Shown here: piece by piece, positions 1 to 39,804 of the stretch | Position numbering within the stretch: the stretch's first letter is position 1 | How the letters are laid out: the number at the start of each line of letters is the position of its first letter | IMG/VR virus record: IMGVR_UViG_3300010373_000025 | Coordinates: 1-39,804 of that record | Reading direction: 5' to 3' (one strand) | DNA length: 39,804 bases | Source: a virus | Position numbers and translations under genes: made by a program | Notes under the pieces: generated by a model | Database searches by the model: none | Seen by the model: the letters and a program-made list of their open reading frames with translations, nothing else | Told to the model about the DNA's origin: nothing

Positions 1-123
1 CATTTACTTCTCTTACAAGTTAAAAGTAGAACTAATATTACCGCAACGCCAAACACGCCTACTGTTACAGGATTAGGCTTAACATGGGTACAAATTGGAT
101 TACCTCTTGATATTGACGATACA
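1..123. repeat. Terminal direct repeat, left copy
   Basis: These 123 bases are identical to 39682-39804. The tail-fibre reading frame continues in phase across the join, so the contig represents a circular or terminally redundant genome of 39,681 unique bases. The short length also fits an assembler overlap; sequence alone cannot separate a real terminal repeat from a circularised assembly. Confidence 0.95.
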
Positions 124-1818
124 GGATCAAGTAGGGAAAGAATGACATTATGGCGAGCAATGGGAACGCCTACTTCGGGTGCTTTAACTTTTGATTTTGC
201 TGGACAATCTCAAACACATTGCGAGTGGCTACTAGATGAACTAAGTGGAACTGATACTTCTGGTACAAATGGTAGTGGTGCAATAGTACAGTCAGCCACA
301 GCAATTGTTGATTCAAATGGGCCAGCAGTCCCTTCGCTTACAGCAACACTTGCAATTTTTAATAATTCAAATGATGCAACATGGGGAACTCTTGGAAGTT
401 TTAATTCAACCACCGTATATACTGAAGTTTCTCCAATGGTCAGAGTTGCATTTCATCAACAGGCAGATGGAGCTGTTATATCTGCTTTTGATTCAGGAAA
501 TAGTACAACAGTAAAATGGACATTTAATGTTACTGACATTTCAACAGGAATATATGCTTTGCAGATTAGGGCAAAAGTTACAGGGTTAGTTACAAAAGTT
601 GCTTCAATCTCCTCACCAACTTCTACGGGGAATCAATCCTATACAGGAGCAGGATTTCAACCAAAAGCTATTCTTGCTTTTGTAACTGCCCTTACTGCGG
701 ATGGAAGTGCAGCAGGTATCAAAAAAAGCGTTGGTTTTGGATTATCTTCTACGTCACGTGCAGCAGTAGGAGATGGAGCAGTAGATAGTACCGCAACTGT
801 TAATAGTTATGATCAAGGTCATTCTAATGCTGCTGTAATTTATGCAACTGACGGATCTGGAAATTTATTTCTTGTTGCTGATATCGTATCTATGGATTCT
901 AATGGCGTAACACTTAATTGGACAACAGTACAAGCATCTTCCTATATTGTAAATATTATGTATATAGGAGGAGCTGATCTAACAAATACATTTATTAGTC
1001 AACAAACAGCTCCAGTATCTACTGGATCGGTGGCATATACAAATGTAGGTTTTAAACCAGATGCTATTATTGTAATAACTTCTGGTTTTACAACAGCACC
1101 TCCTGCTCATTCAGCATTGGGTAGTACTCCTCGTTTTAGTATGGGTTTTGGAACCTCTTTAACAGCAGAGGCATCAGGGTATGATGGAGATGATAACGGC
1201 ACTACTTCTAAAATTGGTAGAAAACAAGCTGCAAATATTGTTGAAATGTTATCGGGGGATGCAGCTCTTAGCTCAGAGGCTTCTTTGACTTCTCTTGACT
1301 CAGATGGTTTTACCTTTAATTGGACAACAGCAGGCAGCGCAAGATATTTTTGGGTACTTTGTCTAAAGGGAGGACGATATAAAGTTAGCACATTTACTCA
1401 GAAAACTTCAACAGGTTCTCAACCAACAACAGGCGTAGGATTTAACCCCACAGGACTTATTTTACAAAGCGTAGACAATACTGCAAGTTCATCAGTTGTT
1501 ACAAATGGAAGATATTCTTTGGGAATAGGAAATGATAGTACACATAGGGGATCTATATGGGTAGGGAATGCAGATGGACAAACGACACTTAATAATAGTC
1601 AAAATCTTGATAGATCAAATATTATAAAGATGATGACTGAAAGTCATTCAACTCCTACTACTCAAGCTGCTGCTGACCTTACTTCTTTAGATTCTGATGG
1701 ATTTACTTTAAGTTGGGGAACAGCAGATGCAACAGCAAGAGAAATTATTTACTTTGCTATGGGGAGTAATGCAGCATCGACTAACCATCTCCTTTCTCTT
1801 TTAGGTGTAGGGAGTTAG
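1..1818 (+). CDS. Tail fibre / receptor-binding-like protein, C-terminal part (starts at 39592)
   Basis: The frame is open from base 1 and continues the gene that begins at ATG 39592, giving a protein of about 635 residues; the first internal ATG is at 142 but is not the true start. It is rich in Thr, Ser, Gly and Asn and contains three tandem repeats of roughly 130 residues (about 590-985, 990-1385, 1386-1785). Each opens with a motif like TGNQSYTGAGFQPKAI (later copies TGSVAYTNVGFKPDAI and TGSQPTTGVGFNPTGL) and closes with SLDSDGFTFNWTT and a hydrophobic strand. Such beta-rich repeats are usual in phage adhesion proteins. Function is inferred from composition, repeats and position at the end of the tail module. 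Confidence 0.7.
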   Translation, partial: HLLLLQVKSRTNITATPNTPTVTGLGLTWVQIGLPLDIDDTGSSRERMTLWRAMGTPTSGALTFDFAGQSQTHCEWLLDELSGTDTSGTNGSGAIVQSATAIVDSNGPAVPSLTATLAIFNNSNDATWGTLGSFNSTTVYTEVSPMVRVAFHQQADGAVISAFDSGNSTTVKWTFNVTDISTGIYALQIRAKVTGLVTKVASISSPTSTGNQSYTGAGFQPKAILAFVTALTADGSAAGIKKSVGFGLSSTSRAAVGDGAVDSTATVNSYDQGHSNAAVIYATDGSGNLFLVADIVSMDSNGVTLNWTTVQASSYIVNIMYIGGADLTNTFISQQTAPVSTGSVAYTNVGFKPDAIIVITSGFTTAPPAHSALGSTPRFSMGFGTSLTAEASGYDGDDNGTTSKIGRKQAANIVEMLSGDAALSSEASLTSLDSDGFTFNWTTAGSARYFWVLCLKGGRYKVSTFTQKTSTGSQPTTGVGFNPTGLILQSVDNTASSSVVTNGRYSLGIGNDSTHRGSIWVGNADGQTTLNNSQNLDRSNIIKMMTESHSTPTTQAAADLTSLDSDGFTLSWGTADATAREIIYFAMGSNAASTNHLLSLLGVGS

Positions 1819-1825
1819 TAAATAT

Positions 1826-1909
1826 ATGAAAATACTACTTTTAGCATATCTCTTATTTTTTATTTTAGTAATGTATGTAATAATCTTTTATAGTGGTTAT
1901 TCTATGTAA
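1826..1909 (+). CDS. 27-residue single-pass membrane peptide
   Basis: ATG 1826 follows the fibre stop by 7 bases. The product is almost wholly hydrophobic (LLLAYLLFFILVMYVIIF), a single predicted transmembrane helix with a one-lysine N-terminus. It sits between the fibre gene and another tiny gene, near the lysis cassette, so a holin-like or lysis-modulating role is possible but unproven. No clear ribosome binding site is visible; translation may be coupled to the upstream gene. Confidence 0.45.
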   Translation: MKILLLAYLLFFILVMYVIIFYSGYSM

Positions 1910-1910
1910 T

Positions 1911-2039
1911 ATGAAATTTCTACATGCTTTATTTTCTACACCATCAATTATATTAGAAGAATTTATTAAGTTTTTTAAAAGTGTCTATATTGATGAAAAG
2001 GAGGCTTTTCGACCCGATGCGGAACAAGATGAGGAATAA
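1911..2039 (+). CDS. 42-residue small protein of unknown function
   Basis: It starts one base after the stop of the membrane peptide and runs to TAA 2037-2039. An amphipathic N-terminal half (FLHALFSTPSIILEEFIKFF) is followed by an acidic tail (PDAEQDEE). Not recognised. The tight spacing supports translation by coupling, but there is no Shine-Dalgarno site. Confidence 0.4.
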   Translation: MKFLHALFSTPSIILEEFIKFFKSVYIDEKEAFRPDAEQDEE

Positions 2040-2069
2040 TGTTATACTTATTTTAAAGGAGGTGAAATA

Positions 2070-2309
2070 ATGAAATCTTTTTTATATGAAGTAATCGTTG
2101 GATTTAAGGGAAAAGATGCAGTTCCAGCCGTTGATGCTAATGCAGAACAACCTGCAACAGCAGAAGTCCCTGCAGTTCCTTATAGTGAAAGAGTTGATTT
2201 AAAAAATGTAGTTGCAACTGATGTTGCAGATGCAATGACAAAAGTTACTCTTTTAGAAGGACAATTTTTTTCTTCCGTTACAAAATTAAATGAAATTCAT
2301 AGCATGTAG
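2070..2309 (+). CDS. 79-residue hypothetical protein
   Basis: A perfect Shine-Dalgarno, AAAGGAGGTGA, sits just before ATG 2070, and a TATACT box at 2043-2048 could be its -10. The product begins with a beta-strand-like segment (SFLYEVIVGFKG) and has an Ala/Pro/Val-rich insert before ERVDLKNVVATD. The pattern resembles small phage proteins with one mixed alpha/beta domain, but no family is recognised. It is the last plus-strand gene before convergent minus-strand genes. Confidence 0.7.
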   Translation: MKSFLYEVIVGFKGKDAVPAVDANAEQPATAEVPAVPYSERVDLKNVVATDVADAMTKVTLLEGQFFSSVTKLNEIHSM

Positions 2310-2389
2310 TTTTACTTGCTATTATCTTATATTACTCTTTAATACCATATCGTGTCGTAAAAGAAACATTGTGCGACGCGATTAGATTG

Positions 2390-2722
2390 CTACGGTAAGT
2401 TAAACCTTACTTTCCTTCTCTTTCCTACTCCGTAAGTATTTTTAAACCACACATAAATAATATGAATAATGTCTGAGGGATGAAGATAAATAAATCCTTT
2501 TAAGTTGTTATGAAGTGCGTAATGACAACTTCGACACAAAAGAATTACATCTGAATCCCTTTCATTGCCTAATCTTGCATAGGTCAAGTGATGTATGTCT
2601 AGATCCCATCCTTTGCCACATTTACGACAATACCTATATTTCTGATAAATTTTGTTTTTAAAAACTCGCCAGTGTCTTGACTGAAGATATTCCCTATACT
2701 CCTGTTTTGTCACTTCCCTCAC
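2390..2722 (-). CDS. HNH endonuclease
   Basis: The 110-residue product has a compact HNH fold signature: a first zinc pair CRKCG (about 33-37), the catalytic IHHLTY (about 43-48), and LCRSCH (about 62-67) supplying the second zinc pair and last histidine. It starts with GTG 2722 inside the upstream gene (29-base overlap). Free-standing HNH proteins of this size in phages are either homing endonucleases or packaging-associated nickases; distance from the terminase favours a homing or accessory nuclease. The C-terminal tail is basic. Confidence 0.85.
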   Translation of the reverse strand: MREVTKQEYREYLQSRHWRVFKNKIYQKYRYCRKCGKGWDLDIHHLTYARLGNERDSDVILLCRSCHYALHNNLKGFIYLHPSDIIHIIYVWFKNTYGVGKRRKVRFNLP

Positions 2723-2876
2723 CTACTTTTTCTAATTTCCCTTGTACTACCCTGTTTGGAAAACGAGTACTTAAAATACGACACACGGTAGCCACTCCTT
2801 CATCAAACATTGCAAACTTGAAAAGTTTATCAAGCATGTAATCTATTTCAGTTTCAGTAAAAGTCGCAGTCTCCAT
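2694..2876 (-). CDS. 60-residue hypothetical protein upstream of HNH gene
   Basis: The start is placed at ATG 2876 because a perfect -10 TATACT lies exactly 6 bases upstream, the spacing seen at many leaderless genes here; a longer frame from TTG 2900 would begin upstream of that promoter. The product is helical and acidic at the N-terminus (TETEIDYMLDKLFKFAMF) with no recognised domain. It overlaps the HNH gene by 29 bases and is probably co-transcribed with it. Confidence 0.6.
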   Translation of the reverse strand: METATFTETEIDYMLDKLFKFAMFDEGVATVCRILSTRFPNRVVQGKLEKVGEGSDKTGV

Positions 2877-2882
2877 ATCATG

Positions 2883-2888
2883 AGTATA
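2883..2888 (-). promoter_or_regulatory. -10 box TATACT for minus-strand gene starting at 2876
   Basis: The minus strand reads TATACT, six bases, then ATG. No good -35 is present. It is placed back to back with the promoter of the lysis genes. Confidence 0.6.
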
Positions 2889-2894
2889 GATCAC

Positions 2895-2923
2895 TTGCAA
2901 ATTTTCTAAAAGTAGTTAATACT
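2895..2923 (+). promoter_or_regulatory. Promoter of the lysis genes (leaderless)
   Basis: TTGCAA (2895-2900), 17-base spacer, AATACT (2918-2923), six bases, then ATG 2930. The start codon falls at the expected transcription start. Confidence 0.7.
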
Positions 2924-2929
2924 AATGAT

Positions 2930-3757
2930 ATGCCACGAGAATTAGAGCAACTTTCACAAAATGATCCGAGATGGAAAGATTTGCATTTAGGACTTTCTGA
3001 TTCGGTAACTTTGGGACAAGCCGGCTGTTTGGTAACTTCCTTCTCAGTACTTGCCTATTACTACAACCAACAAATAACTCCCGATCAAATGAACCAAATG
3101 TTAATCAATGCTAACTTGTTTGCTAATCAAGACTTAATTAGTAGTGATGACGATTTAGGAAAACTTTTTCCAGACATTAAATATCTGCAGACAAATCACT
3201 ATGAAAATGCCCCTGCAGACTTGTCATTACTAAAGGATCTAGTCAGTGATCTAACTAAGTGTGTGATTGTAGAAATTGACTTAGGAAACGGCCAAGTACA
3301 CTTTACCCCTGTTCTTGCCAGTGACGGGTCTAGTGTAACGATTATGAACGTGTGGAACGGGCAGGACGAAAGTTTAAATACAGTCTATGGTGATCCAGAA
3401 ACTAAAATACTTAAATACATTGTCTATCAAGGAACTGTGGCACAAGATCCAGCACCTGACACAGTAATGGAAATAGAGCAAAAAGACTACATAAAACTTA
3501 TGCAAAAGTCTGAGGAATTAGATAAAATAGGTCAAAAGTTAAACTTCACACAGCAAGATATAGATACCCTAGGCTTTTCAGATAAAGTCATACAAAAGTT
3601 TGAAGACCTGCAAAACGCACAAATTAGCACTCCTACCCCACCAGTCGCAGAGCCTGCCAGTGATGCAAATAGCTTGCCACAGCAACCTTTAACCCCATCC
3701 CAAACTACCCTATTGCAAAAGTTACTAGGTCTGATAGGATTTAAGTTAGGAGCATAA
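2930..3757 (+). CDS. C39-like cysteine peptidase, putative endolysin
   Basis: The 275-residue product begins with QNDPRW (10-15), the hallmark of C39-like papain-fold peptidases. It has the catalytic cysteine in GQAGCLVTS (Cys33), an EF-like helix pair that follows, a histidine in GQVHFTP (His124) and a downstream Asn/Asp in TIMNVWNG (about 139-143). These form the Cys-His-Asn/Asp triad of the family. A Pro/Ala linker and a short hydrophobic C-terminal helix (LLGLIGFKL) follow. There is no signal peptide. The next gene is a membrane protein, so the pair reads as a lysis cassette in which this enzyme cuts peptidoglycan cross-links. A role in virion maturation is the alternative. Confidence 0.72.
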   Translation: MPRELEQLSQNDPRWKDLHLGLSDSVTLGQAGCLVTSFSVLAYYYNQQITPDQMNQMLINANLFANQDLISSDDDLGKLFPDIKYLQTNHYENAPADLSLLKDLVSDLTKCVIVEIDLGNGQVHFTPVLASDGSSVTIMNVWNGQDESLNTVYGDPETKILKYIVYQGTVAQDPAPDTVMEIEQKDYIKLMQKSEELDKIGQKLNFTQQDIDTLGFSDKVIQKFEDLQNAQISTPTPPVAEPASDANSLPQQPLTPSQTTLLQKLLGLIGFKLGA

Positions 3758-3760
3758 CAA

Positions 3761-4102
3761 ATGGATGCAATTTTTTCTCCCTACATAACTATTGCCGCAA
3801 ACTTACTTGTTGGGTTTCTAATGAGTAAAGGAATTGTCGATAACAGTAGCAGACAGGCAGCATACCAACTTATCAACAATGCCATAGCTGCTCTTTTAAC
3901 TCTTATCTTTGGTATTGCTTCAATCTACTACGCACACGAAACACATAAAGTTAATGTTCTTGCTAAAACGAATAGCCAACTAATAACCCTTCCTAGCACC
4001 TCTTCAGTAATTATGACAGGCCAAAAATCTACAGCTACTCAATTACCCCAAACTTTAAATATACAGCAAACAGGACTGCCATCAACCCCAGTAAGTGCCT
4101 AA
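3761..4102 (+). CDS. Holin-like membrane protein
   Basis: AGGAG precedes ATG 3761, only 3 bases after the peptidase gene. The 113-residue product has two hydrophobic segments (about 8-25 and 40-60, the second ALLTLIFGIASIYY), a short connecting stretch, then a long polar Ser/Thr/Gln tail. Size, topology and pairing with a cell-wall peptidase fit a class II-type holin. No specific holin family is recognised. Confidence 0.6.
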   Translation: MDAIFSPYITIAANLLVGFLMSKGIVDNSSRQAAYQLINNAIAALLTLIFGIASIYYAHETHKVNVLAKTNSQLITLPSTSSVIMTGQKSTATQLPQTLNIQQTGLPSTPVSA

Positions 4103-4166
4103 GTTGAATACTTTTTGTGTACATCTTATTTTCTAGCTATGGGTTATTGAATAACTTTTTGAGGAC

Positions 4167-4195
4167 TTGACAAATGTTTTCACAGGTATTACGAT
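4167..4195 (+). promoter_or_regulatory. Consensus promoter for a putative small RNA
   Basis: TTGACA (4167-4172), 17-base spacer, TACGAT (4190-4195). No start codon with a plausible gene follows; instead the transcript from about 4202 would fold and end at the large hairpin at 4247-4316. Confidence 0.6.
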
Positions 4196-4201
4196 AAGTA
4201 T

Positions 4202-4321
4202 GCTAACGGGTAAGCCGTTGGGTGTCGAAAGACGAAAAACAAAAGGAACTCCATTTTCGAGGGTGCGTGCAGAGTCTCTTTTGTACGCTCGGCGCACACC
4301 CCTGAAAATTGGAGTTTTTTT
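4202..4321 (+). ncRNA. Putative structured small RNA with intrinsic terminator (unit A)
   Basis: Downstream of a consensus promoter the segment forms AACGG-gtaag-CCGTT (4205-4219), a GTC-GAAA-GAC tetraloop hairpin (4224-4233) and a long terminator arm. In that arm AACTCCA/TGGAGTT plus TTTTC/GAAAA (4247-4258 with 4304-4316) is extended by GGGTG/CACCC, then a run of T from 4315. The arm tip is GC-rich against an AT-rich background. The unit is about 120 nt. No family is recognised; it could be a trans-acting RNA or a leader of the genes from 4367. Confidence 0.55.
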
Positions 4322-4366
4322 ATGCAAATAACATCATGTATTAGGAAACCTAGAAATTGGATCTTC

Positions 4367-4483
4367 ATGAGTTCCGAAGAGAAGCGTAAATGGCAAGAAG
4401 ATACAAATAAGGAACTTGCAAATGACCACTCCGTAGAAGATTTTATTATGTTTGTAAAAGAAAAAGGAGGTGATACAAAATGA
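4367..4483 (+). CDS. 38-residue small charged protein
   Basis: The frame is open from ATG 4322 (53 residues), but that codon sits directly on the T-run of the terminator, so ATG 4367 is preferred. The product is rich in Glu, Lys and Asp (SSEEKRKWQEDTNKELAN) with a helical C-terminus. It overlaps the next gene by ATGA. Unknown function. Confidence 0.45.
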   Translation: MSSEEKRKWQEDTNKELANDHSVEDFIMFVKEKGGDTK

Positions 4484-4626
4484 CAAAGACAATTGATTAT
4501 ATAGTTCGTGAAAAGCGAGTTTCCACAAAAGGTTTTATATTGGGGTTGACCGATATGGCAATACAAACCCTTTTGATGATGGCAGCCTTTCTCATGTTGA
4601 CAGGCTTTCTATACTTGATACATTAA
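4480..4626 (+). CDS. 48-residue single-pass membrane protein
   Basis: AAAGGAGGTGATAC gives a strong Shine-Dalgarno before ATG 4480, which overlaps the previous stop. The N-terminus is basic and polar (REKRVSTKG) and the C-terminal 25 residues form one transmembrane helix (TLLMMAAFLMLTGFLYLI). It is one of several tiny membrane proteins in this early-side cluster. Unknown function. Confidence 0.6.
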   Translation: MTKTIDYIVREKRVSTKGFILGLTDMAIQTLLMMAAFLMLTGFLYLIH

Positions 4627-4633
4627 GGTAAAT

Positions 4634-4726
4634 ATGTTTGACACAGTATTGCTCGCCTATATAGCGGTTTTGGTTACAATTCTTACTCTGGTAAGAGTAA
4701 GGGAATGGATTGAGAAAAGTTTATGA
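4634..4726 (+). CDS. 30-residue membrane peptide
   Basis: ATG 4634 follows AAGGT with short spacing and the stop overlaps the next start as ATGA. The product is one hydrophobic helix (LLAYIAVLVTILTLV) with a basic C-terminus (RVREWIEKSL), giving a likely N-out, C-in orientation. Unknown function. Confidence 0.5.
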   Translation: MFDTVLLAYIAVLVTILTLVRVREWIEKSL

Positions 4727-4914
4727 AAATAAAAGTTGTTACTAGAGATTGGATGCCTAAAAATGAGATTTGGTTTACAAATAATGACGTTCCTATAGAT
4801 ATATTCGACCAGACTATTGTGGAGAAAAATATTAAAGCTGGATTAATAAAGAAGGTAAAATTTATAACTAAATTCAAAAAGAGAAGATTTGGAAAATTAA
4901 AAGGTATTAAATAG
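4723..4914 (+). CDS. 63-residue basic hypothetical protein
   Basis: It starts in an ATGA overlap with the membrane peptide, with GAGAAAAG upstream. The product ends in a strongly basic tail (KFKKRRFGKLKG) after an alternating beta-like region, suggesting nucleic-acid or membrane-surface binding. Not recognised. Confidence 0.6.
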   Translation: MKIKVVTRDWMPKNEIWFTNNDVPIDIFDQTIVEKNIKAGLIKKVKFITKFKKRRFGKLKGIK

Positions 4915-5028
4915 CATAAATCCCCTTACTTTGAACGAGAAGGGGATTTATGCTTAGCAATCACAGATACAAATCTTTATTTCGAAACTAGCTCCGGTAA
5001 TACGGTTTACGGTTCCGGTCTGTAATTG
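4905..5028 (-). ncRNA. Putative minus-strand small RNA (unit B)
   Basis: A consensus promoter reads leftward and predicts a start near 5028. The RNA begins with AATTACAGA, which pairs with TCTGTGATT about 55 bases later (plus-strand 5019-5027 with 4959-4967, one G-U). Enclosed is a CCGG-bounded arm with GTAA/TTAC inside. The RNA then runs into the 15-bp hairpin at 4913-4954. No start codon with a credible reading frame lies within it. It is antisense to nothing annotated except the 3' end of the basic protein gene. Confidence 0.55.
4913..4954. terminator. 15-bp perfect hairpin, probable bidirectional terminator
   Basis: AGCATAAATCCCCTT (4913-4927) pairs perfectly with 4940-4954 around a 12-base loop. 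It directly follows the stop of the plus-strand gene and also ends minus-strand unit B. Neither side has a long T-run right after the stem, so efficiency is uncertain. Confidence 0.6.
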
Positions 5029-5034
5029 ATATAG

Positions 5035-5063
5035 ATAGTATCACAAAGAGGCTAGAATGTCAA
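5035..5063 (-). promoter_or_regulatory. Consensus minus-strand promoter (unit B)
   Basis: On the minus strand: TTGACA (5063-5058), 17-base spacer ending TGA, TACTAT (5040-5035). This combines a perfect -35 with an extended -10. Confidence 0.68.
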
Positions 5064-5111
5064 TATTTATTACTCATTGTTAAGAATTTAACATGACACA
5101 GCAGTCGAATT

Positions 5112-5450
5112 ATGAATTTAGGAGAAATATTACATAAAGAAAAAATTGAATTACTCCATTTTTGGGAAAGTTTTGAAGATGGTGAATCTACTATGGAAGA
5201 ACGACTTGCTGCTTTGAAATATTTAGCTGGAATTGTTTATTTTCATAGAAAAAAAAGTCTTAAACGACTTAGAAAACATTTTAATAAAAACTATAAAAAT
5301 ATGTTTAATCTTACATGTTTCGTTTGTGGTGAAAAATGCCAACATCGTCATCATATTATTCCTTTAGTTAATGGAGGTATTAATAGTAAGTTAAACCGAG
5401 TTCCCCTATGTCGAAACTGTCATATTAGTATCCATCCGTGGATGCAATGA
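5112..5450 (+). CDS. HNH endonuclease
   Basis: The 112-residue product has a helical, basic N-terminus (RKKSLKRLRKHF) and a C-terminal HNH domain. Zinc pair CFVCG is at about 73-77, RHHIIPLVNGG carries the HH core (about 83-93), and LCRNCH (about 102-107) gives the second zinc pair. The N-terminal extension is longer than in the minus-strand HNH gene, so the two are not close duplicates. Such small HNH proteins are commonly free-standing homing nucleases. It sits inside the small-RNA island. Confidence 0.85.
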   Translation: MNLGEILHKEKIELLHFWESFEDGESTMEERLAALKYLAGIVYFHRKKSLKRLRKHFNKNYKNMFNLTCFVCGEKCQHRHHIIPLVNGGINSKLNRVPLCRNCHISIHPWMQ

Positions 5451-5678
5451 TAGTTTGAGGTTCAGGGGAGCAGACCACCCGCCAGTCAAAAGATTTCGGC
5501 AATGCTGCACTATGACCGACTGACCGACGATGACGTTTTTGTAAAGAACTTGAGGACTACAAGTAACAACAAGAGTCCTGGGAGCTAGAGCATCATCAGA
5601 GGGAGGGAGAGAATAGGAGGGTAGACTAGGGGTAGGGGTTTCCACATATATAGAAATGTGGTATTTTTGGGTGGTAAT
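5451..5678 (+). other. GC-rich, structured intergenic region
   Basis: About 230 bases without a credible gene, distinctly richer in GC than its surroundings. It holds an AGGACT/AGTCCT stem (5552-5578), a G-run tract (about 5600-5640) with five runs of three or more G that could form a quadruplex, and a CCACAT/ATGTGG hairpin (5642-5661) followed by TATTTTT, terminator-like on the plus strand. No promoter is evident. It may be a further structured RNA or part of an origin. Confidence 0.4.
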
Positions 5679-5687
5679 TGATATAAT
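5679..5687 (+). promoter_or_regulatory. Perfect extended -10 promoter (unit C)
   Basis: TGATATAAT is TG-n-TATAAT, the strongest form of an extended -10 element, so no -35 is needed. It directs transcription into unit C. Confidence 0.65.
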
Positions 5688-5693
5688 ATTCGT

Positions 5694-5795
5694 ACTCTCC
5701 CTGGTTGAGGTAAAACCGATTACTGGAGGACTGTCTTAAATCTATATGTTAAATGTAGTGTAAAGGCCTTGAATAAAATCGAGGCCTTTTTTTTG
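5694..5795 (+). ncRNA. Putative ~100-nt small RNA with classic terminator (unit C)
   Basis: Starting about 7 bases after a perfect extended -10, the RNA has a 5' arm in which CTCC/GGAG (5697-5700 with 5725-5728) encloses GGTT/AACC (5703-5706 with 5714-5717). It ends at an 11-bp stem (5762-5772 with 5779-5789) with a six-base loop and eight T residues. No reading frame longer than a few codons is present. This is the clearest promoter-RNA-terminator unit of the island. Confidence 0.65.
5762..5794 (+). terminator. Intrinsic terminator of unit C
   Basis: Stem AAAGGCCTTGA paired with TCGAGGCCTTT (one G-U), loop ATAAAA, then T8. A textbook Rho-independent terminator. Confidence 0.85.
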
Positions 5796-5802
5796 TTTTT
5801 CG

Positions 5803-5832
5803 TTGCAAAATATGCTACATTGCACATATAAG
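5803..5832 (+). promoter_or_regulatory. Promoter of unit D with overlapping inverted repeat
   Basis: TTGCAA (5803-5808), 18-base spacer, TATAAG (5827-5832). The inverted repeat GCACAT-n7-ATGTGC (5822-5840) covers the -10 and start region and could be an operator. A second TATAAT at 5891-5896 has no -35. Confidence 0.45.
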
Positions 5833-5838
5833 TGATGT

Positions 5839-5986
5839 GCTAGAACTTCTCACTCTAGTGTCTTAGACCTTATAAAACGCCTTGAGAAAGTATAATTTTT
5901 AAATTTGGATAAATTCTAACAAACCATTTTGGTTTTGTTGGGCAGATGGGGTAGGTATCTAGTCGGTATCTACCCCTTTCTATTTT
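5839..5986 (+). ncRNA. Putative small RNA with terminator (unit D)
   Basis: The segment contains CTAGA/TCTAG and AACAAACC/GGTTTTGTT hairpins. It ends with a 12-bp stem, GGGGTAG/CTACCCC (5948-5954 with 5970-5976) extended inward by five further pairs, followed by TTTCTATTTT. No gene is encoded. The start is less certain than in unit C because two candidate -10 boxes exist (5827 and 5891). Confidence 0.45.
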
Positions 5987-6053
5987 CGGCAAACTTTACA
6001 GATTTTTTACACTTCTCTTACATTACTAGTCTTGAGCAATACAGTTTTCCCTA

Positions 6054-6082
6054 TTGACAAAGGTAGACAAATATAGAATAAT
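6054..6082 (+). promoter_or_regulatory. Early promoter (leaderless) for HTH gene
   Basis: TTGACA (6054-6059), 17-base spacer, AATAAT (6077-6082), seven bases, ATG 6090. The TTG of the -35 also opens a longer frame, but that frame would start inside the promoter. Confidence 0.65.
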
Positions 6083-6089
6083 GGAGAAG

Positions 6090-6275
6090 ATGACAGACGC
6101 GATATACATTAAAAGAAAGAAGTTAGCAGAATTACTTTCTGTTACACCAAGAACAATTCAAAGATGGGAAGAAAAAGGGTTGCCAGTAATTAGAATAAAC
6201 GGTGCAGCACCTATGTATGACTTTACACAAGTTAAAAAATGGATAGAAGAAAATAATACGGAGGAGCAAGCATGA
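6090..6275 (+). CDS. Helix-turn-helix DNA-binding protein, excisionase/MerR-like
   Basis: The 61-residue product starts at ATG 6090, chosen from the promoter spacing; ATG 6081 lies in the -10. Residues 10-45 form a winged HTH: KKLAELLSVTPRTIQRWEE followed by GLPVIRING and a short MYDFTQVKKWI helix. This is the HTH_17/excisionase arrangement (AlpA, Xis, small terminase Nu1 relatives). It is first in the early operon that leads to the recombinase, so regulation of early transcription is plausible. No integrase is present, so excisionase function is unlikely. Confidence 0.75.
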   Translation: MTDAIYIKRKKLAELLSVTPRTIQRWEEKGLPVIRINGAAPMYDFTQVKKWIEENNTEEQA

Positions 6276-6349
6276 CACTTTTAGATATTGTGAAAATGAT
6301 TCAAGAGTTTTTAAACTCAACAGAGCCAAAATTGGAGGAACTCTTTTAA
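6272..6349 (+). CDS. 25-residue peptide
   Basis: A strong GGAGGAG precedes ATG 6272, which overlaps the previous stop as ATGA. The product is one amphipathic acidic helix (LLDIVKMIQEFLNSTEPK). The ribosome binding site and overlap support expression; function unknown. Confidence 0.45.
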   Translation: MTLLDIVKMIQEFLNSTEPKLEELF

Positions 6350-6350
6350 T

Positions 6351-6494
6351 ATGTACGAATGCGATATTTGCCAATTAACAACAGAAAAGCTTTACAACGT
6401 CAATGACGAAGCACTTTGTAGCGATTGTTTTAATGAGGCAGTAAGTCAAGCAGAATACTATTTTGAAATGCAACGAGAGGAAGCAATTATATGA
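6351..6494 (+). CDS. 47-residue zinc-ribbon-like protein
   Basis: Two cysteine pairs, CDIC (4-7) and CSDC (23-26), are spaced for one zinc site, followed by an acidic helix. Its stop overlaps the start of the ERF gene (ATGA), placing it in the recombination operon. Tiny zinc ribbons of this kind are common in early phage regions; the partner is unknown. Confidence 0.65.
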   Translation: MYECDICQLTTEKLYNVNDEALCSDCFNEAVSQAEYYFEMQREEAII

Positions 6495-7330
6495 AACCAA
6501 AAGATACACAAATAATAAAAGCAAAAGCAACAGAGATAACCCCTATTCAAGACGAGGCAACGGCACTGATTAGCCAAGCAATCAATAAAGGTGTTGATGT
6601 TGACACAATGGAAAGATTACTCGCAATGCGTCGAGAGCTAAAAGCTGAAAAAGCAAAAGAAGCATATGACCAAGCAATGGCAAACTTTCAAAAAGCTATG
6701 CCAACAATTCAGAAAAAGACACAAGGGTATAACTATAAATATGCTGATCTAACTACTATTGTTGAACAGGTCAAAGATATTTTATCTTTAAATGGCTTTT
6801 CCTATACATTTGATACTGAGGAAGAACAAAATAGAGTGGTTATTTCCTGCAAGGTAAAACATACAGCAGGACATATGGAAGTAAGCAAAGCATTTATTAC
6901 GAAAGAAAGTACAACAAAAATGAACGCTTCACAACAATCTGGTGCAGCAATGACATACGGTAAAAGATATGCGTTTGTTAATGCCTTTGGCATACTTACA
7001 GGAGATGAGGATACCGATGCAGCGACTCCTAAGACAGTTACGACACAAAAACCTTCCACAACGCAACCTAGTAAGCCACAGGAGCCTTTAGGAATTACCC
7101 AAGAACAAAAAACACAAGTCATATTGTTACTTAATAAAAAGGGCAAAACGATGGATGGTTTATCTAATGCTATCAAAGTAGGTTTTAACAAAGTGTTACT
7201 CAAAGACTTAACAGCAAGTGATGCAAATAGACTTATTAATAAGTTAAGTAGCTTACCAGACAAGGAAGAAGAAGTAAAAGACGATGAGTCAGAGCAAATT
7301 GCAGACGATGTTGCAGAAGGGTTGAAATAA
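6491..7330 (+). CDS. erf: ERF-family single-strand annealing recombinase
   Basis: The 279-residue protein carries the ERF superfamily core: a helical N-terminus (AYDQAMANFQKAMP, about 57-70), YNYKYADLTTIV (about 78-89), and the signature SQQSGAAMTYGKRYAF leading to LTGDEDTDA (about 146-178). The last third is a Pro/Thr linker and a small lysine-rich C-terminal domain with an acidic tail (DDESEQIADDVAEG). Family members anneal complementary single strands in phage recombination and repair. No accompanying exonuclease or SSB is recognised next to it, although the neighbours are small zinc proteins and a 124-residue unknown. Confidence 0.92.
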   Translation: MKPKDTQIIKAKATEITPIQDEATALISQAINKGVDVDTMERLLAMRRELKAEKAKEAYDQAMANFQKAMPTIQKKTQGYNYKYADLTTIVEQVKDILSLNGFSYTFDTEEEQNRVVISCKVKHTAGHMEVSKAFITKESTTKMNASQQSGAAMTYGKRYAFVNAFGILTGDEDTDAATPKTVTTQKPSTTQPSKPQEPLGITQEQKTQVILLLNKKGKTMDGLSNAIKVGFNKVLLKDLTASDANRLINKLSSLPDKEEEVKDDESEQIADDVAEGLK

Positions 7331-7485
7331 TGAAACGAGAATTTTACACACGACTTGGTACGCCACGCTTTCAAATAAAAAATAGAAACGTGGATTATTG
7401 CGATCCATGCAAGAAATGGGTTGAGAAACCACACAACGAACATAATAAGCCAAAATCTTGGGGATATTTAACAGAACCCCTTTAA
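7330..7485 (+). CDS. 51-residue zinc-binding protein
   Basis: ATG 7330 overlaps the ERF stop (TAATG). CDPC (24-27) plus PHNEH (35-39) make a probable CCHH zinc site in a basic small protein. Co-translated with ERF; unknown role. Confidence 0.6.
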   Translation: MKREFYTRLGTPRFQIKNRNVDYCDPCKKWVEKPHNEHNKPKSWGYLTEPL

Positions 7486-7499
7486 AAGGAGGTGAACAT

Positions 7500-7874
7500 A
7501 TGAAAGATTTAGTAGTGGAAGCAAAAGAGAAATTAGAGAAAGAACTTGCTGAATTAGACAGTCTTGAACAAAAAGTAAAGACTAAAAAATCAGCAGTTAA
7601 TTATGAAAAGCTAGAAATTCCTTTTGAAATAGGAAAAGCATACTTTATCCGTACAATTACTTATTTTGCAACAGGAAAAGTAAAAGCAATAGTAGGTCAA
7701 TTTTTAGTACTTGATGAAGCAGCTTGGATAGCAGATACCGGACGATTTAGAGATGCAATCGTTAAAGGTATTTTAAATGAGGTGGAACCAGTTGATGGTG
7801 ATATGTACTTAAACGTGCAATCTATAACTGACGCATTTCCCTGGACTCACAAATTACCACGAGAACAAAAATAA
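7500..7874 (+). CDS. 124-residue hypothetical protein
   Basis: AAAGGAGGTGAAC before ATG 7500 fixes the start; a longer in-frame TTG at 7458 lies inside the previous gene. Residues 1-33 form a Lys/Glu coiled coil, then a compact beta-rich domain (FEIGKAYFIRTITYFATGK ... GQFLVLDEAAWIAD). The second half resembles small phage domains of unknown function found near recombination genes; the exact family is not named here. Confidence 0.75.
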   Translation: MKDLVVEAKEKLEKELAELDSLEQKVKTKKSAVNYEKLEIPFEIGKAYFIRTITYFATGKVKAIVGQFLVLDEAAWIADTGRFRDAIVKGILNEVEPVDGDMYLNVQSITDAFPWTHKLPREQK

Positions 7875-7885
7875 TTTGTGCTGGG

Positions 7886-7903
7886 GTGCGTCAGCGAACG
7901 CAC
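7886..7903 (+). other. Stable hairpin after the early operon
   Basis: GTGCGT (7886-7891) pairs perfectly with ACGCAC (7898-7903) around CAGCGA. There is no T-run. It may slow RNA polymerase or protect the 3' end. Confidence 0.4.
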
Positions 7904-7912
7904 AATAAATAT

Positions 7913-8152
7913 ATGAATAAATTTATAAAAATATCAGGTTATGATTTATGGAGCGGGAGCTGGAGCGGGAGCTGGAGCGGGAGCAGGAGCTGGAGCTGGA
8001 GCTGGAGCAGGAGCAGGAGCTGGAGCGGGAGCGGGAGCAGGAGCTGGAGCTGGAGCGGGAGCGGGAGCAGGAGCGCGAGCTGGAGCTGGAGCGGGAGCGG
8101 GAGCAGGAGCGGGAGCAGGAGCTGGAGCAGGAGCGGGAGCAGGAGCTATTAA
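7913..8152 (+). CDS. Possible Ser-Trp/Gly/Arg repeat protein (frame uncertain)
   Basis: From ATG 7913 the frame reads a short non-repetitive head (NKFIKISGYDLW) then alternating Ser with Gly, Trp or Arg to TAA 8152. All three plus-strand frames through the repeat are open. The alternatives are (Gly-Ala)n from ATG 7941, whose TAG at 8178-8180 overlaps the next start, and (Glu-Leu/Arg/Gln)n from 7948. The Ser frame is favoured only because its variable codon (GGG/TGG/AGG) matches the G/W/R variation in the 12-base repeat at 10234. No clear ribosome binding site decides. Confidence 0.3.
   Translation: MNKFIKISGYDLWSGSWSGSWSGSRSWSWSWSRSRSWSGSGSRSWSWSGSGSRSASWSWSGSGSRSGSRSWSRSGSRSY
7949..8146. 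repeat. 33-copy hexanucleotide tandem repeat NGGAGC
   Basis: Thirty-three uninterrupted units of NGGAGC, where N is G, T or A and never C; a single unit is GCGAGC. The strand is purine-rich and GC-rich in an AT-rich genome. The order of N is irregular, so this is not a simple clonal expansion of one unit. Confidence 0.95.
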
Positions 8153-8173
8153 TCACCGATCCAATTTAAAAAT

Positions 8174-9157
8174 ATGGTAGACAAGTATACGACTAAAAAA
8201 ACAAGAATTGCCTTGGTGCTTCTTCTTGTAACAATACTTTTTCTTTTTGTATTGTCAATACAGAAAACTAAAGCATTTACACCAGTACCCCCTCCTTCAC
8301 TTTCAGAGCTAGATACTGCAATTAGTAAGGCACAGACATATTACGAAGGCTTGTATCGACCTATGGGCAAAGATGGTGCAGTAGTTGCTGAATACTACAC
8401 AAAAAGTAAAAGTGTATATACAGTAAGACATGGCGTCATAGGCGGAATTTTTTATTACAGTTATATAAATGATACACAAAGAGAAAATGAGCTTTTAAAG
8501 TTTGTAACAAAATACGGCTTCAATCCTTTCAATGACGATCACTCATTTGTTTGGACTGATAAGACAACTGCACCTATTGGCCTTCCCTACTCTACCCTTC
8601 CCTACCACGATTGTGATGTAACGCTGCCAACAGTAGGCAAAGTATCTGCCTACCACTCAAAGGTATGTAAGTTAGGACAAATTGGTATTGATAGCTATTT
8701 GTTACTCAGTCGCTTTGACCCCCTGCCAAGTGTAGAAGTTAGATTGCAGGATGTGGGGCAGGGGGTGGGCATATCTACAAAGTCTTTAGAAGACTTATAT
8801 GATAGTATAGGGTTTGGTTTGCCAATGTGTAGTCCATTAGGCTGCACCCATTATGCCTCAACAATTCGCACTGCACAGTTTGGCGAGTTGGAGATGCGTA
8901 TTAATCACATGCAATATGCTGACTCTGTAGCTCACTACTTACTTAAAGCTCAAAATGATAAAGGGGCTATTTATATTTCCTATGATAAAAACGGTAATTT
9001 AGTGTCTAACACTTCCCTAGCCTATTCACTTATTGATAAGGCACTTAACGACAAGCCATTAACACATGACTTTATCCCTTCTAATGCTGAGACAATGAAT
9101 GATAGTTTAGCTTTTCTCCTGCACTATCGTTGTGCTAGATATGGAGTGTGTAACTAA
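8174..9157 (+). CDS. Membrane-anchored or secreted protein of unknown function
   Basis: The 327-residue product has a basic N-terminus (YTTKKTR), a strong hydrophobic helix at about 12-31 (IALVLLLVTILFLFVLSI) and a Pro-rich junction, then a roughly 290-residue extracytoplasmic-looking domain. The domain is helical early on (SELDTAISKAQTYYEGLY) and contains five cysteines including HDCDV, VCKLG and CSPLGC, which might form disulfides outside the cell. Helical pairs suggest an alpha/alpha-toroid-like fold, but no catalytic motif is recognised. Possible roles are superinfection exclusion or surface alteration; both are speculative. Confidence 0.6.
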   Translation: MVDKYTTKKTRIALVLLLVTILFLFVLSIQKTKAFTPVPPPSLSELDTAISKAQTYYEGLYRPMGKDGAVVAEYYTKSKSVYTVRHGVIGGIFYYSYINDTQRENELLKFVTKYGFNPFNDDHSFVWTDKTTAPIGLPYSTLPYHDCDVTLPTVGKVSAYHSKVCKLGQIGIDSYLLLSRFDPLPSVEVRLQDVGQGVGISTKSLEDLYDSIGFGLPMCSPLGCTHYASTIRTAQFGELEMRINHMQYADSVAHYLLKAQNDKGAIYISYDKNGNLVSNTSLAYSLIDKALNDKPLTHDFIPSNAETMNDSLAFLLHYRCARYGVCN

Positions 9158-9158
9158 T

Positions 9159-9281
9159 ATGGAACATGAAGAAATAAGTATTACTCATCATGAGGTATTA
9201 GAGGCAACAGGAACAGTAGTTTTAGGATTAGTAATGGGGATAGCTGTGGGGTTTATGTTACTGTATTTAAAACTTATATGA
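9159..9281 (+). CDS. 40-residue membrane peptide
   Basis: An acidic N-terminus (MEHEEISITHHE) is followed by one transmembrane helix (VVLGLVMGIAVGFMLLYL). It starts one base after the previous gene and ends in an ATGA overlap with the next, a translationally coupled chain. Confidence 0.55.
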   Translation: MEHEEISITHHEVLEATGTVVLGLVMGIAVGFMLLYLKLI

Positions 9282-9379
9282 AACGACAAGCAGATGTTAT
9301 TTTTATTTTGGTAGGAATATTGGGACTGGTAGTTCTTATGTATGTATTAGGTGGCAATATTGGAAACGGTGGATTATGA
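9278..9379 (+). CDS. 33-residue membrane peptide
   Basis: Basic head (MKRQAD), one transmembrane helix (VIFILVGILGLVVLMYVL), glycine-rich tail. ATGA overlaps on both sides. Orientation is likely opposite to that of the preceding peptide, so the two might form a pair. Confidence 0.5.
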   Translation: MKRQADVIFILVGILGLVVLMYVLGGNIGNGGL

Positions 9380-9552
9380 AGAGTAGAATTACTATTACAA
9401 TAGATGCAGAGTTTCAAAAGCCTTTAGAAGTAGACGTTGCATTGCGAGATTTAGTCTATAAAATGAACCACTGGAAAGAATGGATTGAGGAAGAAAAAAC
9501 AAATACGGTAGTCTATAAAATTAAAGGCGTAGACAATATATCTAGGGAATAA
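9376..9552 (+). CDS. 58-residue hypothetical protein
   Basis: The start overlaps the previous stop (ATGA). A beta-strand opening (RITITIDAEF) is followed by a helix rich in Trp/Glu (KMNHWKEWIEEEK) and a final strand. No family recognised. Confidence 0.55.
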   Translation: MKSRITITIDAEFQKPLEVDVALRDLVYKMNHWKEWIEEEKTNTVVYKIKGVDNISRE

Positions 9553-9564
9553 AGGAGAAAGTAT

Positions 9565-9696
9565 ATGAATTACTCAGAATTAGTAGCATTAAAGCGATTA
9601 AAAGAAATTGAAGAAAAGAACGGTGGGTTAATTAACGGTAATTTTTCGTTTGTAGCTCACGAAAACAAAATAAAAGTAAAAAGGCTTAGAATATAA
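9565..9696 (+). CDS. 43-residue hypothetical protein
   Basis: AAAGGAGAAAG gives a clear ribosome binding site for ATG 9565. The product has a charged helix (ELVALKRLKEIEEKNG) and a basic C-terminus (IKVKRLRI). Unknown. Confidence 0.5.
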   Translation: MNYSELVALKRLKEIEEKNGGLINGNFSFVAHENKIKVKRLRI

Positions 9697-9698
9697 AT

Positions 9699-10013
9699 AT
9701 GAAAAGTAAAATACAAAAACATTATCGCCAAGGAGATTTACTTATTCAGCAAATAGAATCTCTTCCTAAAGGTTTAAAAAAACGAGCAAATAAAGTAGTT
9801 TTGTATGGCTTACAAACAGGGCACTCACACTTTCTCAAAAGCGGTTCAGTTTACGATGGTAAAAATGGATCTATATATATAGAACTTCCCACTAAGAGTC
9901 AATTTCTCCATGACTCAGATCATGATCCTATTGATTTACCTAAAGGAGTTTACCAAGTAATCAGACAAAAAGAGTATTTATCAAAAGATATGGTTCGTCT
10001 AGTAATTGACTAA
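9699..10013 (+). CDS. Conserved 104-residue partner of the DUF6745-type gene
   Basis: The protein shows the pattern RQGDLLIQ (10-17), TGHSHFL (40-46) and HDPIDLPKGVYQV (about 75-87) ending in a basic strand (VIRQKEYL). This pattern is known from small bacterial and phage proteins often encoded directly before DUF6745 repeat proteins. The conserved histidines suggest metal binding. Function unknown; the adjacent placement here supports a functional pair. Confidence 0.65.
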   Translation: MKSKIQKHYRQGDLLIQQIESLPKGLKKRANKVVLYGLQTGHSHFLKSGSVYDGKNGSIYIELPTKSQFLHDSDHDPIDLPKGVYQVIRQKEYLSKDMVRLVID

Positions 10014-10014
10014 T

Positions 10015-11235
10015 ATGATAGAAAAATTAACACCAACTCAAGAAAAATTGATTAAAAAAACGAGAAATGAATGGTTGAATAGGTTCTTTTCTTGCAAGAA
10101 TAGAACAAATAGAAAACAAGCAAAAAAATCTATTGAATGGTTATATAAACTGGCAGGGTTAGAAAAGCCGATGGTTATATTTCTTGATTCTCCTTTGGGA
10201 TCTCAGTATGGAGCTAATATGCTTAAATCCGCTCAAGTAGGGGATCAAGTAAGGGCTCAAGTAAGGGCTCAAGTAAGGGCTCAAGTAGGGGATCAAGTAG
10301 GGGCTCAAGTATGGGCTCAAGTAAGGGCTCAAGTAGGGGATCAAGTAGGGGCTCAAGTAGGGGCTCAAGTAGGGGATCAAGTAGGGGATCAAGTAAGGGA
10401 TCAAGTAGGGGATCAAGTAAGGGATCAAGTAGGGGCTCAAGTATGGGCTCAAGTAAGGGCTCAAGTAGGGGATCAAGTAGGGGCTCAAGTAGGGGCTCAA
10501 GTAGGGGCTCAAGTAGGGGCTCAAGTAAGGGCTCAAGTAGGGGATCAAGTATGGGATCAACAACTTGAATTTTTTAATACTGGATATTATTACTATGGAT
10601 CTGTTTGTGATTACGGATGGGCTGCTTTTTATGAATATTTTAATTCAATTGGCGTAAAGTATCCTAAAGATTTACTTGAAAGATTTAATAACTTTGCCTT
10701 CCTGCTTAAATCTAATATTTATGATCTCATCATGTTAAAGGGTGTATGTATTGTTTCGGATATGCCAACGGCTATTAAGAGAGATTCAGACAATAGACTC
10801 CATAACGCAGAAGGTGCAGCAATAGAATTTAAAGACGGATATAAACTCTTTTTCTATCATGGAATTGCAGTAAAAGAAGAATGGTTGACCCATCCAGAAA
10901 AACTTAGTAAGAAGGATTGGTTAGAAGAGGAGAATTTAGAAAAGCGTAGAATTATTCAAGAACTAATGGGAGACAGCTTTCCTAAGAAAATAGGCTCAAA
11001 ACTTATTGCTAAACCTTCTAAAGAATTTAAAGAAAAACATCATCTTTTAGGATTATATGAGGTCGAGCTTCCAAAAGATCCAGAGAAAATAGCCCACTAT
11101 GTCAGAGTAAGAGATCATTCCAGCAAGCGTGAATACTACTTAAGAGTTGATCCCAAGATTCAGGATGCAGATAAAGCTCTCGCATGGACTTTTGGCAAAA
11201 CTAAAGAAGAATATAAGCCAATTAGTGAAACATGA
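10015..11235 (+). CDS. DUF6745-type protein with 27 four-residue repeats
   Basis: The 406-residue protein has a basic helical head (1-72), a tract of 27 units of Q-V-[G/R/W]-[D/A] (74-181), and a C-terminal domain (182-406). That domain includes YGWAAFYEYF, RLHNAEGAAIEFKDGYKLFFYHG and a closing ALAWTFGKTKEEYKPISET. These segments match the DUF6745 family as I know it from bacteria; its biochemical role is unknown. The start at ATG 10015 is preferred to TTG 10006 because it directly follows the previous stop. The repeat should form a solenoid or elongated helix and varies in copy number in relatives. Confidence 0.8.
   Translation: MIEKLTPTQEKLIKKTRNEWLNRFFSCKNRTNRKQAKKSIEWLYKLAGLEKPMVIFLDSPLGSQYGANMLKSAQVGDQVRAQVRAQVRAQVGDQVGAQVWAQVRAQVGDQVGAQVGAQVGDQVGDQVRDQVGDQVRDQVGAQVWAQVRAQVGDQVGAQVGAQVGAQVGAQVRAQVGDQVWDQQLEFFNTGYYYYGSVCDYGWAAFYEYFNSIGVKYPKDLLERFNNFAFLLKSNIYDLIMLKGVCIVSDMPTAIKRDSDNRLHNAEGAAIEFKDGYKLFFYHGIAVKEEWLTHPEKLSKKDWLEEENLEKRRIIQELMGDSFPKKIGSKLIAKPSKEFKEKHHLLGLYEVELPKDPEKIAHYVRVRDHSSKREYYLRVDPKIQDADKALAWTFGKTKEEYKPISET
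10234..10557 (+). repeat. 27-copy 12-bp coding tandem repeat
   Basis: Unit CAAGTANGGGMT, where N is G, A or T (never C) and M is A or C. All other ten positions are invariant in all 27 copies, so every difference changes the amino acid and none is silent. A block of five units (WA RA GD GA GA) recurs 11 units apart, showing higher-order duplication. Confidence 0.97.
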
Positions 11236-11236
11236 T

Positions 11237-11680
11237 ATGAAAACAACTGATTATATAAATAGCAAGGAATTTAACGAAGAATTGGAGAACTTTGAGGATG
11301 CTCTCACATACAGAGAAGCAGATATAAGAAATGCAGGGCGTGAAAGGTTTATTGCCTTCCTTTCCCAAACCATAGCAAAAGTAAAAGCAGAAGAGAGGGA
11401 AAGGATAAAAGAAAACATAGGGCAACTTAGACAGTGGTTAAATGAAGATAGAATCACAGATCCTAAGAAAATGGTTACAAATGAACAAATAGAATATATG
11501 CTCTCTACCAGTGAGGGGGAAGAAGGGAGGAATATGAATCATAAAGAAAAAGTAAAACTAGCTAAGAAGTTATCAGGCAGGCATACACGCCATTTTGAGA
11601 GTCCTGAGTGGCAAGCACACAAGGAAGCAATTGCAAGGAAAGTTGAGAAAAGAGAATTAAAATCAAAAAAGGTTCTTTAA
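11237..11680 (+). CDS. 147-residue helical hypothetical protein
   Basis: ATG 11237 lies one base after the DUF6745 gene stop; a longer frame from 11147 is only a shadow inside that gene. The product is charged and helical (ELENFEDALTYREAD, KAEERERIKENIGQLRQWL). It ends in a basic segment starting at MNHKEKVKLAKKLSG that might be separately initiated from ATG 11534. A similar HNDKVKLARQ opening occurs in the small gene at 18343. Unknown function. Confidence 0.65.
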   Translation: MKTTDYINSKEFNEELENFEDALTYREADIRNAGRERFIAFLSQTIAKVKAEERERIKENIGQLRQWLNEDRITDPKKMVTNEQIEYMLSTSEGEEGRNMNHKEKVKLAKKLSGRHTRHFESPEWQAHKEAIARKVEKRELKSKKVL

Positions 11681-11702
11681 AATATATACCAGTAGATTTA
11701 CT

Positions 11703-11960
11703 AGGAGATATGGGGACGACCGAACTTTAACTGTGGATGGCAGCCATTACAGAAGTCCCGAACGTATCTCCTCGCAAGTCTGATTGGAGAGGGTTTGATA
11801 GGTCTGGAAGCTAGGGAATTATCCCTAGATGAGTAATTGTCCTTCAAAATAGCGGTAAGGGAAAAAGGACATGCAACTGTCGTGAGGCGTTGTAGTTACC
11901 ACACTCGCTATCTCTACGTGCAACTCGTAGCAGACCTATCAAGCTCTTTACAGGGCTTGG
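11703..11960 (+). ncRNA. Large multi-branched putative structured RNA
   Basis: About 260 bases with no credible gene. Domain 1: AGGAGATA/TATCTCCT (11703-11710 with 11765-11772), inner GGGAC/GTCCC (11713-11717 with 11755-11759), tip CTGT/ACAG and ATGG/CCAT (11731-11752). Domain 2: a perfect 10-bp closing stem (11797-11806 with 11931-11940) around four hairpins: CTAGGGA/TCCCTAG (11811-11828), GTCCTT/AAGGAC (11839-11870), GCAAC/GTTGT (11873-11893) and CTACG/CGTAG (11914-11930). AAGCTC/GGGCTT follows at about 11941-11958. No own promoter or T-run is obvious. It matches neither tmRNA nor RNase P as far as I can tell. Confidence 0.6.
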
Positions 11961-11972
11961 GGGTAGATAAGT

Positions 11973-12188
11973 ATGAAAAGACACAAGTTTTTAGATATGT
12001 TTCATTGCCCAACGTGTTTTGATATTTCAGTTAGGAGGATAGTAAAGACTGGGGAAAAACAAATATTGCAATCTAATTATTATTTAGTATCACCAGTTCA
12101 GTATAGGGCTTGTAAAAAATATGGATTTCCAGAAGGATTGATGCATACAAATGAGTTTTTAGCCCAACAGAAAGAGAAAATGAAATGA
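11973..12188 (+). CDS. 71-residue zinc-finger-like protein
   Basis: ATG 11973 is preceded by the G-rich TTGGGGGTAG immediately after the structured RNA. CPTC (12-15) provides one zinc half-site; a later single Cys (ACKKYG) may contribute. Basic, with a Gln/Lys C-terminus. The stop overlaps the next start (ATGAAATGA). Unknown function. Confidence 0.55.
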   Translation: MKRHKFLDMFHCPTCFDISVRRIVKTGEKQILQSNYYLVSPVQYRACKKYGFPEGLMHTNEFLAQQKEKMK

Positions 12189-12295
12189 AGAAGATACTTT
12201 GTAAATTGTTTGGACATGATGAATATACCTATACCTATGATAGCGGATGGGTAAAATGGTGCTGGAGATGTAAAACAGTTTGGCATACATTTTAA
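12185..12295 (+). CDS. 36-residue Cys/Trp-rich small protein
   Basis: CKLFGHDEYTYTY followed by WCWRC has the look of the DUF1660-type small phage zinc proteins (CKLFGH ... CxRC). Four potential ligands, Cys6, His11, Cys26 and Cys29. It overlaps the previous stop. Role unknown. Confidence 0.55.
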   Translation: MKKILCKLFGHDEYTYTYDSGWVKWCWRCKTVWHTF

Positions 12296-12339
12296 CTTAT
12301 GACAACTTGGCAAACCCTAGTAGATCAGGAGAAGATAGT

Positions 12340-12546
12340 ATGATTTTACAAATACTTAAAAAGAAAGACGACCCATTAGCATTACGCATCTCCATTGGTG
12401 GTAATCAAAAGCAAGCGTATTTGGTATATCGTGGGGATTTGGCAAAGATAAAATTATTACTGGATGAAGTAAATGAGAGATTGAAACAATTACCTAGTAG
12501 CGAAGAGCCAGGAATATCGCCAGATGATGGTAAGAAGTTCGCATGA
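12340..12546 (+). CDS. 68-residue hypothetical protein
   Basis: AGGAGAAG precedes ATG 12340; an upstream extension to 12280 lies in the previous gene. The pattern LRISIGGNQKQAYLVYRGD then KIKLLLDEVNERLK is a beta-strand pair plus helix. The stop overlaps an upstream in-frame ATG of the Acb2/Tad1-like gene, indicating co-expression. Unknown; a DNA-binding fold is possible. Confidence 0.65.
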   Translation: MILQILKKKDDPLALRISIGGNQKQAYLVYRGDLAKIKLLLDEVNERLKQLPSSEEPGISPDDGKKFA

Positions 12547-12560
12547 GAGGGGGTGAAAAC

Positions 12561-12800
12561 ATGGAAGATAAAACAAATACAAAATTAGATCCACAAGCAG
12601 CTTTGCATGAGGAACGAAAAAATATTGATGCTCGTATTCAAGCAGTGAATGCTTTGAAAACACAGGATCAATTTAAAACAGCAGGTAGAGAAATCGCACT
12701 TGCTTATACACATCTTCAAGAAGCAAAGATGTGGTTAGGTCAAGCACTTGGAATGATAGGAAGTGAATTGCCAGCACAATTTGCTGATAAAGCTGAGTAG
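12561..12800 (+). CDS. Acb2/Tad1-like cyclic-nucleotide sponge (copy 1)
   Basis: The 79-residue product is two helices, ERKNIDARIQAVNAL and then AGREIALAYTHLQEAKMWL with GQALG. The R-x3-A-x2-L-x2-A-x-M-W-L pattern is that of the Acb2/Tad1 hairpin domain. Acb2 and Tad1 are phage proteins that bind immune signals (cyclic oligonucleotides of CBASS, gcADPR of Thoeris) and so block abortive infection. GAGGGGGTG before ATG 12561 sets the start. A second copy lies at 21734. Family assignment is from the motif only. Confidence 0.7.
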   Translation: MEDKTNTKLDPQAALHEERKNIDARIQAVNALKTQDQFKTAGREIALAYTHLQEAKMWLGQALGMIGSELPAQFADKAE

Positions 12801-12809
12801 TCTGCCAGT

Positions 12810-12828
12810 TGTACGACAAAATCGTACA
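12810..12828 (+). other. Hairpin after Acb2/Tad1-like copy 1
   Basis: TGTACGA pairs perfectly with TCGTACA around CAAAA. It is followed by AGAGATTATT, the same ten bases that follow the differently sequenced hairpin after copy 2. Confidence 0.7.
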
Positions 12829-12862
12829 TCTGAGAGATTATTAAGGAGTGAATTGGGGATAT

Positions 12863-13009
12863 ATGGAAAATAAAACAGCTTATCAAGCCAAACTCATTTG
12901 GTGGGGTAATTTTATTAATATGAAGCCTAGCAAAAAATACGAAAAACTACGTAAGCAATGGGATAAATGGATGAGTTGGAGAAGAAAACATAATAATTGG
13001 GATTTTTGA
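12863..13009 (+). CDS. 48-residue Trp/Lys-rich small protein
   Basis: Highly basic with six tryptophans (LIWWGNF, KQWDKWMSWRRKHNNW). GGAG lies upstream of ATG 12863. Composition suggests nucleic-acid or membrane-surface binding; not recognised. Confidence 0.55.
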   Translation: MENKTAYQAKLIWWGNFINMKPSKKYEKLRKQWDKWMSWRRKHNNWDF

Positions 13010-13013
13010 ACCT

Positions 13014-13187
13014 ATGAGTAAGAAAAAGATAGAGATTGAATTAATGCCAGAAAGTATAGTTAATTTACAGAAGTTTACTAATATATCCTTGCTTATGTTT
13101 GGAGAACCTTTTTGGAAATGGTGCTTAGACAACTTAGATATGCTTTATGAAATGTATCTTGCCCGTTTGAATGAGGAGGAGAAATAG
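13014..13187 (+). CDS. 57-residue hypothetical protein
   Basis: A lysine-rich strand (KKKIEIELMPESIV) then a helical hydrophobic region (FGEPFWKWCLDNLDMLYEMYL) and an acidic end. It starts 4 bases after the previous stop. Unknown. Confidence 0.55.
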   Translation: MSKKKIEIELMPESIVNLQKFTNISLLMFGEPFWKWCLDNLDMLYEMYLARLNEEEK

Positions 13188-13320
13188 TTTTTGTGGTCTA
13201 TAAAAGAAGGTAAACCCATAATATATATGACACGATCAAACAATAACCTTATAACATTATCTAGCCACGATTTAAAGTAATTGTGGATAACTCAGTGGAT
13301 ATGTGTATAACTTTAACCTT
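13188..13320 (+). other. Candidate replication origin with DnaA boxes
   Basis: This AT-rich gap holds two consensus DnaA boxes in the same orientation, TGTGGATAA at 13282-13290 and TGTGTATAA at 13302-13310 (complement of TTATNCACA), 20 bases apart, next to a stretch (13210-13280) made almost only of A/T-rich tetrads. A third box, TTATCCACA, occurs inside a gene near 15721. The second box overlaps a TATAAC -10 for the nuclease gene. A 17-codon frame at 13231 is not considered a gene. Confidence 0.4.
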
Positions 13321-13725
13321 ATGTATCTAAGAAAGAAACGACAAGCAAAACCTTTTGATCCTACCAACCCTTTAGAAATACAGGAAGGCTACGCACTTGC
13401 AGGTTACCTTCTCTATTTACAACGTCAAGGCAAAATACAAGTCTATTCTCATCTACCCCATGAACAATATACAAACTCACGAACTATTAAAAAGAAAAAC
13501 AAATGGTCAGGGGTAAGAGCAGGAGTTCCAGACTATATTATCGTTATTAAAGACAAGGTAATATTCTTAGAGTTAAAAAGAAAAGTAGGTGGTGTTGTGA
13601 GTGCAGACCAGAAAGAATGGTTACTTGCTTTAGATAATAAACTAACTGTTAGTACCGTTGCTAAAGGATTTGATGAGGCAAAGAAGTTTATAGATCACAT
13701 TTTAACAAGACAGGGTGTGTTATGA
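13321..13725 (+). CDS. VRR-NUC domain nuclease
   Basis: The 134-residue product (from ATG 13321; a GTG at 13303 lies in the DnaA-box/promoter) has the VRR-NUC core. This comprises GVRAGVPDYIIV (about 66-77, with the catalytic Asp), VIFLELKRK (about 82-90, the E-x-K pair) and SADQKEWL (about 97-104). Stand-alone VRR-NUC proteins in phages are structure-specific or restriction-type nucleases, often called Holliday-junction-resolvase-like. It fits the recombination/replication region. Confidence 0.85.
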   Translation: MYLRKKRQAKPFDPTNPLEIQEGYALAGYLLYLQRQGKIQVYSHLPHEQYTNSRTIKKKNKWSGVRAGVPDYIIVIKDKVIFLELKRKVGGVVSADQKEWLLALDNKLTVSTVAKGFDEAKKFIDHILTRQGVL

Positions 13726-13732
13726 TTTTTGT

Positions 13733-13876
13733 ATGTCAATGAAATTTATTTGCGATAGGTGCGGTAAGGAAACGATACGAGGATATCGCATTATTGTACC
13801 ACCTAAAAAGACAATAGATTTATGCGAAGAATGTGAAGAGGCATTTGAGGAGTTTATGAAAGGTCAGGAGAAATGA
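13733..13876 (+). CDS. 47-residue zinc-ribbon protein
   Basis: CDRCG (7-11) and CEEC (31-34) form a single zinc site with a strand-rich insert, then an acidic helix. The stop overlaps the next start (ATGA). Confidence 0.65.
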   Translation: MSMKFICDRCGKETIRGYRIIVPPKKTIDLCEECEEAFEEFMKGQEK

Positions 13877-14043
13877 ATGCTCTAACTTCTCACCTATTAG
13901 TCGGTGTTTTATTCTTATTTCTCGCAGAACGGGTATTACATATACTTCATATTGAGAACGAATCTAAAGTTCTGTATGAAAAGTTTTTACTATTTGTTAT
14001 CTGTATATATGTAATTCTTGGCTTGTTTTTCAAAATTCCCTAG
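13873..14043 (+). CDS. 56-residue two-helix membrane protein
   Basis: Two hydrophobic segments (LLVGVLFLFLAERVL, about 8-22, and LLFVICIYVILGLFF, about 39-53) joined by a charged loop. ATGA coupling to the zinc-ribbon gene. Holin-like topology, but remote from the endolysin. Unknown. Confidence 0.6.
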   Translation: MNALTSHLLVGVLFLFLAERVLHILHIENESKVLYEKFLLFVICIYVILGLFFKIP

Positions 14044-14052
14044 TGTTATACT
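14044..14052 (+). promoter_or_regulatory. Extended -10 promoter
   Basis: TGTTATACT (TG-n-TATACT). Here the transcript has a short leader with GGAGGTGAGG before ATG 14076, unlike the leaderless genes. Confidence 0.6.
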
Positions 14053-14075
14053 AATACTTGGGAGGTGAGGAAAAA

Positions 14076-14294
14076 ATGAAAATAACTATTGATAAAACAC
14101 GAATGGGCATTATTTTATTAGCATTAGGTGTTGTCATGCTTGCTGCAGGTCTTATTTTGAATGAATTAAATCAATATAAGCAAATTAGTGCTATGAAAGC
14201 TATTGTTGTCAAACCTGTTGTGAAGTATGTAATGGTAACGCCAACTGCAACACCAACGCCTACTCTTGTTGTTAAGAAAGGACTAGGTAAGTAA
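14076..14294 (+). CDS. 72-residue membrane protein with Pro/Thr tail
   Basis: GGAGGTGAGG fixes ATG 14076. One transmembrane helix (GIILLALGVVMLAAGLIL, about 11-28) is followed by a polar segment and TPTATPTPTLVVKK. A second membrane protein with the same layout (helix, linker, TPTP, VKKVV) is at 16098, so the two may be related or work together. Spanin-like function is conceivable but not supported by a lipobox or partner. Confidence 0.65.
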   Translation: MKITIDKTRMGIILLALGVVMLAAGLILNELNQYKQISAMKAIVVKPVVKYVMVTPTATPTPTLVVKKGLGK

Positions 14295-14818
14295 TGGAAG
14301 ACATGACAATCAAAATAGCATGTCAAGGGTATACAACTGTTCCTTTGGAAGAGTTGACAGACTTACAGGGAAATTTGAAAGACTTAACTGAGGAGAATTA
14401 CGTTAAACTTCGTAACTCAATGACTCAGTACGGTTTTTCTTTCCCTGTTTTTATGTGGATTGATACAGATGGAACAAAGTATATTGTTGATGCTCACCAA
14501 AGACTTAGGACACTTCGAAAGATGCAGCAAGAGGGCTGGACTATCCCCCCACTTCCTGCTGATATTATCCACGCTGAGAATAGAAAGCAAGCTAAGGCGA
14601 AACTTTTATTACTTAATAGTAAATTTGGAACTATAACTAGAGAGGGTTTTGACGAATTTGTATCAGAGGTTGGTTTTGAGGTAGACGATTCAATAGATGA
14701 ATTTCTTGCTATTCCTGAAATTGAATTACGTGAGCCATCTGATGATAAAAATACGAATGATCCTACCGATTTGAAGGAAGTAACTTGTCCATCATGCGGT
14801 CACAGATTTGAAATATGA
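14294..14818 (+). CDS. ParB-like nuclease-domain protein with C-terminal zinc ribbon
   Basis: The 174-residue product has a ParB/sulfiredoxin-fold N-terminal half. A leading helix-strand unit (LTEENYVKLRNSMTQYGF) is followed by FPVFMWIDTDGTKYIVDAHQRLRTL (about 49-73), where DAHQRL replaces the usual G-x-H-R motif. A C-terminal CPSCGHRFEI adds half a zinc site. In phages such domains act as nickases or as specificity modules next to methylases; no methylase is present here. The start overlaps the previous stop (TAATG). Confidence 0.75.
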   Translation: MEDMTIKIACQGYTTVPLEELTDLQGNLKDLTEENYVKLRNSMTQYGFSFPVFMWIDTDGTKYIVDAHQRLRTLRKMQQEGWTIPPLPADIIHAENRKQAKAKLLLLNSKFGTITREGFDEFVSEVGFEVDDSIDEFLAIPEIELREPSDDKNTNDPTDLKEVTCPSCGHRFEI

Positions 14819-15363
14819 TTGCAAGAAATTGCATTATTTGTAATAAAGAATTTAAAGTTTTTCCTTATACAATTAAAAACGGTAATGGTTTTTATTGTTC
14901 TTCTAAATGTCAATTTGAATCCATGCGTAAAACCCTTTTATTAACATGCAAGTATTGCAATAAAAAGTTTAAGTCTATTCCAGCTGACAAAGCAAAATAT
15001 TGTTCTCAATCTTGTGCTAAAAAAGCTCTTATCGGTATTCCTCGTTCAAAAGAGACAAGATTAAAAATCTCTGTAAATCTTACAGGGAAAAAAAGTTATA
15101 TATGGAAAGGTGATAATGTGGGATATATGGCATTGCATGAATGGGTAAGAAAACAACTTGGAACACCCTCTGTATGTGTAGGATGCGGAAATACAAAAGC
15201 TAAACGATATGAATGGTCAAATATATCTCAGGAGTATAAAAGAGATATTTTAGACTGGGAAAGATTATGCTTAAGCTGTCATAAGAAAAAAGATACTGAA
15301 TATAGAAATACATATTTAAACGGCTTCCGAATAAAAGATAGTATCGGCAGATTTAAAAGTTAA
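14815..15363 (+). CDS. HNH homing-type endonuclease with zinc fingers
   Basis: Two N-terminal FCS-type zinc fingers (CIICNKEF ... CSSKC and CKYCNKKF ... CSQSC) precede a NUMOD3-like segment (GIPRSKETRLKISVNLTGKK). The C-terminal nuclease region has VCVGCG, YEWSNISQEY and LCLSCHKKK. The middle His of the canonical HNH is replaced (EWSN instead of xHxN), as in many free-standing phage versions. It overlaps the ParB-like gene by ATGA. Likely a homing or accessory nuclease near the packaging genes. Confidence 0.8.
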   Translation: MIARNCIICNKEFKVFPYTIKNGNGFYCSSKCQFESMRKTLLLTCKYCNKKFKSIPADKAKYCSQSCAKKALIGIPRSKETRLKISVNLTGKKSYIWKGDNVGYMALHEWVRKQLGTPSVCVGCGNTKAKRYEWSNISQEYKRDILDWERLCLSCHKKKDTEYRNTYLNGFRIKDSIGRFKS

Positions 15364-15395
15364 TTGCTAACTAGCTTTATTTATAGCTTCACTAA

Positions 15396-15424
15396 TTGAC
15401 AAAAACCTTAAAATTAGTAATACT
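15396..15424 (+). promoter_or_regulatory. Promoter of packaging region (leaderless)
   Basis: TTGACA (15396-15401), 17-base spacer, AATACT (15419-15424), six bases, ATG 15431. Confidence 0.75.
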
Positions 15425-15430
15425 CTACCT

Positions 15431-15541
15431 ATGTTCCGTTTTATTTTGTCTTTGTTCAGACGTAAAGAATACGACCCTGAAATGATCAAATTGTTTCATA
15501 ATATTAATACGTACGAAATTACAACCATATGTCAACTGTAG
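15431..15541 (+). CDS. 36-residue leaderless small protein
   Basis: ATG 15431 lies exactly 6 bases after the -10. The product (FRFILSLFRRKEYDPEMIKLF) is amphipathic and basic. It overlaps the next gene by 13 bases and may exist mainly to couple that gene to the promoter. Unknown. Confidence 0.5.
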   Translation: MFRFILSLFRRKEYDPEMIKLFHNINTYEITTICQL

Positions 15542-16101
15542 AAGAACAAATACACCAAGGATTACCAGCTACACCACCATCAAATTCAATACTTGTAGAT
15601 ATTCTTGATGATCTTGTAAGAACGGAAATTAGCACACCTTCTGATGAATTGCCAAATAGTCAAAGTAATCCACAAGAAATAGCAATGGAAAACCCTCAAG
15701 AACAGCCACAAATTCAGGAGTTATCCACAGAGAATCCACAATTACCAACAGAACAAACCATTAACGATACTTCTATAGACCCTTCTATCGATAGCCTTTG
15801 TGATTACTGTATGCATAAAGAAAAGTATCAAACACTTATCAATGACTATTTAAGTAAAATTAAAGCACGAACAGGGGAAAAAGTAGATATACCATTTATT
15901 GAAGAAGTTGCATTACTTCTTGATGTTGATGAAGATGTATTCTTGTCATGGCTTGAAGACGTAACACATACAGAACTTATTGCAAGTATAAAAAAGATTA
16001 AGTTACTACAAAAAGTAAGACTACTTAAACGAGTAGTAGGAAGATTTAATCCAGAAGGGCCTATCTATTTACTTGAGGCATTACTTAAAATAACTATATG
16101 A
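15529..16101 (+). CDS. Putative small terminase-like DNA-binding protein
   Basis: The 190-residue product has a disordered Pro/Gln/Glu N-terminal half (1-85) and a C-terminal helical domain. CDYCMHKEKY, KVDIPFIEEVALLLDVDEDVF (HTH-like) and ASIKKIKLLQKVRLLKR are followed by a short hydrophobic end. The HTH plus IKKIK...QKVRLL layout recalls small-terminase-type packaging proteins with helix-turn-helix DNA binding. Position two genes before TerL supports this. A regulatory protein is the alternative. Confidence 0.5.
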   Translation: MSTVEEQIHQGLPATPPSNSILVDILDDLVRTEISTPSDELPNSQSNPQEIAMENPQEQPQIQELSTENPQLPTEQTINDTSIDPSIDSLCDYCMHKEKYQTLINDYLSKIKARTGEKVDIPFIEEVALLLDVDEDVFLSWLEDVTHTELIASIKKIKLLQKVRLLKRVVGRFNPEGPIYLLEALLKITI

Positions 16102-16367
16102 GATTTACTTTGCAATTTCGCATATTTACAGCTTTTACTTTAGTTTTTATCACTCTAGCCTTACTCATTGCTAATCAATATTTATTAACAAAAAGATTAC
16201 ATAGTCAAGAACAGTTTGATACTAGTGTGATGCAAAGAGATGTAGTTTTAGGAAATGAGTTAAATAAAACGAACAAGCAAATAATCTTAATGCTTAGTAC
16301 ACCTACGCCAAAAGTAACAGTCTATCCAGTAAAAAAGGTTGTAGTCACACCTGTTATTACTAAGTAA
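16098..16367 (+). CDS. 89-residue membrane protein with Pro/Thr tail
   Basis: The start overlaps the previous stop. One transmembrane helix (FTAFTLVFITLALLIANQYLL, about 10-30), a polar helical stalk, then STPTPKVTVYPVKKVVVTP. Same plan as the protein at 14076. Unknown; its place within the packaging genes is odd for a membrane protein. Confidence 0.6.
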   Translation: MRFTLQFRIFTAFTLVFITLALLIANQYLLTKRLHSQEQFDTSVMQRDVVLGNELNKTNKQIILMLSTPTPKVTVYPVKKVVVTPVITK

Positions 16368-16375
16368 AGTAAATG

Positions 16376-16384
16376 TGATATTAT
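16376..16384 (+). promoter_or_regulatory. Extended -10 promoter upstream of DUF5681-like gene
   Basis: TGATATTAT, ten bases before ATG 16395, so a leader of only about 4 nt is predicted. Confidence 0.5.
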
Positions 16385-16394
16385 TGTATGTGCT

Positions 16395-16811
16395 ATGGAT
16401 GCATCACAAGAGCCACAAGTTGTAAGCGAAGTTAAAGAACAACAAAATAACAACGAAACGCCTCCTGCAAAACCACTTACTGGGTTTCAATTACACCCTG
16501 AAAATATAAATAGAAACGGTGCGCCAAAACGATCTTGGACTTGGAAAGATTTAATTGAGGAGGCAGCTGAGGAAATGATGGAAGTAAAAGGTAAAGACGG
16601 TACTACTTCACGAAAAGCACTCAAATACTTAGTTGCACGTAAGTTATTAACTGCAGCCGCTGGTGGTAATGTAAATGCAGCGAGAGAACTTATGAATAGA
16701 ACTGATGGTATGCCAACACAACCCGTAGAACATACAGGGGAGGTTACATTAAACGTCAATGAAATGTTAGAAAAAGTATATGGAGAGACTAAACCAGACA
16801 GCACTACTTAA
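16395..16811 (+). CDS. DUF5681-like protein, candidate small terminase
   Basis: The 138-residue product has a disordered head, then INRNGAPKRSWTWKDLIEEA (about 38-57), a helical core and AAGGNVNAARELMNRTDGMPTQPVEH (about 88-113). This G-x-P-K ... GN-x-x-A ... NR-x-DG-x-P-x-Q layout is that of DUF5681-type proteins found directly before phage large-terminase genes. It overlaps TerL by 32 bases. It is the stronger of two small-terminase candidates here. Confidence 0.65.
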   Translation: MDASQEPQVVSEVKEQQNNNETPPAKPLTGFQLHPENINRNGAPKRSWTWKDLIEEAAEEMMEVKGKDGTTSRKALKYLVARKLLTAAAGGNVNAARELMNRTDGMPTQPVEHTGEVTLNVNEMLEKVYGETKPDSTT

Positions 16812-18309
16812 TTGCCTCTCAGCAGCAAAACACGCTGGCGTTCCTCGCGATCAAGCAGAAGCGTTTGTATCTCATGGATATATACCGTTAGGATGGCAGT
16901 GGGAATTTCACGCTGTAGCAAGACAAGCAGATTTACCCAATGGCCCTGTTGATATTGGTCTTGGCGGTGCAAGAGGCCCTGGTAAATCTCATGCTGTACT
17001 ATCACAAGCTGCACTCGATGATTGCCAGCGAATACCTAATCTTAAAGGCTTATTTTTACGTCAAACAGGCATAGCTGCTCAAGAATCGTTTGATGATTTA
17101 GTAGATAAAGTAGTACGTGGGAGGGTGCAGTATAAAAAAACTGGATCAGTATTATCATTTCCCAATGGCTCACGTATATTGCTAGGAGGCTTTCAGTATG
17201 AGAAAGATATAGATAAGTATATTGGTATTGAGTATGACTTTATTATTGTTGAAGAGTTAAACCAGATTACAGGAGATAAATACTTAAAACTTCGTGGTTC
17301 ACTTCGTACTTCAAAACCTAACTGGCGTCCAAGAATGTACACCTCATTTAATCCAGGGGGTATAGGTCACCAGTTTGTTAAAGAACGTTACATCTTGCCA
17401 CATATGGAAGATAAACAAAAAGAAACACGCTTTGTACCATCTACCTATCGTGAAAACCCATATCTTAACAAAGAGTACATAGGATACCTTGAAAGTTTAA
17501 CTGGTGAATTAGGTCGTGCATGGCGTGAAGGTGACTGGGATATTTTCGCTGGACAAGCATTTCCTGAGTTTAGACAAAAAACCCATGCCATTAAATCTAT
17601 TAAACCGTCAAGTAACTTTGAACATGGATTATCTATTGACTGGGGATACACTGATAAAAAACCATGTGCTTTCTCTGCTTATTTACATGCACTGATAAAG
17701 ATGAAATTACCAGATGGTCAAAACTTTAATAGGGTTATTACCTATATGGAATGGTCTGGAAATTTAAAAACGCCTAGAGAATGGGCTAAGATTATCTATG
17801 AAGATTGTTTAAAAATGGGTATCAAACTAACAAAAGGTATTGCAGACTCCTCTATTTTCAATCCTTCCAGTGACTATGGAAAAGATATTGCAGCTATCTT
17901 TATGGAAGAGTGGCGTAAGTTAAATGCTGGCGACTCATGGCTAACACTTGGTAAAGGAACAAAAGACAGAAAAGGTCGTGTTGCAACAGCTCATGATTGG
18001 CTATCAATTGCCCCAGATGGTTTACCGTATTGGATGATAACACAAAACTGTTATCAATTATTAACTACCCTACCTATTCTACAAGTAGATGAGCATAACT
18101 TTGAGGACGTAGACACAACAGGGCTAGATGATCCATACGACAGTGCCACGTACTACTTATATGGTGGCGTGAAGTTTATAGGTATCAAAGCTGGTGCATT
18201 TACCTATGGTCAAGGTGCAACGCCTGTTAAGGTGCAGTTTAACAAAGATGGTCAACAGATACCGCTTGATGTAAACGAGTGGAACAAAATGTACCCAAAG
18301 AACACTTGA
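16780..18309 (+). CDS. terL: Terminase large subunit
   Basis: The 509-residue protein shows the packaging ATPase and nuclease. Walker A is GGARGPGKS (62-70), Walker B is DFIIVEE (153-159), and the coupling-type motif is YTSFNPGG (187-194). The RNaseH-fold nuclease starts with LSIDWGY (catalytic Asp287), has further acidic residues around KGIADSSIF, and ends in a third acidic patch (about DVDTTGLDDPYD). Full length for the family. ATG 16780 overlaps the previous gene. The stop lies inside the -35 of the next promoter. Confidence 0.95.
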   Translation: MERLNQTALLNCLSAAKHAGVPRDQAEAFVSHGYIPLGWQWEFHAVARQADLPNGPVDIGLGGARGPGKSHAVLSQAALDDCQRIPNLKGLFLRQTGIAAQESFDDLVDKVVRGRVQYKKTGSVLSFPNGSRILLGGFQYEKDIDKYIGIEYDFIIVEELNQITGDKYLKLRGSLRTSKPNWRPRMYTSFNPGGIGHQFVKERYILPHMEDKQKETRFVPSTYRENPYLNKEYIGYLESLTGELGRAWREGDWDIFAGQAFPEFRQKTHAIKSIKPSSNFEHGLSIDWGYTDKKPCAFSAYLHALIKMKLPDGQNFNRVITYMEWSGNLKTPREWAKIIYEDCLKMGIKLTKGIADSSIFNPSSDYGKDIAAIFMEEWRKLNAGDSWLTLGKGTKDRKGRVATAHDWLSIAPDGLPYWMITQNCYQLLTTLPILQVDEHNFEDVDTTGLDDPYDSATYYLYGGVKFIGIKAGAFTYGQGATPVKVQFNKDGQQIPLDVNEWNKMYPKNT

Positions 18310-18335
18310 CAGGAAATAACTCTACCATATATACT
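18306..18335 (+). promoter_or_regulatory. Consensus promoter overlapping the TerL stop
   Basis: TTGACA (18306-18311, containing the TGA stop), 18-base spacer, TATACT (18330-18335), seven bases, ATG 18343. Confidence 0.75.
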
Positions 18336-18342
18336 TAAAGTG

Positions 18343-18630
18343 ATGACACATAATGATAAGGTAAAGCTTGCTAGGCAAAATAAATACATACCTACGGATA
18401 TAATTTTAGAGGATATTGCAGATACACAAGCAGAAATTAATCAAATGGAGATAGAAGCTGAATATTATGAAAGAACGCCTTTATCTTTTCCAACTGCACG
18501 ACTCGATCACATGAGGGCAGAAGTAAGACGAACAGGCATAAAAGAACGTAAAGAATTTATTGAAAAGTTAAAAGCCATATTAGAGGTAAGGCAACGCAAA
18601 ACACATGAAACAACATATAACAAGATTTAA
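18343..18630 (+). CDS. 95-residue helical protein
   Basis: Starts at ATG 18343 (or GTG 18340) at the predicted transcription start. Charged helical product (AEINQMEIEAEYYER, RAEVRRTGIKERKEFIEKLKAIL). The opening HNDKVKLARQ resembles MNHKEKVKLAKK in the gene ending at 11680. Unknown; by location a packaging or portal-associated factor. Confidence 0.65.
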   Translation: MTHNDKVKLARQNKYIPTDIILEDIADTQAEINQMEIEAEYYERTPLSFPTARLDHMRAEVRRTGIKERKEFIEKLKAILEVRQRKTHETTYNKI

Positions 18631-18781
18631 AGCAAGAGAATTATATTTATCAGGATTATCAACTAGACAAGTTGCAAATAAACTTAATGTTGGCTTTGTT
18701 TCTGTTTATCGTTAGTGCAAAGATATTGTTCGCAATAAAAGCGAATCATTAGAAGGTGAAAAGCACCCATCATATAATTGA
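18605..18781 (+). pseudogene. Small HTH gene interrupted by an in-frame TAG
   Basis: ATG 18605 opens a frame with a clear HTH (RELYLSGLSTRQVANKLN, then VGFVSVYR) that meets TAG at 18713. Reading through gives CKDIVRNKSESLEGEKHPSYN to TGA 18779, and that TGA overlaps the next start as TTGA. In this HTH type the residue before CKD is nearly always Trp, so TGG to TAG is the simplest explanation. TAG is a normal stop for other genes here. A truncated 36-residue product or suppressed readthrough are alternatives to a dead gene. Confidence 0.6.
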
Positions 18782-18906
18782 GAAAATATATAATAGCTAT
18801 TCTCATTAGATTGATATTATTATTTATTGCTGAAGTTATAGCCCACTATTTTGGAATTTTACAAGCTATACTCGTAGTTCTTGTATGGATCTTTTATAAT
18901 CTATAA
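18778..18906 (+). CDS. 42-residue membrane peptide (TTG start)
   Basis: TTG 18778 overlaps the TGA of the interrupted HTH frame. The product has two hydrophobic stretches (YIIAILIRLILLFIAEVIA and GILQAILVVLVWIFY). The coupling suggests the upstream frame was, or is, translated through its amber codon. A second TTG at 18811 could start a shorter form. Confidence 0.4.
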   Translation: MRKYIIAILIRLILLFIAEVIAHYFGILQAILVVLVWIFYNL

Positions 18907-18912
18907 TTCTTC

Positions 18913-18941
18913 TTGACAACTTCTTTTGTTAGCATTACCAT
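18913..18941 (+). promoter_or_regulatory. Promoter (leaderless) for basic small protein
   Basis: TTGACA (18913-18918), 17-base spacer, TACCAT (18936-18941), six bases, ATG 18948. Confidence 0.7.
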
Positions 18942-18947
18942 ATTGGT

Positions 18948-19139
18948 ATGGCTACAGCGTTTGCTCCTAAAAAAATGCCCTCAACGTATAAAGGTAAATC
19001 CACAGATTTAGGTAAGGGTGGTAGATCTGCCAAACTTGAAGATGAAGGTGTACCAGGCGCAGTGATTGGTGCAATTGCTAGAAAAAAAGATGCAGCTCCA
19101 GGACAAAAGTTTTATAGACCTTCTGCAAAAAAGAAATAA
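18948..19139 (+). CDS. 63-residue basic glycine/lysine-rich protein
   Basis: Leaderless start. The product (FAPKKMPSTYKGKSTDLG, GVPGAVIGAIARKKD, RPSAKKK) is strongly basic and probably extended. Possibly a DNA-binding virion or capsid-lining protein; not recognised. Confidence 0.6.
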   Translation: MATAFAPKKMPSTYKGKSTDLGKGGRSAKLEDEGVPGAVIGAIARKKDAAPGQKFYRPSAKKK

Positions 19140-19142
19140 GTC

Positions 19143-19151
19143 TGCTATATT
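19143..19151 (+). promoter_or_regulatory. Extended -10 promoter (leaderless GTG)
   Basis: TGCTATATT, six bases, GTG 19158. Confidence 0.65.
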
Positions 19152-19157
19152 AATAGT

Positions 19158-19403
19158 GTGAATGACTTTCAACACCAAGAGCCAGAACTCCCAAAACATA
19201 CAGGCGAAGAGATAACACTTCATTTAATTGCTTCAAGTACGGAAACAATGAAGTTTTGCGTGTATTGCAGAACAACAGTTTTTATTTCAAAGCATCGAGT
19301 AGTTGCAATAGCTGAAGAAGAGCCATTAAAGTTTTTGTCTCCACCTATTAAAATTCCTTGTAAAAAGTGTAGAGTAAGATATTCTATTCAGACAATTACA
19401 TAG
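19158..19403 (+). CDS. 81-residue zinc-ribbon-like protein
   Basis: GTG start placed by the promoter. CVYC (about 34-37) and CKKC (about 68-71) form a zinc site across a beta-rich middle (TVFISKHRVVAIAEEE). Unknown; just upstream of the portal gene. Confidence 0.6.
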   Translation: MNDFQHQEPELPKHTGEEITLHLIASSTETMKFCVYCRTTVFISKHRVVAIAEEEPLKFLSPPIKIPCKKCRVRYSIQTIT

Positions 19404-19405
19404 TA

Positions 19406-19414
19406 TGCTACTAT
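19406..19414 (+). promoter_or_regulatory. Extended -10 promoter of portal gene (leaderless)
   Basis: TGCTACTAT, six bases, ATG 19421. It lies in the 17-base gap after the zinc protein. Confidence 0.65.
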
Positions 19415-19420
19415 TACTGT

Positions 19421-21331
19421 ATGGATGACAAACTAATTGCACTGCACGACACAATTGTTACAGAACAAGATCCCTTAAAACTTGATTTAGCAGATGAGGA
19501 GTTTATTGAAACAATAGACGCACTTATCGACTCTTCACAAAAATACTATTTAAAAAAACAACTTTATGACAGACAGAATAAAAACCTTGACTACTACCTA
19601 GGCGATCAGTTAAAAATTGGTGGTAAAGATGGACTTAAAGAATTTCAACCTAGGTTTGTAGAAAACATTATTTACGAAGGTATTAGGCGTATTAAGCCTA
19701 TCGCCACTTCTCAACTCCCCGATTTAACAGTAAAAGGACAAGATGCTTCAATGACGACTCTTTTGTCTGATCTACTAAATACTGATGCTAAGAAAAGGTC
19801 AAATAGAAAGTTGCTAGGACTTGCTCATGTTCATGAACAACTATTTTTTTATGCTGTTATAAAAGCCCGATGGAATCAAGAAAAAGGCACAGATGGTGAT
19901 TACGAGTTTATTAATACCTTTCCTAACAATATAGTATGGGATCAAAACTGCAAAACAAATAACGCTGATGACATGATGTTTGTTGCTGAAAACGCAGATC
20001 TACGAGTAAAGCAAGTTATGATGATGTTCCCTAAAACTGCACAGGCATTACTTCATAAACTAGGATATGACCAACCAGATGAAGACGGAAAATCAACTGA
20101 GGAGCGTCTTGCCTCACCTATTAAAATATGGGAAGTATGGTTTCATTGGTGGAAAGAAACGAAAGACGATCAAGGCAATAGTAAATGGGAAAAAATCCAT
20201 GCCGTTGTGTGGAAATATGACAACTTAGTATTAGGAAAAATGCGTAACCCTTACTATGACTACGAGGGTAAGCCACGCTTGTTTGATCCTGTTATGCGTG
20301 AGAAGAATGGCATGAGTGAGTCAGAAATAATGAAGCAATATTTTGACTCATTGCAGCAGCCGGCAAATAATATTTACTACAACTATTTTAGAAATCCACG
20401 AAAACCATATTTCTTTATGGTTTATGAATCACTAGGCCGAGATCCAATAGATGAAACAAACAGAATTGAGCAAATATTAAAGTTTCAGGATCATATTAAC
20501 GACGAGGGTAGGCAAATTATTGAAATGAATGAACGATCTGCAGGTAAGGCTGTCTTCAACTCAGATGCACTAGATAAAGAAACAATCAAGTCAATTGACT
20601 GGAGAAATGTTAGACAAGCAATATCGGTAACAAGTGATGATATTAATAAATCCTTTGCTGTTGCTCAAATGCCAGCAGCTCCATCGCAATTATATGAATC
20701 AAAGCAAATGAATAGAGGCATAGCTTTTGAAATGTTAGGCTTAAACGATACAACGCGAGGTGTTAAGCCAGATGGCGACACAACACTTGGCGCATCCCAA
20801 ATGTATCGTGAACAAGATTTTGGATTTATTGATGATCTAGTTGAGGACACAATTAACGATGCTGCAGAATGGCAAGCACAATGGACAATGCAGTTTATCC
20901 GACTTTTCTATACGAAAGACCATATGCGAGAAATTATTGGAAAAGATGGAGATAGTGTATTTACAGCAATTAATCAAAACTATATAACAGATGGATTAGT
21001 AGTTGAAGTCTCTGCAAGTGCTGTTGATAAAATGATGCGAAAACAACTGGCAGTACAAAATATGAAAATGGGCGTGGGTGATCTTCTTTCTTATTACGAA
21101 GATACAAATCAAAGTAATCCAAAAGAACGTGCATATCGAGCATTTATGCAACAATCTTCCCCACAGATGTATGCACAACAATATCTTATGCCAGAAAGTA
21201 ATGCATCAAATAAACCGGACGCACAACCTGGAGCGCAAATACCTGCTTCTGTATCAACTGAACAACCACAACCAACACCAGTACAACAGACAGTACAATT
21301 TGCACCAGCAGGTGCAGCACCTCAACAATGA
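19421..21331 (+). CDS. Portal protein
   Basis: The 636-residue protein sits between TerL and scaffold/capsid and has the portal composition. It begins with an acidic N-terminal helix region; then RQNKNLDYYLGDQ (about 50-62) and FVENIIYEGIRRIKPIAT lead into the wing. A long clip/stem region with WRNVRQAISVTSDD follows, then FGFIDDLVEDTINDAAEWQ, and a Pro/Gln-rich tail (QPQPTPVQQ) of about 60 residues. The layout fits the large podovirus-type portals. It forms the dodecameric DNA channel at one capsid vertex. Confidence 0.82.
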   Translation: MDDKLIALHDTIVTEQDPLKLDLADEEFIETIDALIDSSQKYYLKKQLYDRQNKNLDYYLGDQLKIGGKDGLKEFQPRFVENIIYEGIRRIKPIATSQLPDLTVKGQDASMTTLLSDLLNTDAKKRSNRKLLGLAHVHEQLFFYAVIKARWNQEKGTDGDYEFINTFPNNIVWDQNCKTNNADDMMFVAENADLRVKQVMMMFPKTAQALLHKLGYDQPDEDGKSTEERLASPIKIWEVWFHWWKETKDDQGNSKWEKIHAVVWKYDNLVLGKMRNPYYDYEGKPRLFDPVMREKNGMSESEIMKQYFDSLQQPANNIYYNYFRNPRKPYFFMVYESLGRDPIDETNRIEQILKFQDHINDEGRQIIEMNERSAGKAVFNSDALDKETIKSIDWRNVRQAISVTSDDINKSFAVAQMPAAPSQLYESKQMNRGIAFEMLGLNDTTRGVKPDGDTTLGASQMYREQDFGFIDDLVEDTINDAAEWQAQWTMQFIRLFYTKDHMREIIGKDGDSVFTAINQNYITDGLVVEVSASAVDKMMRKQLAVQNMKMGVGDLLSYYEDTNQSNPKERAYRAFMQQSSPQMYAQQYLMPESNASNKPDAQPGAQIPASVSTEQPQPTPVQQTVQFAPAGAAPQQ

Positions 21332-21336
21332 GTTCC

Positions 21337-21365
21337 TTGACATATAGTAGAGTTATTTATATACT
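21337..21365 (+). promoter_or_regulatory. Consensus promoter
   Basis: TTGACA (21337-21342), 17-base spacer, TATACT (21360-21365), nine bases, ATG 21375. Confidence 0.7.
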
Positions 21366-21374
21366 TAGAGAGTA

Positions 21375-21734
21375 ATGAAAAAATCTCAAACTCTTCTTAA
21401 AAGTGGAACAAGCAAACAATTCGATAAGTTAAACGAAGGAGATTTAGTCTTTGCTTTCCAATGCAACCGCTTAGAAAAAGGAAACGACCAATATCAACTT
21501 GAAACAAATATGGATTGGTCTTTTGATGATCCAACCACAAACGAGGAAGTAAAAAGTTTTATTGGAAGTGTTTTATCTAGTATTGAGGACGTTTTTGGTG
21601 AAAAGATGATAACTGAAGCAATTTTACATTATGCACAGGAAAGAAATCATTTAATTATAACTCCACATGGCGTGGCTCTCAATTTTAAAAGTAAAGGCTT
21701 AAAATTTAAAGATTGGAAGGGGGGTGAAAAATAA
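21375..21734 (+). CDS. 119-residue hypothetical protein
   Basis: Leader of about 2-3 nt predicted. Mixed alpha/beta product (GDLVFAFQCNRLEKG, EVKSFIGSVLSSIEDVFGEKM) with a basic end. It overlaps the second Acb2/Tad1-like gene by TAATG, as the first copy also follows a small gene. The shared promoter suggests a two-gene accessory unit inserted between portal and scaffold. Confidence 0.65.
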   Translation: MKKSQTLLKSGTSKQFDKLNEGDLVFAFQCNRLEKGNDQYQLETNMDWSFDDPTTNEEVKSFIGSVLSSIEDVFGEKMITEAILHYAQERNHLIITPHGVALNFKSKGLKFKDWKGGEK

Positions 21735-21985
21735 TGTCAGACACAATGGGAATAGATGTAAAGGAATTACTACATGCTGAAAGAAAATTGATTGATGAAC
21801 GCATCAATGCAGTAAGTCTTTTGAAAAGTAATGAAGGTTTGAAATCAGCAGGTAGAGAAATCGCTTTATCCTATACACACTTGCAAGAAGCAAAGATGTG
21901 GTTAGGACAAGCTCTCGGAATGGTAGGAAGTGTCTTACCACAAGAGTTTGCTGATAAAGCAGAAAATGGTCAACCTGTAAAGTAG
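21734..21985 (+). CDS. Acb2/Tad1-like cyclic-nucleotide sponge (copy 2)
   Basis: The 83-residue product matches copy 1 over its length: ELLHAERKLIDERINAV, then AGREIALSYTHLQEAKMWL with GQALGM and FADKAE, and a short extra tail. The same helical-hairpin motif supports the Acb2/Tad1 family of immune-signal sponges. GGGGGTGAAAA is upstream, nearly the same as at copy 1. The copies differ most at the N-terminus and in the loop between helices, as expected if they bind different nucleotide signals or co-assemble. Confidence 0.7.
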   Translation: MSDTMGIDVKELLHAERKLIDERINAVSLLKSNEGLKSAGREIALSYTHLQEAKMWLGQALGMVGSVLPQEFADKAENGQPVK

Positions 21986-21990
21986 TTTGC

Positions 21991-22010
21991 TCCAAGCCTT
22001 CGGGTTTGGA
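21991..22010 (+). other. cUUCGg hairpin after Acb2/Tad1-like copy 2
   Basis: TCCAAGCC pairs with GGTTTGGA (one G-U) around a TTCG tetraloop closed by C-G, then AGAGATTATT as after copy 1. Confidence 0.75.
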
Positions 22011-22022
22011 AGAGATTATTCC

Positions 22023-22051
22023 TTGACTATTGATTAAATAATGTGTAATAA
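22023..22051 (+). promoter_or_regulatory. Promoter of scaffold gene
   Basis: TTGACT (22023-22028), 17-base spacer, TAATAA (22046-22051), eleven bases, ATG 22063. Confidence 0.55.
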
Positions 22052-22062
22052 TAATTTTATCT

Positions 22063-22737
22063 ATGGTTGATACAACTCTACAAACACCGCAAGACCCTCC
22101 TGTTATTGACCAAGCAACAATTGATAAACGAGCCGAAGAAATCGCAGCAGCAAAAATTGAGCAAATGAAAGAAGAGCTTGCTCAACGAATTAGTGGCAAG
22201 TCTGATTATCAAGCACCTAAAACATGGCAGGAATTAGAACAAAAAACAGAGAATAAAATTGAAGAACGTGCTGCAGCAATTGCCGAAGAAAAAGTAAAAG
22301 CTGCACTTGAAGAAAGAGATAGAGCTGCTGAAGAAAAGCAAAAACAAACACTTGCACAGACAGAAGCTCAACAACAAGCAGAATGGACACAAATGAGCAA
22401 GGAATGGGCAGAGGCAGTACAAGACGGGGTTATCCCAGATATTAACCCTGAAATTAAAAAGAAGCTCCTTGCAGATCCAGACTATTCACACCTTACACCA
22501 GAAGAACGAAACGATCCAGGACTAAAAGCATATAATGATGGACGTTTACTTCATGCACAACTTAAACAAGAAGGAAAGTCTACAAGTTTTTACAGAACAC
22601 TTGATAAGTTTTATGACAAAATGCCAGCAGGTGCATATGCACCAGTTTTGGGCGGTTCAACACCAACACCAACACCAACGGAAGAGCTAGATTACGAACA
22701 AGTCAAAGCTAATAGAAAAGCAAAATTAGGTTTTTAA
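22063..22737 (+). CDS. Scaffolding protein
   Basis: The 224-residue product is almost entirely charged helix (RAEEIAAAKIEQMKEEL, EERAAAIAEEKVKAALEERD) with a TPTPTPTEE linker and a basic C-terminal segment (YEQVKANRKAKLGF). This is typical of capsid scaffolds, whose basic tail binds the coat. It lies between portal and major capsid genes, the usual place. Confidence 0.8.
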   Translation: MVDTTLQTPQDPPVIDQATIDKRAEEIAAAKIEQMKEELAQRISGKSDYQAPKTWQELEQKTENKIEERAAAIAEEKVKAALEERDRAAEEKQKQTLAQTEAQQQAEWTQMSKEWAEAVQDGVIPDINPEIKKKLLADPDYSHLTPEERNDPGLKAYNDGRLLHAQLKQEGKSTSFYRTLDKFYDKMPAGAYAPVLGGSTPTPTPTEELDYEQVKANRKAKLGF

Positions 22738-22747
22738 ATTTTCCCTA

Positions 22748-22777
22748 TTGACAAGTATTAGTATTTTTATACATACT
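22748..22777 (+). promoter_or_regulatory. Promoter of major capsid gene
   Basis: TTGACA (22748-22753), 18-base spacer, CATACT (22772-22777). It gives a leader of roughly 70 nt, the exception to the leaderless pattern in the head genes. Confidence 0.6.
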
Positions 22778-22806
22778 ATCAATAGATAAAGCAAAAAGGA
22801 CTATTT

Positions 22807-22848
22807 ATGTCCGCTAACTCGTTAAGAGTTCGCGGATTTTTTATTTAA
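22807..22848 (+). promoter_or_regulatory. Leader peptide with attenuator-like hairpin before capsid gene
   Basis: AAAAAGGAC precedes a 13-codon frame (ATG 22807 to TAA 22846; MSANSLRVRGFFI). Within it CCGCTAACTC (22811-22820) pairs with GAGTTCGCGG (22826-22835) with one mismatch, followed by T6. Ribosome movement over the frame would open the hairpin, a translation-dependent attenuation layout. The capsid ATG at 22855 is in the same frame, 6 bases after this stop. Confidence 0.5.
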
Positions 22849-22854
22849 AAAAAT

Positions 22855-24024
22855 ATGTTACTAAAACAATCATTTAATACACAACCAAGTTTTCTTAGTA
22901 AATCTCTTTCTTTTGCAGACGAACTTCAACTTAAAGCACCAAATAAAACAGCTAACGTAACACCAGATGGATTGTCATATGGTACTAGAGTTTCTAACTT
23001 TAACTACCAAATGGAGTTGGCTACAATCGTTGACTCTATTCTTAACTCCACAACTCTTGCATCACATATTCTTTACAACGCTAAAAACTTCAATAGATAT
23101 ACACTTCTCAAAACAATCAAAGCAATAAGACGAACACAGTTCCAAGAAGTATCAGGACTTGAGCCATTGAACGGTGCAGCAGAAAACGTCACCATTCAAA
23201 TGGCATTTAATCGTGCATTATTCTCAATGCCTACAGTTAAGATTTTGTCTGAAGCATTTGCTAGACAGTATGATCAGGGAATTGACTACGATCAGTTTGA
23301 ATATGAAGACGTACTAGACGAAACGCTTTATGGTTTGACAAATGTATTCTTTACAGGTGGTACAAACTTTGTTGGTCTTAATCAATTGACTGATGATGGT
23401 ACAACTTATGATGATATTGGAGGAGCTAGTCGAGCTACCTATTCTGTACTTAAAGGTAAAGTACAAGATATGAGTGGTACAGGATCACTTTCAAAGATTG
23501 CAACAATGTATAGTGCTATTTCTGATACAGGACCTAATGAAACCCCTTCGCTTATTGCTACAACTTTTGATGTATTTGATCTTATCGAATCTTTGTATCT
23601 TCCAACAGTACGACATGAATACAAAACACTTCCAGTTGGAGGACGATACCCAACAGCACATGCAGCAGATGGTATGGGAAATGGATTCCAAACTATGGAC
23701 TGGAGAGGTATTCCAATTTTGAGAGATAAAGCTATTGCAGCAGGGTATGGTTATATGCTTAACTTAAATTACCTTGGATATTATGGCGATCAAAAAGTAC
23801 CACCTGCATTTAGTAAATTCTTGACACCTGTTAAACTTGGTAAATCAAGTGTCAAAGAAGGACAGTCAACAATGCGACCATCTGATTATGCAGGGTTCTT
23901 CTTCCAAGAAGAGCAAATGATGCCAAATAATGGTGGTACAATCGGACGATTCTGGATTTCAGGACAGTTGACGTCATTCCAACCAAGACGTCAAGGAAGG
24001 TGGATTAACTTTAACGGAGTTTAA
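22855..24024 (+). CDS. Major capsid protein (HK97-fold)
   Basis: The 389-residue product follows scaffold. Features consistent with the HK97 coat fold are an extended N-arm, the VSNFNYQMELATIVDSIL region, a spine-helix-like TLLKTIKAIRRTQF, a P-domain segment, EDVLDETLYGLTNVFFTGGT, a late loop rich in Gly/Pro, and WISGQLTSFQPRRQGRW near the C-terminus. The start has no Shine-Dalgarno of its own; it could be reinitiated after the leader frame. ATG 22855 is the only reasonable start before the conserved region. Confidence 0.8.
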   Translation: MLLKQSFNTQPSFLSKSLSFADELQLKAPNKTANVTPDGLSYGTRVSNFNYQMELATIVDSILNSTTLASHILYNAKNFNRYTLLKTIKAIRRTQFQEVSGLEPLNGAAENVTIQMAFNRALFSMPTVKILSEAFARQYDQGIDYDQFEYEDVLDETLYGLTNVFFTGGTNFVGLNQLTDDGTTYDDIGGASRATYSVLKGKVQDMSGTGSLSKIATMYSAISDTGPNETPSLIATTFDVFDLIESLYLPTVRHEYKTLPVGGRYPTAHAADGMGNGFQTMDWRGIPILRDKAIAAGYGYMLNLNYLGYYGDQKVPPAFSKFLTPVKLGKSSVKEGQSTMRPSDYAGFFFQEEQMMPNNGGTIGRFWISGQLTSFQPRRQGRWINFNGV

Positions 24025-24038
24025 GGAGAAATAATAAT

Positions 24039-24746
24039 ATGGCACGAATAACATCAATTGCAGGAGATTCATTATATACAGCAGTATCAACACTGGATTC
24101 TAACCAACAGTTAGGTGATATTGTAGAAGGAAATGGAAAAAGATTTGTCAGAGTAAAAGCTGGAGGGTCTGCTTTAGTTGCTGGAAATGTTATCCAAGCA
24201 CCAGCTATTGATACAAACTTTGATGACATGGTAATTGCTGCTGCTCAGGTAATTGGTGATACACAAGTAACAGTAACGCTTGGTGGAACTGCGGTAACGG
24301 CTAATCAATTTCAAGGTGGATCAGTTACTTTTGATACAGGAGAAGAAAGAAAAATTATTGGACACCCTGCACAATCTTCAAGTACTGGTAATGTTACTTT
24401 AACACTTGATGCACCTTTAGCAGTTGCATTAGCTACAACTAATAAAGCAACTATGAGAAATCTATATAATGGTGTTATTCAGGCTCCAACCACATTAACA
24501 GGTGCTGTAGTAGGTGTTGCAGTATATGCAATCCCAGCAAGTAATTATGGTTGGTTACAGATATACGGAGATTGTCCTGTCAAATCAGATGCTTCAACTG
24601 GTGCAGTTGGTTCAGCATTATCTAATTCAGCATCAACTGCTGGAGATGTAGGAGTTTTTGTTGCAGGAACTGGAAGAGCATATATCGGACACGCTACAAG
24701 AGCATTATCCTCTGGTAAATTCATTACTGCAAAAATTAACATCTAA
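24039..24746 (+). CDS. Putative capsid decoration / head fibre protein
   Basis: AAGGAGAAA sets ATG 24039, 14 bases after the capsid gene. The 235-residue product is beta-rich and small-residue-rich (GDIVEGNGKRFVRVKAGG, then SALVAGNVIQ). This opening is typical of DUF2190-like decoration proteins. The C-terminal third is Ala/Thr/Gly-rich. It shares an operon with the capsid gene, so high copy number is expected. Confidence 0.6.
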   Translation: MARITSIAGDSLYTAVSTLDSNQQLGDIVEGNGKRFVRVKAGGSALVAGNVIQAPAIDTNFDDMVIAAAQVIGDTQVTVTLGGTAVTANQFQGGSVTFDTGEERKIIGHPAQSSSTGNVTLTLDAPLAVALATTNKATMRNLYNGVIQAPTTLTGAVVGVAVYAIPASNYGWLQIYGDCPVKSDASTGAVGSALSNSASTAGDVGVFVAGTGRAYIGHATRALSSGKFITAKINI

Positions 24747-24749
24747 CAT

Positions 24750-24998
24750 ATGGATACATTAGAAACACTTAAAAACATGGCTGAAGAAGTCAAAACTACT
24801 GTTGCTGAAGCATTTAATGCTTCTAGTGAAGAAGCACCTAGTCAAGAGCAACCACAAGAACCAGTTGTAGAAGTACAAGCACAACCTGCAGTTGTTGAGG
24901 ATAGATCAGCATATAATTGTCCACAATGTAAAGGCGAGGGGTTACTGGATCAACACACAATTTGTCCAATGTGTCAGGGTACAGGAAAGGTTAGTTAA
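24750..24998 (+). CDS. 82-residue protein with DnaJ-type zinc motif
   Basis: An acidic, Pro/Gln-rich N-terminal half is followed by CPQCKGEG (about 58-65) and CPMCQGTG (about 72-79), the two CxxCxGxG units of a DnaJ-type zinc finger, making one zinc site. It starts 3 bases after the decoration gene. Possibly an assembly chaperone-like factor; function is inferred only from motif and location. Confidence 0.65.
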   Translation: MDTLETLKNMAEEVKTTVAEAFNASSEEAPSQEQPQEPVVEVQAQPAVVEDRSAYNCPQCKGEGLLDQHTICPMCQGTGKVS

Positions 24999-25000
24999 TT

Positions 25001-25552
25001 ATGGCATTACGTTTACGCGATTTTATACCAGGGTTATTTTCAAAAACACTTGATTTAGGTGGTGGAACTACTGTTGATGAAGCAACAGGAAGTATGGTGT
25101 TTGCTTCAGGTGCAACTGTTACAGGTGGTTCTCGTGCTGTTATTTCAGGACAAGGTGCAACAAAAACATTAGCTGCAACAGATTCTGGCTCACTTTGTTT
25201 GTTTGATAGAGCTGCAGGTATTGTCTATACACTGCCAGCTCCTACTGTTGGTTTATCTTTCGACTTTTATGTTCCTGTAACTGTTACCTCAAATGCACAT
25301 AAAGTTATTACCGATGCAGGTACAACGCTTTTAACTGGTTCACTTATCAATATTGATACTGATAGTTCAAACGCAGTTGCTGCTTGGACAGGTGACGGAT
25401 CAACGCATGTTTCCGTTTCTATGAATGGGACAACTACAGGCGGACTTAAAGGTACATGGATGAGATTTACTTGTGTTTCTTCAACGCTTTGGTTAGTAAC
25501 TGGAATTGATGAGGGTAACGGAGTTGTTGCTACACCATTTGCTACTAGCTAA
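25001..25552 (+). CDS. 183-residue beta-rich structural protein
   Basis: The N-terminus is amphipathic (RLRDFIPGLFSKTLDLG), then a Gly/Thr/Ala-rich beta domain with LCLFDRAAGIVYTLPAP and a strand-rich C-terminus (WMRFTCVSSTLWLVTGI). This looks like a head-fibre or decoration module of the kind carrying an N-terminal anchor. Two bases after the previous stop. Confidence 0.55.
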   Translation: MALRLRDFIPGLFSKTLDLGGGTTVDEATGSMVFASGATVTGGSRAVISGQGATKTLAATDSGSLCLFDRAAGIVYTLPAPTVGLSFDFYVPVTVTSNAHKVITDAGTTLLTGSLINIDTDSSNAVAAWTGDGSTHVSVSMNGTTTGGLKGTWMRFTCVSSTLWLVTGIDEGNGVVATPFATS

Positions 25553-25556
25553 TTTG

Positions 25557-25565
25557 TGATATACT
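25557..25565 (+). promoter_or_regulatory. Perfect extended -10 promoter (leaderless)
   Basis: TGATATACT, six bases, ATG 25572, in a 19-base intergenic gap. Confidence 0.7.
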
Positions 25566-25571
25566 TTTCTT

Positions 25572-26102
25572 ATGAAGTATTTAGGATCATTCCCACGAGA
25601 TAATAATTTTGTTGCAGATCCTTCTCATGGTTGCCTCGCTAATGTAAGTAAAACACTCACTGCAAATGCTACGACTGCCAATGTGCCTATTTTTAAAGTA
25701 ACAGGTGCTGTTCAGATTTTAGGTATATGGGGAATAGTAACAACAGTTTTAGGTGCAAATAATACTGCTGCCTATTGGAGACTTAACGATCAGACAAATC
25801 AATCTGCAATAACTTTAGCAACAGGTACAACGCTTTCTGCAGCTCCTGTAGGATCAATGATAGTTAAAAAAGGACTTGCTGGTGCAGCTTTGACACTTCT
25901 TTCTGCTAGTCAAAGTAGAGTATCAGAACCAACCACACTTGAAACAGATTTTTTCTCACCATTTGTAGTTACAGAATTACCAGGAGCAGAGACAGATATT
26001 GAGTTTGTCTATACAACCACAGATGCTCCAACAAGTGGCGTAATTGAGTTTTTTGTTAGATGGCTTCCTTTGTCAGATACTGCACAAATAACTACATTGT
26101 AA
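25572..26102 (+). CDS. 176-residue virion-type beta protein
   Basis: Leaderless start. Beta-rich, with ANVSKTLTANATTANVPIF and GVIEFFVRWLPLSD near the end. The composition and size match its neighbour at 25001, so it may be another decoration or fibre protein. Not recognised by family. Confidence 0.55.
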   Translation: MKYLGSFPRDNNFVADPSHGCLANVSKTLTANATTANVPIFKVTGAVQILGIWGIVTTVLGANNTAAYWRLNDQTNQSAITLATGTTLSAAPVGSMIVKKGLAGAALTLLSASQSRVSEPTTLETDFFSPFVVTELPGAETDIEFVYTTTDAPTSGVIEFFVRWLPLSDTAQITTL

Positions 26103-26103
26103 A

Positions 26104-26132
26104 TTGACTAATACTATTTACTCTACTATACT
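26104..26132 (+). promoter_or_regulatory. Near-consensus promoter (leaderless)
   Basis: TTGACT (26104-26109), 17-base spacer, TATACT (26127-26132), six bases, ATG 26139. The clearest full example of the pattern. Confidence 0.8.
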
Positions 26133-26138
26133 AAGTTT

Positions 26139-26426
26139 ATGCTAGAACCCTTAAATACCACTGATCCAGATGAATTAGTGAGTATTATCAATCCTTCTGC
26201 AAATGATTTTACCCTTGAAGTTGTTGATATACATAGTAAAACACGAGATATAATTACCTATACTGTCAAAGCACGTGAGAGCTTAAAGCTACCTCGATAC
26301 GCTGCAAATCATGTATCAGAACGACTAGCACAACGGATGGAAAGTAAAAAGACAGGCGTACTTACGCAGGCATATCATAAGTTGCTATTAGGTCAAATAC
26401 GCATGTATGAATGGGAGGAAGAATGA
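26139..26426 (+). CDS. 95-residue protein, relative of the 27237 gene product
   Basis: IINPSANDFTLEVVDI followed by an exposed beta domain and a basic helix (SERLAQRMESKK). The I-x-NPS-x-x-DFT opening recurs at the start of the 204-residue protein at 27237 (IHNPSEEDFTFYY), suggesting the two share a domain. The stop overlaps the next start (ATGA). Unknown function. Confidence 0.6.
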   Translation: MLEPLNTTDPDELVSIINPSANDFTLEVVDIHSKTRDIITYTVKARESLKLPRYAANHVSERLAQRMESKKTGVLTQAYHKLLLGQIRMYEWEEE

Positions 26427-26962
26427 GCGATATTCAACCACTACTAGATAGATTTAATCGTGAATTAACTTCACTACAACAAGCTCTTCTATCATGGCAT
26501 GACGATTTAGTAATAAGAGAAACACAAGTTACAAAAGAAAATGGATCAATCAAGGCTCAACGTGAGGAACTTATTAGAAAAAGTAATTTAATTATTGAGC
26601 AGGTAACAGGACTTAGAAAGCAAAAAGAAGAAGCAGAACAAAAACTAAAAGAGGCAGAAAAACTAAAGAGATCAGCAATTGAGGAACTAGAGCAGGCAGA
26701 AACAAAACTAACAGAACTTTCTTTAAAAGAAAATGAATTAGAACTACGAGAAAAAAATATTAAACTTCTTGCAGAGCGAGAACAAAAATTAAAAGAAGAT
26801 CAAGAAAAACTAGAGCTGGCACAAAATGAACTATTAAAAGCTCAAACATTGCTTAAAAAAGAACAGGATTTACTTGATGAGAAACAGCAAGTAATTGAAA
26901 TAAGAGATAGAAATGTATCCTTACGTGAAGACAAGCAAAAGCGTATCATGGGTGATCTATGA
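26423..26962 (+). CDS. 179-residue coiled-coil protein
   Basis: GGGAGGAAG sets ATG 26423. Residues 40-165 form one continuous coiled coil rich in Glu, Lys, Leu and Gln (RKQKEEAEQKLKEAEKL). No terminal domain is recognised. Could be a second scaffold, a tail-length or assembly factor; context is head-neck. Confidence 0.65.
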   Translation: MSDIQPLLDRFNRELTSLQQALLSWHDDLVIRETQVTKENGSIKAQREELIRKSNLIIEQVTGLRKQKEEAEQKLKEAEKLKRSAIEELEQAETKLTELSLKENELELREKNIKLLAEREQKLKEDQEKLELAQNELLKAQTLLKKEQDLLDEKQQVIEIRDRNVSLREDKQKRIMGDL

Positions 26963-26968
26963 TAGCTA

Positions 26969-26998
26969 TTGCTTTTTTAGAAAAAAGTGTACTATACT
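26969..26998 (+). promoter_or_regulatory. Promoter upstream of 27010 gene
   Basis: TTGCTT (26969-26974), 18-base spacer, TATACT (26993-26998), eleven bases, ATG 27010; leader of about 5 nt. Confidence 0.5.
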
Positions 26999-27009
26999 AA
27001 ATTATATCT

Positions 27010-27237
27010 ATGAATGATACAAAAGTTCTCACTCCTGAAGATGTCGCTGCTAAAGCAAACCCACAAGAAAAACCCCTTGATCCTAATACAGATTTCTACA
27101 ACTGGCTCAATGAAAAAAACTATAAAGTAACTGTTGAGGCACTTGCTGGTAATACGCCATTTTTACCAGAGCATGGGTTTGTATTAACTGATAAGCCTTT
27201 ACTTGTAGTAAAAGTAGTCAAAAAGGAGGATAAATAA
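27010..27237 (+). CDS. 75-residue hypothetical protein
   Basis: A disordered head (PEDVAAKANPQEKPLDPNTD) then a small domain (FYNWLNEKNYKVTVEAL, GFVLTDKPLLVVKVVKK). Followed by AAGGAGG and a TAATG overlap with the next gene. Unknown. Confidence 0.6.
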   Translation: MNDTKVLTPEDVAAKANPQEKPLDPNTDFYNWLNEKNYKVTVEALAGNTPFLPEHGFVLTDKPLLVVKVVKKEDK

Positions 27238-27851
27238 TGCCATTTAATCTCAACTCAGTTCCTACAGACGGAAGAACAGCAGATCAAATAAAAATGCACT
27301 TGGATTTATATAATAGATCACAAGATATTTGTTTAATCCATAATCCTAGTGAGGAGGATTTTACTTTTTACTATAACCGCAGCTTTGAACCTAATCCTTA
27401 TGTTGTGCCAAACTGTAATAAGGATATAGGTTTTGGGAAAGGTAATTTAGAAGTTAGACGCTTTTTAGCTAATATATATGTTGAGAAAAAAGGAGAACAA
27501 ATGATTAGTATTATTTCAAAAGCAGATTGGGATTCTAAGAAAAATAATTATCGACAAGAAGAACGTGGAATTATGGAAGAAAGATTAGCTATTAGAACAA
27601 ATAATAGAGAGATGTGGGCTAAAATAGTACCACAATTATTCTTAGGCGTTGTTAGAAGATCAAATGAAGAAATTGGAACAGGTGAATTTGTCCCAGAGGC
27701 ACCAGTTGACAATACGCTTTCTAGTGCAGAGCAAGTCATGGCACAGTTAGGTTTGAATGAAAAAGAAGTATCCTTAGCTAGTCAAGCACAAGCCCAAGAA
27801 ATATCAGAAGAAGAAAAAAAGAAAGCAGATTTACTAGCAAGTATTGTGTAA
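27237..27851 (+). CDS. 204-residue neck-region protein
   Basis: AAGGAGGATAAATA precedes ATG 27237. A beta domain (ICLIHNPSEEDFTFYYNRSF) related to the 26139 product is followed by a helical middle and an acidic C-terminus (QAQEISEEEKKKADLL). Not recognised; a structural or chaperone role is likely from context. Confidence 0.6.
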   Translation: MPFNLNSVPTDGRTADQIKMHLDLYNRSQDICLIHNPSEEDFTFYYNRSFEPNPYVVPNCNKDIGFGKGNLEVRRFLANIYVEKKGEQMISIISKADWDSKKNNYRQEERGIMEERLAIRTNNREMWAKIVPQLFLGVVRRSNEEIGTGEFVPEAPVDNTLSSAEQVMAQLGLNEKEVSLASQAQAQEISEEEKKKADLLASIV

Positions 27852-27872
27852 TAACAATAAGTATGTTAGTTT
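27844..27872 (+). promoter_or_regulatory. Promoter (leaderless)
   Basis: TTGTGT (27844-27849), 17-base spacer ending TGT, TAGTTT (27867-27872), six bases, ATG 27879. Weak hexamers but exact spacing. Confidence 0.5.
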
Positions 27873-27878
27873 AATAAT

Positions 27879-28400
27879 ATGAGTAAGTTATATCAAACGC
27901 TAGAACAAGTATTTAAGATGAGAATTAACTCTAATTCAGAGATAATTCCATATATTAAGAAACTTGCTGAAATGGGCAAGTTTGATGAACCTAAGAAAAT
28001 AGCTGCAATTGCTATTCTTCTTGACCGGCTAGGTAAGTTAGAAGATGACGCAGATATGGAAAAATCCTTGTCTGATATTGCAACTGATACGACTATTTCA
28101 CCATCTACCCCTGCAGAAACGCTTTCTAGCGAATCTAGCGAGGTCGCAGCCACACCACAAACACCATTGCAATCAGAACCTTCAGCACTTGAAGATCAAA
28201 TATCAAATCCAAATGCAACACCTATTGTTTCTACACCAGTTGAGCCAACTTCTCAACTAGAACAACCTGTCACAGAAGCACCTAAAACACCAGAGGAAAC
28301 TACACCGCCTATAGATACTGCTCCTACTGTTACAGAATTTACACCTGAGAATATTACCGATCCAACCCCTGCAACTAATGACTCTACAACAACTGCATAG
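27879..28400 (+). CDS. 173-residue protein with long disordered Pro/Thr tail
   Basis: Residues 1-65 form a helical domain (YQTLEQVFKMRINSN, KKIAAIAILLDRLGKLEDD). The remaining 110 residues are Pro/Thr/Ser/Glu repeats (TPAETLSSESSEV, PKTPEETTPPID). Such tails are common in this genome. Unknown function. Confidence 0.6.
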   Translation: MSKLYQTLEQVFKMRINSNSEIIPYIKKLAEMGKFDEPKKIAAIAILLDRLGKLEDDADMEKSLSDIATDTTISPSTPAETLSSESSEVAATPQTPLQSEPSALEDQISNPNATPIVSTPVEPTSQLEQPVTEAPKTPEETTPPIDTAPTVTEFTPENITDPTPATNDSTTTA

Positions 28401-28402
28401 TA

Positions 28403-28411
28403 TGCTACACT
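28403..28411 (+). promoter_or_regulatory. Extended -10 promoter (leaderless GTG)
   Basis: TGCTACACT, six bases, GTG 28418. It lies in the 17-base gap after the TAG stop of the previous gene. Confidence 0.65.
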
Positions 28412-28417
28412 AATAGC

Positions 28418-29398
28418 GTGAGGTATACTTATTCTCAATTAGTACAAGATAGTCAAGACCTTTGTATAGATGATACGTCAACAACGTATACAGGGCTTTC
28501 AGATACAAAAACATTTATTAAACGTGAAATCAATAATGTAAATACTGATATATTTAATCTTCTAAAAAACTACAAACTCCAACCGCCTCCATATACTGAT
28601 ACAACTGTTGCAAATCAAATTTATTACACTTTTAGACCTGGGTTTTCAAAACTTACATCTCTTACTGTTAGTGTAGGAACATATATCCCTCCACTTCGTA
28701 TAGTTGAGACTGAAGATGAATGGAACGCACTTCAACAAGTACCTGTTACTTCAGCATGGCCTACTCATGTTTATCCTAGGCGTGATGATTTTGGTCTATA
28801 CCCTACGCCACAAACCGCTTACACAATGACAATATCAGGGATATGGATTCCGACAAACATGACCACAGATGATAATAAGGATGGAACAATTGCATGGACA
28901 AATGGTAGCACTGCAATTGTTGGAACAAATACAACCTTTAATGCTGCAATGGTTGGCTCATGGCTTGGAACAACAGCAAGTGATGGTACATTTAATAGTA
29001 ATTTATACCGCATTGCAACATATACAGATGCAACACACATTACAGTAGATAGAAAAGTTATTGATACAACAGGTTCAGGACTAAGTTATATTATTGGTCA
29101 ATCCCCAGAGATTCCAGAAGATTTACACCAATTTATTCCCTATCGTGTTGCAGCAGCATACTATGGAATTAGACGCAGAAATCCAACACTTGCACAATCG
29201 TATCTTAATTATTTCTGGACTGGTGATTATAACAATGGAAAACGTGAGGGCGAAGTACAAGGTGGAGTATTAAATGTTCTTCGTGACTTACTGCAAAAAG
29301 GTAGGTCAAATAGTGGCCTTGTTGAAACAGGGGGAACCTATGGCAACTTGGACGTTATCAGAGATGCCTCATGGACGAGTATTATAACCGCACCGTAA
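28418..29398 (+). CDS. Head-tail adaptor (tail tubular A / gp4-like)
   Basis: The 326-residue product starts with a helical adaptor segment (SQLVQDSQDLCIDD, FIKREINNVNTDIF), continues with an all-beta insert (about 120-215) and ends in helices (HQFIPYRVAAAYYGIRRRN, SYLNYFWTGDYNNG). The helix-beta-helix layout and its position before the large beta-propeller-like protein match podovirus adaptor proteins. GTG start is set by the promoter. Confidence 0.6.
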   Translation: MRYTYSQLVQDSQDLCIDDTSTTYTGLSDTKTFIKREINNVNTDIFNLLKNYKLQPPPYTDTTVANQIYYTFRPGFSKLTSLTVSVGTYIPPLRIVETEDEWNALQQVPVTSAWPTHVYPRRDDFGLYPTPQTAYTMTISGIWIPTNMTTDDNKDGTIAWTNGSTAIVGTNTTFNAAMVGSWLGTTASDGTFNSNLYRIATYTDATHITVDRKVIDTTGSGLSYIIGQSPEIPEDLHQFIPYRVAAAYYGIRRRNPTLAQSYLNYFWTGDYNNGKREGEVQGGVLNVLRDLLQKGRSNSGLVETGGTYGNLDVIRDASWTSIITAP

Positions 29399-29402
29399 TT
29401 GT

Positions 29403-32400
29403 ATGGCTCAACAAATTGGAATACTACAAACACTTACAGGTGGCATAAGTACAATATCAAAAAAGTTAGGGCCACCAAATTCTTTTGCATGGGGTAGATC
29501 AATTGACTTTAGGTCTGATCCTGCACAACAAACAACATACCCACAAGCAACAAAAATATCAGGCTCAATTGTCACAGATTTACCTATGTTTGGTGTTATT
29601 GCCCATAACGCTAATGCACTTATTGCAAATCAAACAAATACTCTTTTTTTCCATGGAAATACAGGTAATATTTACGCTGTAGATAGTAGTGATGCGGTCA
29701 CAAAAGAGTATACTGTACCAGATTCTTCAGGAAATGGAATAACCTACTTTGCCGAAACCAATCAACTATATATTCCTACAAATACTTCAATTACCAGGCG
29801 TGATATGGTAACAGGAAACTACTATGATAACTTTCTTGAAACTTCAGGAGGGGCACCAACAAATACAGATGCACTTTTATTAGTTGCTGCCTCATCACAA
29901 AGTGCTACACGGGCAGATACAGCCTCGTTATCTATAACTGGTGATATGACACTTGAAGCATATCTAAAACCTACATCACTACCTTCTGGAACTAATCAGA
30001 TGGCAATAATTAGTAAATGGGATGAGTCAGGATCAAAGTTAAGTTATAAATTATCTATTGTTCCAACAAGTGCTTCGTTTGGAAATGGTACTGATAGCAG
30101 TCTTACTATTTCAGTAGATACTACTGATGCACCTATAGATAGTGCGTGTACTGGCACCGCAGGAACCTATACACTTTCTGCAACTAATGCTTCTTTTGCT
30201 GCAGGACAAATTGTACTTATTCATCAAACACAAGGCACAAATGCAGGGCAAAAAGAAGTACGCACTATACAATCGTATACAGCAGGAACTATTACTTTAA
30301 CTGAAAAATTAACAGGAACATATACAACAGGGGCACAGGTGTTAGTAGGAAAACAATATACCAATGTTACAGTTGATAGTGGTGTAACATGGACTGCAAA
30401 AGCATGGAACGGAACAACAGGGGGTATTCTTTTCTTTTTGGCAAATGGAACAGTTACTATTACAGGAACTATATCAGCTAATGGAAAAGGGTTTAGAGGT
30501 GGAATTGGACGCAATGGAGGATCTGATAATACAGGCTATACAGGAGAAGGTACGGTTGGTGTAAGTATAATAAGTACATCTACAAATGGTAACGGAGGAG
30601 CAGCACCTGGAGATTTTGAACAACATGCTGCAGGTGGAGGAAATGGCACAGCAGGAGGTACTGGCACAGCAGGAGCAGTACCAGGAGGTTTAGTTGTAGG
30701 AAGTTCTGATTTGACAACAATGGATCTAGGAGGAGGAGGAGCTGGTGTTACCTATTCTCAAGGGTCACCAACCGCAGCAGCAGGAGGAGCTGGCGGTGGC
30801 ATAATATTTATTAATGGTGCAACCTTAACTATAACAGGATCTGTTACATCAAATGGAGCAAATGGTGCTGCAACTGGTGGTATTGCTAAAGGTGCTTCTG
30901 GAGGTGGTGCTGGTGGTTCAATATTACTTAAAGCACAAACTGCTACTTTGGGTTCAAGTCTTATTACTGCAAATGGAGGAGCAGGAGGCACAGATGCAAA
31001 TGGTACCGCAGGTGCAGGTGGAGATGGCAGAATTGCACTTGATTATTCAAGTTCTTATACAGGAACAACTACACCTACTGTTAATACTACGCAAGATAGT
31101 TCTTTAGCAGTGGCTAATGGTTATGCTTTAAGACTTTATATTTCTTCAGATGGTTCAACGTATGAAACATACGATCAAACAATAGATGATTTTGTCGGAG
31201 TGTATAAATTTTATTCTGTCTCGTGGACTGCTTCAACATCTACAGCTATTTTTTATGAAAATGCACAAGAGATAGGAACAAAAACAGGCACTAAAACATC
31301 TATTAATGATAATACGTCAATTTTTGGTATTGGTTGTTATGTCAATTCAAGTAGTGTAAAGACAGGATTTTATGACGGTCTTATAGATGATGTTAGAATA
31401 TGGTCAGGGGTAAGAAGTGCATCACAAATTGCTGCATACTACAATCAGATATTAACAGGGCTTGAAAATAATCTTGTTGCCTACTATCCTTTTGATGGGA
31501 ACGTAAATGATTTACAAACATCAGCCTTAAATAGTTTAACTGCTAATAACTCACCTACTTACTCAACAGACGTTGCTTTTTATGGTGTGACTACTAGAGG
31601 TGATGAGGACGTATTTTTAAACAATTCAGGAAGTACCTATACACTTAGTACATCTTTAAGTGAGACAACACACAATAAGATCCCTTTTGTACCAACAAAA
31701 GAACCCTTTAAATCATTAGCACTTGATGTAAGTGCTATAGGAACTGGAAACTGGACTGTAACAGTACATGATGAGTTAAACAATGTTGTTGCTACTATGA
31801 CTGTTGCCCATGCGGATATGCAAACAGGAATATATGAGTTTAAATTTAGCAGTACTGAGAGAATAGTGTTAAATGCAAATTATCATGTTCATGTATTTGA
31901 TACAACAGGAGATGGTGTAGTTGTTACAGGTACATTAGCACAATTAGATACCGCCTATTTAAAAACGTATTTTCAAATATTAGTAGATGATCCTTACCAT
32001 ATGGCAGTACAATTTCAAAACTTTGTTTGTATTGCTAATGAAAGATATTTAGCTACTCTTCAAGCAGGAAATGTATATAATCCTGTCCGTCTTGTGTTTC
32101 CTTCAGGTTATCGCATACGAGGTTTAGCATTTTGGCAGCAATATATAGTTATTGGTATGTGGTTTGGAAACAATATTACAGATACTGATACAGGTAAGTT
32201 GTTTTTCTGGGATGGTGAGTCTGATACATATATAGATAGTCTTGATGTACCTCAAGGGGGTATCAATGCCATGCTTGGTACACAAGGGGGATTGCTTATT
32301 TCAGCAGGTTATAAAGGGGCAATACTTGAGTATACAGGGTATCCATCTAGTTTTAGATACACAGCTAGAACTTCAGCAACTCTTGCTTTTAGACTACCCA

Positions 32401-33026
32401 ATGTAAGTGCTTCTGATACTGTTGAAATAGCTCCTGCTGCTATGGCAATGTGGAACTCAATGAATAGAATAGGTTTATCACTTAATACTAATTCATCAAC
32501 TATCCATCAAGGAATTTATACATACGGACAATATACTGATCAAGATCCAATGAGTGTTGGCTTTGATTACCCTTTATCAATTGGCGATACAACAAGTAGT
32601 AGTGTTAAAGTAGGAAGCTTAGTTACACGAGATGCAAAGCTGTATGCAGGATATCAAAATGGAAATACTTATGGAATTAATGTTATTGATGAAAATGCAG
32701 CTCCTGCCTCAACAGGAACAGTTGAGTATTTAATTACTGATCTAGGCTCAGTTGCAGCTCAGAAATTACCTTTAGTATTTAGACGTGATTTCTTACCTCT
32801 TACCAGTGGTCAAAGTGTTAGTCTAAAATGGAAGCCTAATAGAGCTAGTAACTGGACAACAATTGTTACACAAAATACAGTAGGTGCAACAAATGTAAGA
32901 GCAATAATAAATCAACGAATTCATGAGGCACAATTTGCGGTTGATTGGGTAAATACAAGTGAGTCCGTTGTCTTTACACAAACAACACTTGAAGCAGAGG
33001 ACGAAAGTGATTCACGACAAGTTTAA
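29403..33026 (+). CDS. Large tail protein: beta-propeller-like nozzle with split LamG domain
   Basis: The 1207-residue protein starts with a conserved-looking head (GGISTISKKLGPPNSFAWG) and propeller-like strands. A LamG/concanavalin fold begins at about 178 (MTLEAYLKPTSLPSG). It is interrupted from about 226 to 570 by an inserted Gly/Thr-rich beta-helix-like region with repeated TITG-x-[IV]-x-[AS]NG and GGGAGG motifs, then resumes (YALRLYISSDGSTYETYD, IDDVRIWSGVRSASQI). The C-terminal 350 residues (RGLAFWQQYIVIGMWFG, LFFWDGESDTYID, GGLLISAGYKGAILEY) resemble propeller blades of short-tail nozzle proteins. Likely the tail tube tip and a host-contact platform. Confidence 0.68.
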   Translation: MAQQIGILQTLTGGISTISKKLGPPNSFAWGRSIDFRSDPAQQTTYPQATKISGSIVTDLPMFGVIAHNANALIANQTNTLFFHGNTGNIYAVDSSDAVTKEYTVPDSSGNGITYFAETNQLYIPTNTSITRRDMVTGNYYDNFLETSGGAPTNTDALLLVAASSQSATRADTASLSITGDMTLEAYLKPTSLPSGTNQMAIISKWDESGSKLSYKLSIVPTSASFGNGTDSSLTISVDTTDAPIDSACTGTAGTYTLSATNASFAAGQIVLIHQTQGTNAGQKEVRTIQSYTAGTITLTEKLTGTYTTGAQVLVGKQYTNVTVDSGVTWTAKAWNGTTGGILFFLANGTVTITGTISANGKGFRGGIGRNGGSDNTGYTGEGTVGVSIISTSTNGNGGAAPGDFEQHAAGGGNGTAGGTGTAGAVPGGLVVGSSDLTTMDLGGGGAGVTYSQGSPTAAAGGAGGGIIFINGATLTITGSVTSNGANGAATGGIAKGASGGGAGGSILLKAQTATLGSSLITANGGAGGTDANGTAGAGGDGRIALDYSSSYTGTTTPTVNTTQDSSLAVANGYALRLYISSDGSTYETYDQTIDDFVGVYKFYSVSWTASTSTAIFYENAQEIGTKTGTKTSINDNTSIFGIGCYVNSSSVKTGFYDGLIDDVRIWSGVRSASQIAAYYNQILTGLENNLVAYYPFDGNVNDLQTSALNSLTANNSPTYSTDVAFYGVTTRGDEDVFLNNSGSTYTLSTSLSETTHNKIPFVPTKEPFKSLALDVSAIGTGNWTVTVHDELNNVVATMTVAHADMQTGIYEFKFSSTERIVLNANYHVHVFDTTGDGVVVTGTLAQLDTAYLKTYFQILVDDPYHMAVQFQNFVCIANERYLATLQAGNVYNPVRLVFPSGYRIRGLAFWQQYIVIGMWFGNNITDTDTGKLFFWDGESDTYIDSLDVPQGGINAMLGTQGGLLISAGYKGAILEYTGYPSSFRYTARTSATLAFRLPNVSASDTVEIAPAAMAMWNSMNRIGLSLNTNSSTIHQGIYTYGQYTDQDPMSVGFDYPLSIGDTTSSSVKVGSLVTRDAKLYAGYQNGNTYGINVIDENAAPASTGTVEYLITDLGSVAAQKLPLVFRRDFLPLTSGQSVSLKWKPNRASNWTTIVTQNTVGATNVRAIINQRIHEAQFAVDWVNTSESVVFTQTTLEAEDESDSRQV

Positions 33027-33037
33027 AAAGTATAACT

Positions 33038-33301
33038 ATGGTAGATATAAACTTATTATCATCAAAACCACAACCACCACAACAGCCAGTGGTACAACCA
33101 ATTGATCAAAAAAATATTCCTGCAGGGACAGTTAGGCAACGTCACCTACAAACAGGTTATACAATGGTTAAGTTTGGGATTGCTGCAGATAGACCAACTA
33201 CATCAAATGAAATCATACTGTACTTTGCTACAGATACCTTTGTGTTGAGCTATTTTGATACGACAACACAAACATGGAAGTCTGGAAGTGCTTTTACTTA
33301 G
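33038..33301 (+). CDS. 87-residue structural protein
   Basis: Pro/Gln-rich head (KPQPPQQPVVQPIDQ) then a short beta module (VKFGIAADRPTTSNEII, YFATDTFVLSYFDTTT) like those seen in phage fibre or plug proteins. It ends 8 bases inside the convergent minus-strand gene. No promoter or clear ribosome binding site of its own is visible. Confidence 0.55.
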   Translation: MVDINLLSSKPQPPQQPVVQPIDQKNIPAGTVRQRHLQTGYTMVKFGIAADRPTTSNEIILYFATDTFVLSYFDTTTQTWKSGSAFT

Positions 33302-33662
33302 TAGGTATTTCAATTGATGATTTTGAGGCAGCACTTGAACCATCTGAGGCAACAATAGGGGATTTTCTCACTAACTTCACGCCATTAAATGATGGTTCAT
33401 CATCTTTAAATCCTGTTTTTAAACCTAATACCTCAGCATGACGTTGTGACTCTTGAATATATGCATTATACATAACATCAGTTAAAGTAAGAGAAGTAGG
33501 TTTTTCACCTGTTAAACCAATGCATAACTGGATAAAATTCTCTAAAAATTGAATAATTTGAAGCCCTGGCCCATTTTGTTCTTGTGGTTGGTTTGGATTC
33601 ATACGTTTTTCTAATTCTTGCTTTGCTAATTTTCTAATAGCTTTTTCTGTTTTCTGTGACAT
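33294..33662 (-). CDS. 122-residue minus-strand hypothetical protein
   Basis: ATG 33662 lies 5 bases after its -10. Helical and basic head (KTEKAIRKLAKQELEKRM), central LQIIQFLENFIQLCIG, disordered Ser-rich tail. Part of a minus-strand block embedded in the late region. Unknown. Confidence 0.6.
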   Translation of the reverse strand: MSQKTEKAIRKLAKQELEKRMNPNQPQEQNGPGLQIIQFLENFIQLCIGLTGEKPTSLTLTDVMYNAYIQESQRHAEVLGLKTGFKDDEPSFNGVKLVRKSPIVASDGSSAASKSSIEIPTK

Positions 33663-33667
33663 AATTA

Positions 33668-33697
33668 ATATTACTCTACCTTATTAGGTATTGTCAA
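33668..33697 (-). promoter_or_regulatory. Minus-strand promoter (leaderless)
   Basis: On the minus strand: TTGACA (33697-33692), 18-base spacer, TAATAT (33673-33668), five bases, ATG 33662. Confidence 0.7.
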
Positions 33698-33700
33698 TGA

Positions 33701-34063
33701 CTATTTTATTAATGCCTCAGCATCGACTTTTTTAGTTACTCCAGGTACATCTTTAGTCCATACATATTTAGAGTTCTTTACATCTTCTTTTGTAATAACA
33801 TTATTTTTTAACATCTGTTTAGCACGTTTTGGGTGTGCTTCCAAAAATTCACGTGATAATTCTCCACCTCTATGACTTTGTAGCATATCATTTGCATATG
33901 TAAGTCTTTCCTCTTTTATCTGATTTGTAGTAAATTCTGGGTACGTAACATTAGCACAAGCCCATCCCCATACAAATCCTGTTTCTGTTTCCCATTTTGT
34001 ATATTTCCATCCACTTTCTGAGATATGTTTTTTATTGTGTCTTAAACAATACATCTTTGTCAT
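33701..34063 (-). CDS. 120-residue minus-strand hypothetical protein
   Basis: Begins in an ATGA overlap with the membrane protein gene. MYCLRHNKKHI could supply a metal site together with CANV; aromatic-rich segment (SGWKYTKWETETGFVWGW). The C-terminal half is helical and basic. Unknown. Confidence 0.6.
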   Translation of the reverse strand: MTKMYCLRHNKKHISESGWKYTKWETETGFVWGWACANVTYPEFTTNQIKEERLTYANDMLQSHRGGELSREFLEAHPKRAKQMLKNNVITKEDVKNSKYVWTKDVPGVTKKVDAEALIK

Positions 34064-34323
34064 ATCTTAAAATTTTCTCTAAATACTTTTTCTCGTGCCT
34101 CATCTACTTTCTCCTCACCACTTTCTACATAGTCAATATCTTCTTGGGTAGGATATTCAATGATGCCAGCTTTAACAGCACCACGTATTAAAGCATTTTT
34201 TTGAGGTATTTTGGACACAGGTTGTATCCTTTCTGTATCCACTTTGTGTCCAGACCTTCCTAGAAAATAACCTACTAGAAGAAATACTAAGGCAATACCA
34301 ACAGAAAATAATTGCTCAATCAT
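34060..34323 (-). CDS. 87-residue single-pass membrane protein
   Basis: One N-terminal transmembrane helix (LFSVGIALVFLLVGYFLG, about 5-22), then a charged cytoplasmic-like domain (QEDIDYVESGEEKVDEA). ATGA overlaps on both sides show a tight operon. A superinfection-exclusion type role is possible but unsupported. Confidence 0.65.
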   Translation of the reverse strand: MIEQLFSVGIALVFLLVGYFLGRSGHKVDTERIQPVSKIPQKNALIRGAVKAGIIEYPTQEDIDYVESGEEKVDEAREKVFRENFKI

Positions 34324-34496
34324 AATGTAATAGTAGCAGGTTTTTTCTTTCCCTTTTTACCTGCTTTTACCGCTACTTCATGCGTAAACTTATATGCTAC
34401 TCCTTTTTTATGTGCAGTTAGTCCTCCTAATCTAGCAAATTCTTTTCTTTTCTCAGGGTTCATTGAGGCAAAACCACGATTTTTTATATTAGACAT
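34320..34496 (-). CDS. 58-residue KGG-motif protein
   Basis: On the minus strand from ATG 34496. NRGFASMNPEKRKEFARLGG (6-25) then TAHKKG and FTHEVAVKAGKKGKKK match the KGG-type repeats of bacterial general-stress and Con-10-like proteins (RGFAxMxPEKxxExxxxGG). These are small, basic, intrinsically disordered proteins, some thought to bind nucleic acid; their role is poorly known. First gene of the minus-strand operon behind a strong promoter. Confidence 0.75.
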   Translation of the reverse strand: MSNIKNRGFASMNPEKRKEFARLGGLTAHKKGVAYKFTHEVAVKAGKKGKKKPATITL

Positions 34497-34505
34497 AGAG
34501 GTTTT

Positions 34506-34534
34506 ATTGTAGAGTTTTTGTAAACTATTGTCAA
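34506..34534 (-). promoter_or_regulatory. Consensus minus-strand promoter of the KGG operon
   Basis: On the minus strand: TTGACA (34534-34529), 17-base spacer, TACAAT (34511-34506), nine bases, ATG 34496. Its -35 overlaps the -35 of the divergent late promoter. Confidence 0.75.
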
Positions 34535-34555
34535 AAATACTGAATGTGCTACTAT
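34528..34555 (+). promoter_or_regulatory. Late promoter divergent from the KGG operon
   Basis: TTGTCA (34528-34533), 16-base spacer ending TGC, TACTAT (34550-34555). The two divergent promoters share the same -35 bases, so they cannot be occupied together. Confidence 0.65.
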
Positions 34556-34574
34556 AAGAGTGAAAGCTATTTAT

Positions 34575-34604
34575 GCTACACCTGTTAGGGTTGTAGCTAT
34601 TTTT
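34575..34604 (+). promoter_or_regulatory. Attenuator-like hairpin in leader of 34610 gene
   Basis: GCTACACC (34575-34582) pairs with GGTTGTAGC (34589-34597, one bulged T), followed by TATTTTT. It lies between promoter and ATG 34610. A frame from GTG 34560 reads through it and overlaps the gene start (34 codons to TAA 34662), similar to the leader frame before the capsid gene. Confidence 0.45.
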
Positions 34605-34609
34605 GTATT

Positions 34610-35353
34610 ATGGGAGCAAATGACGGAACACAACCAATACCATTTGATAATTCAGCAGCAGTAAATTTTACACCTACTGCTTCTCCAATACCTCAAACAC
34701 AGGCAGATTATAAAAATCTTGAGACAGGATTTTCTAATGCTATAAATGCTCAGCCAACCGTACCTCAACTAATGGGAAAATATAATGCACAATATGGAGT
34801 TCCCCAACTACAACAACGTGTGCAAGGAGATCAAGCAACAGCAGATAAAATAGGAACACAAATAGATATGGCTCCTAAGACTATTGCACAAACTAGCCAA
34901 CAGTCAATTATGACACAAGGACAAAAAGATGCTGCAGTGCAAAATCTTACACAGCCTTTACAACAAGAATTAACAAATGTAAATAAGGATCAATCAGAAG
35001 GGCAACAAGCATTAACTGCTGCAGATACAAATGCAAAAGATATGGTCGCAGCAGAACAAGCACAGCAAACAAAACAATTGCAGCCTTGGACTCAGGCTTT
35101 TAAAGATCAAGATGTTATAGCAGCAGAACAAATGACAGGGTGGACAAATGAAAATGCACAACAATTACAGGTACTTCTTGCAAATCAAGCAACTGGAAAA
35201 GAATTAACTATGAATGAACAAAATAATTTAGAAAAATTAGCACAACAAGAGCAACAATTTGAAGATACATTGAAAACAAATGCAGCACAAGAAACCAACG
35301 CACAAAATCTTTATCAATTTGAGAATCCCGATCCATTAGGGATTTTAGCATGA
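34610..35353 (+). CDS. Gln-rich putative internal virion protein
   Basis: The 247-residue product is rich in Gln, Ala, Thr and Asn and largely helical (QQRVQGDQATADKIG, QQALTAADTNAKDM, LQVLLANQATGKELTM). It starts the last late block before the 711-residue protein, the usual place for podovirus ejection proteins. No enzymatic motif. The stop TGA forms part of the next promoter. Confidence 0.55.
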   Translation: MGANDGTQPIPFDNSAAVNFTPTASPIPQTQADYKNLETGFSNAINAQPTVPQLMGKYNAQYGVPQLQQRVQGDQATADKIGTQIDMAPKTIAQTSQQSIMTQGQKDAAVQNLTQPLQQELTNVNKDQSEGQQALTAADTNAKDMVAAEQAQQTKQLQPWTQAFKDQDVIAAEQMTGWTNENAQQLQVLLANQATGKELTMNEQNNLEKLAQQEQQFEDTLKTNAAQETNAQNLYQFENPDPLGILA

Positions 35354-35359
35354 TAACAT
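35351..35359 (+). promoter_or_regulatory. Extended -10-like promoter overlapping a stop codon
   Basis: TGATAACAT, six bases, ATG 35366. The TG belongs to the TGA stop of the previous gene. Confidence 0.5.
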
Positions 35360-35365
35360 AAAACT

Positions 35366-35869
35366 ATGGCAACAAAAGCAACATCAGCATCAACAGCACA
35401 AGCAGCAGGAGTAAAAACACCTGTAAGTGGAGCATATTCTGATCCAGCACAAGTTGGAGCTATGATAAAACAAATGTATCCACAATATGCTAATTTTGAT
35501 CCAGTTACAATTGGTCAACGATGGATAGATATGCATGCTGCAACAGCAGGTGGTGCAGGATCAGGAGCTGGTACTGACGTTTTATCTGGGCCAACAGGTA
35601 CAACAGCAACAACTTCTACAGATGTAAGTCAACAAGCACCAGATTTATCTGGACTAGCTCAGTTTGCATCCCCTGTACCACAATCAAAACCACAACCTGC
35701 TCCTGTTTCTTTAAGTGCAGGATTAAACGCACTTAATAACAATATGGGAGGCGTAAACGGAATGGGACAAGCAAGCACACCTTATACAACTCAGCCACAA
35801 ACACAACAACAACCAAAATCTAAGCCTTTAGCATCAAGCACTTTTGATATAAGCAAAGTGAGGTTTTAA
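35366..35869 (+). CDS. 167-residue Ala/Thr/Gln/Pro-rich protein
   Basis: A short helical domain (DPAQVGAMIKQMYPQYANF, then DPVTIGQRWIDMH, about 26-60) is followed by 100 disordered residues. Possibly an ejection or internal virion protein. It overlaps no gene but the next start is one base away with GAGG upstream. Confidence 0.55.
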   Translation: MATKATSASTAQAAGVKTPVSGAYSDPAQVGAMIKQMYPQYANFDPVTIGQRWIDMHAATAGGAGSGAGTDVLSGPTGTTATTSTDVSQQAPDLSGLAQFASPVPQSKPQPAPVSLSAGLNALNNNMGGVNGMGQASTPYTTQPQTQQQPKSKPLASSTFDISKVRF

Positions 35870-35870
35870 T

Positions 35871-38006
35871 ATGCCACAATATACTTTTGATGTAAACGCT
35901 GCAATGAAAGCTGGCTATACACCAGATCAAATCCAACAATATATAGATCAACAAAAGGCTCAAGGCAATCAATATAATTTAACGCAAACTCCACAGGCAA
36001 CGCCACAACAGAGTCAACAACCTGCACAACCAGCACAGCCTAAAAATAGTTGGGCAGATTGGCTACCTACAGTAGGTGGTATTGTCGGAGGTATTGCTGG
36101 TGCAGCAGTCCCAGTATTAGGGGAAACAGGTGTTGGTGAAATCGGAGGCTCTGCAGCAGGTTCAGGATTAGGAGAAACAGCAAAAGAATTGATAGAAGGA
36201 AAACCACTAAATGCAGGAGATATTGCAGGGCAAACAGCACTAGGAGGAGTTAGTGCAGGCGTAGGAGTTGGTGCAGGAAAAGTATTAGGTGGTGTACTTG
36301 GAAAACTTGGAGAAGGTGAAGCTATTAATGGATTAAATCTAACTCGATTACAACAAAATGCTTTGAAAATAAAAAATGGTGAATCTGTTGCAGAAACATT
36401 AACAAAACATGATCTAACAGGGGCTAATGCAGAAAGTTTAAGTAATGGTATAGGAAAAGTACAAAATATGTTTGATTCTATTGCTAAAAATAATAATGTT
36501 CCTATAGATCAAAACGCTTTCTTAACACATGCAACTACAGCTTTAAATGCGTTAAAAAGTAGTTCAGTACCTTCAGATCAAGCATTAGCTCCACAAGTTG
36601 AAGAAGCATTAGGAAATGTTATGGATAAAATAGCAAATGGAAAAGTAACAACATTAGCCGATCTAAACGCAGAAAGACAAGCCTTTGATAATGCAACAAA
36701 AGATAGTCAATTTGGTTCTTCTCCTTGGGGCGTAAATCGAACTGTAGGAGATATTTTAAGAAGCACAGCCTATGATACTGCAGATAACTCAGGGGCAGTT
36801 GGCCCTAATGGGGAATCGTTAAAATTAATAGGGCAAAATTTACGAAAACTTTATAACATTTCAAACATTGCAGATAAACGAGTAGGTCAAGGGAATAGTG
36901 CTGGCGTATTAAGTGTATCTAATATGTTACTTGGAGGATTGGGAGCTTTAGCAGGTTCACCAGCGGGGCCAGTAGGATCAATGGCAGGGTATGCAGCTAC
37001 AACAGGTGCAAGAAAGCTACTTGCTACTCAACCTGTAGCAAAAGTATTATCAAATACTTTATCTGGAGCTGCAAAAGGACTAGCAACACCAGCAGGTATG
37101 GCAGGAGCTGCAGCTCTTGGCTCAGGAGCTGCAAATGCTTTATCCATTACCCCACAAGGAACTAGTGATAACAGCAATAACAATAATACCAATCAACAAA
37201 ATTTCCAATCTAATACACTTCCTTCTTCGCCTCAAGGGTCGTTTGGAAATAACTCTACTATAAATAGTACAGGAAGTCAAGCAAATCCACTAAATCCTTC
37301 TACGCCCGATGCAGTTCCCGATAGTTTTTTAAAGGGCTATACAGTCAATGGTGTACCCCTTGATGATGCTACTAGAAACTTAATCTATCAGATAGTTAAT
37401 TACAAACTTGATCCTTCAAAAATGACTTCACTAAGAAATAATGAAAGAGAACGTATTATTAACCTTGCCAGTCAAGCAGATCCAAGCTATGACTCGTCAC
37501 AATTTCCAGTTAAACAAAAATTAAGACAGGATTATACAAGCGGTACAACAGGAAAAAACATACAAGCATTTAATACAGCAATACAGCACTTATATTTACT
37601 CAATCAAGTATCAAGGAATTTAGGAAATACATCATTTACTCCTTATAATGCTTTTAAAAACAATATTTCACAAATGACAGGTAATCCACAGGTGACAAAC
37701 TTTAACCAGGTAGCAAATGCTGTATCTGGAGAAATTGCAAAAATCTTTAAGTCAAATGGTGCAACAGATGCGGAAATAGAAAATATCCAAAAAGGATTAA
37801 GCTCTGATATGTCTCCTGCACAGCTTCAAGGAAATGTTGCATATCTTATTCAGCTTATGGGCGGAAAACTAGATGCACTTAATTCACAATATACTCAAGC
37901 AATGGGAAAGCCTGCAGATTTTCAAATTGTTGATCCTAAATCTCAACAAATTTTAGACTCTTTACAAGGTAGTAATTCAAATAATTTACCATCGTCATTA
38001 CAATAG
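35871..38006 (+). CDS. Putative ejection (internal virion) protein with glycine-zipper segments
   Basis: The 711-residue product has a UBA/CUE-like short start (AAMKAGYTPDQIQQYID), a Gln/Pro linker and a glycine-zipper-like hydrophobic stretch (VGGIVGGIAGAAVPVLG, about 66-82, then a Gly/Ala-rich run to about 140). A helical domain follows, then a second Gly/Ala hydrophobic stretch (MLLGGLGALAGSPAGPV, about 352-368), an Asn/Ser linker and a helical C-terminus. Membrane-inserting glycine zippers fit a protein ejected with DNA to form a conduit. GAGG before ATG 35871 indicates coupling. Confidence 0.6.
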   Translation: MPQYTFDVNAAMKAGYTPDQIQQYIDQQKAQGNQYNLTQTPQATPQQSQQPAQPAQPKNSWADWLPTVGGIVGGIAGAAVPVLGETGVGEIGGSAAGSGLGETAKELIEGKPLNAGDIAGQTALGGVSAGVGVGAGKVLGGVLGKLGEGEAINGLNLTRLQQNALKIKNGESVAETLTKHDLTGANAESLSNGIGKVQNMFDSIAKNNNVPIDQNAFLTHATTALNALKSSSVPSDQALAPQVEEALGNVMDKIANGKVTTLADLNAERQAFDNATKDSQFGSSPWGVNRTVGDILRSTAYDTADNSGAVGPNGESLKLIGQNLRKLYNISNIADKRVGQGNSAGVLSVSNMLLGGLGALAGSPAGPVGSMAGYAATTGARKLLATQPVAKVLSNTLSGAAKGLATPAGMAGAAALGSGAANALSITPQGTSDNSNNNNTNQQNFQSNTLPSSPQGSFGNNSTINSTGSQANPLNPSTPDAVPDSFLKGYTVNGVPLDDATRNLIYQIVNYKLDPSKMTSLRNNERERIINLASQADPSYDSSQFPVKQKLRQDYTSGTTGKNIQAFNTAIQHLYLLNQVSRNLGNTSFTPYNAFKNNISQMTGNPQVTNFNQVANAVSGEIAKIFKSNGATDAEIENIQKGLSSDMSPAQLQGNVAYLIQLMGGKLDALNSQYTQAMGKPADFQIVDPKSQQILDSLQGSNSNNLPSSLQ

Positions 38007-38015
38007 TGATATACT
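38007..38015 (+). promoter_or_regulatory. Perfect extended -10 promoter (leaderless)
   Basis: TGATATACT, six bases, ATG 38022, immediately after the TAG stop of the previous gene. The nine bases are identical to the promoter at 25557. Confidence 0.7.
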
Positions 38016-38021
38016 AATATT

Positions 38022-38459
38022 ATGAATCCAGGACTTTCACCAGCGGTACAAGCAGCATTAGCTCGTAGAAATATGGGGGCACCTATTCCACAACTTCAAC
38101 AAGTCTCTCCATCTATGCCTATGGCAAGCGGTACACCACCTTCACCTATTCCACAGTCTGCCATGAATAAATCTAGTGCAATGCCTAGTCAACCTAAAGC
38201 ACCTAGTCAAAAATATCAGCCACAAAACCAGTCAGATATGATTACTCAGGCTCTTGTTGAACAATTAAAAAACAATAACAAACTGGAACAACAGAAGCTA
38301 AAAGTTGCACAAGGACAATCAATACAACCACCAACGCCACAAGTGCCACAATTTAATCAAACACCACCTCAAAATAGTGGTAATGTGTTTGGAAGTACTA
38401 CATCTACGGCAACTTCAAATATGCAAGGTGGTAATCCACTTAGTGCTGGCCCCTTCTAA
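38022..38459 (+). CDS. 145-residue Pro/Gln-rich disordered protein
   Basis: Low complexity throughout (SPAVQAALARRNMGAPI, QPKAPSQKYQPQ) with one helix (DMITQALVEQLKNNNKLEQQ, about 74-93). Likely a virion accessory or ejection-associated protein. Not recognised. Confidence 0.55.
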   Translation: MNPGLSPAVQAALARRNMGAPIPQLQQVSPSMPMASGTPPSPIPQSAMNKSSAMPSQPKAPSQKYQPQNQSDMITQALVEQLKNNNKLEQQKLKVAQGQSIQPPTPQVPQFNQTPPQNSGNVFGSTTSTATSNMQGGNPLSAGPF

Positions 38460-38461
38460 TA

Positions 38462-38470
38462 TGCTATATT
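38462..38470 (+). promoter_or_regulatory. Extended -10 promoter
   Basis: TGCTATATT, eight bases, ATG 38479. The nine bases are identical to the promoter at 19143. Confidence 0.6.
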
Positions 38471-38478
38471 AATAAAGT

Positions 38479-39588
38479 ATGGCAATAGACCACAGCGTAA
38501 TAGATAGTAATTTTAAAGGCAGCTTAACAGTTATAGATCATACTACAGATAATCCTTTTGCTGTTGAAGGGGATAGTAGTTTAGGTGTAGCCTACATACA
38601 AATAGTAGATAATAGTGGAACGCCTATTGTCTCTTTTGGTGGAGGTACACAATACACTGATGCTGGTACGCCACCAACTCATCCTATTGGTGGGACGATA
38701 GAATGGAATAATGGTGGCGTATGGGCAACAGTAGGTTCTGCAGCTCCTTTACCTACAAGTCTTTATCTAGGCACAAGTGCAATATCAATAGGTCAACAAA
38801 CAGCAGCTAATTCTATCCCTGTTATTTTGCCTTCAGCAACTATTACTACTCTTACCCCTCCTTCTAATACAGGATATGCTCTTGATAGTAGCCTATCAAC
38901 AATTGATACAGATTTAAAATCTAATATTACTCTCCATACTGGAACAAATATTATTGGTAAAGTAACAACAGATCAGACTACTCATGGAACCACTGATTTA
39001 GTAGCAGCAGATATTACAAAAGTAGGAGGTGCTTCTGTTGCTCTTGGACAAAATACTATGGCTAATTCGTTACCAGTAGCGGTAGCAAGTAACCAAGCTG
39101 CAATAGCTTTATGGGGACATGGTGCTACAGGTTTAGCAGTGCCAGCTAATGCAGTGTATCATGGGGCACAAGCAAGAAGTTCTGAACAAGCAGCAGCAAC
39201 CTCTGGAAACCTCATAGGGCTTATTACGGATCTTGTTGGAAAACTTATTGTTCTTCCTTATGCCAATCCTGAGAATTTTGTTAGTGGTACAACCAGTGCA
39301 ACTACTACTACCTCAACCTCACTTATTGCAGCACCAGCAGCAGGACTTAGAAACTACATTACACAAATTACGGTAGATAATACCTCTAGTACACAAACAT
39401 ATATCAATATTCAGGATGGTTCAGGAGGAACAACAATCTATCATATTCCTTTACCTGCAAATGGAGGAGCTACAATTACTCTTCCTACACCTTTAAGACA
39501 ACCCACAACTGCAACTGCTTTATTTTTTGCTTGTGGAGCAGGAGTAACTACTGCCTATATTTCTGCATCAGGGTATAAGGGAGCCTAA
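38479..39588 (+). CDS. Tail fibre / tail-associated beta protein
   Basis: The 369-residue product has an N-terminal region with GSLTVIDHTTDNPFAVEG and IEWNNGGVWATVG. A middle with repeated short units follows (SIGQQTAANSIPVIL and LGQNTMANSLPVAVASNQ), then a C-terminal beta domain (YITQITVDNTSSTQTY, IPLPANGGATITLP) resembling receptor-binding tips. Repeats of this N-SLPV-AS type occur in many phage and bacterial fibre-like proteins. Directly upstream and coupled to the gene spanning the contig ends. Confidence 0.65.
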   Translation: MAIDHSVIDSNFKGSLTVIDHTTDNPFAVEGDSSLGVAYIQIVDNSGTPIVSFGGGTQYTDAGTPPTHPIGGTIEWNNGGVWATVGSAAPLPTSLYLGTSAISIGQQTAANSIPVILPSATITTLTPPSNTGYALDSSLSTIDTDLKSNITLHTGTNIIGKVTTDQTTHGTTDLVAADITKVGGASVALGQNTMANSLPVAVASNQAAIALWGHGATGLAVPANAVYHGAQARSSEQAAATSGNLIGLITDLVGKLIVLPYANPENFVSGTTSATTTTSTSLIAAPAAGLRNYITQITVDNTSSTQTYINIQDGSGGTTIYHIPLPANGGATITLPTPLRQPTTATALFFACGAGVTTAYISASGYKGA

Positions 39589-39591
39589 TTT

Positions 39592-39804
39592 ATGGCAGTA
39601 TCATGTTCAAATTTATTAGCAAATGGAAGCACAACAGGAGCAACTTCATATACGACTGCCTCAGTCTCTCCTGGAGCAAACCATTTACTTCTCTTACAAG
39701 TTAAAAGTAGAACTAATATTACCGCAACGCCAAACACGCCTACTGTTACAGGATTAGGCTTAACATGGGTACAAATTGGATTACCTCTTGATATTGACGA
39801 TACA
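39592..39804 (+). CDS. Tail fibre-like protein, N-terminal part (continues at base 1)
   Basis: AAGGGAGCC precedes ATG 39592, 3 bases after the previous stop. The frame (SCSNLLANGSTTGATSYTT, then ASVSPGANHLLLLQ) is cut by the window end and continues in phase at base 1, because bases 39682-39804 equal 1-123. After closing the circle the protein has about 635 residues. See the entry at 1-1818 for its repeats. Confidence 0.85.
   Translation, partial: MAVSCSNLLANGSTTGATSYTTASVSPGANHLLLLQVKSRTNITATPNTPTVTGLGLTWVQIGLPLDIDDT
39682..39804. repeat. Terminal direct repeat, right copy
   Basis: Identical to bases 1-123. When the genome is circularised one copy must be removed. Confidence 0.95.

Follow-up and report, generated by a model that had tools for sequence, protein, structure and literature searches.

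A probable noncoding regulatory spacer of four short transcription units in a phage genome, with a candidate attenuator-like leader

An island between the lysis-type and early genes

We sought to identify what occupies the gap of about 2 kb (island, 4103-6053) that separates the early operon from the lysis-type genes (2930-3757, 3761-4102) in a 39.8-kb phage record from IMG/VR, the whole of which (39,804 nucleotides) we call the window. The early operon to the right of the island includes an HTH protein gene near 6090 and an Erf-like annealing protein gene at 6491-7330. A sequence-only reading had placed here four stand-alone small RNAs, each with a promoter, a folded segment and a terminator, and had suggested a riboregulatory hub, decoys or guide-like RNAs. 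The best explanation of our results is that the island is a noncoding regulatory spacer built of four short transcription units. It is real but differently built, comprising a candidate attenuator-like leader (unit A), a minus-strand structured RNA kept in position (unit B) and two short noncoding units (C and D), with no structured GC-rich block. Because the portal protein resembles those of a TM7 phage and of Manatee Spring phage MW202566 (22-27% identity), a Patescibacteria host would be plausible. The units and the small genes among them are as follows.

4167..4195, + strand: unit A promoter, TTGACA-17-TACGAT, with a perfect TTGACA; counterparts in relatives G006 and G007 recognised by eye
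about 4202..4321, + strand: unit A leader RNA, 120 nt, with a 5' hairpin, a tail strand, a long terminator hairpin and U7; fold z -5.15
4235..4242, + strand: unit A tail strand ACAAAAGG, complementary to the loop of the hairpin that begins at the next base
4322..4483, + strand: 53-aa ORF with its ATG directly after the U7 of unit A; no family
4480..4626, + strand: 48-aa small membrane-protein-like gene, 44-47% identity in G006
4634..4726, + strand: 30-aa small membrane-protein-like gene, 61% identity in G006
5063-5035, - strand: unit B promoter, TTGACA-17-TACTAT, with a perfect TTGACA and a TG before the -10
about 5028-4905, - strand: unit B RNA with strong hairpins, fold z -5.71; same position and strand in G006 and G007
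5679..5687, + strand: unit C extended -10 promoter TGATATAAT, rank 84 of 79,584 positions
5694..5795, + strand: unit C RNA, terminator at 5762-5789 followed by a long T run; fold z -3.47
5811..5821, + strand: unit D extended -10 promoter TATGCTACATT, rank 11 of 79,584 positions, fitting the phage's own consensus
5828..5986, + strand: unit D RNA, terminator at 5948-5976; fold z -3.13

Extended -10 boxes (TATGCTAyAnT, TGATATACT) end 6-12 nt before many start codons at 16377-38479 of the window, a pattern that suggests gene-by-gene promoters and near-leaderless mRNAs for most genes. Since most genes carry such a box at this distance, we built a phage-specific -10 model, trained on the phage's own gene-proximal promoters, and scored the genome with it (79,584 positions). 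Under this model the unit B promoter gains from its TG and -35, and that of unit A depends on its -35. In 12 kb of sequence, raw counts of motifs were in modest excess over shuffles, with 47 promoter motifs against 37.8 (sd 6.9) and 11 terminators against 7.1 (sd 2.9); being barely above shuffles, they leave the support for the units to the phage-specific promoter model, the fold z-scores and synteny. Three of the four claimed promoter-terminator units, A, C and D, proved genuine, whereas B pairs a strong promoter with a weak U-tract after its last hairpin (TATTTAAT). The folded segments all beat shuffles (z -3.1 to -5.7), and the absence of credible reading frames held up: unit C has none of at least 10 aa, and B and D have none with an ATG start. 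We take B, C and D to be, most probably, short transcripts without coding function. Their pairing to phage translation start regions was no better than that of shuffles (p 0.92, 0.77 and 0.45), and shuffles did as well for pairing among A-D.

The island recurs by position, with its sequence not conserved, in two IMG/VR contigs that hold both the lysis and the early modules: G006 (L009; endolysin 57% and Erf 61% identical to the window) and G007 (L008; Erf 56%). Both run from a holin-like gene through unit A and tiny membrane-type genes to unit B on the minus strand. A and B have counterparts in both contigs, those of B folding better than shuffles (z -4.13 in G006, -3.00 in G007), and C has one in G006 only, a unit with a strong promoter and a terminator (z -3.44). 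The C slot of G007 (L008 8872-9261) instead holds five tRNAs by Rfam, four by ARAGORN, with another promoter-terminator unit (z -3.04) after them. The clustering of short units that had drawn attention to the island is thus present, and A, B and C (or the tRNA array for C) keep their order in two relatives, though A does not stand alone. Because of this kept order, a noncoding-RNA slot at this genome position is plausible. The island is absent from G005, L011, L012, L010 and L043-L047; a search of phage records returned no DNA similarity to it, and a search of cellular genomes found no relatives.

An Rfam search, proposed earlier as a check, was run and matched the island to no family. With Rfam 15 at gathering score there were 0 matches in the window and nothing near threshold at 4103-6053, and relaxed thresholds gave nothing credible. 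The loci of 12 relatives likewise gave no match, the only hits elsewhere being the tRNAs in L008. The tRNA search of the window (ARAGORN, Rfam) returned 0, and a tRNA or decayed tRNA in C or D was rejected for want of any signal. A guide RNA of an RNA-guided nuclease was also considered. The only linked candidate effector, the HNH gene at 5112-5450, encodes a 112-aa protein with an ordinary HNH domain, and G006 and G007 have no such gene in the interval from B to C, so that the idea of guide-like RNAs working with a phage protein was dropped. The GC-rich block at 5451-5678, described as structured, does not fold beyond chance (z -0.30 and +1.02 for its halves). Five G-runs on the + strand at 5598-5640 (GGGAGGGAGAGAATAGGAGGGTAGACTAGGGGTAGGGG) form a possible G-quadruplex directly upstream of unit C. 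Elsewhere in the window, an 85-aa protein at 12543-12800 has an Acb2/Tad1 hairpin domain (PF24729, over the Pfam cut-off) and may be an anti-defence sponge protein.

Unit A and its tail-loop complementarity

Unit A runs from a promoter through a 120-nt RNA to a terminator that meets a start codon without spacer, and is therefore better read as a leader than as a stand-alone small RNA. Its terminator hairpin (-35 kcal/mol) is followed by U7 at 4315-4321 and by the ATG at 4322. As in the lambda pR'-tR' arrangement, the terminator lies within about 200 nt of the promoter and genes follow. The same T7-ATG after a strong hairpin is found in the window, G006, G007, G030 and G013, with T7-GTG in G020, and the leader folds better than shuffles in each of the first three (z -5.15, -4.69 and -2.24). 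In G030 and G013 the element stands first in a run of small and early genes. The tiny membrane proteins were not found among the proteins of 22 relatives.

In six phages, the tail strand, which adjoins the terminator stem at its 5' base, is complementary to the apical loop of that same terminator. The tail/loop pairs are ACAAAAGG/TCTTTTGT, GTAGATGTACATA/TATGTGCATCTAC, GTAAAGC/GCTTTAC, CTTGAACA/TGTTCAAG, TGTCT/AGACA and GAATAATA/TGTTATTC, the helix reaching 8 bp in the window (one G-U), 13 in G006 (one G-U) and 7 in G007. The window pairing alone is modestly significant (p 0.007-0.04), and the window, G006 and G007 combined without a position rule give p 4e-4. We then turned to 22 further relatives, which were scanned for long hairpins followed by T runs, with pairing not used in the search. 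Three of the matches abut a start codon (G030, G013 and G020, the best three scan matches, singled out afterwards), and 3/3 carry tail-loop complementarity, the gap being 0-1 nt. Under the gap rule the six members give a Fisher p of 3e-9, where the p-values of the first three are partly post hoc because the 0-gap rule was noticed on them; the native pairing comes out first among 720 permutations of tails and loops. When the abutting rule was left out, a pseudoknot scan with a 60-nt gap was too noisy. G030 and G013 have alike flanks, yet both strands of the helix have changed. Tail and loop covary across the six members.

A pseudoknot within one molecule, formed alongside the full stem, has an unlikely geometry in most members, since the linker spans 0-1 nt, the stem is about 20 bp long and the other side offers 4-6 nt. 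Since this linker and stem make coexistence in one molecule unlikely in most members, we infer two alternative folds: the tail-loop helix and the full stem are probably alternatives, or else the helix forms between molecules. In predictions for the RNA still lacking its 3' arm, the tail-loop helix gives the minimum-energy structure for G006, G007 and G020 but not for the window, G030 and G013. Once complete, the terminator far exceeds the tail-loop helix in stability.

In the mechanism that we propose, unit A would be a cis-acting leader. A sigma70-type promoter would make the 120-nt RNA, which would end at the intrinsic terminator abutting the start of the small-gene operon, with the two conserved tiny membrane-protein genes after it. 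In the terminator fold the RNA would be short and the genes off; in the tail-loop fold the terminator would be delayed, allowing read-through and turning the genes on. That unit A is such an attenuator-like leader, switching between two folds, we hold with moderate confidence, termination in vivo and competition between the folds being what we infer from the sequence. The U7-ATG junction and the covarying pairing fit a leader of this kind, and the suggested role of unit A as a guide, decoy or hub was set aside. Among the early proteins scanned, no antiterminator family was recognised; many proteins are without any family.

Leaders of the capsid genes

Outside the island, the major capsid gene of the window has a leader with the following features.

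22748..22777, + strand: major capsid leader promoter, TTGACA-18-CATACT
22798..22842, + strand: leader element, a mini-hairpin GGAC/GTCC that has the 5' arm in common with the terminator at 22809-22837, then a T run
22855..24024, + strand: major capsid protein gene (PHROG major head protein, E 7.6e-12)

In relatives, a promoter, about 20-30 nt, a hairpin, T6-9 and an ATG stand ahead of portal and capsid genes in the same order as in unit A. We fixed the prediction in writing and thereafter fetched 33 new capsid loci, with 266 ORFs as controls. An intrinsic terminator lies just upstream of the major capsid gene in 24/33 new relatives versus 35/266 control ORFs (p 2e-12), and a promoter together with a terminator in 18/33 versus 13/266 (p 3e-12). 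The conserved arrangement is located upstream of the capsid gene in L053-L086 and the window. The mini-hairpin has 3-5 bp and an A/U-rich loop, and its 3' strand doubles as the base of the terminator's 5' arm. Since the sequences are related and the set was picked for clean alignment, the statistics of the capsid leader are not strict probabilities: with leaders swapped among the 33 sites, complementarity scored 160 instead of 318 (sd 22; highest value 265.5 in 20,000 permutations; p<=5e-5), and in a 17-sequence alignment 85% of mini-hairpin cells were paired versus 67% shuffled, with a covariation score of 0.487 versus 0.187 shuffled (0 of 500; slid controls <=0.25). The terminator constrains the shared arm too, yet it cannot yield covariation with the leader strand. 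Here, as in the tail-loop pairing of unit A, a covariation-backed alternative helix shares nucleotides with a terminator. By inspection, units A, C and D have no mini-hairpin of the capsid type. A leader peptide was rejected, the ATG ORF in the window's capsid leader being absent from most relatives. Tandem terminators occur in the capsid leaders of G001, G003 and G009, and several relatives have leader-terminators before portal genes; the positions noted for the two kinds together are L041 at 549, 3303 and 3347, L038 at 10475 and 10428, and L035 at 8411 and 8466.

Alternative readings and known systems

If the hairpin were a stabiliser of the 5' UTR and a translation element, then the T run would be a U-rich ribosome-binding spacer and there would be no working terminator. 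The T7 gene 10 leader, with its 5' hairpin and a U/A-rich stretch before the major capsid gene, is the model for such a reading. The U7 directly before the ATG and an SD-like GGAG/AGGG in the 3' arm favour it, and as most other genes seem near-leaderless, the leaders of the capsid gene and unit A could mark high expression. However, a GC-rich stem followed by 6-9 T is a textbook intrinsic terminator, and the capsid hairpin, unlike that of T7, leads straight into a T run and has its 5' arm in common with a covarying mini-hairpin. The copies in tandem before the capsid gene of three relatives also argue against a stabiliser, and the tail-loop and leader-arm covariation would be left unexplained. 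We consider this reading unlikely.

Unit A could also be a stand-alone small RNA in which the tail of one molecule pairs with the loop of another, forming dimers or chains, with the ORFs downstream transcribed from other promoters. Pairing between molecules is not hindered by a 0-nt linker, the tail-loop complementarity covaries, and a second promoter-like site (TTGACA...TACATT, 4597-4624) lies inside the operon. The phi29 pRNA, likewise a phage RNA of about 120 nt with loop complementarity and a structure kept while its sequence drifts, offers a comparison. Identity with it was rejected, as the window phage packages with an ordinary large terminase (a classical type encoded at 16780-18309), and the RNA of unit A ends at a start codon. 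Against dimers more generally, the U7-ATG is kept in 5/6 members, with U7-GTG in the sixth, and a free RNA would need neither; no partner protein and no phi29-type packaging genes were found. We regard this reading as improbable. Least likely is that the units are ordinary leftovers, the spacer having gathered operon terminators and promoters that serve for insulation only: the spacer is gene-poor, the terminator of B is weak and B, C and D are without target signal, but the promoters stand upstream of the terminators, and the strong folding, the synteny in G006 and G007 and the covariation are unexpected from leftovers.

The attenuator-like reading of unit A has parallels in two further known systems. 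Like the lambda late leader (pR', 6S RNA, tR'), unit A has a strong promoter, a short RNA running to an intrinsic terminator and genes just downstream, and it lies near lysis genes. In contrast to Q-type control, no Q-like protein or qut site was recognised here and the terminator directly abuts the ATG; the covarying tail-loop pairing and the repetition of the design at several operons of related phages are further differences from lambda. Classical attenuators and the expression platforms of riboswitches also combine a terminator with an alternative helix drawing on part of the terminator hairpin. Here, however, the members have no aptamer or leader peptide in common and no Rfam match, and the alternative partner in unit A is the apical loop and not a stem arm.

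We tentatively propose that in this TM7-phage-related lineage promoter-proximal terminators govern the operons through two RNA switches that differ in structure and each show covariation: one of tail-loop type serving small or early operons (unit A), and one of mini-hairpin type serving the major capsid gene together with other structural operons. Neither switch would correspond to a described RNA family, and the two would belong to a single phage-wide programme of attenuation or antitermination. Searches of the open literature on attenuation at phage capsid genes, on leader elements of phages and on RNAs of Patescibacteria phages turned up no description of either element (subscription journals and preprints lay outside this scope), and two papers on phages of Patescibacteria make no mention of promoters, terminators or small RNAs (PMC10746230, PMC12911398). 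If the leaders do terminate and switch, then the lineage would use RNA structure, operon by operon, to time the expression of early and capsid genes, and two new RNA families would become available for annotating uncultured phages. Phages of this lineage have no cultured system; the elements are short, and any bacterial RNA polymerase would serve to test them in vitro. The leaders of a more distant relative, G010 (L036 and L037; 5360, 24331 and 35364), have AAAAGAACTTTC in common before the terminator, possibly a different switch sequence.

Follow-up and report, generated by a model that had tools for sequence, protein, structure and literature searches.

GOLLD and ROOL RNAs are phage- and prophage-encoded, highly structured non-coding RNAs of unknown function, with multiple pseudoknots in ROOL and lengths above 800 nt in many GOLLD RNAs (PMC12286853). 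The RNA described here, found in a 39,804-base viral record of a tailed phage that was analyzed at its full length (the window), is likewise phage-encoded, non-coding and, as predicted, elaborately structured; unlike GOLLD and ROOL, it matches neither model, lies within an operon gap and is far shorter than GOLLD, and while those RNAs often occur near tRNA islands in phages, no tRNA was detected in the 39.8-kb window. A further trait of GOLLD and ROOL is a homo-oligomeric cage. The raiA motif RNA, at about 200 nt, is similar in size and also elaborately folded. Structured leaders and riboswitches are found, as is this RNA, immediately before a start codon of the same orientation, and they share with it the multibranch fold, pseudoknot and competing 3' pairings predicted here; no known riboswitch model matches, neither at gathering score nor at E values up to 10.

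Genomic setting

The window phage encodes a Terminase_3-type large subunit and an Erf-like annealing protein besides a ParB-like protein, a VRR-NUC-like protein and several HNH genes scattered through the phage. The closest annotated phage found, MW202566 (Manatee Spring), is distant, with identities of 32% for the terminase and 27% for a structural protein. The structured gap (11681-11972) separates the small plus-strand ORFs c (11237-11680) and d, and we propose that it is part of a small-gene operon. The first-pass annotation had placed its structures in non-coding, relatively GC-rich sequence, which was confirmed: the gap contains no ORF of at least 62 aa and has a GC content of 0.46 as compared to about 0.35 in its surroundings. 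Translation of a mini-ORF of six codons at 11710-11730, preceded by AGGAG just 2 nt upstream, was judged unlikely. ORF d, the supposed regulated gene, showed no protein family match and no clear relatives, which makes the supposed target uncertain. An Acb2-like anti-CBASS gene lies several hundred bases downstream of the RNA; it is one of two genes of the Acb2/Tad1-hairpin-like (anti-CBASS) type in the window, the first at 12543-12800 (PF24729, E 2e-6) and the second at 21734-21985, the latter matching the same relative genes in the contigs L110 and L112.

Further elements were observed elsewhere in the window. A small-RNA-like unit at 4167-4320 combines TTGACA...TACGAT with a predicted transcript of about 130 nt that ends in a long hairpin and a T run; a perfect 15-bp hairpin (AGCATAAATCCCCTT/AAGGGGATTTATGCT) occupies a gap at 4913-4954; and a long non-coding stretch of raised GC content after an HNH gene (5455-5990) contains hairpins followed by T runs. 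Repeat proteins are encoded at 7941-8180 and 10150-10570, with (GA)n and, before a DUF6745 domain, QVGDQV/QVRAQV repeats.

Predicted fold and its significance

Folding of 11690-11970 (281 nt) yielded -103.1 kcal/mol on the plus strand (z = -5.18), which none of 200 shuffles equalled, as compared to -85.1 kcal/mol (z -4.43) on the minus strand. The plus strand is favoured due to this better fold and because three G-U pairs of the long-range helix P2 would be mispaired on the minus strand. The RNA gap had clearly the lowest z (-5.3, followed by -2.7) of all non-coding gaps in the window. By contrast, three coding stretches reached z of -4.7 to -5.9 when the window was scanned in stretches of 280 nt with 12 shuffles each, as compared to -4.5 over the RNA; fold energy alone is thus not decisive, and the claim rests on specific helices. 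Most of these had ensemble probabilities of 0.9-0.99 in the nested model. The RNA, of about 250-270 nt, is organized in two domains, namely a stacked hairpin arm of 70 nt and a domain of 162 nt closed by a 19-bp helix (Table 1).

Table 1. Coordinates of the predicted RNA, its helices and the following gene in the window
Feature	Position	Strand	Description
Structured RNA, outer limits	11696-11968	+	fold z -5.18 for 11690-11970
P1, 5' domain	11703-11772	+	10-bp and 5-bp stacked arm with 9-bp tip hairpin
P1 10-bp stem	11703-11712/11763-11772	+	AGGAGAUAUG/CGUAUCUCCU; 10 pairs including one G-U; pair probability 0.99
P1 5-bp stem	11713-11717/11755-11759	+	GGGAC/GUCCC
P1 tip	11731-11752	+	9 bp
P2 5' strand	11788-11806	+	19-bp long-range helix; pair probability 0.985
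P2 3' strand	11931-11949	+	19-bp long-range helix; pair probability 0.985
H1 hairpin	11811-11828	+	7 bp, AUUA loop, inside P2; probability 0.97
S1 pseudoknot stem	11838-11871 (11838-11844/11865-11871)	+	UGUCCUU/AAGGACA, 7 bp
S2 pseudoknot stem	11849-11911 (11849-11854/11906-11911)	+	AUAGCG/CGCUAU, 6 Watson-Crick pairs; nested probability 0.90
H3 hairpin in pseudoknot	11872-11894	+	6 + 3 bp; GUGA, a GNRA-type loop; probability 0.96 (its five tested pairs)
H4 hairpin	11914-11930	+	5 bp; probability 0.54
ORF d	11973-12188	+	71 aa; begins just 3' of the RNA; supposed regulated gene

The 5' arm had been described as 8 + 5 bp plus a tip; arm and tip were recovered, with the stems corrected to 10 + 5 bp and a tip of 9 bp. 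Folded alone, P1 had a z of -3.8, and none of 150 shuffles was as good. Similarly, the reported perfect 10-bp stem over 125 bases exists, and it is in fact part of the continuous P2 helix of 19 consecutive pairs. To determine how often such stems arise, the 281-nt stretch was dinucleotide-shuffled 1000 times: a stem of at least 19 pairs did not occur (longest 18), and the 12 consecutive Watson-Crick pairs of P2 were matched in four shuffles. The P2 domain alone had a z of -4.8.

Within P2, the first-pass annotation had counted four hairpins; the elements are present, yet they are not four independent nested ones, since S1 and S2 cross. The loop of S1 contains the 5' strand of S2, the 3' strand of which is located 34 nt past S1, and the nested-only probability of S1 was as low as 0.05 because S2 excludes it in a nested model. 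S1 and S2 are likely to form an H-type pseudoknot of 7 + 6 Watson-Crick pairs around H3, as modelled with sterically reasonable loops of 4 nt, 10 nt, and the hairpin plus 11 nt; such a pseudoknot was present in 4 of 1000 interior shuffles. As read from the sequence, the loop of H4, UGCAACU, is a second copy of the 5' strand of H3.

The 3' end of the RNA falls at about 11949-11968. There is doubt about the outermost stem (11696-11702/11962-11968): it was predicted, as was a 7-bp stem (11775-11781/11953-11959), when the following gene was omitted, and with the first codons of d included the probabilities dropped to near 0 and to 0.02, respectively, so that 11703-11949 are the safe limits. The start region of ORF d is predicted to be paired; in the long-context fold it pairs with the first codons of d itself and not with the RNA, which counts against sequestration by the RNA. 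In the 3' part, the 7-bp stem competes with the pairing 11939-11947/11952-11960.

Taken together, the modelled helices describe what appears to be a real, intricately folded RNA, with a fold from one sequence that is well supported against chance. The earlier view that its complexity exceeds that of a terminator and indicates a non-coding structured RNA is supported by the fold z and by the comparison of the helices with shuffles.

Search for families and relatives

A likeness to GOLLD, ROOL and raiA had been suggested together with an Infernal/Rfam search. This search returned no match to any family at gathering scores or at E values up to 10, the covariance models of GOLLD, ROOL, OLE, raiA and Intron_gpI included; moreover, with no tRNA in the window and a length below that of GOLLD, the likeness was not borne out. 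ARAGORN detected no tmRNA, and tRNA-like ends together with a tag frame were not found. No homologue of the RNA was detected by blastn among phages and plasmids.

Relatives of the window phage were collected as 37 viral contigs via a terminase alignment and three more via a mixed-protein query, and a second scan with concatenated proteins for contigs covering the RNA region found nothing. The contig L002, which at 84% terminase identity is the nearest relative, does not include the RNA region. The contig L111 is syntenic (Erf 61%, VRR-NUC 60% and ParB-like 63% identity) and has a non-coding gap (4996-5270) at the equivalent place. This gap is co-linear with the RNA by eye; nevertheless, it was rejected as a homologue, the alignment score of 36 being at the level of shuffles (32 ± 6), the match to a single-sequence covariance model of 11786-11951 (R1) reaching 5.0 bits and an E value of 7.8, and its fold being only mildly significant (best part z -2.2). 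The gap includes a GC-rich, non-coding element (5126-5250) in which a closing stem is combined with three hairpins. L111 also encodes an NTGNWNTGNS repeat protein (3507-3810), and these repeats and the QVGDQV/QVRAQV repeats of the window take similar places, ahead of the gap or the RNA. Searched in the related contigs, R1 matched significantly only the window itself, a weak negative for a one-sequence model and contigs of which many are fragments.

Other candidates were discarded. In about 790 genomes of two phyla, where a negative from the one-sequence model is weak as well, R1 matched once (L113), at a simple palindrome rich in GC. Viral contigs were searched for exact 15-18-mers taken from the RNA: the similarity around GATAGGTCTGGAAGCTAG in L007 stops within 22 nt, and 39 stretches with ATAGCGGTAAGGGAA and 25 with CTGTCGTGAGGCGTT do not align past the k-mer. 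A plus-strand look-alike found among the relatives with a stem-plus-pseudoknot descriptor (L057, 4476-4635) lies inside a coding gene and was attributed to chance. Gaps with a fold z of -6.5 to -7.6 were observed in four further contigs of related phages (L003 1223-1496, L058 1464-1863, L066 14058-14422 and L053 4295-4634); these are clusters of long hairpins, unlike the RNA of the window. The RNA is thus classified as an orphan, no relative having been found in phage and plasmid records, about 40 related viral contigs and about 790 genomes, and it is probably a new structured RNA of a general kind, i.e., phage structured non-coding RNA, that is already known.

Possible roles of the RNA

The most likely reading, which we put forward tentatively, is that this orphan RNA is a structured leader that acts in cis on the downstream early genes. 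Following this, we propose that the RNA would be transcribed within a polycistronic message, where it would occupy the entire intergenic gap and stop only a few bases short of the ORF d start codon, and that it may alter translation or stability of d and of the small genes behind it, including the Acb2-like anti-CBASS gene, possibly by a switch between the competing pairings near its 3' end. The cis role is favoured by the position of the RNA, which spans the gap and ends beside the start codon of d. The contig L110 counts against it: gene e and the Acb2-like gene, common to L110 and the window phage at about 81% identity, are retained there in the absence of such an RNA upstream of e, where genes are tightly packed.

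The self-contained fold would rather favour a role in trans, and a stable non-coding RNA cut from the operon transcript, serving, in the manner of other phage RNAs of unknown function, as a scaffold or as a decoy for an RNA-binding protein or defence system of the host, is a close rival, possible if somewhat doubtful. Its two domains with the pseudoknot and the GNRA loop are more elaborate than most leaders, and the Acb2-like anti-defence gene is near; on the other hand, no promoter or terminator of its own was convincing, and neither a protein partner nor a homologue nor a nearby tRNA array was found. That the RNA founds a new phage class, compact and two-domained with a pseudoknot around a GNRA hairpin, and acts in trans in infection (e.g., as an anti-defence decoy) or as a ribozyme, appears unlikely.

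RNase III sites segment the early mRNA of phage T7. A comparable element for processing or stability of the operon mRNA, in which P2 and the arm would be cut by host ribonucleases or shield from them, is consistent with a long helix in a polycistronic region without a convincing promoter or terminator, yet the pseudoknot and the interior hairpins exceed what a cleavage site needs, making this explanation rather improbable. Inverted repeats act in DNA as well, and some coding stretches fold equally well, which speaks for an origin, recombination or packaging site or for a stretch that is foldable by chance; as G-U pairs make one strand fold better and as shuffles seldom contain such a stem or pseudoknot, we consider this quite improbable. 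A mobile ribozyme or intron remnant (group I, group II or HDV-like) or a guide-type RNA (HEARO or omega RNA) is very unlikely: the crossing stems enclosing a hairpin give a ribozyme-like shape and recall the P3/P7/P8 order of group I introns, and HNH genes are scattered in the phage, but the crossing stems have their 5' strands only 4 nt apart, no Rfam match was obtained at E values up to 10, no P4-P6-like domain between the crossing stems, P7 consensus pair or domain V was seen on inspection, no broken gene was seen around the RNA, no IscB/TnpB-like gene is among the tested neighbours, and the HDV-like variant was rejected on inspection for having no room for P3 and no J4/2 signature.

Whether it acts as a cis leader or otherwise, the RNA is so far one sequence whose fold is well supported, and it offers a starting point for the mining of metagenomes more than a discovery; if confirmed, it would give an uncultured phage lineage a structured RNA outside the known classes, located several hundred bases upstream of an Acb2-like anti-CBASS gene.

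Follow-up and report, generated by a model that had tools for sequence, protein, structure and literature searches.

The window and its two acb2-like genes

The stretch of DNA analyzed here (termed the window) is a 39,804-base IMG/VR virus record from a virus of bacteria. Because its ends are identical over 123 bases (1-123 and 39682-39804), the record probably represents a whole phage genome, circularly assembled and either circular or circularly permuted; a search of 50,697 phage records with its region 10000-14000 gave no close match. Two of its genes, termed here copy 1 and copy 2, resemble acb2. The genes and their immediate surroundings are as follows.

12340..12546, + strand: small gene upstream of copy 1 (reading frame open from 12280)
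12561..12800, + strand: acb2-like gene, copy 1 (79 aa)
21337..21365, + strand: promoter-like site TTGACA-17-TATACT, preceding the copy 2 gene pair (consensus match only)
21375..21734, + strand: 119-aa gene immediately before copy 2, its stop overlapping the copy 2 start (TAATG)
21734..21985, + strand: acb2-like gene, copy 2 (83 aa)
22023..22052, + strand: promoter-like site TTGACT-18-AATAAT, with TG before the second hexamer, right after the RNA element of copy 2 (consensus match only)

Both reading frames exist as the original prediction had placed them, and they share the core motif on which it was based, AGREIAL[A/S]YTHLQEAKMWLGQALGM; the encoded proteins show 69% identity across 71 aa (E 3e-36). 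At the ribosome binding sites, which it had called nearly identical, both genes have strong Shine-Dalgarno (SD)-like sequences (GGGGGTGAAAA). For copy 1 the ATG at 12561 is favored over that at 12543 because of the SD sequence GAGGGGGTGA at 12547-12556.

Copy 1 lies in the non-structural region of the window; there, as in phages G010 (L019) and G016 (L080), the gene is some kilobases upstream of the terminase or portal. These two phages have terminase, portal, capsid-region or tail-region genes in common with the window at roughly 28-51% identity. Phage G008 (L017) has little in common with it, and phage G001 (L003) has little beyond the acb2-like gene and the small upstream gene, whose G001 relative (66% identity over 96 columns) is separated from the acb2-like gene by one small gene. 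A Pfam search with the small upstream gene gave no match. Copy 2 comes after a portal-like gene (19421-21331) and ahead of genes at 22063 and 22855, so that it stands between the portal-like gene and one that precedes the capsid-like gene. Searches for relatives of the adjoining 119-aa gene found none; together with it, copy 2 looks like an inserted accessory cassette, though the regional total of promoter-like sites around it is not above that of shuffled sequences. The predicted transcript start of the downstream promoter-like site falls almost at the next ATG (22023-22065; ATG at 22063), and the gene there has no SD sequence, its message possibly being leaderless.

The original prediction had also found no other anti-defence gene in the window. 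This claim was tested in part: Pfam (ten larger proteins) and PADLOC (eight) revealed none that is known, PADLOC being a defence library in which counter-defence is poorly covered. Elsewhere in the window, repeats with short periods of 12 bases or multiples of 6 form two coding arrays, at 7949-8152 and 10173-10632, the latter encoding GDQVRAQV-type repeats ahead of a DUF6745 domain. By eye, from translations, GroES-like and GroEL-like genes are seen at L019:5170-7142 and L080:5796-7687, a few genes after the acb2-like gene of the former and the L080-type gene (described below) of the latter, and a TnpB-like reading frame (L019:2584-3654) lies two genes upstream of the L019 acb2-like gene.

Minimal members of the Acb2/Tad1 hairpin family

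An assignment to PF24729 (Acb2/Tad1 hairpin) had been proposed for both proteins. On sequence grounds it is secure for copy 1, which scores 28.2 bits against the curated cut-off of 27; copy 2 taken alone falls below that cut-off (23.2 bits, E 8e-5) and is placed in the family because it is 69% identical to copy 1. Relatives were collected from IMG/VR and from prokaryote genomes and aligned (n=25), and 23 of these match PF24729 individually. Nine positions are invariant throughout the alignment (R19, L52, Q53, A55, K56, M57, W58, G60 and D76); both copies retain all of them, and therefore give no sign in sequence of divergent specificity. The original prediction had suggested that the two sponges may cover different immune cyclic nucleotides or form mixed assemblies. 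Among solved structures, the best sequence match to a profile of 12 relatives is Tad1 (8kbb; E 5e-5; RE-A-A-TKLQE--MWLG), whereas the match to Acb2 of phage T4 (Vs.4) is weak (E 0.15). NCBIfam contains no match to the acb2-like proteins, PHROGs contains weak matches to copy 1 and none to copy 2, and among cultured phages there is a single weak match to copy 1, in Bacteroides phage BK735P4, and none to copy 2. A second acb2-like copy was found in none of 15 other phage records carrying one, records that may be fragments. A tree groups copies 1 and 2 with support of only 83/82; they may derive from duplication or from separate acquisition.

The AlphaFold2 model of copy 1 (pLDDT 85) is a two-helix hairpin, with long helices predicted at residues 11-33 and 36-67 and residues 1-10 predicted, at low confidence, to be disordered. 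Foldseek and VIA list T4 Vs.4 over model residues 7-75, among fold matches that are generic and non-specific; two-helix folds are so widespread that they have no diagnostic value. Known Acb2 proteins (T4 Vs.4, 7uq2; Pseudomonas phage Acb2, 8h2x) share with the window proteins the PF24729 helical hairpin and a conserved T-x-L-x-E-A-x-M-W-type core. They consist of a short N-terminal helix and two long antiparallel helices and form a hexamer with dinucleotide and trinucleotide pockets, but about 15 N-terminal Vs.4 residues preceding the aligned part have no counterpart in the window proteins. Tad1 (Thoeris anti-defence 1), at 123-138 aa, has an N-terminal beta-sheet that the shorter window proteins lack, the copy 1 model having no beta strand. 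The ligand pockets of both families are summarized in PMC12043709. As far as the model and alignments go, the window proteins are thus most likely minimal helical-hairpin sponges with neither the Acb2 N-terminal helix nor the Tad1 beta-sheet.

An RNA element that encloses the stop codon

The original prediction described, after each stop codon, a stable hairpin of completely different sequence set between conserved borders. A hairpin is indeed present at both genes, but the element is larger than described: the conserved borders are themselves the arms of a lower stem, in which AGUAGUYU, UAG stop codon included, pairs with AGAUUAUU. The two elements are built as follows.

12796..12842, + strand: element of copy 1 (-18 kcal/mol, z -5.6)
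12796-12803 / 12835-12842, + strand: lower stem, stop codon 12798-12800 inside
12804-12805 (GC) / 12833-12834 (AG), + strand: internal loop
12806-12816 / 12822-12832, + strand: upper stem of 11 positions with one U-U mismatch, loop 12817-12821
21981..22020, + strand: element of copy 2 (z -3.1)
21981-21988 / 22013-22020, + strand: lower stem, stop codon 21983-21985 inside
21989-21990 (GC) / 22011-22012 (AG), + strand: internal loop
21991-21998 / 22003-22010, + strand: upper stem of 8 pairs, UUCG loop 21999-22002

TAGT[C/T]TGC[C/T] lies directly 3' of both stops, and the identical 3' sequence reported earlier was recovered: exact AGAGATTATT occurs in the window only at 12833 and 22011. Similar elements follow genes in three other phages (L003, L017 and L080). 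All are 40-48 nt long and combine a lower stem with at most 8 pairs, an internal loop of 2x2 bases (GC/AG; GC/GG in L003, by inspection), a variable upper stem and a constant core, UYU-GC / RG-AGA. Across the five, fold z-scores range from -3.1 to -7.1, the stop codon is within the lower stem in every case, and the sense strand always folds better than its complement. The upper stems of the two window copies do differ, as had been claimed, but neither is unique: that of copy 2 resembles those of L017 and L080 (CAAGSC-loop-GSUUUG), and that of copy 1 resembles the longer type of L003 (CAGUUGU...ACANCUG). The upper stems of the two copies thus side with different phages, unlike the grouping of their proteins in the tree.

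Of 56 stops in the window, three have z below -2.4, both elements among them; hairpins of this kind are absent from its remaining gene ends and from its promoter boundaries. The strongest fold at any of the 56 stops (z -8.5) is a palindrome at 4912-4957, which starts at the stop of gene 4723-4914 and has neither a GC/AG internal loop nor a T-run. Stop-codon read-through was considered and rejected, the in-frame extensions of copy 1, copy 2 and L003 being unlike in both length and sequence. A covariance search of Rfam 15 gave no match over the window, nor around the copy 1 element at E up to 5, and a literature search revealed no matching conserved hairpin tied to anti-defence genes; RNA-based anti-CRISPRs are treated in PMC10651486.

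Covariation and specificity

The elements of copy 2, L017 and L080, three of only five that are known and thus a small sample, align without gaps over 40 columns and were used to count covariation. Seven of 16 pairs have changed on both sides while all 48 cells remain paired, a score reached by none of 500 shuffles; the signal is lost when the partner is slid. Upper-stem compensations include C-G to U-A, U-A to C-G and C-G to G-C, and two G-U wobbles are kept in all three copies. Selection on RNA structure, which the original prediction had proposed from the window copies, is thus supported by other phages too. Conservation of the RNA fold in the five elements is secure, and selection seems to act on the shape of the RNA as such.

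The motif is also associated with a particular kind of gene. When both strands of ten phage genomes (401 kb) were scanned for the structure under strict settings, six matches were obtained, as against about 1.3 from shuffles: both window elements, L003, L017, L080 and one weak match; five of the six are thus at the stops already described. L003 and L017 are the acb2-like genes of two other phages that otherwise share little with the window. Pattern scans of IMG/VR, which are blind to protein content, recovered only acb2-like genes and L080: for the 8-pair type, both stems form only in L017 and L080 among 47 stretches, and in two scans for TAR-TTTTTGCC...GRGAGAAA only L003, L017 and L080, among 21 stretches, fold at a true gene end. 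A covariance model, R1, built from three elements and run with default filters, missed copy 1 and L003, whose upper stems are of another type.

In most of the acb2-like relatives the element is absent. The L019 acb2-like gene has a long hairpin within which its stop can lie, but the upper part is built differently (z -4.1 for a shorter stretch). At other phage genes, 33 of 401 control stops have adjacent hairpins below z -2, and when all acb2-like stops are taken together their hairpin excess is modest (Mann-Whitney p 0.004); the claim therefore rests on the specific motif.

The L080 gene and its fused relatives

The L080 element lies 3' of an 87-aa gene that is unrelated to the acb2-like genes, and no acb2-like gene was found in the rest of the 40.6-kb L080 record. 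The 87-aa protein matches two PHROGs of unknown function, 11049 and 872. In cultured phages, domains of this type occur fused to others: in Caulobacter phage Jess A gp016, PF24729 (62.4 bits) follows the L080-type domain, and a Tad2-like domain accompanies it in E. coli phage Ro157c2YLVW gp12 (80 bits) and in Bacteroides phage BS-TP1 gp86 (67 bits), where the match to the L080-type domain is only 26 residues long. The Acb2/Tad1-hairpin and Tad2-like domains are both sponge families. The L080-type domain is also fused to non-sponge domains, and because of these other partners its link to sponges is suggestive and not exclusive. The two-part genes of Jess A and Ro157c2YLVW, which join the two domains in one chain, differ from L080 in that no such RNA element was found after them. 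A strong hairpin of different build (L114:1798-1847, -21 kcal/mol) lies beside the stop of the BS-TP1 Tad2-like fusion gene.

Discussion

The best explanation, which we hold tentatively and at slightly less than even confidence, is that the window carries two sponge cassettes whose 3' element determines what becomes of the mRNA 3' end. Each gene would form a small cassette consisting of a ribosome binding site, a reading frame and a 3' RNA element. For the ligand, the oligomeric state and the mode of element action we infer the following. The proteins, as minimal helical hairpins, would probably oligomerize and sequester cyclic oligonucleotide alarm signals, the likeliest ligands being cyclic trinucleotides, because they lack the N-terminal helix (in Acb2) or beta-sheet (in Tad1) that contributes to the other pockets. 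The element would act as a conserved sense-strand RNA structure, composed of a stop-codon lower stem, a constant core and an exchangeable upper stem, that directs RNase III-type processing or serves as an exonuclease barrier; a terminating ribosome, by melting the lower stem, may gate this processing or protection. The advantage would be plentiful mRNA for a protein needed in excess over its ligand. We favor a role in processing or protecting the 3' end because of the RNase III-like two-stem fold, the lack of a U-tract, the position at gene ends and the sense-strand preference. In phage T7, RNase III processing hairpins, with an upper stem, internal loop and lower stem, lie between polycistronic genes; the likeness is in shape alone, since the window element differs in having a stop codon inside its lower stem and a constant 2x2 loop.

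Other roles for the element have to be weighed against this. An intrinsic terminator was rejected, there being a T-run after none of the five elements and neither window element being listed by a simple terminator scan. That the element is a terminator or operon boundary working without a U-tract would suit its location at gene ends and the promoter-like site within 3 bases after the copy 2 element, but other promoter boundaries in the window (21331/21337 and 22737/22748) have no hairpin and a terminator would not need a constant internal loop, so that we regard this as unlikely. Equally improbable, in our estimate, is that the element gates translation, by slowing termination or by controlling re-initiation at the next gene, or that the protein regulates itself by binding to it. 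The stop codon inside every lower stem, the AAGGAG directly after the copy 1 element (12843-12848) and the constant internal loop, as expected of a protein site, speak for it. Yet the following gene is different in each phage, the next gene after copy 2 begins 42 bases further on and has a promoter-like site to itself, the read-through products of the copies are unlike, and Acb2-like proteins are not known to bind RNA. Integron attC sites are folded, sequence-variable palindromes at the 3' ends of small mobile genes, and a DNA site of this kind, moving small genes between phages, could account both for the different genes before nearly identical elements in L017 and L080 and for how little G001 and the window share apart from the small upstream gene and an acb2-like gene followed by the element. 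The elements, however, at 40-48 nt, lack attC core boxes (RYYYAAC, GTTRRRY) on both strands in all five cases, and the coding strand outfolds its complement because of G-U wobbles, which fits RNA; this is the least probable of the alternatives, and very unlikely.

The proteins themselves might be small helical phage proteins other than sponges, with an assembly role for example: copy 2 lies among structural genes and below the Pfam cut-off, and the pocket-building parts of Acb2 and Tad1 are missing. Against this, 25 relatives from a range of phages keep the core motif almost unchanged, copy 1 is in a non-structural region, and, to the extent that the searches reveal it, only the window and neither of its structural relatives G010 and G016 has a copy beside the portal gene; we give this possibility a low probability. 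Returning to the sponge cassettes, a broader reading would be that a previously undescribed RNA motif marks sponge-type counter-defence genes across several phages, governs how much of their product is made or joins in counter-defence, and allows one sponge-type gene to be exchanged for another under a shared element; taken as a whole this is doubtful.

If the element does control sponge output, it would be an RNA feature open to selection and linked to anti-defence genes, and would provide a handle for finding unknown genes of this kind: a gene-blind scan led from acb2-like genes to L080, whose domain elsewhere is fused to Acb2/Tad1-hairpin and Tad2-like domains. The minimal proteins would show, in addition, which pocket of the Acb2/Tad1 fold suffices for sequestration.

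Follow-up and report, generated by a model that had tools for sequence, protein, structure and literature searches.

The question raised by this viral genome is whether many of its genes, one at a time, are preceded by a promoter placed so close to the start codon that the mRNA would have no leader. The window, by which we mean the whole stretch of DNA analysed, is an IMG/VR record 39,804 bases long, about 37% G+C and about 63% A+T. Its first 123 bases recur exactly at its end, and the record is therefore probably a complete genome. Profile searches place an ERF recombinase gene at 6491-7330, the large terminase gene at 16780-18309, the portal gene at 19421-21331 and the major capsid protein gene at 22855-24024. 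In terminase, portal and capsid, identity to relatives in IMG/VR goes up to 84-85%. A comparison with 50,697 phage records gave portal matches solely in MG269973, a TM7 (Saccharibacteria) phage, and in MW202566, a phage from Manatee Spring; the same two alone match the protein encoded from 28418, and only MW202566 matches the capsid, all at 22-29% identity.

Promoters at start codons

We define d as the number of bases between the -10 box and the start codon. Our two-element test demands a -10 score of at least 3.5 together with either TGn or a -35 box matching at least 5/6 at 16-18 bp, and its -10 matrix is a generic, untrained sigma70 matrix. The test was applied to an automatic set of 57 starts, for which the calls drew on nothing but coding potential and ORF length and ignored the upstream region (it includes a doubtful minus-strand gene, 210-413, and has 6081 instead of 6090). 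A promoter lies at d 5-8 before 12 of these starts, where 0.77 would be expected from d 15-45 of the same upstream regions (p 1.5e-11). Internal ATGs show no excess (4/578 versus 3.2 expected), and neither do all other ATGs of the genome (10/1289 versus 9.8). The -10 box alone, compared with dinucleotide-shuffled upstream regions, gives five matches at d 5-8; in 200 shuffles the mean was 0.34 and the maximum 3. The pattern described in the earlier note is thus borne out, both against background positions and in the shuffle comparison that it proposed.

With a curated set of 62 starts scored at d 5-9, 17 qualify (two starts, 12864 and 39593, were entered one base off, and neither qualifies). 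The same test finds 11 among 833 internal ATG or GTG codons, and 0-3 of the 62 starts in each shifted window. Promoters at leaderless spacing are therefore confirmed as real and far above chance. A -35 box of at least 5/6 is present in eight of the 17 and TGn in the other nine; none has both.

The promoters with a -35 box lie on the plus strand at 6054..6092 (TTGACA-17-AATAAT, d=7, ATG 6090), 15396..15433 (TTGACA-17-AATACT, d=6, ATG 15431), 18306..18345 (TTGACA-18-TATACT, d=7, ATG 18343), 18913..18950 (TTGACA-17-TACCAT, d=6, ATG 18948), 21337..21377 (TTGACA-17-TATACT, d=9, ATG 21375) and 26104..26141 (TTGACT-17-TATACT, d=6, ATG 26139), and on the minus strand at 33660..33697 (TTGACA-18-TAATAT, d=5, ATG 33662) and 34494..34534 (TTGACA-17-TACAAT, d=9, ATG 34496). 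Those with an extended -10 on the plus strand are TGT-TATGAT at 13718..13735 (ATG 13733), TGC-TATATT at 19143..19160 (GTG 19158), TGC-TACTAT at 19406..19423 (ATG 19421, the portal gene), TGA-TATACT at 25557..25574 (ATG 25572), TGC-TACACT at 28403..28420 (GTG 28418), TGA-TAACAT at 35351..35368 (ATG 35366) and TGA-TATACT at 38007..38024 (ATG 38022), all with d=6, and TGC-TATATT at 38462..38481 (d=8, ATG 38479). The remaining one, TGC-TACTAT with d=6 before ATG 34323, is on the minus strand at 34321..34338.

Sixteen starts had been named from inspection, and 13 of them pass the two-element test. Those that fail, through a weak -10 or a -35 of only 4/6, are weaker candidates, each with d=6: TATACT before the minus-strand ATG 2876 (2874..2888) and AATACT before ATG 2930 (2918..2932), both with a -35 of just 4/6, and TGn plus TAGTTT before ATG 27879 (27864..27881; the latter two on the plus strand). 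Four starts with qualifying promoters were missing from that first list, namely 13733, 21375, minus 34323 and minus 34496. The spacing had been called fixed, which is slightly strong: d is 6 in 11 promoters, 7 in two, 9 in two, 5 in one and 8 in one, so the mode of 6 holds within a true range of 5-9. The reported -35 boxes at 17-18 bp are present, and the sequence backs the claim of one promoter per gene within the structural module.

Shine-Dalgarno sites and reliability of the starts

Shine-Dalgarno (SD) sites had been assigned to genes other than those with promoters, and the curated set agrees: a site of at least 5/6 precedes 11 of the 45 other starts and none of the 17 promoter-bearing starts. 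Within the first 50 codons of the promoter-bearing genes there is no alternative start preceded by an SD, and every one of the 17 starts has an in-frame stop codon upstream, at a distance of 6-114 nt. These three observations together make mis-called starts unlikely, and we rejected that explanation. Many promoter-bearing genes begin only 12-43 nt after another gene without a clear terminator between them, and may therefore also be present on read-through mRNA.

Conservation among relatives

We looked for the same spacing in related phages, in loci with a portal or capsid match (62 of 81 retained after near-duplicates were dropped). Across these 62 viral contigs, which we refer to as the clade, 77 of 628 starts have a promoter at d 5-8, compared with 7.6 expected (p 4e-51). 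The counts are 0 at d 3, 0 at d 4, 2 at d 5, 38 at d 6, 23 at d 7, 14 at d 8 and 4 at d 9. An absence at d 3-4 followed by a sharp rise at d 6 is expected if the transcription start (+1) must stay outside the gene. By tier of identity, the promoters precede 9/70, 19/137 and 47/368 starts; the most distant tier, with 2/53, shows no excess. A simpler test with no second promoter element is concordant for near relatives.

Control loci were taken from genome contigs found via the terminase, a subset being chosen by record title. Verrucomicrobia-type loci give 1/365 starts versus 1.0 expected, Clostridia-type loci 5/429 versus 5.5, and Chloroflexi loci 0/54. The same test shows no excess in MW202566 (0/51) or MG269973 (1/48), so phages with this capsid module do not share the trait as a rule.

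Ten ortholog comparisons, covering six genes against the relatives L004 and L005, show how individual promoters fare. Five retain the promoter at d 6-7 while the flanks have diverged: 18948 in L004, and 19158, 25572, 26139 and 28418 in L005, the last at d=7. Three have lost or moved the promoter. The other two are the portal, which in both L004 and L005 has swapped to the hairpin class described below.

A second class of leader with a hairpin

The second architecture consists of TGnTATAAT, usually 14-25 nt with a leader of about 14 nt, a terminator-like hairpin with T6-8, and then the start codon, often with zero bases between the U-run and the start codon. It is found in this genome and clade-wide, is typical upstream of the portal and major-capsid genes of relatives, and is absent from the earlier note. 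In this genome the major capsid gene has such a leader at 22748..22857 (plus strand), with TTGACA, a -10 of CATACT assigned by eye, a GGAC/GTCC pair, the terminator-like hairpin and T6 before ATG 22855. Another, at 34547..34612 (plus strand), has TGC-TACTAT, an AGC/GCT pair, a hairpin and T5 before ATG 34610. A structured RNA at 4150..4324 (plus strand; z -6.1 for 4200-4324), which ends in a hairpin and T7 abutting ATG 4322, is possibly akin to this class in layout. Searches of the structured RNAs against Rfam gave nothing at the gathering score; the matches in 4100-5800 lie far below the cut-offs, and 11660-12000 has no matches.

A hairpin with a T-run ending within 14 nt of the start precedes 46 of 685 starts in the phage and clade combined, compared with 10 of 2440 internal positions. 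Within the clade alone the count is 44/628, versus 9/795 in the Verrucomicrobia and Clostridia loci. A search for the whole cassette, a promoter leading into a terminator-like hairpin before a gene, returned 61 clade examples. The exact pattern of the commonest form has at least 111 distinct matches in all viral contigs; 22 of those listed are followed by T>=5, and on visual inspection 17 of these belong to cassettes in clade contigs and five look like chance. Among 65 portals, 12 are leaderless and 26 are of the hairpin class; the classifier gave 14 and 24 before L171 and L094 were reassigned to the hairpin class, and it leaves unlabelled 22855, L004 and L208, where a hairpin is visible by eye. 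In many relatives the capsid gene begins more than 15 nt after the U-run, commonly with an AAAGGAG-type SD, so the hairpin class is not always SD-free. We also considered whether the hairpin is merely the terminator of the upstream gene, and rejected this because the promoter precedes the hairpin and the U-run often touches the ATG, with no room between them.

The hairpin was examined in 43 cassettes, two from the phage and 41 of the 61 clade examples, picked for diversity. In the terminator stem 84% of cells are paired and 25 are doubly changed, and its covariation score exceeds all 500 shuffles. At the foot of the stem, ATCC is a possible pairing partner for the GGAT of the leader (85% of cells, five doubly changed), with a score reached in 1 of 500 shuffles. 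Leader-foot pairing of at least 4 bp is available in 33 of 58 cassettes, against a permuted mean of 19.8 and a maximum of 29 in 1000 permutations. The letters differ from place to place, with GGAC/GTCC at 22855, AGC/GCT at 34610 and GGC/GCC in L005. The leader-foot and terminator pairings share bases and would thus be mutually exclusive; computed minimum-energy folds favour the terminator, and the alternative stem is short. Because sequence kinship inflates covariation scores, these results support, but do not prove, a hairpin that covaries and a leader able to pair with its foot.

Proposed mechanism and alternative explanations

The model that we consider probable is one in which host sigma70-type promoters would drive many of the phage genes singly. 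With a -10 spacing of 5-8, transcripts should begin on the first base of the start codon or no more than about 3 nt ahead of it, and the resulting leaderless or near-leaderless mRNAs would be started directly by 70S ribosomes. Genes inside operons would be translated from their SD sites, and a leader made of a short stretch, a terminator-like hairpin and a U-run would serve capsid 22855 and 34610 here and portal and capsid genes in relatives. It is from promoter elements and spacing that we infer RNA 5' ends at the start codons and SD-less translation.

Some of the same observations could be read in other ways. With A+T at about 63%, single -10-like hexamers are frequent, and TAnnnT might be common before starts by chance. 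Since internal ATGs, other ATGs, shuffles and shifted windows are all at background, chance is scarcely credible for the set as a whole, although the weak members 2930 and 27879 may still be due to it. A motif this close to the start codon might also be an A/U-rich translation enhancer and not a promoter. We regard this as very unlikely: the motif is accompanied by TGn or by TTGACA at 17-18 bp, as a promoter explains, and in the hairpin class TGnTATAAT is far upstream of the ATG, some 20 nt ahead of the hairpin.

A different account accepts the promoters as real but has protein made mainly from read-through mRNA, by 70S scanning or termination-reinitiation, with the leaderless end incidental. 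The gaps to the upstream gene, often 12-43 nt, and the nearby upstream in-frame stops fit it, and 70S scanning is an accepted mode of initiation (PMC9031893). It does not account for the lack of -10 boxes at d 3-4 and their concentration at d 6-8, and 6090 and minus 34496 have no close preceding same-strand gene. We therefore judge it unlikely, and favor direct initiation on transcripts from single-gene promoters.

For the hairpin class, our preferred reading is that it may be a promoter-proximal attenuator, with relief in late infection possible; alternatively, the hairpin may stabilise the 5' end, or a small RNA may end at the U-run. Phage lambda has a related arrangement at pR'-tR', where a promoter is followed by an intrinsic terminator within the late-gene leader. 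The likeness is a promoter and then a terminator-like hairpin in the leader, but the present case has several copies, a leader of about 40 nt and a U-run that often touches the AUG, and no antiterminator was recognised among the 21 distinct phage proteins scanned with Pfam or PHROGs. In RAT antiterminators of the LicT/SacY type, a leader hairpin excludes the terminator stem. An alternative leader pairing would likewise exclude the terminator stem here, but it spans only 3-5 bp and there is no candidate binding protein.

More speculatively, and with less than even expectation, the clade may possess two SD-independent kinds of 5' end in hosts that readily start without an SD. One would be the leaderless promoters; the other would be promoter-attenuator cassettes present in many copies, which together would form a late switch spread over several sites, a multi-copy equivalent of lambda pR'-tR'. 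The cassette so read comprises TGnTATAAT, a GGAT leader able to open the foot, the terminator hairpin and a U-run touching the AUG.

The host

That the host is adept at leaderless translation, as had been proposed, is plausible. The structural genes shared with known phages, among them MG269973, a TM7 phage, point weakly to Patescibacteria. When the terminase was compared with genome contigs, no Patescibacteria title appeared among the 80 of 419 matches listed, and the best cellular terminases among those 80 are from Chloroflexi contigs (44%). Two Chloroflexota genomes have an excess of TATAAT-6-ATG. A Chloroflexota host was nevertheless set aside: L008 and L009 share only the terminase with the window, their terminases resemble those of other viral contigs more closely, and the portal was found in 0 of 301 Chloroflexota genomes, a result that is weak as an exclusion because that search matched nowhere.

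Comparison with known systems

The mRNA of lambda cI is a leaderless phage mRNA. It is named among leaderless mRNAs in a paper that describes their translation by 70S ribosomes (PMC9031893), and the cI and cro mRNAs of phage PY54 are given as leaderless, with +1 placed on the AUG by RACE, in a second (PMC4488713). Both share with our phage a +1 on the AUG, which here is predicted from sequence alone, but as described there they concern one or two regulatory genes, whereas here 17 of 62 starts are involved, including portal and structural-module genes. For Cluster O mycobacteriophages, three SigA promoters (PL1, PR2 and PL2) have been predicted whose +1 coincides with the initial base of the gene; the relevant passages describe no per-gene layout and no promoter-hairpin-ATG cassette (PMC4351075). 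Phage transcripts are often leaderless according to a passage in the AR9 paper (PMC5312081).

Leaderless bacterial genes, as summarised by Zheng et al. (2011, PMC3160421), have a TA-like signal (TAnnnT) about 10-12 bp upstream of the start and no SD. The same -10-like position and lack of SD recur here, but, relative to that summary, in the structural module of a low-GC phage, with TGn or -35 boxes and with conservation across a clade. Searches of one open library turned up neither a paper on leaderless genes in the Candidate Phyla Radiation, Patescibacteria or Saccharibacteria nor one on a promoter-hairpin-AUG cassette. Of the papers that these searches matched, two use the word leaderless only in their reference lists, and one brings up leaderless translation only in relation to the factor YchF.

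Until now, leaderless genes of phages have been described singly or in small numbers. If true, their per-gene use across a genome, in the structural module of a phage clade, would alter the annotation of start sites and operons, and would be informative on translation in uncultivated hosts. The promoter-hairpin-AUG cassette offers a compact, conserved and testable element.

The same 123 bases stand, without a mismatch, at both ends of the record (1-123 and 39682-39804), so the genome is probably complete.

Two stretches of the window may form structured RNA. Between 4150 and 4321, a promoter-like site (TTGACA..TACGAT) is followed by three hairpins, the last of which is long and ends in a T7 run that abuts the ATG at 4322. 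The fold of 4200-4324 has a z-score of -6.1, and an Rfam search of this region returned nothing near a family cut-off. The second, a region of about 300 bases at 11680-11985, has no evident gene over most of its length and is predicted by ViennaRNA to fold very stably (-104 kcal/mol). Its Rfam search gave no family at E <= 1, and it is possibly a structured RNA of unknown kind. By eye, we also noted tandem six-base GGAGCN units at 7941-8180 and 12-base GGGCTCAAGTAA-like tandem units at 10240-10560, within the ORF at 10015-11235.

An imperfect inverted repeat at 2864-2945 (ATATCATgAGTAT / ATACTaATGATAT) holds the divergent starts at 2876 (-) and 2930 (+), and it looks like an operator spanning two candidate promoters. 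The divergent pair at 34496 (-) and 34610 (+) has a common -35 region, in which TTGTCAA reads rightward as TTGTCA, for the leader with a terminator-like hairpin before 34610, and leftward as TTGACA.

In L003, a contig locus from a distant relative, the terminase appears by eye to continue into a stretch resembling an intein start (10560-10700). Two Chloroflexota genomes, G001 and G002, carry loci that share only the terminase with the window. There, TATAAT-6-ATG is 5-9 times commoner than in a backward control (53 versus 10 and 37 versus 4), an excess of the kind to be expected of hosts with many leaderless genes.
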